A DNA stretch of 64,000 nucleotides, from positions 2,238,501-2,302,500 of the forward strand of contig JAJNNQ010000142.1 of the NCBI GenBank assembly GCA_027886175.1. Direction: 5' to 3'. The stretch is from Phylloscopus collybita (Eukaryota > Chordata > Aves > Passeriformes > Phylloscopidae). The notes beneath the pieces are model-generated. The model had not been told where the DNA came from. It ran no database searches and was given only the letters and a program-made list of their open reading frames with translations. Position numbers and translations under genes: made by a program. This document shows positions 1-64,000 of the stretch, in pieces; position 1 is the first letter of the stretch, and each line of letters begins with the position of its first letter.

Positions 1-700
1 GAGGCATATTGCATCTGGGAGATATCCTCATTTGTATGGAATTTTAGTGGAATTAAAGTAGACAGAAGCCCAGTGGCAAGTAGTCAGCATTAAACACAAA
101 CAATGGCCCATTTCCATGGGAAACCAAAGCCTCCACCCCACGTTCCTGATGTCCGTTTTTAGGAGGCCTTTGGCACTACAAGAGCAGACAAACGTCCAAC
201 TGGTGACATATTGCATCTGGGAGATATCCTCATATGTATGTAATTTCAGTAGCCATAAGCCCAGTGGCAGGCAGACAGCATTAGACACGAACGCTGGCCC
301 TTTTCCATGGGAAACCAAAGTCTCCACACCAGGCTCCTCATGTCAATTTGTAGGAGGCCTTTGGCACTACAGGGGCAGACAAACTTCCATCAGGTGGTTG
401 ATTGCATCGGCGAGATTTCCAAATTTCTTTGGAATTTCAGTAGGCAGAAGCCCAGTGGCAGGCAGACAGCATTAGACACGAACGCTGGCCCTTTTCCATG
501 GGAAAACAAAGTCTCCACCCCTGGTTCCTGATGTCAGTATTTTAGGAGGGCTTTGGTACTACAAGGGCAGAGAATCTTCCATCTGGTTGTAGATTGCGCC
601 TGGGAGATATCCTCATTTCTATGAAATTTTAGTGGAATTTAAGTAGGAAGAAGCCCAGTGGCAAAGAGACAGCATTAAGCACCAAAGGTGGCCCTTTTCC
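1..700 (-). repeat. Diverged monomers at the left edge
   Basis: Between three and four satellite monomers that do not fall into the HOR register seen further right. They include types with GGCATATTGCATCTGG and CATCGGCGAGATTTCC that are rare elsewhere. No non-satellite sequence is visible. The window edge cuts the first monomer. Confidence 0.8.
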
Positions 701-2817
701 ATGGGAAACCAAAGCATCCTCTCCAGATTCCTGATGTCAGTTTGTAGGAGGCTGTTGGCATTACAAGGGCAGACAAACTTTCAGCTGGTGGAAGACTCCA
801 TCTGGGAGATATCCTAATTTGTATGGAATTTTACTAGGCATAAGCCCAGTGGCAGGAACATAGCATTATACACAAACGGTGGCCCATTTCCATGGGAAAC
901 CAAAGTCTCCACAGCACGTTCCTGATGTCAGTTTTTAGGAGGCCTTTGGCACTACGAGGGCAGACAAACTTCCACCTGGTGGTAGATTCCATCTGGGAGA
1001 TATCCTCATTTGTGAGGAATTTCAGCAGGCATAACCCCAGTGCCAGGCAGACAGCATTAGACACGAACGGTGGCCATTTTCCGTGGGAAACCAAAATCTC
1101 CACCCCACGTTGCTGATGTCACTTTGTAGGAGGCATTTTCCAATATAAGGGCAGAGAAACTTCCATCTGGTTGTCGATTTCACCTGGGAGATATCGTCAT
1201 TTGTATGGAATTTTAGTGGAATTTTAGTAGGAAGAAGCTTAGTGGCAGGTCGACAGCATTAGACAGGAACGGTGGCTCATTTCTATGGGAAACCAAAGTC
1301 TCCACACCACGTAACCGATGTCCGTTTCTAGGAGGCCTTTGGCACTACAAGGGCAGACAAACTTCCACCTTGTGGTAGATTGCACCTTGGAGATATCCTC
1401 ATTTGTATGGAACTTCAGCAGTCATAACCACAGTGCCAGGCAGACAGCATTAGACACGAACGCTGACCCATTTCCAAGGGAAACCGAAGTCTCCACCCCA
1501 GGTTCCTAATGTCAGTTTCTGGGAAGCCTTTGGCACTACAGGGGCAGACAATCTTCCGTCAGGTGGTTTATTGCATCAGAGAGATTTCCAAATTTCTTTG
1601 GAATTTCAGCGGGCAGTAGCCCAGCGGCAGGCAGACAGCATTAGACACGAACCGTGGCCCATTTCCTTGGGAAACCAAAGTCTTCACCCCACGTTCCTGA
1701 TGTCAGTTTTTAGAAGGCCTTTGGCACTACAAGGGCAGACAAACTTCCAACGAGCGGTAGATTCCATCTGGGAGATATCCTCATTTGTGAGGGATTTCAG
1801 CAGGCATAACCCCAGTGCCAGGCAGACAGCATTAGACACGAACGGTGGCCCTTTTCCATGGGAAACCAAAATCTCCACCCCACGTTGCTGATGTCACTAT
1901 CTAGGAGGCATTTTCCAATATAAGGGCAGAGAAACTTCCATCTGGTTGTTGATTGCACCTGGGAGATATCCTCATTTGTATGGAATTTCAGCACGTAGAA
2001 ACCCAGTGGCAGGCAGACAGCATAAGACACGAACGGTGGCCCATTTCTAAGGGAAACCAAAGTCTCCACCCCACGTTCCTATTGTGCGTTTCTAGGAGGC
2101 CTTTGGCACTACAAGGGCAGACAAACTTCCACCTGGTGGTAGATTGCACCTGGGAGATATCCTCATTTGTATGGAACCTCTGCAGTCCTAACTACAGTGC
2201 CAGGCAGACAGCATTAGTCACGAACGGTGGTCCTTTTCCATGGGAAACCAAAGTCTCCACACAACGTTCCCGATGTCAGGTTTTAGGAGACCTTTGGCAG
2301 TACAAGGGCAGACAATCATCCGTCTGGTGGTTGATTGCATCGGGGAGATATCCTCATTTGTATGGAATTTCAGCAGGTAGAAGCCCAGTGGCACTCAGAC
2401 AGCATTAGACACGAACAGTGGCCCTTTTCCATGGAAAAAGAAATTATCCATCCTATGTTCCTGATGTCAGTTTGAAGGAGGCCTTTGGTACTACAAGGGC
2501 AGACAAACTTCCAACTGGCGGTAGATTGCACCTCGGAGATGTCCTCATTTGTATGGAATTTTAGTGGTATTTTAGTACTCAGCAGCCCAGACAGACAGCA
2601 TTAAACATGAACGGTGGGCCTTTTCCATAGGAAACCAAAGTCTCCAGGTGAGGTTCCGAATGTCAGTTTGAAGGAGGCCTTTGTCACTGCAAGAGCAGAC
2701 AAACTTCCATCTGGTGGCATATTGCGTCTGGGAGATATCCTCATTTGTATGTAATTTCAGTAGTCATAAGCCCAGTGGCAAGGGGGCAGTATTAAACACC
2801 AAGGGTGTCCTGTTTCC
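701..2817 (-). repeat. Shortened copy of the left HOR (L1)
   Basis: Starts with the landmark monomer carrying CAAAGCATCCTCTCCAG (CAAAGCGTCCTCTCCAG in later copies). It ends where the same landmark returns at 2,818, after 2,117 bp, or about 11 monomers. The 892 monomer already has the GTGAGGAATTTCAGCAGGC type that lies much later in the full copies, so several intervening monomers are missing. Its last third (about 1,953-2,817) matches the equivalent parts of the third and fourth copies closely. It is more diverged than L2-L4. Confidence 0.7.
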
Positions 2818-5800
2818 ATGGGAAACCAAAGCGTCCTCTCCAGATTCCTGATGTCTGTTTGTAGGAGGCCATTGGCATTAAAAGGGTAGACAAACTTTCA
2901 ACTGGTAGTAGACTCCATCTGGGAGATATCCTCATTTGTATGGAATTTTACTAGGCATAAGCCCAGTGGCAGGCACATAGCATTAGACACAAACGGTGGC
3001 CCATTTCCATGGGAAACCAAAGTCTCCACCCCACGTTCCTGATGTCAGTTTTTAGAAGGCTTTTGGCACTACAAGGGCAGGCAAACTTCCACCTGGTGGT
3101 AGATTGCACCTGGGAGATATCCTCATTTGTATGGAACTTCAGCAGTCATAACCACAGTGCCAGGCAGACAGCATTAGACGCGAACGGTGGTCGTTTTCCA
3201 TGGGAAACCAAAGTCTCCACCCTAGGTTCCTGATGTCAGTTTGTAGGAGGCCTTTGGAACCACAAGGGCAAAGAAACTTCCATCTGGTGTTAGATTTCAC
3301 CTGGGTGATATTCTCATTTGTATGGAATTTTAGTGGAATTTTAGTAGGCAGAATCCCAGCGGCAGGAAGACAGCATTAGACACGAAGGGTGACCCATTTC
3401 CTTGGGAAACCAAAGTCTCCACCCCACGATCCTAATGTCATTTTCTAGGAGGCCTCTGGCACTACAAGAGGAGACAAACTTCCAACTGGTGGCATATTGC
3501 ATCTGGGAGATATCCTCATTTGTATGTAATTTTAGTAGCCATAAGCCCACTGGCAGTCAGACAGCATTAGACACGAACGGTGTCCCTTTTCCATGGGAAA
3601 CCAAAGTCTCTGCCCCAAATTCCTGATGTCAATTTGTATGAAGCCTCTTGCTCTACAGGGGCCGACAAACTTCCATCTGGTTGTAGATTGCACCTGGGAG
3701 ACATCCTCATTTGTATGGAATTTTAGTGGAATTTTAATAGGCGGAAGCCTAGTGGCAGGCACACATTAGACACTAACGGTGGCCCATTTCCATGGGAAAC
3801 CAAAGTCTCCACTCCAGGTTCCTGATGTCAGTTTGTAAGAGGCCTTTGGCACTACAAGGGCAGACAAAGTTTTGTCTGGTGGTTGATTGCATCGAGGAGA
3901 TATCCTCATTTGTATGGAATTTCAGCAGGCAGAAGCCCAGTGGCAGGCAGACAGCATTAGACACGAACAGTGGACCTTTTCAATGGGAAACCAAAGTCTC
4001 CACCTCACGTTCCTGATGTCAGTTTGTAGGAGGCCTTTGGAACTACAAGGGCAGACAAAATTCCATCTGGTGGTAAATTGCACCTGGGAGATATCCTCAT
4101 TTGTATAGAATTATAGAGGAATTTAATTGCGCAGAATCCCAGCGACAGGTAGACAGAATTAGACATGAATAGTGGCCCTTTTCTAGGGGAAAACAAAGCC
4201 TCCAGGCCAGGTTCCTGATGTCAGTTTTTAGGAGGCCTTTGGCACTACAAGAACAGACAAACTTCCAACTAGTGGCATATTGCAGCTTGGAGATATACTC
4301 ATTTGTATGGAATTTTAGTGGAATTAAAGCAGGCAGAAGCGCAGTGTCAAGAAAACAGCATTGAAAACCAACGGTGGCCCATTTCTATGGGAAACCAAAG
4401 TCTCCACCCCACGTTCCTGATGTCCGTTTCTAGGAGGCTTTTGGCACTACAAGAGCAGACAAACTTCCAACTGGTGGCATATTGCATCGGGGAGATATCC
4501 TCATTTGTATGTAATTTTAGTGGAATTTTAGTAGGCATAAGCCCAGTGTATGGCAGACAGCATTAGACACGAACGGTGACCCATTTCTAAGGGAAACCAA
4601 AGTCTCCACCCCACGTTCCTGATGTCCGTTTCTAGGAGGGCTTTGGCACTACAAGGGCAGACAAACTTCCACCTGGTGGTAGATTTCACCTGGGAGATAT
4701 CCTCATTTCTATGGAACTTCAGCAGTCATAGCCACAGTGCCAGGCAGACAGCATTAGACGCGAACGGTGGCCCATTTCTTTGGGAAACCAAAGTCTCCAC
4801 CGCACGTTCCTGATGTCAGTTTTTAGGAGGCCTTTGGCACTACAAGGGCAGACAAACTTCCAACGGGTGGTAGATTGCACCTGGGAGACATCCTCATTTG
4901 TGAGGGATTTCAGCAGGCATAACCCCAGTGCCAGGCAGACAGCATTAGACACGAACGGTGGCCCTTTTCCGTGGGAAACCAAAATCTCCACCCCACGTTG
5001 CTGATGTCACTTTGTAGGAGGCATTTTCCAATATAAGGGCAGAGAAACTTCCATCTGGTTGTCGATTGCACCTGGGAGATATCCTCATTTCTATTGAATT
5101 TTAGTGGAATTTTAGTAGGAAGAAGCCCAGTGGCAGGCAGACAGTATTAGACACGAACGGTGGCTCATTTCTATGGGAAACCAAAGTCTCCACACCACGT
5201 ACCCGCTGTCCATTTCTAGGAGACCTTTGGCACTACAAGGGCAGACAAACTTCCACCTTGTGGTAGATTGCACCTGGGAGATATCCTCATTTGTATGCAA
5301 CTTCAGCAGTCCTAACTACAGTGCCAGGCAGACAGCATTAGTCACGAACGGTGGTCCTTTTCCATGGGAAACCAAAGTCTCCACACAACGTTCCCGATGT
5401 CAGGTTTTAGGAGACCTTTGGCAGTACAAGGGCAGACAATCTTCCGTCTGGTGGTTGATTGCATCGGGGAGATATCCTCATTTGTATGGAATTTCAGCAG
5501 GTAGAAGCCCAGTGGCAGGCAGACAGCATTAGACATGAACGGTGGCCCTTTTCCTATGGGCAACCAAAGTCTCCATGCCACGTTCCTGAAGTCAGGTTTT
5601 AGGAGACCTTTGGCAGTACAAGGGCAGACAAACTTCCATCTGGTGGGAAATTCTATTTGGGAGATAACCTCATTTGTAGGGAATATTAGTAGGCATATGC
5701 CCACTGGCACTCAGACAGCATTAGACACGAACAGTGGCCCTTTTCCATGGAAAAAGAAATTTTCCATCCTATGTTCCTGATGTCAGTTTGAAGGAGGCCT

Positions 5801-6133
5801 TTGGTACTACAAGGGCAGACAAACTTCCAACTGGCGGTAGATTGCACCTCGGAGATGTCCTCATTTGTATGGAATTTTAGTGGTATTTTAGTACTCAGAA
5901 GCCCAGACAGACAGCATTAAACATGAACGGTGGGCCTTTTCCATAGGAAACCAAAGTCTCCAGGTGAGGTTCCGAATGTCAGTTTGAAGGAGGCCTTTGT
6001 CACTGCAAGAGCAGACAAACTTCCATCTGGTGGCATATTGCGTCTGGGAGATATCCTCATTTGTATGTAATTTCAGTAGTCATAAGCCCAGTGGCAAGGG
6101 GGCAGTATTAAACACCAAGGGTGTCCTGTTTCC
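2818..6133 (-). repeat. Left HOR copy L2, 3,316 bp (about 17 monomers)
   Basis: Bounded by the CAAAGCGTCCTCTCCAG landmark monomer at 2,818 and 6,134. The length fits 17 monomers with about six of the 202-bp class. Compared with the next copy it has one additional 202-bp monomer (about 4,600-4,800) and lacks a two-monomer segment of 383 bp. The missing segment was joined out near 5,301-5,315, where CTTCAGCAGTC runs directly into CTAACTACAG. Copies L1, L3 and L4 have that segment, so the absence is a deletion here. Confidence 0.9.
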
Positions 6134-9100
6134 ATGGGAAACCAAAGCGTCCTCTCCAGATTCCTGATGTCAGTTTGTAGGAGGCCATTGGCATTAAAAG
6201 GGTAGACAAACTTTCAACTGGTAGTAGACTCCATCTGGGAGATATCCTCATTTGTATGGAATTTTACTAGGCATAAGCCCAGTGGCAGGCACATAGCATT
6301 AGACACAAACGGTGGCCCATTTCCATGGGAAACCAAAGTCTCCACCCCACGTTCCTGATGTCAGTTTTTAGGAGGCCTTTGGCACTACAAGGGCAGGCAA
6401 ACTTCCACCTGGTGGTAGATTTCACCTGGGAGATATCCTCATTTGTATGGAACTTCAGCAGTCATAACCACAGTGCCAGGCAGACAGCATTAGACGCGAA
6501 CGGTGGTCCTTTTCCATGGGAAACCAAAGTCTCCACCCTAGGTTCCTGATGTCAGTTTGTAGGAGGCCTTTGGAACCACAAGGGCAAAGAAACTTCCATC
6601 TGGTGTTAGATTTCACCTGGGAGATATTCTCATTTGTATGGAATTTTAGTGGAATTTTAGTAGGCAGAATCCCAGCGGCAGGAAGACAGCATTAGACACG
6701 AACGGTGACCCATTTCCTTGGGAAACCAAAGTCTCCACCCCACGATCCTAATGTCATTTTCTAGGAGGCCTCTGGCACTACAAGAGGAGACAAACTTCCA
6801 ACTGGTGGCATATTGCATCTGGGAGATATCCTCATTTGTATGTAATTTTAGTAGCCATAAGCCCACTGGCAGTCAGACAGCATTAGACACGAACGGTGTC
6901 CCTTTTCCATGGGAAACCAAAGTCTCTGCCCCAGATTCCTGATGTCAATTTGTATGAAGCCTCTTGCTCTACAGGGGCCGACAAACTTCCATCTGGTTGT
7001 AGATTGCACCTGGGAGACATCCTCATTTGTATGGAATTTTAGTGGAATTTTAATAGGCGGAAGCCTAGTGGCAGGCACACATTAGACACTAACGGTGGCC
7101 CATTTCCATGGGAAACCAAAGTCTCCACTCCAGGTTCCTGATGTCAGTTTGTAGGAGGCCTTTGGCACTACAAGGGCCGACAAAGTTTTGTCTGGTGGTT
7201 GATTGCATCGAGGAGGTATCCTCATTTGTATGGAATTTCAGCAGGCAGAAGCCCAGTGGCAGGCAGACAGCATTAGACACGAACAGTGGACCTTTTCAAT
7301 GGGAAACCAAAGTCTCCACCTCACGTTCCTGATGTCAGTTTGTAGGAGGCCTTTGGAACTACAAGGGCAGACAAAATTCCATCTGGTGGTAAATTGCACC
7401 TGGGAGATATCCTCATTTGTATAGAATTATAGAGGAATTTAATTGCGCAGAATCCCAGCGACAGGTAGACAGAATTGGACATGAATAGTGGCCCTTTTCT
7501 AGGGGAAAACAAAGCCTCCAGGCCAGGTTCCTGATGTCAGTTTTTAGGAGGCCTTTGGCACTTCAAGAACAGACAAACTTCCAACTAGTGGCATATTGCA
7601 GCTTGGAGATATACTCATTTGTATGGAATTTTAGTGGAATTAAAGCAGGCAGAAGCGCAGTGTCAAGAAAACAGCATTGAAAACCAACGGTGGCCCATTT
7701 CTATGGGAAACCAAAGTCTCCACCCCACGTTCCTGATGTCCGTTTCTAGGAGGCTTTTGGCACTACAAGAGCAGACAAACTTCCAACTGGTGGCATATTG
7801 CATCGGGGAGATATCCTCATTTCTATGGAACTTCAGCAGTCATAGCCACAGTGCCAGACAGACAGCATTAGACGCGAACGGTGGCCCATTTCTTTGGGAA
7901 ACCAAAGTCTCCACCGCACGTTCCTGATGTCAGTTTTTAGGAGGCCTTTGGCACTACAAGGGCAGACAAACTTCCAACGGGTGGTAGATTGCACCTGGGA
8001 GACATCCTCATTTGTGAGGGATTTCAGCAGGCATAACCCCAGTGCCAGGCAGACAGCATTAGGCACGAACGGTGGCCCTTTTCCGTGGGAAACCAAAATC
8101 TCCACCCCACGTTGCTGATGTCACTTTGTAGGAGGCATTTTCCAATATAAGGGCAGAGAAATTTCCATCTGGTTGTCGATTGCACCTGGGAGATATCCTC
8201 ATTTCTATTGAATTTTAGTGGAATTTTAGTAGGAAGAAGCCCAGTGGCAGGCAGACAGTATTAGACACGAACGGTGGCTCATTTCTATGGGAAACCAAAG
8301 TCTCCACACCACGTACCCACTGTCCATTTCTAGGAGACCTTTGGCACTACAAGGGCAGACAAACTTCCACCTTGTGGTAGATTGCACCTTGGAGATATCC
8401 TCATTTGTATGCAACTTCAGCAGTCATAACCACAGTGCCAGGCAGACAGCATTAGACGGAAAACGGCGGTCCTTTTCCATGGGAAACCAAAGTCTCCACA
8501 CCACGTACCGGATGTCAGGTTTTAGGAGGCATTTGGCAGTACAAGGGCAGACAAACTTCCGTCTGGTGGTTGATTGCATCGGGGAGATATCCTCATTTGT
8601 ATGGAATTTCAGCACGTAGAAACCCAGTGGCAGGCAGACAGCATAAGACACGAACGGTGGCCCATTTCTAAGGGAAACCAAAGTCTCCACCCCACGTTCC
8701 TGTTGTCCGTTTCTAGGAGGCCTTTGGCACTACAAGGGCAGACAAACTTCCACCTGGTGGTAGATTGCACCTGGGAGATATCCTCATTTGTATGGAACCT
8801 CTGCAGTCCTAACTACAGTGCCAGGCAGACAGCATTAGTCACGAACGGTGGTCCTTTTCCATGGGAAACCAAAGTCTCCACACAACGTTCCCGATGTCAG
8901 GTTTTAGGAGACCTTTGGCAGTACAAGGGCAGACAATCTTCCGTCTGGTGGTTGATTGCATCGGGGAGATATCCTCATTTGTATGGAATTTCAGCAGGTA
9001 GAAGCCCAGTGGCAGGCAGACAGCATTAGACATGAACGGTGGCCCTTTTCCTATGGGCAACCAAAGTCTCCATGCCACGTTCCTGAAGTCAGGTTTTAGG

Positions 9101-9630
9101 AGACCTTTGGCAGTACAAGGGCAGACAAACTTCCATCTGGTGGGAAATTCTATTTGGGAGATAACCTCATTTGTAGGGAATATTAGTAGGCATATGCCCA
9201 CTGGCACTCAGACAGCATTAGACACGAACAGTGGCCCTTTTCCATGGAAAAAGAAATTATCCATCCTATGTTCCTGATGTCAGTTTGAAGGAGGCCTTTG
9301 GCACTACAAGGGCAGACAAACTTCCAACTGGCGGTAGATTGCACCTCGGAGATGTCCTCATTTGTATGGAATTTTAGTGGTATTTTAGTACTCAGCAGCC
9401 CAGACAGACAGCATTAAACATGAACGGTGGGCCTTTTCCATAGGAAACCAAAGTCTCCAGGTGAGGTTCCGAATGTCAGTTTGAAGGAGGCCTTTGTCAC
9501 TGCAAGAGCAGACAAACTTCCATCTGGTGGCATATTGCGTCTGGGAGATATCCTCATTTGTATGTAATTTCAGTAGTCATAAGCCCAGTGGCAAGGGGGC
9601 AGTATTAAACACCAAGGGTGTCCTGTTTCC
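6134..9630 (-). repeat. Left HOR copy L3, 3,497 bp (about 18 monomers)
   Basis: Nearly identical to L2 from 6,134 to about 7,800 (constant offset of 3,316 bp). A 202-bp monomer is then missing, leaving a hybrid monomer at 7,807-7,822 joined inside GGGAGATATCCTCATTT. The offset falls to 3,114. After about 8,420 it carries the 383-bp two-monomer segment absent from L2 and the offset becomes 3,497. The net length of 3,316 - 202 + 383 is exactly the observed 3,497. Confidence 0.9.
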
Positions 9631-12600
9631 ATGGGAAACCAAAGCGTCCTCTCCAGATTCCTGATGTCAGTTTGTAGGAGGCCATTGGCATTAAAAGGGT
9701 AGACAAACTTTCAACTGGTAGTAGACTCCATCTGGGAGATATCCTCATTTGTATGGAATTTTACTAGGCATAAGCCCAGTGGCAGGCACATAGCATTAGA
9801 CACAAACGGTGGCCCATTTCCATGGGAAACCAAAGTCTCCACCCCACGTTCCTGATGTCAGTTTTTAGGAGGCCTTTGGCACTACAAGGGCAGGCAAACT
9901 TCCACCTGGTGGTAGATTTCACCTGGGAGATATCCTCATTTGTATGGAACTTCAGCAGTCATAACCACAGTGCCAGGCAGACAGCATTAGACGCGAACGG
10001 TGGTCCTTTTCCATGGGAAACCAAAGTCTCCACCCTAGGTTCCTGATGTCAGTTTGTAGGAGGCCTTTGGAACCACAAGGGCAAAGAAACTTCCATCTGG
10101 TGTTAGATTTCACCTGGGAGATATTCTCATTTGAATGGAATTTTAGTGGAATTTTAGTAGGCAGAATCCCAGCGGCAGGAAGACAGCATTAGACACGAAC
10201 GGTGACCCATTTCCTTGAGAAACCAAAGTCTCCACCCCACGATCCTAATGTCATTTTCTAGGAGGCCTCTGGCACTACAAGAGGAGACAAACTTCCAACT
10301 GGTGGCATATTGCATCTGGGACATATCCTCATTTGTATGTAATTTTAGTAGCCATAAGCCCACTGGCAGTCAGACAGCATTAGACACGAACGGTGTCCCT
10401 TTTCCATGGGAAACCAAAGTCTCTGCCCCAGATTCCTGATATCAATTTGTATGAAGCCTCTTGCTCTACAGGGGCCGACAAACTTCCATCTGGTTGTAGA
10501 TTGCACCTGGGAGACATCCTCATTTGTATGGAATTTTAGTGGAATTTTAATAGGCGGAAGCCTAGTGGCAGGCACACATTAGACACTAACGGTGGCCCAT
10601 TTCCATGGGAAACCAAAGTCTCCACTCCAGGTTCCTGATGTCAGTTTGTAGGAGGCCTTTGGCACTACAAGGGCCGACAAAGTTTTGTCTGGTGGTTGAT
10701 TGCATCGAGGAGGTATCCTCATTTGTATGGAATTTCAGCAGGCAGAAGCCCAGTGGCAGGCAGACAGCATTAGACACGAACAGTGGACCTTTTCAATGGG
10801 AAACCAAAGTCTCCACCTCACGTTCCTGATGTCAGTTTGTAGGAGGCCTTTGGAACTACAAGGGAAGACAAAATTCCATCTGGTGGTAAATTGCACCTGG
10901 GAGATATCCTCATTTGTATAGAATTATAGAGGAATTTAATTGCGCAGAATCCCAGCGACAGGTAGACAGAATTAGACATGAATAGTGGCCCTTTTCTAGG
11001 GGAAAACAAAGCCTCCAGGCCAGGTTCCTGATGTCAGTTTTTAGGAGGCCTTTGGCACTACAAGAACAGACAAACTTCCAACTAGTGGCATATTGCAGCT
11101 TGGAGATATACTCATTTGTATGGAATTTTAGTGGAATTAAAGCAGGCAGAAGCGCAGTGTCAAGAAAACAGCATTGAAAACCAACGGTGGCCCATTTCTA
11201 TGGGAAACCAAAGTCTCCACCCCACGTTCCTGATGTCCGTTTCTAGGAGGCTTTTGGCACTACAAGAGCAGACAAACTTCCAACTGGTGGCATATTGCAT
11301 CGGGGAGATATCCTCATTTCTATGGAACTTCAGCAGTCATAGCCACAGTGCCAGACAGACAGCATTAGACGCGAACGGTGGCCCATTTCTTTGGGAAACC
11401 AAAGTCTCCACCGCACGTTCCTGATGTCAGTTTTTAGGAGGGCTTTGGCACTACAAGGGCAGACAAACTTCCACCTGGTGGTAGATTTCACCTGGGAGAT
11501 ATCCTCATTTCTATGGAACTTCAGCAGTCATAGCCACAGTGCCAGGCAGACAGCATTAGACGCGAACGGTGGCCCATTTCTTTGGGAAACCAAAGTCTCC
11601 ACCGCATGTTCCTGATGTCAGTTTTTAGGAGGCCTTTGGCACTACAATGGCAGACAAACTTCCAACGGGTGGTAGATTGCACCTGGGAGACATCCTCATT
11701 TGTGAGGGATTTCAGCAGGCATAACCCCAGTGCCAGGCAGACAGCATTAGACACGAACGGTGGCCCTTTTCCGTGGGAAACCAAAATCTCCACCCCACGT
11801 TGCTGATGTCACTTTGTAGGAGGCATTTTCCAATATAAGGGCAGAGAAATTTCCATCTGGTTGTCGATTGCACCTGGGAGATATCCTCATTTCTATTGAA
11901 TTTTAGTGGAATTTTAGTAGGAAGAAGCCCAGTGGCAGGCAGACAGTATTAGACACGAACGGTGGCTCATTTCTATGGGAAACCAAAGTCTCCACACCAC
12001 GTACCCACTGTCCATTTCTAGGAGATCTTTGGCACTACAAGGGCAGACAAACTTCCACCTTGTGGTAGATTGCACCTTGGAGATATCCTCATTTGTATGC
12101 AACTTCAGCAGTCATAACCACAGTGCCAGGCAGACAGCATTAGACGGGAACGGCGGTCCTTTTCCATGGGAAACCAAAGTCTCCACACCACGTACCGGAT
12201 GTCAGGTTTTAGGAGGCATTTGGCAGTACAAGGGCAGACAAACTTCCGTCTGGTGGTTGATTGCATCGGGGAGATATCCTCATTTGTATGGAATTTCAGC
12301 ACGTAGAAACCCAGTGGCAGGCAGACAGCATAAGACACGAACGGTGGCCCATTTCTAAGGGAAACCAAAGTCTCCACCCCACGTTCCTGTTGTCCGTTTC
12401 TAGGAGGCCTTTGGCATTACAAGGGCAGACAAACTTCCACCTGGTGGTAGATTGCACCTGGGAGATATCCTCATTTGTATGGAACCTCTGCAGTCCTAAC
12501 TACAGTGCCAGGCAGACAGCATTAGTCACGAACGGTGGTCCTTTTCCATGGGAAACCAAAGTCTCCACACAACGTTCCCGATGTCAGGTTTTAGGAGACC

Positions 12601-13125
12601 TTTGGCAGTACAAGGGCAGACAATCTTCCGTCTGGTGGTTGATTGCATCGGGGAGATATCCTCATTTGTATGGAATTTCAGCAGGTAGAAGCCCAGTGGC
12701 AGGCAGACAGCATTAGACATGAACGGTGGCCCTTTTCCATGGAAAAAGAAATTATCCATCCTATGTTCCTGATGTCAGTTTGAAGGAGGCCTTTGGTACT
12801 ACAAGGGCAGACAAACTTCCAACTGGCGGTAGATTGCACCTCGGAGATGTCCTCATTTGTATGGAATTTTAGTGGTATTTTAGTACTCAGCAGCCCAGAC
12901 AGACAGCATTAAACATGAACGGTGGGCCTTTTCCATAGGAAACCAAAGTCTCCAGGTGAGGTTCCGAATGTCAGTTTGAAGGAGGCCTTTGTCACTGCAA
13001 GAGCAGACAAACTTCCATCTGGTGGCATATTGCGTCTGGGAGATATCCTCATTTGTATGTAATTTCAGTAGTCATAAGCCCAGTGGCAAGGGGGCAGTAT
13101 TAAACACCAAGGGTGTCCTGTTTCC
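9631..13125 (-). repeat. Left HOR copy L4, 3,495 bp (about 18 monomers)
   Basis: Shares the hybrid monomer of L3, so the two copies are closely related. It differs by a 191-bp tandem duplication of one monomer (extra copy at about 11,391-11,581) and by loss of one 193-bp monomer near 12,721-12,740. There the NcoI-site block GGCCCTTTTCCATGG joins directly to AAAAAGAAATTATCC. The net length of 3,497 + 191 - 193 is exactly 3,495. Confidence 0.9.
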
Positions 13126-14100
13126 ATGGGAAACCAAAGCGTCCTCTCCAGATTCCTGATGTCAGTTTGTAGGAGGCCATTGGCATTAAAAGGGTAGACA
13201 AACTTTCAACTGGTAGTAGACTCCATCTGGGAGATATCCTCATTTGTATGGAATTTTACTAGGCATAAGCCCAGTGGCAGGCACATAGCATTAGACACAA
13301 ACGGTGGCCCATTTCCATGGGAAACCAAAGTCTCCACCCCACGTTCCTGATGTCAGTTTTTAGGAGGCCTTTGGCACTACAAGGGCAGGCAAACTTCCAC
13401 CTGGTGGTAGATTTCACCTGGGAGATATCCTCATTTGTATGGAACTTCAGCAGTCATAACCACAGTGCCAGGCAGACAGCATTAGACGCGAACGGTGGTC
13501 CTTTTCCATGGGAAACCAAAGTCTCCACCCTAGGTTCCTGATGTCAGTTTGTAGGAGGCCTTTGGAACCACAAGGGCAAAGAAACTTCCATCTGGTGTTA
13601 GATTTCACCTGGGAGATATTCTCATTTGAATGGAATTTTAGTGGAATTTTAGTAGGCAGAATCCCAGCGGCAGGAAGACAGCATTAGACACGAACGGTGA
13701 CCCATTTCCTTGGGAAACCAAAGTCTCCACCCCACGATCCTAATGTCATTTTCTAGGAGGCCTCTGGCACTACAAGAGGAGACAAACTTCCAACTGGTGG
13801 CATATTGCATCTGGGAGATATCCTCATTTGTATGTAATTTCAGTAGCCATAAGCCCAGTGGCAGGCAGACAGCATTAGACACGAACGGTTTCCCTTTTCC
13901 ATGGGAAACCAAAGTCTCTGCCCCAGATTCCTGATGTCAATTTGCATGAAGCCTTTTGCTCTACAGGGGCCGACAAACTTCCATCTGGTTGTAGATTGCA
14001 CCTGGGAGACATCCTCATTTGTATGGAATTTTAGTGGAATTTTAATAGGCGGAAGCCTAGTGGCAGGCACACATTAGACACTAACGGTGGCCCATTTCCA
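13126..14100 (-). repeat. Partial left HOR copy L5, fading into diverged satellite
   Basis: Begins with the same landmark as L2-L4 and follows L4 at an offset of 3,495 bp to about 13,840. It then picks up changes such as CAGTGGCAGGCAGAC in place of CACTGGCAGTCAGAC. From about 14,110 the next monomer is a different type (GATATCCTCCTTTGTATAG), so at least one monomer is missing relative to L4. The end is a gradual loss of similarity, so 14,100 is approximate. Confidence 0.7.
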
Positions 14101-16166
14101 TGGGAAACCAAAGTCTCCACTCCAGGTTCTTGATGTCAGTTTGTAGGAGGCCTTTGGCACTACAGGGGCAGACAAAATTCCATCTGGTGGTAAATTGCAC
14201 CTGGGAGATATCCTCCTTTGTATAGAATTATAAAGGAATTTAATTGCGCAGAATCCCAGCGACAGGTAGACAGAATTAGACATGAATAGTGGCCCTTCTC
14301 CAGGGGAAACCAAAGTCTCCACCTCACGTTCCTGATGTCAGTTTTTAGGAGGCCTTTGGCACGAAAAGAACAGACAAACTTCCAACTAGTGGCATATTGC
14401 AGCTTGGAGATATACTCATTTGTATGGAATTTTAGTGGAATTAAAGTAGGCAGAAGCCCAGTGTCAAGTAGAAAGCATTGAAAACCAACGGTGGCCCATT
14501 TCCATGGGAAACCAAAGTCTCCACTCCAGGTTCCTGATGTCCGTTTCTAGCAGGCCTTTGGCACTATAAGGGCAGACAAAGTTCTGTCTGGTGGCATATT
14601 GCATCGAGCAGATATCCTCATTTGTATGGAATTTCAGCAGGCAGAAGGCCAGTGGCAGGCAGACAGCATTAGACACGAACAGTGGACCGTTTCCATGGGA
14701 AACCAAAGTCTCCACCTCACGTTCCTGATGTTAGTTTGTAGAAGGCATTTGGCACTACAAAGGTAGACAAACTTCCATCTGGTGGTGGATTGCACCTGGG
14801 AGATATCCACATTTCTATGGAATTTCAGCAGGCAGAAGCCCAGTGGCAGGCAGATAGCATTAGACACAAAGAGTGGTCCTTTTCAATGCGAAACCAAAGT
14901 CTCCACCTCATGTTCCTGATGTGAGTTTGTAGGAGGCCTTTGGCACTACAAGGGTAAACAACCTTCCATGTGCTGGTACATTCCATCTGGGAGATATAGT
15001 CATTTCTAAGGAATTACAGCATTCATGATCCCTTTGGCAGGCAGAGAGCATTAGACAGGAAATGTGGCCCTTTTCCATGGGAAACCAAAGTCTCCACCCC
15101 ACGTTCCTGATGTTAGTTTGTAGGAGGCATTTGGCACTACAAAGGTAGACAAACTTCCATCTGGTGGTGGATTGCACCTGGGAGATATCCGCATCTGTAT
15201 GGAGTTTCAGCAGGCCTAATCCCAGTGTGCGGCAGACAGCTTTAGGCACGAACGGTGGCCCTTTTCCATGGAAAACCAAAGTCTCCACTCCAGGTTCCTG
15301 ATGTCAGTTTGTAGGCGGCCTTTGGCACTACAGGGGCAGACAATGTTTTGTCTGGTGGTTGATTGCATCGAGGAGATATCCTCATTTGTATGGAATTTCA
15401 GCAGGCAGAAGCCCAGTGGCAGGCAGACAGCATTAGACACGAACAGTGGACCTTTTCCATGGGAAACCAAAGTCTCCACCTCACGTTCCTGATGTCAGTT
15501 ATTAGGAGGCCTTTGGATCTACAAGGGCAGACAAAATTCCATCTGGTGGTAAATTGCACCTGGGAGATATCCTCCTTTGTATAGAATTATAAAGGAATTT
15601 TAGTGCGCAGAATCCCAGCGGCAGGTAGACAGAATTAGACATTAATAGTGGCCCTTTTCCAGGGGAAAACAAAGTCTCCAGGCCAGGTTCCTGATGTCAG
15701 TTTTTAGGAGGCCTTTGGCACTACAAGAACAGACAAACTTCCATCTGGTGGTAGATTGCACCTGGGTGATATCCTCATTTGTATGGAATTTTAGTGGAAT
15801 TAAAGTAGGCAGAAGCCAAGTGGCTGGCAGACAGCATTAGACACGAACGGTGGCCCATTTCCTTGGGAAACCTAAGTCTCCATCCCACGTTCCTGATGTC
15901 AGTTTGTAGGAGGCCTTTGGCACTACAAGGGCAGACAAACTTTCCACTAGTGGTAGATTCCATCTGGGAGATATCCTCATTTGTGAGGAATTTCTGCAGG
16001 CATAACTTCAGTGGCAGGCAGACCGCATTAGACACAAACGGTCCCCCTTTTCCTTGGGATACCAAAGCCTCCCCCCCACGTTCCTGATATCAGTTTGTAA
16101 GAGGCGTTTGGAACTACAAGGGCAGCAAAACTTCCATCTGGTGGTAAATTGCACCTGGGAGATATC
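14101..16166 (-). repeat. Diverged, non-HOR monomers next to the inversion
   Basis: About ten monomers of mixed type with no clear high-identity partner within the left arm. Several carry unusual changes, for example GGAATTACAGCATTCATGATCC near 15,010-15,032, whose best partner is an inverted copy near 18,900. Ends abruptly at the orientation switch. Confidence 0.85.
14790..15290 (-). repeat. Inverted duplication, left member
   Basis: The reverse complement matches 18,640-19,120. The two share private features: an ATTCCTTAGAAATGACTATATC stretch, GTGCCAAATGCCTCC, GCCAAAGGGATTATGA or its near equivalent, and CCACTCTTTGTGTCTAATG. Paired coordinates sum to a constant (15,288 + 18,641 = 14,908 + 19,021), so the segment is colinear without indels over at least 380 bp. 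Ends are approximate. Confidence 0.75.
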
Positions 16167-16169
16167 CAC
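16157..16169 (+). repeat. 13-bp inverted repeat at the junction, left half
   Basis: GGGAGATATCCAC, the perfect reverse complement of GTGGATATCTCCC at 16,232-16,244, with a 62-bp spacer. The first ten bases belong to the left arm and the last two or three to the right arm, so the repeat was completed by the junction itself. It could form a hairpin. Confidence 0.85.
16166..16167. other. Orientation switch (inversion junction) of the satellite
   Basis: Left of this point monomers read GCACCTGGGAGATATCC on the plus strand. The expected continuation TCATTTG is replaced by ACTCTTTGTGTCTAATG, which belongs to the opposite-strand monomer. The switch is not at a monomer boundary. Two bases (CC) are common to both parents, the left pattern and the intact right-arm parent at 19,053-19,054 (GGACCACTCTTTG). 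All satellite before it is minus and all after it is plus. Confidence 0.93.
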
Positions 16170-16231
16170 TCTTTGTGTCTAATGCTATCTGCCTGCCACT
16201 GGGCTTCTGCCTGCTGAAATTCCATACAAAT

Positions 16232-16244
16232 GTGGATATCTCCC
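16232..16244 (-). repeat. 13-bp inverted repeat at the junction, right half
   Basis: GTGGATATCTCCC, the partner of 16,157-16,169. It lies in the first complete right-arm monomer, at the position where every monomer has a GGATATCTCC block. Confidence 0.85.
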
Positions 16245-17079
16245 TGATGCAATCAATCACCAGACGGAAGTTTGTCTGCCCTTGTAGTGCCAAAAGCCTC
16301 CTACAAACTGACATCTGGAATGTGAGGTGGAGACTTTGGTTTCCCATGGAAAAGGGCCACCGTTCGTGTCTAATGCTGTCTACCTGCCACTTTGCTTATG
16401 CCTACTAAAATTCCATATAAATGAGTCTACCTCTAATGTGCAATCTACCACCAGATGGAAGTTTTTCTGCCTTTGTAGTTCCAAAGGCCTCCTACAAACT
16501 GACATCAGGAACATGGGGTGGAGACTTTGGTTTCCCATGGAAAAGGGCCACCGTTTGTGTCTAATGCTGTCTGCCTGCCACTGGGCTTATGCTTGGCGAA
16601 ATTCCACACAAATGAGGATATATCCCAGATGCAATCAACGACCAGACGGAAGTTTGTCTGCCCTTGTAGTGTCAAACGTGTCCTACAAACTGACATCTGG
16701 AATGTGGGGTGGAGACTTTGGTTTCTGATGGAAAATGGGCCACTGTTCCTGTCTAATGCTCTCTGCCTGCCACTGGGCTTCTGCCTTGTAAAATTCCATA
16801 AAAATGAGGATATCTCCCAGATGGAATCTTCCACCAGTTGGAAGTTTGTCTGCCCTTGTAGTGCCAAAGGCCTCCTGCACACTGACATAAGGTACGTAGG
16901 GTGTGTAATTTGCTTTCCCATTGAAATGGGCCACTGATCGTGTCTAATGGTGTCTGCCTGCCACTGGGCTTATGCCTGATAAAATTGCATACAAATGAGG
17001 ATATCTCCCAGATGGAATCAACCACCAGATGGAAGTGTGTCTGCCCGTGTAGTGCAAAGGCCTCCTACAAACTGACATC

Positions 17080-17970
17080 AGGAACCTGGAGTGGACACAT
17101 TGGTTTCCAATGGAAAAGGGCCACCATTAGTGTTCAAGGCTCTCTCCATGCCACTTGGCTTACGACTACTGAAATTACATACGAATGAGGACATCTTCCA
17201 GATTGAATCTACCACCAGATGGAAGTTTCTCTGACTTTGTATTTCCAAAGGCCTCCTACAAACTGACATCAGGAACCTAGGTTGGAGACTTTGGTTTTGC
17301 ATGGAAATGGGCCACCGTTAGTGTCTAATGCTGTCTGCCGGCCACTGGTTTTCTCCCTACTGAAATTCCACCAAAATTCCATACAAATGAGGATATCTCC
17401 CAGATGGAATCTAGCAACAGATGGAAGTTCCTCTGACCTTGTATTTCCAAAGGCCTCCTAGAAACCGACATCAGGAACATGGGCTGGAGACTTTGTTTTC
17501 CCATGGAAAAGGGCCACCCTTCGTGTCTAACGCTGTCTGCCTGACCCTGGGGTTATGCGTACTAAAATTCCACTAAAATTCCATACAAATGAGTACATCT
17601 CCTAGCTGCAATCTACCGCCAGATGGAAGTTTGCCTGCCCTTGTACTGCCAAAGGCCTCCTGCAAACTGACATCCGGAGGCTGGGGTGGAGACGTTGGGT
17701 TCCCATGGAAAAGGGCCCTTTTCATGTCCAATGCTGTCTCCTTGCCACTGGGCTTATGATTACTAAAATTCCATACAAATGAGGATATCTCCCACATGGA
17801 ATATACAACCAGTTGGAAGTTTTTCTGCCCTTTCAGTTCGAAAGGCCTCCGAAAAACTGACATTCGTAATGTGGGGTGGAGACTTTGGTTTCTCATGGAA
17901 AAGGGACACTGTTGGTGTCTAATGCTGTCTGTCTGCCACTGGGCTTATGCCTAGTAAAATTCCATACAAA
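17080..17970 (+). repeat. Old 3,483-bp-offset duplication, first member
   Basis: Matches 20,563-21,453 at a constant offset of 3,483 bp, the length of about 18 monomers. Shared private features include TTGGTTTTGCATGGAAATGG, GGTTTTCTCCCTACTGAAATTCC or a near equivalent, ATCTCCTAGCTGCAATCTACC and TTTCATGTCCAATGCTGTC. Substitutions are frequent, so it is older than the HOR copies. The period is close to that of the left HOR. Confidence 0.75.
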
Positions 17971-18639
17971 TGAGGATATCTCCCAGATGGAATCGACCAC
18001 CAAATGGAAGTTTTTCTGACCTTGTAGTGCCAAAGACCTCCTACAAACTGAGATCCGGAAGGTGGGGTGGAGACTTTGGTTTCCCATGGAAAAGGGCCAC
18101 CGTTTGTGTCTAATGCTGTCCGCCTGCCACTGCGCCGATGGCGACTGAAATTCCATAACAAATGACGACTTCTCCCAGGTGCAATCTACTACCGGATGTA
18201 AGTTTTGTCTGCCTTTTTAGTGCCAAAGGCCTCCTACGAATTCACATCAGGAACGTGGGGTGGAGACTTTGGTTTCCCATGGAAAGGTCCACCGTTCGTT
18301 GCTAATGCTGTCTACCTGCCGTTGGGCCGATTGCTACTAAAATTGGATACAAATGAAGATATCTCCCAGATGGAATCTACCACCAGTTTAAAGTTTGTCT
18401 ACCATTGTAGTGCAAAAGGCCCCCAACAAACAGACATTCGGGAACATGAGCTGGAGACATTGGTTTCCCATGGAAAAGGACAACTGTTTGTGTCGAATGC
18501 TGTCTGCCTGCCACTGGGCTTTTGCCTGCTGAAATTCCATACAAATGAGGATATCTCCCAGAGGAATCTACCAGCAGCTGGAAGTTTGTCTGCCCTTGTA
18601 CTGCCAAAAGCCTCCGACAAACTGACATCAGGAACATGG

Positions 18640-19120
18640 GGTGGAGACTTTGGTTTCCCATGGAAAAGGGCCACCGTTCGTGCCTAAAGCTGTCTGCCGC
18701 ACACTGGGATTAGGCCTACTGAAAATCCATGCAAATGAGGATATCTCCCAGGTGCAATCCACCACCAGATGGAAGTTTGTCTACCTTTGTAGTGCCAAAT
18801 GCCTCCTACAAACTAACATCAGGAACGTGGGGTGGAGACTTTGGTTTCCCATGGAAAAGGGCCACATTTCCTGTCTAATGCTGTCTGCCTGCCAAAGGGA
18901 TTATGAATGCTGTAATTCCTTAGAAATGACTATATCTCCCAGATGGAATATACCAGCACATGGAAGGTTGTTTGCCCTTGCAGTGCCACAGGCCTCCTAC
19001 AAACTAACATCAGGAACCTGGAGTGGAGACTTTGGTTTCGCATGGAAAAGGACCACTCTTTGTGTCTAATGCTATCTGCCTGAAACTGGGCTTCTGCCTG
19101 CTGAAATTCCATACAAATGT
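18640..19120 (+). repeat. Inverted duplication, right member
   Basis: Plus-strand partner of 14,790-15,290, on the other side of the orientation switch and about 3.3 kb away from it. It keeps the same unusual monomer variants in the same order. This shows that the two arms near the switch descend from one sequence. Confidence 0.75.
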
Positions 19121-19442
19121 GGATATCTCCCCGATGCAATCAATCACCAGACGGAAGTTTGTCTGCCCTTGTAGTGCCAAAAGCCTCCTACAAACTGACA
19201 TCTGGAATGTGAGGTGAAGTCTTTGGTTTCCCATGGAAAAGGGCCACCGTTCGTGTCTAGTGCTGTCTACCTGCCACTTGGCTTATGCCTACTAAAATTC
19301 CATATCAATGAGTCTATCTCTAATGTGCAATCTTCCACCAGATGGAAGTTTTTCTGCCTTTGTAGTGCCAAAGGCCTCCTACGAACTGACATCAGGAACC
19401 TGGGGTGGAGACTTTGTTTTCCCATGGAAAAGGGCCACTGTT
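19053..19442 (+). repeat. Direct duplication, second member
   Basis: Intact-context partner of 16,166-16,555. Here CCACTCTTTGTG is preceded by the normal CATGGAAAAGGA block, so this copy shows the unbroken monomer and the other is the truncated one. Confidence 0.8.
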
Positions 19443-20562
19443 CGTGTCTAATGCTGACTTCCTGCCAGTGGGATTATGAGTTCGGATATTCCATATAACT
19501 GAGGACATCTCCCAGGTGCAACCTACCACAAGATGGAAGTTTCTCTGCCCTTGTAGTGCCAAAGGCCTTCTACAAACTGACATCTGGAATGTGAGGTGGA
19601 GACTTTGGTTTTCCATGGGATAGGGCCACAGTTAGCGTCTAATGCTGTCTGCCTGTCACTGGGCTTATTCCTGCTAAAATTCCATACAAATGAGGATATC
19701 TCCCAGCTGGAATCTACCACCAGTTGGAAGTTTATCTGCCCTTTTAGTTCCAAAGGCCTCCTAAAAACTGACATCAGGAACCTGGGGTGGAGACTTTGGT
19801 TTCCCATGGAAACGGGCCACCGTTCCTGTCTGATGTTCTCTGATACCTACTCGGATTCTGCCTAATTAAATTCAACTAAAATTCCATATAAATAAGGATA
19901 TCTCCCATATGGAATATACCACGAGATGGAAGTTTGTCCGCACTTGTAGTGCCACAGGCCTCCTGAAAACTGACATTAGGAACGTGGGGTGAAGACTTTG
20001 GTTTTTCATGGAAAAGGGCCACCGTTCCTGTCTAATGCTGTCTGCCTGCCACTAGGCTTATGGCTGCTAAAATTGCATACAAATGCGGATATCTCCCAGA
20101 TGCAACCGACCACCAGTTGGAAGTTTGTCTGGCCTTGTAGTGCCAATGGCCTCCTAAAAACTGACATTCCGGTACGTGAGGTGGAGACGTTGGTTTCCCA
20201 TGGAAATGGGCCACTATTCCTGTCTAATTTTGTCTTCCTGCCGCTGGGATTCTGCCTACTAAAATTCCACTAAAATTCCATACAAATGAGATTATCTCCC
20301 AAATGCAATAAAACACCAGATGGAAGTTTCTCTGCCCTTGTGTTTCCAAAGGCCTCCTACAAACTGACATTAGGAACCTAGGGTGGAGACTTTGGTTTCC
20401 CATGGAAATGGGCCACCGTTTGTGTCTAATGCTATGTGCCTGCCAATGGGCCTCTGCCTAGGAAAATTCCATACAAATGAGGATATCTCCCAGATGGAGT
20501 CTACCACCACTTGAAAGTTTTTCTACCATTGTAATGCCAATGACCTCCTACAAACTGACATC

Positions 20563-21453
20563 AGGAATCTGGAGAGGACGCTTTGGTTTCCCATGGAAAA
20601 GGGCCACCCTTGGTGTTTAATGCTGTCTCCTTGCCACTGGGTTTATGCCTACCGAAATTACATACAAATGAGGATATCTCCCAGATGGAATCTACCACCA
20701 GATGGAAGTTTCTTTCACCATGTAGTTCCAAAGGCCTCCTACAAACTGACATCAGGAACATGGGGTGGAGACTTTGGTTTTGCATGGAAATGGGCCACCG
20801 TTAATGTCTAATGCTGTCTGTCGGCCACTAGTTTTCTCCCTACTGAAATTCCACCAAAATTCCATACAAATGAGGATATCTCCCAGATGGAATCTACCAC
20901 CAGATGGAAGTTCCTCTGACCTTGTAGTTCTAAAGGCCTCCTACAAACTGACAGCAGGAACCTGGGCTGGAGACTTTGTTTTCCCATGGAAAAGGGCCAC
21001 CCTGCGTGTCTAATGCTGTCTGCCTGCCACTGGGCTTCTGTATACTAAAATTCCACTAAAATTCCATACAAATGAGGACATCTCCTAGCTGCAATCTACC
21101 GCCAGATGGAAGATTATCTACCCTTGTGGTGCCAAAGGCCTCCTGCAAACTGACATCAGGGGACTGGGGTGGAGACGTTGTTTTCCCATGGAAAAGGGCC
21201 TGTTTCATGTCCAATGCTGTCCTCTTGCCACTGGCCTTATGAGTACTAAAATTTCATACAAATGAGGATATATTCCAGATGGAATCTCCCACCAGTTGGA
21301 AATTTGTCTGCCCTTGTAGTTCCAAAGGCCTTCTACAAACTGACATCCGGAATGTGGGGTGGAGACTTTGGTTTCTCATGGAAAAGGGCCACTGTTCGTG
21401 TCTAATGCTCTCTGCCTGCCACTGGGCTTATGCCTAGTAAAATTGCATACAAA
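20563..21453 (+). repeat. Old 3,483-bp-offset duplication, second member
   Basis: Partner of 17,080-17,970. It begins in the monomer carrying CTGGAGAGGACGCTTTGG, the same landmark that bounds the left HOR on the other strand, which ties this decayed period to the same ancestral repeat. Confidence 0.75.
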
Positions 21454-22023
21454 TGAGGTTATCTCCCAGATGGAATCTTCCACCAGTTGGAAGTTTGTCT
21501 GCCCTTGTAGTGCCAAAAGGCCTTCTGCAAACTGACATAATGAACGTAGGGTGTATAATTTGGTTTCCCATGGAAATGGGCCACCCTTGGTGTTTAATAC
21601 TGTCCCCTTGCCACTGGGCTTATGACTACTGAAATTACATACAAATGAGGATATCTCCCAGACGCAATATGCCACCAGATGGAAGTTTGTCTGCTCTTGC
21701 AGTGACAAAGGCCTCCTACAAACTGACATTCGGATCCTCACCTGGAGACTTTGGTTTCCTATGGAAAAGGCCCACCGTTCATGTTTAATGCTGTCTTTCT
21801 GGGCTGCTGAGTACTAAAATACCACTAAAATTCCATACCAATGAGGACATCTCCGAGGTGCAATCTACCGCCAGTTGGAAGTTTGTCTGCCCTTGTAGTG
21901 CCAAAGGCCTCCTTCAAACTGAGATCAGGAACATAGGATGGATAATTTCTTTTTCCATGGAAAAGGGCCACAGTTCATGTCGAATGCTGTCTGAGTGTTA
22001 GTGGGCAAATGCCTACTAATATA

Positions 22024-23054
22024 CCCTACAAATGAGGATATCTCCCAAATGGAATTTTCCACCAGTTGGAAGTTTGTCTGCCCTTGTAGTGCCAAAGGCC
22101 TTCTGCAAACTGACTTAAGGAACGTAGGGTGTATAATTTCGTTTCCCATGGAAATGGGCCACTGATCGTGTCTAATGCTGTCTGCCTGCCACTGGGCTTA
22201 TGCCTGCTAAAATTCCATGCAAATGAGGATATCTCGCAGATGCCATTTACCACCAGATGAAAGTTTGCCTGCCCTTGTAGTGGCAAAGGCCTCCTAAAAT
22301 CTGACATCGGGAACGTGGTTTGGAGACTTTGGTTTCCCATGGAAAAGGACCACCGTTCGCATCTAATGCTGTCTGCCTGGCACTGTGGTGATGACTGCTG
22401 AAGTTCCATACAAATGAGGATATCTCCCAGGTGCAATCTACCACCAGGTGGAAGCTTCTCTGCCCTTGTAGTCCCAAAGGCCTCCTTTAAACTGACATCA
22501 GGACGTCGGGGTGGAGACTTTGGTTTCCCATAGAAATGGGCCACCGCTCATGTCTAATGCTGTCTGCCTGCCACTGGCCTTCTTCCTACTAAAATTCCAC
22601 TAAATTTCCATAGAAATGAAGGTATCTCCCAGGTGCAATCTACAACCAGATGGAAGTTTCTCTGCCCTTATATTGGATAACACCTCCTACAAAGTGACAT
22701 CAGCAACGTGGGGTGGAGATTTTGGTTTCCCATGGAAAAGGGCCACCGTCCGTGTCTACTGCTGTCTGCCTGCCACTGGGGTTATACCTGCTGAAATTCC
22801 TCACAAATGAGGATATCTCCCAGATGGAATCTGCCACCAGTTAAAAGTTTGTCGGCCCTTCTAGTGCCAAAGTCCTCCTAAAAACTGACATCAGGAACGT
22901 GGGGTGGAGACTTTGGTTTCCCAAGAAAATAGGCAACCCTTCGTGTCTAATGCTGTCTGCCTGCCACTGGGCTTCTGCCTTCTGAAATTCCATACAAATG
23001 AGGATATCTCCCCGATGCAATCTACCACCAGACGGAACTTTGTCGTCCCTCAAA
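22024..23054 (+). repeat. 40.9-kb-offset duplication, first member
   Basis: Matches 62,970-64,000 at a constant offset of 40,946 bp over the whole 1,031 bp available. I noticed only a few substitutions, including a cluster at about 22,926-22,935 (AAGAAAATAGGCAACC against AAGGAAATGGGCCACC). Neighbouring diverged monomers differ far more, so the duplication is recent. Confidence 0.9.
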
Positions 23055-24844
23055 GTGCAAAGGGCCTCCTATAAACTGACATCAGGAACCTGGACTGGAG
23101 ACTTTGGTTTCCCATGGAAATGGGCCAGTGTTCGTGTCTAATGCTTTCTGCCCGGAACTGTGGTTATGACTGCTGAAGTTCCATACAGATGAGGATATCT
23201 CCTCGGTGCAATCTACCACCCGGAGGAAGTTTGTCTGGCCGTGTAGTTCCAAAGTCCTCCGAGAAATGGACATCCAGAACAGGGGGTGGAGACTTTGCTT
23301 TCCCATAGAAATGGGCCACCCTTCGTGTCTAATGCTGTCTGCCTGCCACTGGGCGTATGCCTGCTAAAATTCCATACAAATGAGGATATCTCGCAGATGC
23401 AATTTACCACGAGATGGAAGTTTGTCTGCCCTTGTAGTGGCAAAAGCCCCCTAAAATCTGACATCAGGAACCAGGCGTGGAGACTTTGGTTTCCCATGGA
23501 AAAGGACCACCGTTCGTATCTAATGCTGTCTGCCTGGCACTATGGTGATGACTGCTGAAGTTCCATACAAATGAGGATATCTCCCAGGTGCACTCTACCA
23601 CCAGGTGGAAGTTTGTCTGCCCTCGTGGTGCCAAAGGCCTCCAAAAAACGGACATCAGGAACGTGGGGTGAAGACTTTGGTTTCCCATGGAGAAGGTCCA
23701 TCGTTCGTTTCTAATGCTGTCTGCCTGGCTTTGAGATTATGAGTGCTGAAGTTCCATACAAATGAGGATATCTCCCAGGTGCAATCTACCACCAGATGGA
23801 AGTTTGTCTGCCCTTGTAGTGCCAAAGGCCTCCTAAAAACTGACATCAGGAACGTGGGGTGGAGACTTTGCTTTCCCATGGAAAAGGGCCACCGTTTGTG
23901 TCTAATGCTATGCGCCTGCCACTGGGCTTATGCCTAGTAAAATTCCATACAAATGAGGATATCTCCCAGATGGAATCTACCACCACTTGAAAGTTTGTCT
24001 GCCCTTGTAATGCCAACGGCCTCCTACAAACTGACATCAGGAATCTGGAGAGGACGCTTTGGTTTCCCATGGAATAGGGCCACCTTTGGTGTTTAATGCT
24101 GTCTCTTTGCCACTGGGCTTATGACTACTGAAATTACATACAAATGAGGATATCTCCCAGATGCAATATGCCACCAGATGGAAGTTTGTCTGCTCTTGCA
24201 GTGCCAAAGGCCTCGTTCAAAGTGATATCTGGAACCTGGCCTGGAACTTTGGTTTCCTATGGAAAAGGCCCACCGTTCTTATTTAATGCTGTCGGTCTGC
24301 AACTGGGCTTCTGAGTATTAAAATTCCACTAAAATTCCATACAAATGAGGACATCTCCATGGTGCAATCTACCACCAGTTGGAAGTTTGTCTGCCCTTGT
24401 AGTGCCAAAGGCCTCCTAAAAACTGACATCAGGAACGTGAGGTGGAGACTTTGGTTTCCATGGAAAAGGGGCACCGTTTTTGTCTAATGCTCTGTGCCTG
24501 CCACTGGGCTTATGCCTAGTAAAATTCCATACAAATGAGGATATCTCCCAGATGGAATTTTCCATCAGATGGAAGTTTGTCTGCCTTTGTAGTGGCAAAG
24601 GCCTCCTAAAACCTGACATCAGGAACCACGGGTGAAGATTTTTGTTTCCCATGGAAAAGCGCCACCGTTCGTGTCTAATGGTGTCTGCCTGCCACTGGGG
24701 TTATGCCTGCTGAAATTCCTCACAAATGAGGATATCTCCCTGATGGAATCAACCACCAGTTGGAAGTATGTCTGCCCTTATAGTGCCAAAGTCCTCGTAA
24801 AAACTGACATCAGGAACGTGGGGTGGAGACTTTGGTTTCCCCTG

Positions 24845-25245
24845 GAAAAGGGCCACTATTCATGTCTAATTCTGTGTGCCTGCAGCTGGGATTCTGCGTA
24901 CTAAAATTCCTCTAAAATTCTATACAAATGGGAATATTTCGCAGGTGCAATCCTCCCCCAGTTTGAAGTTTCTCTGCCATTGTAGTGCCAAAGGGCTCCT
25001 ATAAACTGACATCTGAAACATAGAATGGATAATTTGGTTTCCCATGGAAAAGGGCCACTGTTCATGCCAAATGCTGTGTGCCTGCCACTGAGCGTATGCC
25101 TGCTAAAATTCCATACAAATGAGGATATCTCGCAGATGCAATTTACCACCAGATGGAAGTTTGCCTGCCCTTGTAGTGGCAAAAACCTCGTAAAAACTGA
25201 CATCAGGAACCGGGAGTGGCGACTTTGGTTTCCCATGAAAATGGG
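24845..25245 (+). repeat. 1,179-bp-offset duplication, first member
   Basis: Matches the sequence around the LTR. The offset is 1,179 bp left of the LTR (24,991 to 26,170) and 1,553 bp right of it (25,025 to 26,578). The change of 374 bp equals the LTR plus one 6-bp duplication. 1,179 bp fits six monomers, three of them long. Shared features include AAGGGCTCCTATAAACT and TCTCGCAGATGCAATTTACC. Confidence 0.8.
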
Positions 25246-26196
25246 CCACCGTTCGTGTGTAATGCTGTCTGCTTGCCACTGGGCTTCTTCCTATTAAAAT
25301 TCCACTAAAATTCCATAGAAATGAGGATATCTCCTAGGTGCAATCCACAACCAGATGGGAGATTCTCTGCCCTTGTAGTACCAAAGCCCTCCTAAAAAAC
25401 TGACATCAGGAACCAGGGGTGGAGACTTTGTTTTCCCATGGAAAAGGGCCAGCGTTCATGTCTAATGCTGTGTGCCTGCCACTGGGCTTCTGCCTGCTGA
25501 AATTCCAAAGATATTTGGAAATCTCTCCGATGCAATCAACCAGTTGATGGAAGTTTGTCTGCCCCTGTAGTGCCAAAGGCCTCCTACAAATTGACATCAG
25601 GAGCCTGGAGTGGAGAATTCGGTTTCCCATGGAAAAGGGCCACCGTTCGTGTCTAATGCTGTCTGCCGGCCACTGGGCTTATGGCTACAGAAATTACATA
25701 CAAATGAGGATATCTCCCAGATACAATATGCCACCAGTTGGAAGTTTGTCTGCTCTTGTAGTTCCAAAGGCCTCCTAGAAACGGACATCATGAACGTGGG
25801 GTGGAGACTTTGGTTTCCCATGGAAATGGGCCACCGTTGGTGTTTAATGCTGTCTACTTGCCACTGGGCTTCTGCCTACTTTAATTCCACTATAATTCCA
25901 TACAAATGAGGATATCTCCAAGATGCAATATGCCACCAGTCGGAAGTTTGTCTGTTCTTGTAGTGCAAAAGGCCTCCTAAAAGCTGACATCAGGAACCTG
26001 GCCTGGAGACTTTGGTTTCCCCTGGAAAAGGCCGCTATTCATGTCTAATTCTGTGTGCCTGCCGGTGGGATTCGGCGGACTGAAATTCCTCTAAAATTCT
26101 ATAAAATTGAGAATATCTCGCAGGTGCAATCTACTCCCGGTTTGAAGTTTCTCTGCCCTTGTAGTGCCAAAGGGCTCCTATAAACTCTCTTCTTAA

Positions 26197-26202
26197 ACGT
26201 AG
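26197..26202. repeat. Target-site duplication, left (ACGTAG)
   Basis: ACGTAG immediately precedes TGTTGCGG and recurs right after CTCCACA at 26,571-26,576. Uninterrupted satellite elsewhere has a similar sequence at this position (for example AACGTAGGGTGTATAATTTGG near 21,543). A 6-bp duplication is the size made by betaretroviral/ERVK-type integrases. Confidence 0.93.
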
Positions 26203-26332
26203 TGTTGCGGCTTATTCAGCCATCGCCTTGGTGGCCTGGGTTTAATTGAAGACACGACCACCACGAGCTGCGAGCGTGGGGTTCGGGCAAATGACTCAGT
26301 TAACACCAATGTGATGTGTTTGGTCAAAAGCG

Positions 26333-26338
26333 TTTATT
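26333..26338 (-). promoter_or_regulatory. LTR polyadenylation signal AATAAA
   Basis: TTTATT on the plus strand, AATAAA on the LTR strand. It lies about 130 bp before the 3' end of the LTR and about 16 bp downstream of the TATA-like CTTAAA. That implies a short R region, or that the signal lies in late U3. Confidence 0.6.
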
Positions 26339-26353
26339 ATCTAAAACACAGGG

Positions 26354-26359
26354 TTTAAG
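26354..26359 (-). promoter_or_regulatory. TATA-like element of the LTR
   Basis: CTTAAA on the LTR strand, between the CRE-like site and the AATAAA signal. It is the best candidate core-promoter element in the LTR but a weak match to a TATA box. Activity is not implied. Confidence 0.35.
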
Positions 26360-26376
26360 TACCTTCTGGGTTTCGC

Positions 26377-26383
26377 TACGTCA
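26377..26383 (-). promoter_or_regulatory. CRE-like site in U3 of the LTR
   Basis: TGACGTA on the LTR strand, about 20 bp upstream of the TATA-like element, where LTR enhancer or promoter-proximal sites usually lie. A further AP-1-type TGACTCA lies at 26,292-26,298, downstream of the AATAAA. These are motif matches only. Confidence 0.35.
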
Positions 26384-26570
26384 TAGGGGGTCTTACTAGT
26401 TTCTTAAGGGTAGTGGAAAAGTACTGGTATGCAAGGAAAGAGAGAGGGGTCTGTGACCTTGAGATAAAGGTTATCTCTGGAGAGGGATGTGCCTGGCCCT
26501 GCTTCGCGTTACAACCCGATTCGTCTTCCGCAAACGCAGTCTGTCCCTTCCAATTCACATTCTCTCCACA

Positions 26571-26576
26571 ACGTAG
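26571..26576. repeat. Target-site duplication, right (ACGTAG)
   Basis: Exact copy of 26,197-26,202. Satellite resumes at once with GATGTATAATTTGG in the correct monomer phase. The two copies are still identical, which argues against a very old insertion, although six bases carry little weight. Confidence 0.93.
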
Positions 26577-27065
26577 GATGTATAATTTGGTTTCCCGTGG
26601 AATAGGGCACTGTTCATGCCTAATGCTGTGTGCCTGCCACTGGGCATATGCCTGCTAAATCTCCATACAAATGAGCATATCTCGCAGATGCAATTTACCA
26701 CCAGTTCGAAGTTTGTTTGCCCTTGTAGTGCCAAAGGCCTCCTAAAAACTGACATCAGGAAGGTGGGGTGGAGACTTCGGTTTCCCATGAAAAAGGTCCA
26801 CCGTTCGTGTCCTATGCTGTCTGCCTGCCACTGATCTTCTGCCTGCTGAAATTCCATACAAATGAGGATATCTCCTCAATGCAATCAACCACCAGACGGA
26901 ACTTTGTCTGCCCTTGTAGTGCCAAAGGCCTCCTACAAACTGACATCAGGAACCTGGAGTGGAGACTTTGGTTTCCCATGGAAAAGGTCCATTGTTCGTG
27001 TCTAATGCTGTCTGCCGGCCACTGGGCTTATGCCTACTAAAATTCCACTAAAATTCTATACCATT
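26577..27065 (+). repeat. Diverged monomers between the LTR and the large HOR
   Basis: Satellite resumes in phase after the LTR. Up to about 26,798 it matches 25,025-25,245. Beyond that it is related to the monomers that precede each large-HOR copy (CTCCTC(G/A)ATGCAATCAACC, also near 34,605 and 62,617), but with more differences. Confidence 0.85.
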
Positions 27066-28749
27066 GAAGATGTCTCTCACGTGCAATCTACCACCAAATG
27101 GAAGTTTGTCTCCCCCTGTAGAGCCAAAGGCTTCCTACAAATTGACATCAAGAAGCTGGGGTGGAGTCTTTGGTTTCCCATGGCAAAGGGCCACGGTTCC
27201 TGTCTAATGCTGTCTGCCTGCCACTGGGCTTATGCCTACTAAAATTACATACAAATGAGGATATCTCCCAGATGCAATATGCCACCAGTTGGAAGTTTGT
27301 CTCCTCTTGTAGTGCCAGAGACCTCCTAGAAAATGACATCAGGAACCTGGGGTGGAGACTTTGGTTTCCCATGGAAATGGGCCACTATTCATGTCTAATT
27401 CTGTCTGCCTGCCGCTGGGATTCTGCCTACTAAAATTCCTCTAAAATTCCATACAAATGCGAATATCTCCCAGGTGCAAACTAACACCAGATGGAAGTTT
27501 CTCTGCCCTTATGTTTCCAAAGGCCTCCTACAAACTGCCATCAGAAACCTAGGGTGGAGACTTTGGTTTCCCATGGAAAAGGACCACCGTTCCTGTCTAA
27601 TGCTGTCTGCCTGGCACTGTGGTTATGACTGCTGAAGTTCCATACAAATGAGGATATCTCCCAGATGCAATATGCCACCAGATGGAAGTTTGTCTGCTCT
27701 TGCAGTGCCAAAGGCCTCCTTTATACTGACATTCGGAACCTGGCGTGGAGACTTTGGTTTCCTATGGAAAAGGCCCACCGTTCATGTTTAATGCTCTCTG
27801 TCTGCAACTGGGCTTCTGAGTACTAAAATACCACTAAAATTCCATACAAATAAGGACATCTACGAGGTGCGATCCACCACGAGATGGAGGTTTGTCTGCC
27901 CTTGGAGTGCCAAAGGCCTCCTACAAACTGACAGCAGGAGCCTGGGTTGGAGACTTTGTTTTCCCATGGAAAAGGGCCACCGTTCGTGTCTAATGCTGTC
28001 TGCCTGCCACTGGGCTTCTATCTGCTGAAATTCCATACAAATGTGGATATCTTCCCGATGCAATCAACCACCAGACGGAAGTTTTTCTGCCCTTGTACTG
28101 TCAATGGCCTACTAAAACCTGACATCGGGAACGTGGTGTGGAGACTTTGGTTTCCCTAGGAAAAGGACCACCGTTCCTGTCTAATGCTGTCTGCCTGTCA
28201 CTGTGGTTATGACTGCTGAAGGTCCATACAAATGAGGATATCTCCCAGGAGCAATCTACCACCAGGTGGAAGTTTGTCTACCCTTGTACTGCCGAAGGCC
28301 TCCTAGTAACGGACATCAGGAACGTGGGGTGGAGACTTTGGTTTCCCATAAAAATGGGCCACCGTTCGTGTCTAAAGCTGTCTGCCTGCCACTGGGGATC
28401 TTCGTAATAAAATTCCAATAAAATTCCAGAGAAATGAGGATATCTCCCAGGTGCAATCTACCACCAGATGGAAGTTTGTCTGCCCTTGTAGTTCCAAACG
28501 CCTTCTATAAATTGACATCAGGAACGTGGGGTGGAGACTTTGTTTTCCCATGGAAATGGGCCACCGTTTGTGTCTAATGCTATGTGACTGCCACTGGGAT
28601 TATGCCTAGTAAAATCCCGTACAAATGAGGATATCTCCCAGATAGAGTCTACCACCAGATGAAAGTTTGTCTGCCCTTGTAATGCCAAAGGCCTCCTACA
28701 CACTGACATCAGGATTCTGGAAAGGAGGCTTTGGTTTCCCATGGAAAAG

Positions 28750-28853
28750 GGCCACCGTTCCTCTCTAATGTTGTCTGCCTGCCACTGGGCTTCTACCTGA
28801 TGAAATTCCATAAAAATGAGGATATCTCAACGATGCAATCAACCACCAGACAA
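28750..28853 (+). repeat. 101-bp templated insertion in H1
   Basis: H2, H3 and H4 read ATGGAAAAGGGGCACCCTTG without interruption. In H1 a segment starting GCCACCGTTCCTCTC and ending ATCAACCACCAGACA is inserted there. The inserted segment copies the sequence about 290 bp downstream (about 29,042-29,142), including its private GTTCCTCTCTAATGTTG and GATATCTCAACGATGC. The net gain is 101 bp, about half a monomer, so this insertion is out of monomer register. Confidence 0.88.
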
Positions 28854-31800
28854 CACCCTTGTTGTTTAATGCTGTCTCCTTGCCACTGGGCTTATGACTA
28901 CTGAAATTACATACAAATGAGGATATCTCCCTAACAAAATTTCCCACCAGATGGAAGTTTGTCTGCCCTTTTAATGCCAAAGGCCTACTAAAAACTGACA
29001 TCAGGAGCCTGGTTGGAGACTTTGTTTTCCCATGGAAAAGGGCCACCGTTCCTCTCTAATGTTGTCTGCCTGCCACTGGGCTTCTACCTGATGAAATTCC
29101 ATAAAAATGAGGATATCTCAACGATGCAATCAACCACCAGACGGAAGTTTGTCTGCCCTTGTAGTGCCAAAGGCCTCCTAGAAACGGACATCAGGAACGA
29201 GGGGTGGAGACTTTGGTTTTCCATCAAATGGGCCATTGTTCGTGTCTAATGCTGTCTGCCTGCCACTGTGCTTCTTCCTACTAAAATTCCACTAAAACTC
29301 CATAGAAATGAGGATATCTCCCAGGTGCAATCTACAACCAGATGGAAGTTTCTCTACCCTTATATTGGAAAACGCCTCCTACAAAGTGACATCAGCAACA
29401 TGGGGTGGAGATTTTGGTTTCCCATGGAAAAGGGCCACTGTTCGTGTGTAATGCTGTCTGCCAGATACTGGGCTTATGCCTACTAAAATTCCACTAAAAT
29501 TCCATACAAATGAGGATACCTCCCAGGTGCAATCTACCACCAGATGGAAGTTTGTCTGCCCTTGTAGTGTTAAAGGCTTCCTACAAATTAACTTCAGGAA
29601 CCTGGGGCGTAGACTTTGGTTTCCCATGGAAAAGGGCCACCGTTCGTGTCTAATGCTGTCTGCCTGGCACTGTGGTTATGACTGCTGCAGTTCCATACAA
29701 ATGCTGATAAGTCCCAGGTGCAATCTACCACCAGGTGGAAGTTTGTCTGCCCTTGAAGTGCCAAAGGCCTCCTAAAAATTGACATCAGGAACGTGTGGTG
29801 GAGACTTTGTTTTCCCATGGAAATGGGCCACCATTTTTGTCTAATGCTATGTGCCTGCCACTGGGCGTATGCCTAGTAAAATTCCATAAAAATGAGGATA
29901 TCTCCCAGATGGAGTCTACCACCAGATGAAAGTTTGTCTGCCCTTGTAATGCAACGGCCTCCGACAAACTGATATCAGGAACCTGGAGAAGACGCTTTGG
30001 TTTCCCATGGAAAAGGGCCACCCTTGGTGTTTAATGCTGTCTCCTTGCCATTGACTTATGACTACTGAAATTACATACAAATGAGGATATCTCCCAGACG
30101 CAATATGCCACCAGATGGAAATTTGTCTGCTCTTGCAGTGCCAAAGGCCTCCTTCAAACTGACATTCGGAACCTCACCTGGAGACTTTGGTTTCCTATAG
30201 AAAAGGCCCACCATTCATGTTTAATGCTGACCGTCTGCCATTGGGCTTCTGAGTACTAAAATACCACTAAAATTCCATAAAAATGAGGATATCTCCCAGG
30301 TGCAATCTACCACCAGGTGGAAGTTTGTCAGCCCTTGCAGTGCCAAAAGCCTCCTAAAAACTGACATCAGGAACATAGGATGGATAATTTGTTTTTCCAT
30401 GGAAAGGGGCCACTGTTCGTGTCTAATGCTGTCTGCCTGCCAGTGGGCAGAAGCCTACCAAAATTCCCTACAAATGAGGATATCTCCCAAATGCAATTTC
30501 CCACCAGATGGAAGTTTGTCTGCCCTTTTTATGCCAAAGGCCTCCTACAAACTGACATCAGGAGCCTGGGTTGGAGACTTTGTTTTCCCATGGAAAAGGG
30601 CCACCGTTCGTGTCTAATGCTGTCTGCCTGCCACTGGGCTTTTACCTGCTGAAATTCCATACAAATGAGGATATCTCCCCGATACAATCAGCCACCAGAC
30701 GGAAGTTTGTTTGCCCTTGTACTGCCAAAGGCCTCCTAAAACCTGACATCAGGAACGTGGCTTGGAGACTTTGGCTGCCCATGGGAAAAGGGCCACCGTT
30801 CATGTCTAATGCTGTCTGCCTGCCACTGGGCTTCTACCTGCTGAAGTTCCATACAAATGAGGATATCTCTCCGATGCAATCAACCACCAGACGGAAGTTT
30901 GTCTACCTTTGTAGTGTCAAAGGCCTCCTAGAAACGGACATCAGGAACGTGGGGTGGAGACTTTGGTTTCCCATAAAAATGGGCCATTGTTCGTGTCTAA
31001 TGCTGTCTGCCTGCCACTATGCTTCTTCCTACTAAAATTCCACTAAAACTCCATAGAAATGAGGATATCTCCCAGGTGCAATCTACAACCAGATGGAAGT
31101 TTCTCTGCCCTTATATTGGAAAACGCCTCCTACAAAGTGACATCAGCAACATGGGGTGGAGATTTTGGTTTCCCATGGAAAAGGGCCACTGTTCGTGTCT
31201 AATGCTGTCTGCCTGCCACTGGAGTTATGCCTACTGAAATTCCTCACAAATGAGGATATTTCCCAGATGGAATCTCCCACCAGTTGGAAGTCTGTTTGCC
31301 CTTCTAGTGCCAAAGGCCTCCTAAAAACTGACATCAGGAACCTGGGGTGGAGACTTTGGTTTCTCATGGAAATGGGCCACCGTTCGTGTCTAATAATGTC
31401 TGTCGGCCATTGGGCTTCTACCTACGAAAATTCCACTGAAATTCCATACAAATGAAGACATCTCCCGGGTGCAGTCTACCGCCAGATATAAGTGTTTCTG
31501 CCCTTGTATTTCCAAAGGCCTTCTATAAACTGACATGAGGAGCCTGGAGTGGACACTTTGGTTTCCCATGGATATGGGCCAGGGTTCGTGTGTAAAGCAG
31601 TCTGCCTGCTGCTGGATTTCTACCTACTTTAATACCACTGAAATTCCATAAAAATGAGGATATCTCCCAGGTGCAATCTACCACCAGATGGAAGTTTTTC
31701 TGCCCTTGTACTTCCAAAGGCCTCTTACAAACTAATATCAGGAACGTGGGGTAGAGACTTCGGTTTCCCATGGAAAAGGACCACCGTTTGTATCTAATGC

Positions 31801-31880
31801 TGTCTGCCTGCCACTGGGGTTATGCCTGCTGAAATTCCTCACAAATGAGGATATCTCCCGCATGGAATCTACCACCAGTT

Positions 31881-32081
31881 GGAAGTTTATCTGCCCTTGT
31901 AGTGCCAAAGGCCTCCTACAAACTGACATCAGGCACGTGAGATGGAGACTTTGGTTTCCCAAGGAAATGGACCACAGTTCGTGTCTAATGCTGTCTGCGA
32001 GACACTGGGCTTATGCCGACTAAAATTCCACTAAAATTCTATACAAATGAGGATGTCTCCCAGGTGCAATCTACCACCAGA
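31881..32081 (+). repeat. Extra 201-bp monomer kept only in H1
   Basis: The H1 to H2 offset changes from 7,632 to 7,431 here. H2, H3 and H4 instead have a hybrid monomer (about 39,500-39,510 in H2) whose left part matches the H1 monomer before this one and whose right part matches the one after. It is joined inside AATCTACCACCAG. H1 therefore shows the ancestral state and the other copies share a deletion. Confidence 0.88.
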
Positions 32082-35000
32082 TGGAAGTTTGTCTGCCCCT
32101 GAAGAGCCAAAGGCTTCCTACAAATTGACATCAAGAACCTGAGGCGGAGACTTTGGTTTCCCATGGAAAAGGGACACCGTTCGCGTCTAATACTGTCTGC
32201 CTGCCACTGGGCTTATGGCTATTAAAATTACATACAAATGAGGATATCTCCTAGATGCAATATGCCACCAATAGGAACTTTTTCTCCTCCTGTAGTGCCA
32301 GAGGCCTCCTAGAAAATGACATGAGGAACCTGGGGTGGAGACTTTGGTTTCCCATGGAAATGAGCCACTATTCATGTTGAATTCTGTCTACCTGCAGCTG
32401 GGATTCTGTCTACTAATATTCCGCTAAAATTCCATACAAATGAGTATATCTCCCAGGTGCAATCTAACACCAGATGGAAGATTCTCTGCCCTTGTGTTTC
32501 CAAAGGCCTCCTACAAACTGCCATCAGGAACCTGGGGTGGAGACTTTGCTTTCCCATGGAAAAGGACCACCGTTCCTGTCTAATGCTGTCTGCCTGGCAC
32601 TGTGGTGATGACTGCTGAAGTTCCATACAAATGAGGATATCTCCCAGGTGTAATCTACCACTGGGTGGAAGTTTTTCTGCCCCCGTAGTGCCAAAGGGCT
32701 CCTAAAAACTGACATCCCGAACGGGGGGTGGAGACTTTTGTTTCCCAAAGAAATGCCCACCGTTCGTGTCTAATGCTGTCTGGCAGCCACTGGCCTTATG
32801 CCTACTAAAATTCCACTAAAATTCTATAGAAATGAGGTTATCTCCCAGGTGCAATCTACCACCAGATGGAAGTTTGCCTGCCCTTGTATTTCCAAAGGCC
32901 TCCTACAAACTGACATCAGGAACGTGAGGTGGAGACTTTGGTTTCCCATGGAAAAGGTCCATTGTTCGTGTCTAATGCTGTCTGCCTACCACTGGGCTTC
33001 TGCCTGCTGAAATTCCATACAAATGAGGGTATCTCCTCGATTCAATCAAACACAAGACGGAACTTTGTCTGCCCTTGTAGTGCCAAAGGCCTCCTACAAA
33101 ATGACACCCGGAACCCGGAGTGGAGGCTTTGGTTTCCCATAGAAATGGGCCACTGTTCGTGTCTAATGCTGTCTGCCTGCCACTGGGTTTCTTCCTACTA
33201 AAATTCCACTAAAATTCCATAGAAATGAGGATATCTCCCAGGTGCAATCTACAACCAGATGGAAGTTTTTCTGCCCTTATATTGGAAAACGCCTCCTACA
33301 ATGAGACATCAGCAACGTGGGGTGGAGATTTTGGTTTCCCATGGAAATGGGCCACTCTTCGTGTCCAATGCTGTCTGCGTGCCACTTGGCTTCTGCCTTC
33401 TGAAATCCCATACAAATGAGCATATCTCGCCGATGCAATCAACCACCAGATGAAAGTTTGTCTGCCCTTTTAATGCCAAAGGCCTCCTACAAACTGACAT
33501 GAGGAGCCTGGGTTGGAGACTTTGGTTTCCCATGGATATTGGCCAGCGTTCGTGTGTAATGCTGTCTGCCTGCCGCTGGACTTCTGCCTACTAAAATACC
33601 ACTAAAATTCCATACAAATGGCGATATCTCCCAGGTCCAATCTACCACCAGATGGAAATTTTTCTGCCCTTGTAGTTCCATTCGCCTCTTAATGACTGAC
33701 ATCAGGAACGTGGGATGGAGACTTTGGTTTCCCATGGAAAAGGGCACCGTTCGTGTCTAATGCTATCTGCCTGCCACTGGGGTTATGCCTTCTGAAATTC
33801 CTCACAAATGAGGATATCTCCCAGGTGCAATCTACCACCAGATGGAAGTTTGTCTGCCCTTGTAGTTCCAAAGCCCTCCTACAAACTGACATCAGGAACG
33901 TGAGGTGGAGACTTTGGTTTCCCATGGAAAAGGTCCATTGTTCGTGTCTAATGCTGTCTGCCTGCCACTGGGCTTATGCCTACTAAAATTCCACTAAAAT
34001 TCTATACAAATGAGGATATCTCCCAGGTGCAATCTACCACCAGATAGAAGTTTGTCTGCCCTTGTAATTCCAAAGGCCTCCTACAAATTGTCATCAGGAA
34101 CCTGGGGCGGAGACTTTGGTTTCCCCTGGAAAAGGGCCACCGTTCGTGTCTAATGCTGTCTGCCTGCCACTGGGCTTATGGGTACTAAAATTACATACAA
34201 ATGAGGATATCTCCCAGATGCAATATGCCACCAATTGGAAGTTTGTCCCCTCTTGTAGGGCCAGAGGCCTCCTAGAAAATGACATCAGGATCATGGGTTG
34301 GAGACTTTGGTTTCCTATGGAAATGGGCCACTATTCATGTCTAATTCTGTCTACATGCTGCTGGGATTCTGCCTACTAAAATTCCACTAAAATTCCATAA
34401 AAATGAGTATATCTCCCAGCTACAACCTAACACCAGATGGAAGTTTCTCTGCCCTTGTATTTCCAAAGGCCTCCTACAAACTGCCATCAGGAACCTAGGG
34501 TGGAGACTTTGGTTTCCCATGGAAAAGGTCCATTGTTCGTGTCTAATGCTGTCTGCCTGCCACTGGGCTTCTGCCTGCTGAAATTCCATACAAATGAGGA
34601 TATCTCCTCGATGCAATCAACCACCAGATGGAACTTTGTCTGCTCTTGTAGTGCCAAAGGCCTCCTACAAACTCACATCAGGAACCTGGAGTGGAGACTT
34701 TGGTTTCCCATGGAAATGGGCCAGCGTTCGTGTCTAATGATGTGTGCCTGCCACGAGGCTTCTGCCTATTAAAATTCCACTAAAATTCCATACAAATGAG
34801 GATGTCTCCCATGTGCAATCTACCACCAGATGGAAGTTTGTCTGCCCCTGTAGAGCCAAAGGCTTCCTACAAATTGACATCAGGAACCTGGGGCGGAGAC
34901 TTTGGTTTCCCATTGAAAAGGACCACCGCTCCTGTCTAATGCTGTCTGCCTGCCACTGGGCTTATGCCTACTAAAATTACATACAAATGAGGATATCTCC

Positions 35001-38000
35001 CAGATGCAATATGCCACCAGTTGGAAGTTTGTCTCGTCTTGTAGTGCCAGAGGCCTCCTAGAAAATGACATCAGGAACCTGGGGTGGAGACTTTGGTTTC
35101 CCATGGAAATGGGCCACTATTCATGTCTAATTCTGTCTGCCTGCCGCTGGGATTCTGCCTACTAAAATTCCTCTAAAATTCCATACAAATGCGAATATCT
35201 CCCAGGTGCAAACTAACACCAGATGGAAGTTTCTCTGCCCTTATGTTTCCAAAGGCCTCCTACAAACTGCCATCAGAAACCTAGGGTGGAGACTTTGGTT
35301 TCCCATGGAAAAGGACCACCGTTCCTGTCTAATGCTGTCTGCCTGGCACTGTGGTTATGACTGCTGAAGTTCCATACAAATGAGGATATCTCCCAGATGC
35401 AATATGCCACCAGATGGAAGTTTGTCTGCTCTTGCAGTGCCAAAGGCCTCCTTTATACTGACATTCGGAACCTGGCGTGGAGACTTTGGTTTCCTATGGA
35501 AAAGGCCCACCGTTCATGTTTAATGCTCTCTGTCTGCAACTGGGCTTCTGAGTACTAAAATACCACTAAAATTCCATGCAAATAAGGACATCTACGAGGT
35601 GCGATCCACCACTAGATGGAGGTTTGTCTGCCCTTGTAGTGCCAAAGGCCTCCTACAAACTGACATCAGGAGCCTGGGTTGGAGACTTTGGTTTTCCCAT
35701 GGAAAAGGGCCACCGTTCGTGTCTAATGCTGTCTGCCTGCCACTGGGCTTCTATCTGCTGAAATTCCATACAAATGAGGATATCTTCCCGATGCAATCAA
35801 CCACCAGACGGAAGTTTTTCTGCCCTTGTACTGTCAATGGCCTACTAAAACCTGACATCGGGAACGTGGTGTGGAGACTTTGGTTTCCCTAGGAAAAGGA
35901 CCACCGTTCCTGTCTAATGCTGTCTGCCTGGCACTGTGTTTATGACTGCTGAAGGTCCATACAAATGAGGATATCTCCCAGGAGCAATCTACCACCAGGT
36001 GGAAGTTTGTCTACCCTTGTACTGCCGAAGGCCTCCTAGTAACGGACATCAGGAACGTGGGGTGGAGACTTTGGTTTCCCATAAAAATGGGCCACCGTTC
36101 GTGTCTAAAGCTGTCTGCCTGCCACTGGGGATCTTCGTAATAAAATTCCAATAAAATTCCAGAGAAATGAGGATATCTCCCAGGTGCAATCTACCACCAG
36201 ATGGAAGTTTTTCTGCCCTTGTAGTTCCAAACGCCTTCTATAAATTGACATCAGGAACGTGGGGTGGAGACTTTGTTTTCCCATGGAAATGGGCCACCGT
36301 TTGTGTCTAATGCTATGTGACTGCCACTGGGATTATGCCTAGTAAAATCCCGTACAAATGAGGATATCTCCCAGATAGAGTCTACCACCAGATGAAAGTT
36401 TGTCTGCCCTTGTAATGCCAAAGGCCTCCTACAAACTGACATCAGGATTCTGGAAAGGAGGTTTTGGTTTCTCATGGAAAAGGGGCACCCTTGTTGTTTA
36501 ATGCTGTCTCCTTGCCACTGGGCTTATGACTACTGAAATTACATACAAATGAGGATATCTCCCTAACAAAATTTCCCACCAGATGGAAGTTTGTCTGCCC
36601 TTTTAATGCCAAAGGCCTACTAAAAACTGACATCAGGAGCCTGGTTGGAGACTTTGTTTTCCCATGGAAAAGGGCCACCGTTCCTCTCTAATGTTGTCTG
36701 CCTGCCACTGGGCTTCTACCTGATGAAATTCCATAAAAATGAGGATATCTCAACGATGCAATCAACCACCAGACGGAAGTTTGTCTGCCCTTGTAGTGCC
36801 AAAGGCCTCCTAGAAACGGACATCAGGAACGAGGGGTGGAGACTTTGGTTTTCCATCAAATGGGCCATTGTTCGTGTCTAATGCTGTCTGCCTGCCACTA
36901 TGCTTCTTCCTACTAAAATTCCACTAAAACTCCATAGAAATGAGGATATCTCCCAGGTGCAATCTACAACCAGATGGAAGTTTCTCTACCCTTATATTGG
37001 AAAACGCCTCCTACAAAGTGACATCAGCAACATGGGGTGGAGATTTTGGTTTCCCATGGAAAAGGGCCACTGTTCGTGTGTAATGCTGTCTGCCAGATAC
37101 TGGGCTTATGCCTACTAAAATTCCACTAAAATTCCATACAAATGAGGATACCTCCCAGGTGCAATCTACCACCAGATGGAAGTTTGTCTGCCCTTGTAGT
37201 GTTAAAGGCTTCCTACAAATTAACTTCAGGAACCTGGGGCGTAGACTTTGGTTTCCCATGGAAAAGGGCCACCGTTCGTGTCTAATGCTGTCTGCCTGGC
37301 ACTGTGGTTATGACTGCTGCAGTTCCATACAAATGCTGATAAGTCCCAGGTGCAATCTACCACCAGGTGGAAGTTTGTCTGCCCTTGAAGTGCCAAAGGC
37401 CTCCTAAAAATTGACATCAGGAACGTGTGGTGGAGACTTTGTTTTCCCATGGAAATGGGTCACCCTTTTTGTCTAATGCTATGTGCCTGCCACTGGGCGT
37501 ATGCCTAGTAAAATTCCATAAAAATGAGGATATCTCCCAGATGGAGTCTACCACCAGATGAAAGTTTGTCTGCCCTTGTAATGCAACGGCCTCCGACAAA
37601 CTGATATCAGGAACCTGGAGAGGACGCTTTGGTTTCCCATGGAAAAGGGCCACCCTTGGTGTTTAATGCTGTCTCCTTGCCACTGACTTATGACTACTGA
37701 AATTACATACAAATGAGGATATCTCCCAGACGCAATATGCCACCAGATGGAAATTTGTCTGCTCTTGCAGTGCCAAAGGCCTCCTTCAAACTGACATTCG
37801 GAACCTCACCTGGAGACTTTGGTTTCCTATAGAAAAGGCCCACCGTTCATGTTTAATGCTGTCTGTCTGCCATTGGGCTTCTGAGTACTAAAATACCACT
37901 AAAATTCCATAAAAATGAGGATATCTCCCAGGTGCAATCTACCACCAGGTGGAAGTTTGTCAGCCCTTGCAGTGCCAAAAGCCTCCTAAAAACTGACATC

Positions 38001-41000
38001 AGGAACATAGGATGGATAATTTGTTTTTCCATGGAAAGGGGCCACTGTTCGTGTCTAATGCTGTCTGCCTGCCAGTGGGCAGAAGCCTACCAAAATTCCC
38101 TACAAATGAGGATATCTCCCAAATGCAATTTCCCACCAGATGGAAGTTTGTCTGCCCTTTTTATGCCAAAGGCCTCCTACAAACTGACATCAGGAGCCTG
38201 GGTTGGAGACTTTGTTTTCCCATGGAAAAGGGCCACCGTTCGTGTCTAATGCTGTCTGCCTGCCACTGGGCTTTTACCTGCTGAAATTCCATACAAATGA
38301 GGATATCTCCCCGATGCAATCAGCCACCAGACGGAAGTTTGTTTGCCCTTGTACTGCCAAAGGCCTCCTAAAACCTGACATCAGGAACGTGGCTTGGAGA
38401 CTTTGGCTGCCCATGGGAAAAGGGCCACCGTTCATGTCTAATGCTGTCTGCCTGCCACTGGGCTTCTACCTGCTGAAGTTCCATACAAATGAGGATATCT
38501 CTCCGATGCAATCAACCACCAGACGGAAGTTTGTCTACCTTTGTAGTGTCAAAGGCCTCCTAGAAACGGACATCAGGAACGTGGGGTGGAGACTTTGGTT
38601 TCCCATAAAAATGGGCCATTATTCGTGTCTAATGCTGTCTGCCTGCCACTCTGCTTCTTCCTACTAAAATTCCACTAAAACTCCATAGAAATGAGGATAT
38701 CTCCCAGGTGCAATCTACAACCAGATGGAAGTTTCTCTGCCCTTATATTGGAAAACGCCTCCTACAAAGTGACATCAGCAACATGGGGTGGAGATTTTGG
38801 TTTCCCATGGAAAAGGGCCACTGTTCGTGTCTAATGCTGTCTGCCTGCCACTGGAGTTATGCCTACTGAAATTCCTCACAAATGAGGATATTTCCCAGAT
38901 GGAATCTCCCACCAGTTGGAAGTTTGTTTGCCCTTCTAGTGCCAAAGGCCTCCTAAAAACTGACATCAGGAACCTGGGCTGGAGACTTTGGTTTCTCATG
39001 GAAATGGGCCACCGTTCGTGTCTAATAATGTCTGTCGGCCATTGGGCTTCTACCTACGAAAATTCCACTGAAATTCCATACAAATGAAGACATCTCCCGG
39101 GTGCAGTCTACCGCCAGATATAAGTTTTTCTGCCCTTGTATTTCCAAAGGCCTTCTATAAACTGACATGAGGAGCCTGGAGTGGACACTTTGGTTTCCCA
39201 TGGATATGGGGCAGCGTTCGTGTGTAAAGCAGTCTGCCTGCTGCTGGATTTCTGCCTACTTTAATACCACTGAAATTCCACAAAAATGAGGATATCTCCC
39301 AGGTGCAATCTACCACCAGATGGAAGTTTTTCTGCCCTTGTACTTCCAAAGGCCTCTTACAAACTAATATCAGGAACGTGGGGTAGAGACTTCGGTTTCC
39401 CATGGAAAAGGACCACCGTTTGTGTCTAATACTGTCTGCCTGCCACTGGGGTTATGCCTGCTGAAATTCCTCACAAATGAGGATATCTCCCGCACGGAAT
39501 CTACCACCAGATGGAAGTTTGTCTGCCCCTGAAGAGCCAAAGGCTTCCTACAAATTGACATCAAGAACCTGAGGCGGAGACTTTGGTTTCCCATGGAAAA
39601 ATGGCCAACTTTCGCGTCTAATACTGTCTGCCTGCCACTGGGCTTATGGCTATTAAAATTACATACAAATGAGGATATCTCCTAGATGCAATATGCCACC
39701 AATAGGAACTTTTTCTCCTCCTGTAGTGCCAGAGGCCTCCTAGAAAATGACATGAGGAATCTGGGGTGGAGACTTTGGTTTCCCATGGAAATGAGCCACT
39801 ATTCATGTCTAATTCTGTCTACCTGCAGCTGGGATTCTGTCTACTAATATTCCACTAAAATTTCATACAAATGAGTATATCTCCCAGGTGCAATCTAACA
39901 CCAGATGGAAGATTCTCTGCCCTTGTGTTTCCAAAGGCCTCCTACAAACTGCCATCAGGAACCTGGGGTGGAGACTTTGCTTTCCCATGGAAAAGGACCA
40001 CCGTTCCTGTCTAATGCTGTCTGCCTGGCACTGTGGTGATGACTGCTGAAGTTCCATACAAATGAGGATATCTCCCAGGTGTAATCTACCACTGGGTGGA
40101 AGTTTTTCTGCCCCCGTAGTGCCAAAGGCCACCTAAAAACTGACATCCCGAACGGGGGGTGGAGACTTTTGTTTCCCAAAGAAATGCCCACCGTTCGTGT
40201 CTAATGCTGTCTGGCAGCCACTGGCCTTATGCCTACTAAAATTCCACTAAAATTCTATAGAAATGAGGTTATCTCCCAGGTGCAATCTACCACCAGATGG
40301 AAGTTTGCCTGCCCTTGTATTTCCAAAGGCCTCCTACAAACTGACATCAGGAACGTGAGGTGGAGACTTTGGTTTCCCATGGAAAAAGTCCATTGTTCGT
40401 GTCTAATGCTGTCTGCCTGCCACTGGGCTTCTGCCTGCTGAAATTCCATACAAATGAGGGTATCTCCTCGATTCAATCAAACACAAGACGGAACTTTGTC
40501 TGCCCTTGTAGTGCCAAAGGCCTCCTACAAAATGACACCCGGAACCCGGAGTGGAGACTTTGTTTTTCCATGGAAAGAGGCCACCGTTCGTGTCTAATGC
40601 TGTCTGCCTGCCACTGGGTTTCTTCCTACTAAAATTCCACTAAAATTCCATAGAAATGAGGATATCTCCCAGGTGCAATCTACAACCAGATGGAAGTTTT
40701 TCTGCCCTTATATTGGAAAACGCCTCCTACAATGAGACATCAGCAACGTGGGGTGGAGATTTTGGTTTCCCATGGAAATGGGCCACTGTTCGTGTCCAAT
40801 GCTGTCTGCGTGCCACTTGGCTTCTGCCTTCTGAAATCCCATACAAATGAGCATATCTCGCCGATGCAATCAACCACCAGATGGAAGTTTGTCTGCCCTT
40901 TTAATGCCAAAGGCCTCCTACAAACTGACATGAGGAGCCTGGGTTGGAGACTTTGGTTTCCCATGGATATTGGCCAGCGTTCGTGTGTAATGCTGTCTGC

Positions 41001-41546
41001 CTGCCGCTGGACTTCTGCCTACTAAAATACCACTAAAATTCCATACAAATGGCGATATCTCCCAGGTCCAATCTACCACCAGATGGAAATTTTTCTGCCC
41101 TTGTAGTTCCATTCGCCTCTTAATGACTGACATCAGGAACGTGGGATGGAGACTTTGGTTTCCCATGGAAAAGGGCACCGTTCGTGTCTAATGCTATCTG
41201 CCTGCCACTGGGGTTATGCCTTCTGAAATTCCACACAAATGAGGATATCTCCCAGGTGCAATCTACCACCAGATGGAAGTTTGTCTGCCCTTGTAGTTCC
41301 AAAGCCCTCCTACAAACTGACATCAGGAACGTGAGGTGGAGACTTTGGTTTCCCATGGAAAAGGTCCATTGTTCGTGTCTAATGCTGTCTGCCTGCCACT
41401 GGGCTTATGCCTACTAAAATTCCACTAAAATTCTATACAAATGAGGATATCTCCCAGGTGCAATCTACCACCAGATAGAAGTTTGTCTGCCCTTGTAATT
41501 CCAAAGGCCTCCTACAAATTGTCATCAGGAACCTGGGGCGGAGACT

Positions 41547-43118
41547 TTGGTTTCCCATGGAAAAGGGCCACCGTTCGTGTCTCATTCTGTCTGCCTGCCA
41601 CTGGTCTTAGGGGTACTAAAATTACATACAAATGAGGATATCTCCCAGATGCAATATGCCACCAATTGGAAGTTTGTCCCCTCTTGTAGTGCCAGAGGCC
41701 TCCTAGAAAATGACATCAGAATCATGGGTTGGAGACTTTGGTTTCCTATGGAAATGGGCCACTATTCATGTCTAATTCTGTCTACATGCTGCTGGGATTC
41801 TGCCTACTAAAATTCCACTAAAATTCCATAAAAATGTGTATATCTCCCAGCTACAACCTAACACCAGATGGAAGTTTCTCTGCCCTTGTATTTCCAAAGG
41901 CCTCCTACAAACTGCCATCAGGAACCTAGGGTGGAGACTTTGGTTTCCCATGGAAAAGGTCCATTGTGCGTGTCTAATGCTGTCTGCCTGGCACTGGGCT
42001 TCTGCCTGCTGAAATTCCATACAAATGAGGATATCTCCTCGATGCAATCAACCACCAGATGGAACTTTGTCTGCTCTTGTAGTGCCAAAGGCCTCCTACA
42101 AACTCACATCAGGAACCTGGAGTGGAGACTTTGGTTTCCCATGGAAATGGGCCAGCGTTCGTGTCTAATGACTTGCGTCTGCCACTAGGCTTCTGCCTAA
42201 TAAAATCCCACTAAAATTCCATACAAATGAGGATGTCTCCCAGGTGCAATCTACCACCAGATGGAAGTTTGTCTGCCTCTGTAGTGCCAAATGCCTCCTA
42301 AAAACTGACGTCAGGAACGTGGGGTGGAGACTTTGGTTTCCCATGGAAAAGGGGCACCGTTCGTGTCTAATGCTGTCTGCCTGTCACTGGTGTTATGCCT
42401 GCTGAAATACCTCACAAATGAGGATATCTCCCAGATGCAATATGCCAGCAGTTGGAAGTTTGTCTCCTCCTGTAGTGCCAGAGGTCTCCTAAAAACTGAC
42501 ATCAGGAACGTGGGCTGGAGACTTTGTTTTTCCATGGATAGAGGCCACCGTTCGTGTCTAATGCTGTCTGCCTGCCAGTGGGCATATGCCTACCAAAGTT
42601 CCATACATATGAGGATATCTCCCAAATGCAATTTCCCACCAGATGAAAGTTTGTCTGCCCTTTTAATGCCAAAGGCCTCCTACAAACAGACATGAGGAGC
42701 CTGGGTTGGAGACTTTGGTTTCCCATGGATATTGGCCAGCGTTCGTGTGTAATGCTGTCTGCCTGCCGCTGGACTTCTGCCTACTAAAATTCCACTAAAA
42801 TTCTATACAAATGAGGATATCTCCCAGGTGCAATCTACCACCAGATGGAAGTTTGTCTGCCCTTGTAGTTCCAAAGCCCTCCTACAAACTGACATCAGGA
42901 ACGTGAGGTGGAGACTTTGGTTTCCCATGGAAAAGGTCCATTGTTCATGTCTAATGCTGTCTGCCTGCCACTGGGCTTATGCCTACTAAAATTCCACTAA
43001 AATTCTATACAAATGAGGATATCTCCCAGGTGCAATCTACCACCAGATAGAAGTTTGTCTGCCCTTGTAATTCCAAAGGCCTCCTACAAATTGTCATCAG
43101 GAACCTGGGGCGGAGACT
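41547..43118 (+). repeat. 1,572-bp sub-block, first unit in H2
   Basis: Eight monomers, four of 191 bp and four of 202 bp (double AAAATT block near 41,810, 42,205, 42,785 and 42,985), giving 1,572 bp. It repeats directly at 43,119. Its first monomer is the variant with GTGTCTCATTCTGTC, also found at 52,127 and 61,130. Confidence 0.93.
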
Positions 43119-44690
43119 TTGGTTTCCCCTGGAAAAGGGCCACCGTTCGTGTCTAATGCTGTCTGCCTTCCACTGGGCTTATGGGTACTAAAATTACATA
43201 CAAATGAGGATATCTCCCAGATGCAATATGCCACCAATTGGAAGTTTGTCCCCTCTTGTAGGGCCAGAGGCCTCCTAGAAAATGACATCAGGATCATGGG
43301 TTGGAGACTTTGGTTTCCTATGGAAATGGGCCACTATTCATGTCTAATTCTGTCTACATGCTGCTGGGATTCTGCCTACTAAAATTCCACTAAAATTCCA
43401 TAAAAATGAGTATATCTCCCAGCTACAACCTAACACCAGATGGAAGTTTCTCTGCCCTTGTATTTCCAAAGGCCTCCTACAAACTGCCATCAGGAACCTA
43501 GGGTGGAGACTTTGGTTTCCCATGGAAAAGGTCCATTGTTCGTGTCTAATGCTGTCTGCCTGCCACTGGGCTTCTGCCTGCTGAAATTCCATACAAATGA
43601 GGATATCTCCTCGATGCAATCAACCACCAGATGGAACTTTGTCTGCTCTTGTAGTGCCAAAGGCCTCCTACAAACTCACATCAGGAACCTGGAGTGGAGA
43701 CTTTGGTTTCCCATGGAAATGGGCCAGCGTTCGTGTCTAATGACTTGCGTCTGCCACTAGGCTTCTGCCTAATAAAATCCCACTAAAATTCCATACAAAT
43801 GAGGATGTCTCCCAGGTGCAATCTACCACCAGATGGAAGTTTGTCTGCCTCTGTAGTGCCAAATGCCTCCTAAAAACTGACGTCAGGAACGTGGGGTGGA
43901 GACTTTGGTTTCCCATGGAAAAGGGGCACCGTTCGTGTCTAATGCTGTCTGCCTGTCACTGGTGTTATGCCTGCTGAAATACCTCACAAATGAGGATATC
44001 TCCCAGATGCAATATGCCAGCAGTTGGAAGTTTGTCTCCTCCTGTAGTGCCAGAGGTCTCCTAAAAACTGACATCAGGAACGTGGGGTGGAGACTTTGTT
44101 TTTCCATGGATAGAGGCCACCGTTCGTGTCTAATGCTGTCTGCCTGCCAGTGGGCATATGCCTACCAAAGTTCCATACATATGAGGATATCTCCCAAATG
44201 CAATTTCCCACCAGATGAAAGTTTGTCTGCCCTTTTAATGCCAAAGGCCTCCTACAAACTGACATGAGGAGCCTGGGTTGGAGACTTTGGTTTCCCATGG
44301 ATATTGGCCAGCGTTCGTGTGTAATGCTGTCTGCCTGCCGCTGGACTTCTGCCTACTAAAATTCCACTAAAATTCTATACAAATGAGGATATCTCCCAGG
44401 TGCAATCTACCACCAGATGGAAGTTTGTCTGCCCTTGTAGTTCCAAAGGCCTCCTACAAACTGACATCAGGAACGTGAGGTGGAGACTTTGGTTTCCCAT
44501 GGAAAAGGTCCATTGTTCATGTCTAATGCTGTCTGCCTGCCACTGGGCTTATGCCTACTAAAATTCCACTAAAATTCTATACAAATGAGGATATCTCCCA
44601 GGTGCAATCTACCACCAGATAGAAGTTTGTCTGCCCTTGTAATTCCAAAGGCCTCCTACAAATTGTCATCAGGAACCTGGGGCGGAGACT
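43119..44690 (+). repeat. 1,572-bp sub-block, second unit in H2
   Basis: Repeats 41,547-43,118 with few changes. Its first monomer is of the type with GGTTTCCCCTGGAAAAGG, as at 34,116, 44,691 and 53,699. Two adjacent units show that this block has its own tandem expansion nested inside the larger HOR. Confidence 0.93.
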
Positions 44691-45374
44691 TTGGTTTCCC
44701 CTGGAAAAGGGCCACCGTTCGTGTCTAATGCTGTCTGCCTGCCACTGGGCTTATGGGTACTAAAATTACATACAAATGAGGATATCTCCCAGATGCAATA
44801 TGCCACCAATTGGAAGTTTGTCCCCTCTTGTAGGGCCAGAGGCCTCCTAGAAAATGACATCAGGATCATGGGTTGGAGACTTTGGTTTCCTATGGAAATG
44901 GGCCACTATTCATGTCTAATTCTGTCTACATGCTGCTGGGATTCTGCCTACTAAAATTCCACTAAAATTCCATAAAAATGAGTATATCTCCCAGCTACAA
45001 CCTAACACCAGATGGAAGTTTCTCTGCCCTTGTATTTCCAAAGGCCTCCTACAAACTGCCATCAGGAACCTAGGGTGGAGACTTTGGTTTTCCCATGGAA
45101 AAGGTCCATTGTTCGTGTCTAATGCTGTCTGCCTGCCACTGGGCTTCTGCCTGCTGAAATTCCATACAAATGAGGATATCTCCTCGATGCAATCAACCAC
45201 CAGATGGAACTTTGTCTGCTCTTGTAGTGCCAAAGGCCCTCCTACAAACTCACATCAGGAACCTGGAGTGGAGACTTTGGTTTCCCATGGAAATGGGCCA
45301 GCGTTCGTGTCTAATGATGTGTGCCTGCCACGAGGCTTCTGCCTATTAAAATTCCACTAAAATTCCATACAAAT

Positions 45375-48300
45375 GAGGATGTCTCCCATGTGCAATCTAC
45401 CACCAGATGGAAGTTTGTCTGCCCCTGTAGAGCCAAAGGCTTCCTACAAATTGACATCAGGAACCTGGGGCGGAGACTTTGGTTTCCCATGGAAAAGGAC
45501 CACCGCTCCTGTCTAATGCTGTCTGCCTGCCACTGGGCTTATGCCTACTAAAATTACATACAAATGAGGATATCTCCCAGATGCAATATGCCACCAGTTG
45601 GAAGTTTGTCTCGTCTTGTAGTGCCAGAGGCCTCCTAGAAAATGACATCAGGAACCTGGGGTGGAGACTTTGGTTTCCCATGGAAATGGGCCACTATTCA
45701 TGTCTAATTCTGTCTGCCTGCCGCTGGGATTCTGCCTACTAAAATTCCTCTAAAATTCCATACAAATGCGAATATCTCCCAGGTGCAAACTAACACCAGA
45801 TGGAAGTTTCTCTGCCCTTATGTTTCCAAAGGCCTCCTACAAACTGCCATCAGAAACCTAGGGTGGAGACTTTGGTTTCCCATGGAAAAGGACCACCGTT
45901 CCTGTCTAATGCTGTCTGCCTGGCACTGTGGTTATGACTGCTGAAGTTCCATACAAATGAGGATATCTCCCAGATGCAATATGCCACCAGATGGAAGTTT
46001 GTCTGCTCTTGCAGTGCCAAAGGCCTCCTTTATACTGACATTCGGAACCTGGCGTGGAGACTTTGGTTTCCTATGGAAAAGGCCCACCGTTCATGTTTAA
46101 TGCTCTCTGTCTGCAACTGGGCTTCTGAGTACTAAAATACCACTAAAATTCCATGCAAATAAGGACATCTACGAGGTGCGATCCACCACTAGATGGAGGT
46201 TTGTCTGCCCTTGTAGTGCCAAAGGCCTCCTACAAACTGACATCAGGAGCCTGGGTTGGAGACTTTGGTTTTCCCATGGAAAAGGGCCACCGTTCGTGTC
46301 TAATGCTGTCTGCCTGCCACTGGGCTTCTATCTGCTGAAATTCCATACAAATGAGGATATCTTCCCGATGCAATCAACCACCAGACGGAAGTTTTTCTGC
46401 CCTTGTACTGTCAATGGCCTACTAAAACCTGACATCGGGAACGTGGTGTGGAGACTTTGGTTTCCCTAGGAAAAGGACCACCGTTCCTGTCTAATGCTGT
46501 CTGCCTGGCACTGTGTTTATGACTGCTGAAGGTCCATACAAATGAGGATATCTCCCAGGAGCAATCTACCACCAGGTGGAAGTTTGTCTACCCTTGTACT
46601 GCCGAAGGCCTCCTAGTAACGGACATCAGGAACGTGGGGTGGAGACTTTGGTTTCCCATAAAAATGGGCCACCGTTCGTGTCTAAAGCTGTCTGCCTGCC
46701 ACTGGGGATCTTCGTAATAAAATTCCAATAAAATTCCAGAGAAATGAGGATATCTCCCAGGTGCAATCTACCACCAGATGGAAGTTTGTCTGCCCTTGTA
46801 GTTCCAAACGCCTTCTATAAATTGACATCAGGAACGTGGGGTGGAGACTTTGTTTTCCCATGGAAATGGGCCACCGTTTGTGTCTAATGCTATGTGACTG
46901 CCACTGGGATTATGCCTAGTAAAATCCCGTACAAATGAGGATATCTCCCAGATAGAGTCTACCACCAGATGAAAGTTTGTCTGCCCTTGTAATGCCAAAG
47001 GCCTCCTACAAACTGACATCAGGATTCTGGAAAGGAGGTTTTGGTTTCTCATGGAAAAGGGGCACCCTTGTTGTTTAATGCTGTCTCCTTGCCACTGGGC
47101 TTATGACTACTGAAATTACATACAAATGAGGATATCTCCCTAACAAAATTTCCCACCAGATGGAAGTTTGTCTGCCCTTTTAATGCCAAAGGCCTACTAA
47201 AAACTGACATCAGGAGCCTGGTTGGAGACTTTGTTTTCCCATGGAAAAGGGGCCACCGTTCCTCTCTAATGCTGTCTGCCTGCCACTGGGCTTCTACCTG
47301 ATGAAATTCCATAAAAATGAGGATATCTCAACGATGCAATCAACCACCAGACGGAAGTTTGTCTGCCCTTGTAGTGCCAAAGGCCTCCTAGAAACGGACA
47401 TCAGGAACGAGGGGTGGAGACTTTGGTTTTCCATCAAATGGGCCATTTTTCTTGTCTAATGCTGTCTGCCTGCCACGGGGTTTCTTCCTACTAAAATTCC
47501 ACTAAAACTCCATAAAAATGAGGATACCTCCCAGGTGCAATCTACAACCAGATGGAAGTTTCTCTGCCCTTATATTGGAAAACGTCTCCTACAAAGTGAC
47601 ATCAGCAACATGGGGTGGAGATTTTGGTTTCCCATGGAAAAGGGCCACTGTTCGTGTGTAATGCTGTCTGCCAGATACTGGGCTTATGCCTACTAAAATT
47701 CCACTAAAATTCCATACAAATGAGGATACCTCCCAGGTGCAATCTACCACCAGATGGAAGTTTGTCTGCCCTTGTAGTGTTAAAGGCTTCCTACAAATTA
47801 ACATCAGGAACCTGGGGCGTTGACTTTGGTTTCCCATGGAAAAGGGCCACCGTTCGTGTCTAATGCTGTCTGCCTGGCACTGTGGTTATGACTGCTGCAG
47901 TTCCATACAAATGCTGATAAGTCCCAGGTGCAATCTACCACCAGGTGGAAGTTTGTCTGCCCTTGAAGTGCCAAAGGCCTCCTAAAAATTGACATCAGGA
48001 ACGTGTGGTGGAGACTTTGTTTTCCCATGGAAATGGGTCACCCTTTTTGTCTAATGCTATGTGCCTGCCACTGGGCTTATGCCTAGTAAAATTCCATAAA
48101 AATGAGGATATCTCCCAGATGGAGTCTACCACCAGATGAAAGTTTGTCTGCCCTTGTAATGCAACGGCCTCCGACAAACTGACATCAGGAACCTGGAGAA
48201 GACGCTTTGGTTTCCCATGGAAAAGGGCCACCCTTGGTGTTTAATGCTGTCTCCTTGCCACTGACTTATGACTACTGAAATTACATACAAATGAGGATAT

Positions 48301-51300
48301 CTCCCAGACGCAATATGCCACCAGATGGAAATTTGTCTGCTCTTGCAGTGCCAAAGGCCTCCTTCAAACTGACATTCGGAACCTCACCTGGAGACTTTGG
48401 TTTCCTATAGAAAAGGCCCACCATTCATGTTTAATGCTGTCTGTCTGCCATTGGGCTTCTGAGTACTAAAATACCACTAAAATTCCATAAAAATGAGGAT
48501 ATCTCCCAGGTGCAATCTACCACCAGGTGGAAGTTTGTCAGCCCTTGCAGTGCCAAAAGCCTCCTAAAAACTGACATCAGGAACATAGGATGGATAATTT
48601 GTTTTTCCATGGAAATGGGCCACTGTTTGTGTCTAATGCTGTCTGCCTGCCAGTGGGGCAGAAGCCTACCAAAATTCCCTACAAATGAGGATATCTCCCA
48701 AATGCAATTTCCCACCAGATGGAAGTTTGTCTGCCCTTTTTATGCCAAAGGCCTCCTACAAACTGACATCAGGAGCCTGGGTTGGAGACTTTGTTTTCCC
48801 ATGGAAAAGGGCCACCGTTCGTGTCTAATGCTGTCTGCCTGCCACTGGGCTTTTACCTGCTGAAATTCCATACAAATGAGGATATCTCCCCGATGCAATC
48901 AGCCACCAGACGGAAGTTTGTTTGCCCTTGTACTGCCAAAGGCCTCCTAAAACCTGACATCAGGAACGTGGCTTGGAGACTTTGGCTGCCCATGGGAAAA
49001 GGGCCACCGTTCATGTCTAATGCTGTCTGCCTGCCACTGGGCTTCTACCTGCTGAAGTTCCATACAAATGAGGATATCTCCCCGATGCAATCAACCACCA
49101 GACGGAAGTTTGTCTACCTTTGTAGTGTCAAAGGCCTCCTAGAAACGGACATCAGGAACGTGGGGTGGAGACTTTGGTTTCCCATAAAAATGGGCCATTA
49201 TTCGTGTCTAATGCTGTCTGCCTGCCACTCTGCTTCTTCCTACTAAAATTCCACTAAAACTCCATAGAAATGAGGATATCTCCCAGGTGCAATCTACAAC
49301 CAGATGGAAGTTTCTCTGCCCTTACATTGGAAAACGCCTCCTACAAAGTGACATCAGCAACATGGGGTGGAGATTTTGGTTTCCCATGGAAAAGGGCCAC
49401 TGTTCGTGTCTAATGCTGTCTGCCTGCCACTGGAGTTATGCCTACTGAAATTCCTCACAAATGAGGATATTTCCCAGATGGAATCTCCCACCAGTTGGAA
49501 GTTTGTTTGCCCTTCTAGTGCCAAAGGCCTCCTAAAAACTGACATCAGGAACCTGGGCTGGAGACTTTGGTTTCTCATGGAAATGGGCCACCGTTCGTTG
49601 TCTAATAATGTCTGTCGGCCATTGGGCTTCTACCTACGAAAATTCCACTGAAATTCCATACAAATGAAGACATCTCCCGGGTGCAGTCTACCGCCAGATA
49701 TAAGTTTTTCTGCCCTTGTATTTCCAAAGGCCTTCTATAAACTGACATGAGGAGCCTGGAGTGGACACTTTGGTTTCCCATGGATATGGGGCAGCGTTCG
49801 TGTGTAAAGCAGTCTGCCTGCTGCTGGATTTCTGCCTACTTTAATACCACTGAAATTCCACAAAAATGAGGATATCTCCCAGGTGCAATCTACCACCAGA
49901 TGGAAGTTTTTCTGCCCTTGTACTTCCAAAGGCCTCTTACAAACTAATATCAGGAACGTGGGGTAGAGACTTCGGTTTCCCATGGAAAAGGACCACCGTT
50001 TGTGTCTAATACTGTCTGCCTGCCACTGGGGTTATGCCTGCTGAAATTCCTCACAAATGAGGATATCTCCCGCACGGAATCTACCACCAGATGGAAGTTT
50101 GTCTGCCCCTGAAGAGCCAAAGGCTTCCTACAAATTGACATCAAGAACCTGAGGCGGAGACTTTGGTTTCCCATGGAAAAATGGCCAACTTTCGCGTCTA
50201 ATACTGTCTGCCTGCCACTGGGCTTATGGCTATTAAAATTACATACAAATGAGGATATCTCCTAGATGCAATATGCCACCAATAGGAACTTTTTCTCCTC
50301 CTGTAGTGCCAGAGGCCTCCTAGAAAATGACATGAGGAATCTGGGGTGGAGACTTTGGTTTCCCATGGAAATGAGCCACTATTCATGTCTAATTCTGTCT
50401 ACCTGCAGCTGGGATTCTGTCTACTAATATTCCACTAAAATTTCATACAAATGAGTATATCTCCCAGGTGCAATCTAACACCAGATGGAAGATTCTCTGC
50501 CCTTGTGTTTCCAAAGGCCTCCTACAAACTGCCATCAGGAACCTGGGGTGGAGACTTTGCTTTCCCATGGAAAAGGACCACCGTTCCTGTCTAATGCTGT
50601 CTGCCTGGCACTGTGGTGATGACTGCTGAAGTTCCATACAAATGAGGATATCTCCCAGGTGTAATCTACCACTGGGTGGAAGTTTTTCTGCCCCCGTAGT
50701 GCCAAAGGCCACCTAAAAACTGACATCCCGAACGGGGGGTGGAGACTTTTGTTTCCCAAAGAAATGCCCACCGTTCGTGTCTAATGCTGTCTGGCAGCCA
50801 CTGGCCTTATGCCTACTAAAATTCCACTAAAATTCTATAGAAATGAGGTTATCTCCCAGGTGCAATCTACCACCAGATGGAAGTTTGCCTGCCCTTGTAT
50901 TTCCAAAGGCCTCCTACAAACTGACATCAGGAACGTGAGGTGGAGACTTTGGTTTCCCATGGAAAAGGTCCATTGTTCGTGTCTAATGCTGTCTGCCTGC
51001 CACTGGGCTTCTGCCTGCTGAAATTCCATACAAATGAGGGTATCTCCTCGATTCAATCAAACACAAGACGGAACTTTGTCTGCCCTTGTAGTGCCAAAGG
51101 CCTCCTACAAAATGACACCCGGAACCCGGAGTGGAGACTTTGTTTTTCCATGGAAAGAGGCCACCGTTCGTGTCTAATGCTGTCTGCCTGCCACTGGGTT
51201 TCTTCCTACTAAAATTCCACTAAAATTCCATAGAAATGAGGATATCTCCCAGGTGCAATCTACAACCAGATGGAAGTTTTTCTGCCCTTATATTGGAAAA

Positions 51301-54300
51301 CGCCTCCTACAATGAGACATCAGCAACGTGGGGTGGAGATTTTGGTTTCCCATGGAAATGGGCCACTGTTCGTGTCCAATGCTGTCTGCGTGCCACTTGG
51401 CTTCTGCCTTCTGAAATCCCATACAAATGAGCATATCTCGCCGATGCAATCAACCACCAGATGGAAGTTTGTCTGCCCTTTTAATGCCAAAGGCCTCCTA
51501 CAAACTGACATGAGGAGCCTGGGTTGGAGACTTTGGTTTCCCATGGATATTGGCCAGCGTTCGTGTGTAATGCTGTCTGCCTGCCGCTGGACTTCTGCCT
51601 ACTAAAATACCACTAAAATTCCATACAAATGGCGATATCTCCCAGGTCCAATCTACCACCAGATGGAAATTTTTCTGCCCTTGTAGTTCCATTCGCCTCT
51701 TAATGACTGACATCAGGAAAGTGGGATGGAGACTTTGGTTTCCCATGGAAAAGGGCACAGTTCGTGTCTAATGCTATCTGCCTGCCACTGGGGTTATGCC
51801 TTCTGAAATTCCACACAAATGAGGATATCTCCCAGGTGCAATCTACCACCAGATGGAAGTTTGTCTGCCCTTGTAGTTCCAAAGCCCTCCTACAAACTGA
51901 CATCAGGAACGTGAGGTGGAGACTTTGGTTTCCCATGGAAAAGGTCCATTGTTCGTGTCTAATGCTGTCTGCCTGCCACTGGGCTTATGCCTACTAAAAT
52001 TCCACTAAAATTCTATACAAATGAGGATATCTCCCAGGTGCAATCTACCACCAGATAGAAGTTTGTCTGCCCTTGTAATTCCAAAGGCCTCCTACAAATT
52101 GTCATCAGGAACCTGGGGCGGAGACTTTGGTTTCCCATGGAAAAGGGCCACCGTTCGTGTCTCATTCTGTCTGCCTGCCACTGGTCTTATGGGTACTAAA
52201 ATTACATACAAATGAGGATATCTCCCAGATGCAATATGCCACCAATTGGAAGTTTGTCCCCTCTTGTAGTGCCAGAGGCCTCCTAGAAAATGACATCAGA
52301 ATCATGGGTTGGAGACTTTGGTTTCCTATGGAAATGGGCCACTATTCATGTCTAATTCTGTCTACATGCTGCTGGGATTCTGCCTACTAAAATTCCACTA
52401 AAATTCCATAAAAATGTGTATATCTCCCAGCTACAACCTAACACCAGATGGAAGTTTCTCTGCCCTTGTATTTCCAAAGGCCTCCTACAAACTGCCATCA
52501 GGAACCTAGGGTGGAGACTTTGGTTTCCCATGGAAAAGGTCCATTGTGCGTGTCTAATGCTGTCTGCCTGGCACTGGGCTTCTGCCTGCTGAAATTCCAT
52601 ACAAATGAGGATATCTCCTCGATGCAATCAACCACCAGATGGAACTTTGTCTGCTCTTGTAGTGCCAAAGGCCTCCTACAAACTCACATCAGGAACCTGG
52701 AGTGGAGACTTTGGTTTCCCATGGAAATGGGCCAGCGTTCGTGTCTAATGACTTGCGTCTGCCACTAGGCTTCTGCCTAATAAAATCCCACTAAAATTCC
52801 ATACAAATGAGGATGTCTCCCAGGTGCAATCTAACACCAGATGGAAGTTTGTCTGCCTCTGTAGTGCCAAATGCCTCCTAAAAATTGACGTCAGGAACGT
52901 GGGGTGGAGACTTTGGTTTCCCATGGAAAAGGGGCACCGTTCGTGTCTAATGCTGTCTGCCTGTCACTGGTGTTATGCCTGCTGAAATACCTCACAAATG
53001 AGGATATCTCCCAGATGCAATATGCCAGCAGTTGGAAGTTTGTCTCCTCCTGTAGTGCCAGAGGTCTCCTAAAAACTGACATCAGGAACGTGGGGTGGAG
53101 ACTTTGTTTTTCCATGGATAGAGGCCACCGTTCGTGTCTAATGCTGTCTGCCTGCCAGTGGGCATATGCCTACCAAAGTTCCATACATATGAGGATATCT
53201 CCCAAATGCAATTTCCCACCAGATGAAAGTTTGTCTGCCCTTTTAATGCCAAAGGCCTCCTACAAACTGACATGAGGAGCCTGGGTTGGAGACTTTGGTT
53301 TCCCATGGATATTGGCCAGCGTTCGTGTGTAATGCTGTCTGCCTGCCGCTGGACTTCTGCCTACTAAAATTCCACTAAAATTCTATACAAATGAGGATAT
53401 CTCCCAGGTGCAATCTACCACCAGATGGAAGTTTGTCTGCCCTTGTAGTTCCAAAGCCCTCCTACAAACTGACATCAGGAACGTGAGGTGGAGACTTTGG
53501 TTTCCCATGGAAAAGGTCCATTGTTCATGTCTAATGCTGTCTGCCTGCCACTGGGCTTATGCCTACTAAAATTCCACTAAAATTCTATACAAATGAGGAT
53601 ATCTCCCAGGTGCAATCTACCACCAGATAGAAGTTTGTCTGCCCTTGTAATTCCAAAGGCCTCCTACAAATTGTCATCAGGAACCTGGGGCGGAGACTTT
53701 GGTTTCCCCTGGAAAAGGGCCACCGTTCGTGTCTAATGCTGTCTGCCTGCCACTGGGCTTATGGGTACTAAAATTACATACAAATGAGGATATCTCCCAG
53801 ATGCAATATGCCACCAATTGGAAGTTTGTCCCCTCTTGTAGGGCCAGAGGCCTCCTAGAAAATGACATCAGGATCATGGGTTGGAGACTTTGGTTTCCTA
53901 TGGAAATGGGCCACTATTCATGTCTAATTCTGTCTACATGCTGCTGGGATTCTGCCTACTAAAATTCCACTAAAATTCCATAAAAATGAGTATATCTCCC
54001 AGCTACAACCTAACACCAGATGGAAGTTTCTCTGCCCTTGTATTTCCAAAGGCCTCCTACAAACTGCCATCAGGAACCTAGGGTGGAGACTTTGGTTTCC
54101 CATGGAAAAGGTCCATTGTTCGTGTCTAATGCTGTCTGCCTGCCACTGGGCTTCTGCCTGCTGAAATTCCATACAAATGAGGATATCTCCTCGATGCAAT
54201 CAACCACCAGATGGAACTTTGTCTGCTCTTGTAGTGCCAAAGGCCTCCTACAAACTCACATCAGGAACCTGGAGTGGAGACTTTGGTTTCCCATGGAAAT

Positions 54301-54380
54301 GGGCCAGCGTTCGTGTCTAATGATGTGTGCCTGCCACGAGGCTTCTGCCTATTAAAATTCCACTAAAATTCCATACAAAT
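45375..54380 (+). repeat. Large HOR copy H3, 9,006 bp (n = 1)
   Basis: From 45,375 to the same landmark at 54,381. It contains one extra 1,572-bp sub-block (52,127 to 53,699) and three single-base insertions relative to H4 (near 47,251, 48,656 and 49,599). The offset to H4 steps down 9,006, 9,005, 9,004, 9,003 across them. 7,431 + 1,572 + 3 = 9,006 exactly. It shares with H4 the GTTTCTTCC and AACGTCTCC variants near 47,480-47,590. Confidence 0.94.
52127..53698 (+). repeat. 1,572-bp sub-block, single unit in H3
   Basis: Equivalent of the first H2 unit, followed at 53,699 by the monomer type that in H2 ends the expansion. H3 therefore has one unit where H2 has two. Confidence 0.92.
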
Positions 54381-57300
54381 GAGGATGTCTCCCATGTGCA
54401 ATCTACCACCAGATGGAAGTTTGTCTGCCCCTGTAGAGCCAAAGGCTTCCTACAAATTGACATCAGGAACCTGGGGCGGAGACTTTGGTTTCCCATTGAA
54501 AAGGACCACCGCTCCTGTCTAATGCTGTCTGCCTGCCACTGGGCTTATGCCTACTAAAATTACATACAAATGAGGATATCTCCCAGATGCAATATGCCAC
54601 CAGTTGGAAGTTTGTCTCGTCTTGTAGTGCCAGAGGCCTCCTAGAAAATGACATCAGGAACCTGGGGTGGAGACTTTGGTTTCCCATGGAAATGGGCCAC
54701 TATTCATGTCTAATTCTGTCTGCCTGCCGCTGGGATTCTGCCTACTAAAATTCCTCTAAAATTCCATACAAATGCGAATATCTCCCAGGTGCAAACTAAC
54801 ACCAGATGGAAGTTTCTCTGCCCTTATGTTTCCAAAGGCCTCCTACAAACTGCCATCAGAAACCTAGGGTGGAGACTTTGGTTTCCCATGGAAAAGGACC
54901 ACCGTTCCTGTCTAATGCTGTCTGCCTGGCACTGTGGTTATGACTGCTGAAGTTCCATACAAATGAGGATATCTCCCAGATGCAATATGCCACCAGATGG
55001 AAGTTTGTCTGCTCTTGCAGTGCCAAAGGCCTCCTTTATACTGACATTCGGAACCTGGCGTGGAGACTTTGGTTTCCTATGGAAAAGGCCCACCGTTCAT
55101 GTTTAATGCTCTCTGTCTGCAACTGGGCTTCTGAGTACTAAAATACCACTAAAATTCCATGCAAATAAGGACATCTACGAGGTGCGATCCACCACTAGAT
55201 GGAGGTTTGTCTGCCCTTGTAGTGCCAAAGGCCTCCTACAAACTGACATCAGGAGCCTGGGTTGGAGACTTTGGTTTTCCCATGGAAAAGGGCCACCGTT
55301 CGTGTCTAATGCTGTCTGCCTGCCACTGGGCTTCTATCTGCTGAAATTCCATACAAATGAGGATATCTTCCCGATGCAATCAACCACCAGACGGAAGTTT
55401 TTCTGCCCTTGTACTGTCAATGGCCTACTAAAACCTGACATCGGGAACGTGGTGTGGAGACTTTGGTTTCCCTAGGAAAAGGACCACCGTTCCTGTCTAA
55501 TGCTGTCTGCCTGGCACTGTGTTTATGACTGCTGAAGGTCCATACAAATGAGGATATCTCCCAGGAGCAATCTACCACCAGGTGGAAGTTTGTCTACCCT
55601 TGTACTGCCGAAGGCCTCCTAGTAACGGACATCAGGAACGTGGGGTGGAGACTTTGGTTTCCCATAAAAATGGGCCACCGTTCGTGTCTAAAGCTGTCTG
55701 CCTGCCACTGGGGATCTTCGTAATAAAATTCCAATAAAATTCCAGAGAAATGAGGATATCTCCCAGGTGCAATCTACCACCAGATGGAAGTTTGTCTGCC
55801 CTTGTAGTTCCAAACGCCTTCTATAAATTGACATCAGGAACGTGGGGTGGAGACTTTGTTTTCCCATGGAAATGGGCCACCGTTTGTGTCTAATGCTATG
55901 TGACTGCCACTGGGATTATGCCTAGTAAAATCCCGTACAAATGAGGATATCTCCCAGATAGAGTCTACCACCAGATGAAAGTTTGTCTGCCCTTGTAATG
56001 CCAAAGGCCTCCTACAAACTGACATCAGGATTCTGGAAAGGAGGTTTTGGTTTCTCATGGAAAAGGGGCACCCTTGTTGTTTAATGCTGTCTCCTTGCCA
56101 CTGGGCTTATGACTACTGAAATTACATACAAATGAGGATATCTCCCTAACAAAATTTCCCACCAGATGGAAGTTTGTCTGCCCTTTTAATGCCAAAGGCC
56201 TACTAAAAACTGACATCAGGAGCCTGGTTGGAGACTTTGTTTTCCCATGGAAAAGGGCCACCGTTCCTCTCTAATGCTGTCTGCCTGCCACTGGGCTTCT
56301 ACCTGATGAAATTCCATAAAAATGAGGATATCTCAACGATGCAATCAACCACCAGACGGAAGTTTGTCTGCCCTTGTAGTGCCAAAGGCCTCCTAGAAAC
56401 GGACATCAGGAACGAGGGGTGGAGACTTTGGTTTTCCATCAAATGGGCCATTTTTCTTGTCTAATGCTGTCTGCCTGCCACGGGGTTTCTTCCTACTAAA
56501 ATTCCACTAAAACTCCATAAAAATGAGGATACCTCCCAGGTGCAATCTACAACCAGATGGAAGTTTCTCTGCCCTTATATTGGAAAACGTCTCCTACAAA
56601 GTGACATCAGCAACATGGGGTGGAGATTTTGGTTTCCCATGGAAAAGGGCCACTGTTCGTGTGTAATGCTGTCTGCCAGATACTGGGCTTATGCCTACTA
56701 AAATTCCACTAAAATTCCATACAAATGAGGATACCTCCCAGGTGCAATCTACCACCAGATGGAAGTTTGTCTGCCCTTGTAGTGTTAAAGGCTTCCTACA
56801 AATTAACATCAGGAACCTGGGGCGTAGACTTTGGTTTCCCATGGAAAAGGGCCACCGTTCGTGTCTAATGCTGTCTGCCTGGCACTGTGGTTATGACTGC
56901 TGCAGTTCCATACAAATGCTGATAAGTCCCAGGTGCAATCTACCACCAGGTGGAAGTTTGTCTGCCCTTGAAGTGCCAAAGGCCTCCTAAAAATTGACAT
57001 CAGGAACGTGTGGTGGAGACTTTGTTTTCCCATGGAAATGGGTCACCCTTTTTGTCTAATGCTATGTGCCTGCCACTGGGCTTATGCCTAGTAAAATTCC
57101 ATAAAAATGAGGATATCTCCCAGATGGAGTCTACCACCAGATGAAAGTTTGTCTGCCCTTGTAATGCAACGGCCTCCGACAAACTGACATCAGGAACCTG
57201 GAGAAGACGCTTTGGTTTCCCATGGAAAAGGGCCACCCTTGGTGTTTAATGCTGTCTCCTTGCCACTGACTTATGACTACTGAAATTACATACAAATGAG

Positions 57301-60300
57301 GATATCTCCCAGACGCAATATGCCACCAGATGGAAATTTGTCTGCTCTTGCAGTGCCAAAGGCCTCCTTCAAACTGACATTCGGAACCTCACCTGGAGAC
57401 TTTGGTTTCCTATAGAAAAGGCCCACCATTCATGTTTAATGCTGTCTGTCTGCCATTGGGCTTCTGAGTACTAAAATACCACTAAAATTCCATAAAAATG
57501 AGGATATCTCCCAGGTGCAATCTACCACCAGGTGGAAGTTTGTCAGCCCTTGCAGTGCCAAAAGCCTCCTAAAAACTGACATCAGGAACATAGGATGGAT
57601 AATTTGTTTTTCCATGGAAAGGGGCCACTGTTTGTGTCTAATGCTGTCTGCCTGCCAGTGGGCAGAAGCCTACCAAAATTCCCTACAAATGAGGATATCT
57701 CCCAAATGCAATTTCCCACCAGATGGAAGTTTGTCTGCCCTTTTTATGCCAAAGGCCTCCTACAAACTGACATCAGGAGCCTGGGTTGGAGACTTTGTTT
57801 TCCCATGGAAAAGGGCCACCGTTCGTGTCTAATGCTGTCTGCCTGCCACTGGGCTTTTACCTGCTGAAATTCCATACAAATGAGGATATCTCCCCGATGC
57901 AATCAGCCACCAGACGGAAGTTTGTTTGCCCTTGTACTGCCAAAGGCCTCCTAAAACCTGACATCAGGAACGTGGCTTGGAGACTTTGGCTGCCCATGGG
58001 AAAAGGGCCACCGTTCATGTCTAATGCTGTCTGCCTGCCACTGGGCTTCTACCTGCTGAAGTTCCATACAAATGAGGATATCTCCCCGATGCAATCAACC
58101 ACCAGACGGAAGTTTGTCTACCTTTGTAGTGTCAAAGGCCTCCTAGAAACGGACATCAGGAACGTGGGGTGGAGACTTTGGTTTCCCATAAAAATGGGCC
58201 ATTATTCGTGTCTAATGCTGTCTGCCTGCCACTCTGCTTCTTCCTACTAAAATTCCACTAAAACTCCATAGAAATGAGGATATCTCCCAGGTGCAATCTA
58301 CAACCAGATGGAAGTTTCTCTGCCCTTATATTGGAAAACGCCTCCTACAAAGTGACAGCAGCAACATGGGGTGGAGATTTTGGTTTCCCATGGAAAAGGG
58401 CCACTGTTCGTGTCTAATGCTGTCTGCCTGCCACTGGAGTTATGCCTACTGAAATTCCTCACAAATGAGGATATTTCCCAGATGGAATCTCCCACCAGTT
58501 GGAAGTTTGTTTGCCCTTCTAGTGCCAAAGGCCTCCTAAAAACTGACATCAGGAACCTGGGCTGGAGACTTTGGTTTCTCATGGAAATGGGCCACCGTTC
58601 GTGTCTAATAATGTCTGTCGGCCATTGGGCTTCTACCTACGAAAATTCCACTGAAATTCCATACAAATGAAGACATCTCCCGGGTGCAGTCTACCGCCAG
58701 ATATAAGTTTTTCTGCCCTTGTATTTCCAAAGGCCTTCTATAAACTGACATGAGGAGCCTGGAGTGGACACTTTGGTTTCCCATGGATATGGGGCAGCGT
58801 TCGTGTGTAAAGCAGTCTGCCTGCTGCTGGATTTCTGCCTACTTTAATACCACTGAAATTCCACAAAAATGAGGATATCTCCCAGGTGCAATCTACCACC
58901 AGATGGAAGTTTTTCTGCCCTTGTACTTCCAAAGGCCTCTTACAAACTAATATCAGGAACGTGGGGTAGAGACTTCGGTTTCCCATGGAAAAGGACCACC
59001 GTTTGTGTCTAATACTGTCTGCCTGCCACTGGGGTTATGCCTGCTGAAATTCCTCACAAATGAGGATATCTCCCGCACGGAATCTACCACCAGATGGAAG
59101 TTTGTCTGCCCCTGAAGAGCCAAAGGCTTCCTACAAATTGACATCAAGAACCTGAGGCGGAGACTTTGGTTTCCCATGGAAAAATGGCCAACTTTCGCGT
59201 CTAATACTGTCTGCCTGCCACTGGGCTTATGGCTATTAAAATTACATACAAATGAGGATATCTCCTAGATGCAATATGCCACCAATAGGAACTTTTTCTC
59301 CTCCTGTAGTGCCAGAGGCCTCCTAGAAAATGACATGAGGAATCTGGGGTGGAGACTTTGGTTTCCCATGGAAATGAGCCACTATTCATGTCTAATTCTG
59401 TCTACCTGCAGCTGGGATTCTGTCTACTAATATTCCACTAAAATTTCATACAAATGAGTATATCTCCCAGGTGCAATCTAACACCAGATGGAAGATTCTC
59501 TGCCCTTGTGTTTCCAAAGGCCTCCTACAAACTGCCATCAGGAACCTGGGGTGGAGACTTTGCTTTCCCATGGAAAAGGACCACCGTTCCTGTCTAATGC
59601 TGTCTGCCTGGCACTGTGGTGATGACTGCTGAAGTTCCATACAAATGAGGATATCTCCCAGGTGTAATCTACCACTGGGTGGAAGTTTTTCTGCCCCCGT
59701 AGTGCCAAAGGCCACCTAAAAACTGACATCCCGAACGGGGGGTGGAGACTTTTGTTTCCCAAAGAAATGCCCACCGTTCGTGTCTAATGCTGTCTGGCAG
59801 CCACTGGCCTTATGCCTACTAAAATTCCACTAAAATTCTATAGAAATGAGGTTATCTCCCAGGTGCAATCTACCACCAGATGGAAGTTTGCCTGCCCTTG
59901 TATTTCCAAAGGCCTCCTACAAACTGACATCAGGAACGTGAGGTGGAGACTTTGGTTTCCCATGGAAAAAGTCCATTGTTCGTGTCTAATGCTGTCTGCC
60001 TGCCACTGGGCTTCTGCCTGCTGAAATTCCATACAAATGAGGGTATCTCCTCGATTCAATCAAACACAAGACGGAACTTTGTTTGCCCTTGTAGTGCCAA
60101 AGGCCTCCTACAAAATGACACCCGGAACCCGGAGTGGAGACTTTGTTTTTCCATGGAAAGAGGCCACCGTTCGTGTCTAATGCTGTCTGCCTGCCACTGG
60201 GTTTCTTCCTACTAAAATTCCACTAAAATTCCATAGAAATGAGGATATCTCCCAGGTGCAATCTACAACCAGATGGAAGTTTTTCTGCCCTTATATTGGA

Positions 60301-62788
60301 AAACGCCTCCTACAATGAGACATCAGCAACGTGGGGTGGAGATTTTGGTTTCCCATGGAAATGGGCCACTCTTCGTGTCCAATGCTGTCTGCGTGCCACT
60401 TGGCTTCTGCCTTCTGAAATCCCATACAAATGAGCATATCTCGCCGATGCAATCAACCACCAGATGGAAGTTTGTCTGCCCTTTTAATGCCAAAGGCCTC
60501 CTACAAACTGACATGAGGAGCCTGGGTTGGAGACTTTGGTTTCCCATGGATATTGGCCAGCGTTCGTGTGTAATGCTGTCTGCCTGCCGCTGGACTTCTG
60601 CCTACTAAAATACCACTAAAATTCCATACAAATGGCGATATCTCCCAGGTCCAATCTACCACCAGATGGAAATTTTTCTGCCCTTGTAGTTCCATTCGCC
60701 TCTTAATGACTGACATCAGGAACGTGGGATGGAGACTTTGGTTTCCCATGGAAAAGGGCACCGTTCGTGTCTAATGCTATCTGCCTGCCACTGGGGTTAT
60801 GCCTTCTGAAATTCCACACAAATGAGGATATCTCCCAGGTGCAATCTACCACCAGATGGAAGTTTGTCTGCCCTTGTAGTTCCAAAGCCCTCCTACAAAC
60901 TGACATCAGGAACGTGAGGTGGAGACTTTGGTTTCCCATGGAAAAGGTCCATTGTTCGTGTCTAATGCTGTCTGCCTGCCACTGGGCTTATGCCTACTAA
61001 AATTCCACTAAAATTCTATACAAATGAGGATATCTCCCAGGTGCAATCTACCACCAGATAGAAGTTTGTCTGCCCTTGTAATTCCAAAGGCCTCCTACAA
61101 ATTGTCATCAGGAACCTGGGGCGGAGACTTTGGTTTCCCATGGAAAAGGGCCACCGTTCGTGTCTCATTCTGTCTGCCTGCCACTGGTCTTATGGGTACT
61201 AAAATTACATACAAATGAGGATATCTCCCAGATGCAATATGCCACCAATTGGAAGTTTGTCGCCTCTTGTAGTGCCAGAGGCCTCCTAGAAAATGACATC
61301 AGGATCATGGGTTGGAGACTTTGGTTTCCTATGGAAATGAGCCACTATTCATGTCTAATTCTGTCTACATGCTGCTGGGATTCTGCCTACTAAAATTCCA
61401 CTAAAATTCCATAAAAATGAGTATATCTCCCAGCTACAACCTAACACCAGATGGAAGTTTCTCTGCCCTTGTATTTCCAAAGGCCTCCTACAAACTGCCA
61501 TCAGGAACCTAGGGTGGAGACTTTGGTTTCCTATGGAAAAGGTCCATTGTGCGTGTCTAATGCTGTCTGCCTGCCACTGGGCTTCTGCCTGCTGAAATTC
61601 CATACAAATGAGGATATCTCCTCGATGCAATCAACCACCAGATGGAACTTTGTCTGCTCTTGTAGTGCCAAAGGCCTCCTACAAACTGACATCAGGAACC
61701 TGGAGTGGAGACTTTGGTTTCCCATGGAAATGGGCCAGCGTTCGTGTCTAATGACTTGCGTCTGCCACTAGGCTTCTGCCTAATAAAATCCCACTAAAAT
61801 TCCATACAAATGAGGATGTCTCCCAGGTGCAATCTACCACCAGATGGAAGTTTGTCTGCCTCTGTAGTGCCAAATGCCTCCTAAAAACTGACGTCAGGAA
61901 CGTGGGGTGGAGACTTTGGTTTCCCATGGAAAAGGGGCACCGTTCGTGTCTAATGCTGTCTGCCTGTCACTGGTGTTATGCCTGCTGAAATACCTCACAA
62001 ATGAGGATATCTCCCAGATGCAATATGCCAGCAGTTGGAAGTTTGTCTCCTCCTGTAGTGCCAGAGGTCTCCTAAAAACTGACATCAGGAACGTGGGGTG
62101 GAGACTTTGTTTTTCCATGGATAGAGGCCACCGTTCGTGTCTAATGCTGTCTGCCTGCCAGTGGGCATATGCCTACCAAAGTTCCATACATATGAGGATA
62201 TCTCCCAAATGCAATTTCCCACCAGATGAAAGTTTGTCTGCCCTTTTAATGCCAAAGGCCTCCTACAAACTGACATGAGGAGCCTGGGTTGGAGACTTTG
62301 GTTTCCCATGGATATTGGCCAGCGTTCGTGTGTAATGCTGTCTGCCTGCCGCTGGACTTCTGCCTACTAAAATTCCACTAAAATTCTATACAAATGAGGA
62401 TATCTCCCAGGTGCAATCTACCACCAGATGGAAGTTTGTCTGCCCTTGTAGTTCCAAAGGCCTCCTACAAACTGACATCAGGAACGTGAGGTGGAGACTT
62501 TGGTTTCCCATGGAAAAGGTCCATTGTTCATGTCTAATGCTGTCTGCGTGCCACTGGGCTTCTGCCTGCTGAAATTCCATACAAATGAGGATATCTCCTC
62601 GATGCAATCAACCACCAGACGGAACTTTGTCTGCCCTTCTAGTGCCAAACGCCTCCTTCAAACTGACATCAGTATCCTGGATTGGAAACTTTGGTTTCCC
62701 ATGGAAATGGGCCAGCGTTCGTGTCTAATGATGTGTGCCTGCCACGAGGCTTCTGCCTATTGAAATTCCACTAAAATTCCATACAAAT
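54381..62788 (+). repeat. Large HOR copy H4, 8,408 bp (n = 1 with a three-monomer deletion)
   Basis: Follows H3 at an offset of 9,003 to about 62,560. The offset then changes to about 8,408, meaning a loss of 595 bp, which equals one 191-bp and two 202-bp monomers. 7,431 + 1,572 - 595 = 8,408 exactly. It ends at GAGGATGTCTCCCAGGTG (62,789), the landmark that would begin the next copy, but the sequence then jumps to other parts of the array. The last monomers are more diverged than the equivalent ones in H3. Confidence 0.92.
61130..62560 (+). repeat. 1,572-bp sub-block in H4, truncated
   Basis: Same start type as 41,547 and 52,127. It follows the block until about 62,560, where CCACTGGGCTT runs into CTGCCTGCTGAAATTCC, so the last part and the following monomers are deleted (595 bp in total). 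Confidence 0.85.
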
Positions 62789-62997
62789 GAGGATGTCTCC
62801 CAGGTGCAATCTACCACCAGGTGGAAGTTTGTCAGCCCTTGCAGTGCCAAAAGCCTCCTAAAAACTGACATCAGGAACATAGGATGGATAATTTGTTTTT
62901 CCATGGAAAGGGGCCACTGTTCGTGTCTAATGCTGTCTGCCTGCCAGTGGGCAGAAGCCTACCAAAATTCCCTACAAATGAGGATATCTCCCAAATG
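62560..62997 (+). repeat. Mosaic junction of three array segments
   Basis: Three changes of partner lie within about 440 bp. Near 62,560 H4 jumps ahead by three monomers. At 62,801-62,820 (CAGGTGCAATCTACCACCAG) it switches to the sequence found at about 30,300 in H1. At 62,970-62,997 (CCCTACAAATGAGGATATCTCCCAAATG region) it switches to the sequence found at 22,024. All joins keep monomer phase. Confidence 0.85.
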
Positions 62998-64000
62998 GAA
63001 TTTTCCACCAGTTGGAAGTTTGTCTGCCCTTGTAGTGCCAAAGGCCTTCTGCAAACTGACTTAAGGAACGTAGGGTGTATAATTTCGTTTCCCATGGAAA
63101 TGGGCCACTGATCGTGTCTAATGCTGTCTGCCTGCCACTGGGCTTATGCCTGCTAAAATTCCATGCAAATGAGGATATCTCGCAGATGCCATTTACCACC
63201 AGATGAAAGTTTGCCTGCCCTTGTAGTGGCAAAGGCCTCCTAAAATCTGACATCGGGAACGTGGTTTGGAGACTTTGGTTTCCCATGGAAAAGGACCACC
63301 GTTCGCATCTAATGCTGTCTGCCTGGCACTGTGGTGATGACTGCTGAAGTTCCATACAAATGAGGATATCTCCCAGGTGCAATCTACCACCAGGTGGAAG
63401 CTTCTCTGCCCTTGTAGTCCCAAAGGCCTCCTTTAAACTGACATCAGGACGTCGGGGTGGAGACTTTGGTTTCCCATAGAAATGGGCCACCGCTCATGTC
63501 TAATGCTGTCTGCCTGCCACTGGCCTTCTTCCTACTAAAATTCCACTAAATTTCCATAGAAATGAAGGTATCTCCCAGGTGCAATCTACAACCAGATGGA
63601 AGTTTCTCTGCCCTTATATTGGATAACACCTCCTACAAAGTGACATCAGCAACGTGGGGTGGAGATTTTGGTTTCCCATGGAAAAGGGCCACCGTCCGTG
63701 TCTACTGCTGTCTGCCTGCCACTGGGGTTATACCTGCTGAAATTCCTCACAAATGAGGATATCTCCCAGATGGAATCTGCCACCAGTTAAAAGTTTGTCG
63801 GCCCTTCTAGTGCCAAAGTCCTCCTAAAAACTGACATCAGGAACGTGGGGTGGAGACTTTGGTTTCCCAAGGAAATGGGCCACCCTTCGTGTCTAATGCT
63901 GTCTGCCTGCCACTGGGCTTCTGCCTTCTGAAATTCCATACAAATGAGGATATCTCCCCGATGCAATCTACCACCAGACGGAACTTTGTCGTCCCTCAAA
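62970..64000 (+). repeat. 40.9-kb-offset duplication, second member (continues past the window)
   Basis: Colinear with 22,024-23,054 to the last base of the window and nearly identical. To the left the match stops at once (ATT against ATA before CCCTACA). Because it reproduces the start of the diverged right-arm zone, it looks like the beginning of a second round of the whole LTR-plus-HOR region. Confidence 0.9.

What the first reader, a model, noticed from the sequence alone, without database searches (positions are those of the whole stretch)
27066..62788. Nested HOR: one 7,431-bp base unit plus n copies of a 1,572-bp block
The four HOR copies differ in length by more than 2.8 kb, yet each decomposes exactly: 7,732 = 7,431 + 101 + 201 - 1; 10,577 = 7,431 + 2 x 1,572 + 2; 9,006 = 7,431 + 1,572 + 3; 8,408 = 7,431 + 1,572 - 595. 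Every correction corresponds to a located event. A variable-number tandem block of eight monomers inside a roughly 38-monomer HOR is a clear case of a repeat within a repeat within a repeat, and would be a natural length polymorphism between haplotypes.
Basis: seen in the sequence. Interest (0 to 1): 0.78.

Follow-up and report, generated by a model that had tools for sequence, protein, structure and literature searches.

The report
Nested satellite repeat inside larger repeat
This stretch of a large, possibly bird, genome is satellite DNA whose 8-10 kb repeats really do differ by a fixed internal module, and the neighbouring sequence shows that the whole group of four copies is itself one copy of a still larger repeat, tens of kilobases long.

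Summary
In detail: the four copies measure 7,732, 10,577, 9,006 and 8,408 bp, and alignment finds the claimed events. The interpretation changes. (1) 7,431 bp is bookkeeping: none of 12 decoded copies has it. The copy read as "truncated by 595" (43 monomers) is a complete unit: its module ends in a distinct monomer, K5, found after 10 of 15 module runs (five arrays, two contigs). The 1,572-bp block occurs after 4 of 15, only in middle copies. (2) Three chimeric monomers, each with one breakpoint, show in-register loss of whole monomers. (3) The four copies plus a 5-kb flank form one 40,946-bp super-unit; 200 kb of adjoining genome shows it recurring, shorter or cut off. Five flanks differ at 1-12 of 4,650 bp and carry the same solo-LTR-like element and target duplication. 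First and last copies match their counterparts in other super-units (0.06-0.28%) better than S1's first copy matches any other HOR (0.9-1.1%); module state at both ends is fixed (4 of 4). Organism unidentified. Local-nested HORs and superHORs are described in human centromeres: a new variant of a known kind. Polymorphism and assembly correctness are untested.

The parts
1..16167 (-). Minus-strand satellite array with its own HOR of 17-18 monomers (three copies of 3,495, 3,497 and 3,316 bp, then 3,773 bp to the window's left end)
16175..26806 (+). Divergent satellite of the opposite orientation; from about 22,024 on it is the flank part of the super-unit
22024..62969 (+). Super-unit S1, 40,946 bp: flank + four HOR copies; the next super-unit begins at 62,970
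26203..26570 (.). 368-bp solo-LTR-like element (TG...CA), 6-bp target duplication at 26197-26202 and 26571-26576; same element and duplication in other copies of the flank
27200..34729 (+).
28752..28852 (+). Approximate place of the 101-bp extra piece; 28,740-28,851 matches 29,031-29,142 of the same copy exactly
31790..32182 (+). Monomers X1 and X2, fused into the single monomer B25 in copies 2-4
34730..45306 (+).
42161..43732 (+). 1,572-bp block: K1-K4 + T1-T4
43733..45306 (+). 1,572-bp block, second copy (1,574 bp: two 1-bp insertions)
45307..54312 (+).
54313..62720 (+).
61744..62720 (+). Five-monomer module K1-K5, 977 bp, also found in related arrays
62970..64000 (+). Start of super-unit S2: copy of 22,024-23,054, 3 mismatches in 1,031 bp

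Best explanation
This is vertebrate-like (possibly avian, possibly centromeric or pericentromeric) satellite DNA with at least four nested repeat levels: 191/202-bp monomers in a partly alternating two-class order; a five-monomer module (K1-K5, 977 bp) or an eight-monomer derivative (1,572 bp); HOR units of 38-54 monomers; and a super-unit of about 21-41 kb made of an LTR-tagged flank, a module-free first HOR, zero or two middle HORs and a 43-monomer last HOR. Shown: the structure, the chimeric monomers, and the greater similarity between same-position copies of different super-units. Inferred: in-register unequal homologous exchange between similar monomers adds or deletes modules, and occasional exchange at the flank duplicates the whole super-unit. 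No coding function is proposed; its likely role is as substrate of centromeric or pericentromeric chromatin (inferred, untested).
For: Lengths and gaps. Super-unit series in the plus-strand array at 22-156 kb, decoded from the window plus 200 kb of contig C144. Five 4,650-bp flank copies differ at 1-12 sites, no gaps; four first HORs differ at 10-21 of about 7,530; four last HORs at 5-14 of 8,217; the S1 first HOR differs from eight other base regions at 58-73 of 6,441. Same LTR and same target duplication at 7 plus-strand places, 0-1 mismatch, plus one less complete match on the minus strand. One-breakpoint chimeras (sites matching parent a: parent b): B25=X1|X2, left 24:1, right 0:16, 8 sites matching neither; B1=K1|B1 in a neighbouring array, left 9:0, right 0:14, 1 neither; T1=T1|T3, left 13:0, right 1:12. 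K5 after 10 of 15 K runs.
Against: The assembly was not checked against reads. Few super-units: flank-to-flank distances of 40,946, 37,399 and 27,887 bp (the last includes a cut-off copy) and one of 7,276 bp that is a cut-off copy; the fourth last HOR is followed by other satellite, not by a flank. None of the six 10-kb pieces fetched elsewhere (L029-L034) contains the LTR, and the flank-like sequence 350 kb away on C144 is only about 81% similar, so the super-unit is shown in one 264-kb stretch only. The direction of module change in the main array is only partly resolved: the n=0 tail shares its states with the post-block tail, with one clearly derived shared site (T2 column 113). The first base that I read as K5-derived at the K4-T1 junction also occurs in one T1 that follows B34, on C36. 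The centromere role is untested.
Confidence: 0.83

Rival explanations
1. One reading: a 7,431-bp base HOR with n copies of a 1,572-bp block varying independently as a VNTR; the last copy is a truncated n=1.
For: The arithmetic is exact for all four copies, and copy 2 carries two adjacent blocks.
Against: K5, which in this model would be a damaged T4, is a distinct monomer: 0-7 edits among ten copies in five arrays on two contigs, 11-15 edits from T4. First and last copies have fixed states in 4 of 4 super-units. The eight-monomer block appears 4 times in what was decoded, each time in a middle copy.
Confidence: 0.08
2. Assembly artefact: expansion or misjoining of near-identical satellite reads produced the super-units or the block number differences.
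For: Same-position copies are 99.7-99.9% alike, the kind of region where assemblers err; no reads were available.
Against: Super-units differ by several substitutions each; chimeric junctions lie at different places; related modules with the K4-K5 junction occur on contig C36 and 350 kb away on C144.
Confidence: 0.1
3. The module-free state is primary and K1-K5 was inserted once later, then spread.
For: Module-free copies occur in two arrays; in the main array the T4 of the module-free copy is not a T4/K5 hybrid.
Against: In the array at 232-264 kb the module-free junction is a K1|B1 chimera, direct evidence of module loss there; K1-K5 lies in five arrays.
Confidence: 0.15

Closest known systems
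Local-nested HORs (LN-HORs) of human centromeres, HiCAT paper PMC10053651 (passages seen)
   Same: A subunit of the HOR is present in variable number, e.g. 1-2-3-4-5-(6-7-8-9)xn-10-11 in CEN15; the paper also notes that deletion and amplification can give the same outcome, as here
   Different: 191/202-bp monomers instead of alpha satellite; much longer HOR (38-54 monomers); the state of the first and last copies here is fixed by position in a larger unit
superHORs as defined in CentromereArchitect, PMC8336445 (passages seen)
   Same: A recurring string of HOR types with run lengths ignored; first-(middle)-last fits this
   Different: Here the super-unit also includes about 5 kb of divergent monomers and a solo-LTR-like element
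Cascading HORs, PMC11050224 (passages seen), and the 58mer 'superHOR', PMC12428378 (abstract seen)
   Same: Monomer types occur more than once in a canonical unit, giving subfragment periods inside a long HOR
   Different: Primate alpha satellite; the abstract of the second uses superHOR for one very large unit, not for a repeat of HOR groups
Chicken CNM HORs, PMC9974502 (passages seen)
   Same: HORs in a bird; an endogenous retrovirus in one centromere core is reported there
   Different: 41-bp monomer, HOR of 26-98 copies; no nested module in the passages seen
Zebra finch 191-bp satellite (Tgut191A): recalled, comes from no call
   Same: Monomer length, as recalled
   Different: Sequence could not be compared; the one search for the name found nothing

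Membership tests
Higher-order repeat (HOR) | Multi-monomer unit repeated with far higher identity between units than between monomers | tested here: met
   98.6-99.6% between copies, about 81% between monomers of a unit
Local-nested HOR (LN-HOR) | Subunit of a HOR tandemly amplified inside the HOR | tested here: met
   1 of 12 HOR copies decoded in the main array has two adjacent 1,572-bp blocks; 2 have one, 4 have K1-K5, 5 have none
superHOR (CentromereArchitect sense) | Recurring string of HOR types, run lengths ignored | tested here: met
   flank-first-(middle)-last occurs four times; my own decoding, not the HORDecomposer program
Cascading HOR | Some monomer types occur more than once in the canonical unit | tested here: met
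   T1-T4 twice in the 46-monomer copies; near-identical monomers at positions B12 and B21 in two copies
Alpha satellite | About 171-bp monomer, often with CENP-B box (recalled) | tested here: not met
   Monomers 191/202 bp; 0 exact CENP-B box cores on either strand; no direct sequence comparison with alpha satellite was made
Zebra finch Tgut191A satellite | Sequence identity to the published monomer | not testable with these tools
   No reference sequence held; name search empty
Solo LTR of an endogenous retrovirus | TG...CA ends, short target duplication, no internal region | tested here: met
   368 bp, 6-bp duplication, empty site rejoins to a 201-bp monomer
Solo LTR of an endogenous retrovirus | Similarity to a known LTR family | not tested
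   No LTR library at hand; genome searches with the element did not complete (and repeats)
Functional centromere DNA | CENP-A enrichment | not testable with these tools
   No chromatin data

The most novel reading that the evidence does not exclude
The real unit of homogenisation here is a 21-41-kb super-HOR tagged by one old solo-LTR insertion, in which the end HORs are locked and only the middle HORs and their modules turn over: a five-tier satellite hierarchy (monomer, dimer, module, HOR, super-HOR) outside primates in which length variation is confined to the centre of each super-unit.
Probability: 0.3. Interest if true: 0.6.

Novelty: new variant of a known kind. Interest (0 to 1): 0.45.

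Why it matters
If the assembly is right, it gives a tagged record of how long satellite units grow: one LTR insertion marks the super-unit flanks, and three chimeric monomers place individual exchange events inside single monomers. It also shows that counting a variable block from one window can mislead, because the module state is partly fixed by position in a larger repeat that the window barely exposes.

Tried and rejected
Chance origin: rejected. A 595-bp deletion in copy 4: rejected after K5 was found elsewhere. My first reading, that n=0 in the main array arose by loss of the 1,572-bp block through its 786-bp direct repeats, was weakened: related arrays carry the 'derived' T1 state before the module, which leaves one supporting site; the post-block tail may instead be a copy of the n=0 tail. 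Palindrome at the orientation switch near 16,170: in 16,000-16,400 the arms are 83% alike, i.e. ordinary monomer identity. CENP-B box: no exact core. Rfam: no match at gathering scores. Prokaryote and viral contig collections: no exact match to one 23-base pattern. Varanid VSAREP satellite (passages): similar length, but average GC 57.27%, not pursued; the window is 47% GC. Paper searches for the zebra finch name, for 191-bp centromeric satellites and for bird or zebra finch HORs, for cascading HORs (29), superHOR/nested HOR (59) and LTR insertion in satellite arrays (78): in the titles and abstract openings listed I saw no description of this repeat; most listed papers were not opened, and this is no proof that it is not in print. 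Passages of PMC7713956 and PMC13320880 named no 191-bp satellite. BLAST self-comparison of the window (3 rows) and two parts returned little; I replaced them by monomer decoding. Non-satellite island at ext 213-227 kb: 5 of 11 listed ORFs of locus L024 scanned, no Pfam match.
Full report
WHAT WAS CHECKED. The window is satellite DNA from end to end except for one short insert. Tandem Repeats Finder gives a 191-bp unit over nearly all of it, with 382- and 393-bp dimer periods. Cutting the window into 331 pieces, a few of them partial monomers, shows two length classes, 191 and 202 bp, which differ by an 11-bp segment present in 38% of 322 aligned full-length monomers. Orientation flips near 16,170. 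CpG observed/expected is 0.29, as in methylated vertebrate DNA (recalled).

Their alignment shows the events claimed: 3,146 bp (two blocks), 1,572 bp (one block), 202 and 101 bp in copy 1, 595 bp between copies 3 and 4. Identity is 98.6-98.8% between copy 1 and the others and 99.2-99.6% among copies 2-4. Mean identity between monomers inside a unit is about 81%.

WHAT THE WINDOW ALONE ALREADY SHOWED. (a) Monomer B25 of copies 2-4 is a fusion of two neighbouring monomers of copy 1, X1 and X2, with one breakpoint: on the left 24 sites match X1 only and 1 matches X2 only, on the right 0 and 16; 8 sites match neither. The '201-bp insertion' of copy 1 is thus the older state. (b) The 101-bp extra piece of copy 1 belongs to a 112-bp stretch (28,740-28,851) that matches 29,031-29,142 of the same copy exactly. 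(c) Copies 1 and 2 share 15 sites at alignment columns 1998-3807 that differ from copies 3 and 4. In that tract the B12 monomer of copies 1 and 2 is within 1-3 edits of the B21 monomers, while that of copies 3 and 4 is 8-9 edits away, which looks like conversion of B12 by B21. (d) The last 1,031 bases of the window (62,970-64,000) repeat 22,024-23,054 with 3 mismatches, an offset of 40,946.

THE NEIGHBOURING GENOME. The window lies at C144:2,238,501-2,302,500 of an unnamed assembly of 1,247,226,758 bases in 517 contigs. A 1.6-kb piece of the HOR base was found there on 15 contigs, at 94-100% identity in its long matches apart from a few at 79-83%; only 40 of 5,930 candidates were scored, so this is a lower bound. 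I fetched the next 200 kb and labelled each monomer by its nearest position in the canonical unit (distance at most 0.075). Coordinates below run on from the window (ext).

THE SUPER-UNIT. The plus-strand array from 22 to 156 kb reads: flank, first HOR (27,200), two middle HORs, last HOR (54,313); flank, first (68,146), two middle, last (91,716); flank, a cut-off first HOR (105,545) that jumps back into flank, first (112,069), last (119,599); flank, a cut-off first HOR (133,432), flank, first (140,708), last (148,238), then other satellite with no further flank. The same anchor monomer in successive flanks recurs after 40,946, 37,399, 27,887 and 7,276 bp; the last two distances include the cut-off copies, and the fourth super-unit with both ends runs about 20.6 kb from its anchor to the end of its last HOR. 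The five flanks compared are all 4,650 bp and differ at 1-12 sites without gaps. Four first HORs differ at 10-21 sites of about 7,530, and four last HORs at 5-14 of 8,217. The first HOR of S1 differs from eight other HOR base regions at 58-73 sites of 6,441; the first HORs of the other super-units were not compared with last ones. Same-position copies of different super-units are thus several times more alike than S1's first copy is to any middle or last copy. This is the signature of a further repeat level.

THE LTR TAG. The only non-satellite piece in the window is 368 bp at 26,203-26,570, with TG...CA ends and a 6-bp duplication on both sides. Removing it and one duplication restores a 201-bp monomer. 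In the 264 kb the same element stands at seven plus-strand places with 0 or 1 mismatch and the same 6-bp duplication; six lie in the main array and one in the array at 246 kb. A less complete match lies on the minus strand near 186.9 kb. One insertion has been multiplied with the satellite. None of the six 10-kb pieces fetched elsewhere holds it, and the flank-like stretch 350 kb away on C144 is only about 81% similar.

THE MODULE. Across the main array, two other arrays of the same 264 kb, 20 kb of C144 some 350 kb further on, 20 kb of C36 and 20 kb of C141, I found 15 runs of K1-K4 (one lacks K4); four other rows of the listing, K4-like monomers not preceded by K1-K3, are left out. Ten of the 15 are followed by a monomer, K5, whose copies are 0-7 edits apart and 11-15 edits from T4, the HOR position to which they were labelled. 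Four are followed by T1-T4 (the 1,572-bp block), all in middle copies of S1 and S2. One (C141) is followed by other sequence. The 8,408-bp 'truncated' copy is therefore B1-34, T1-4, K1-5, a complete 43-monomer unit; another of 8,407 bp lies in the C144 piece 350 kb away. Of the 12 HOR copies with the full base in the main array, five have no module (four first copies and one middle copy shortened by 393 bp), four have K1-K5 (the last copies), two have one 1,572-bp block and one has two; none is 7,431 bp long.

HOW IT CHANGES. Three chimeric monomers, each with one best breakpoint, mark losses of whole monomers: X1|X2 (202 bp), K1|B1 in the array at 232-264 kb (977 bp, the length of the module there; left 9:0, right 0:14 informative sites, 1 matching neither), and T1|T3 in a middle copy of S2 (393 bp; left 13:0, right 1:12). 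All keep monomer phase, as in-register homologous exchange would. At the K4-T1 junction of the 1,572-bp block the first base is that of K5 and the rest is T1; but one T1 that follows B34, on C36, has the same first base. Together with the matching tail states of n=0 and post-block tails, the simplest reading is that the block was made by exchange between a K5 and the T1 of an n=0 copy. That step is inferred and rests on few sites. In the main array itself the n=0 junction is not resolved.

TWO-CLASS ORDER. In the 46-monomer unit the 191/202 classes alternate at 33 of 45 steps (22.6 expected, shuffled p 0.0018); the flank (17 of 50, 17.2 expected) and the left array (34 of 81, 34.0 expected) do not. 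Leaving out the 11-bp segment, even-lag identity still exceeds odd-lag identity in the unit (3 of 2,000 shuffles reach it), marginally in the left array (90 of 2,000) and not in the flank (362 of 2,000).

COMPARISON. Variable subunits inside HORs are known as local-nested HORs in human centromeres (PMC10053651, passages), repeated strings of HORs as superHORs (PMC8336445, passages), and monomer types repeated inside a unit as cascading HORs (PMC11050224, passages; PMC12428378, abstract). HORs are reported in chicken for a 41-bp repeat (PMC9974502, passages). A 191-bp zebra finch satellite is recalled only. The kind is known; the combination of module, long HOR and an LTR-tagged super-unit with position-fixed ends is a new variant as far as these searches go.

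LIMITS. No reads, second haplotype or chromatin data were available. The organism is not identified; bird is a guess from genome size. 

Noticed in passing
window 1-16167: A separate minus-strand HOR of 17-18 monomers (about 3.5 kb; aligned copies 91-98.5% alike) that shares monomer types with the right-hand HOR
   Followed up: partly
window ~16170: Orientation of the satellite flips with no insert and no close palindrome; several more flips occur in the next 200 kb
   Followed up: partly
C144 about 2,451,800-2,465,200 (ext 213.3-226.7 kb; locus L024 lies inside): A non-satellite island of about 13 kb with inverted satellite arms on both sides (best arm pair 9.4 kb at 89.7%, reaching into the island); no Pfam match in 5 of 11 ORFs
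   Followed up: partly
ext 249-264 kb (C144 about 2,487,800-2,502,500): A related array with shortened HORs (B1-5 joined to B23-24, X1-2, B26-34) in tandem, including the K1|B1 chimera
   Followed up: partly
C141, C36 and 12 further contigs: Pieces of the same HOR base at mostly 98-100% identity on many contigs, suggesting recent exchange between chromosomes
   Followed up: no
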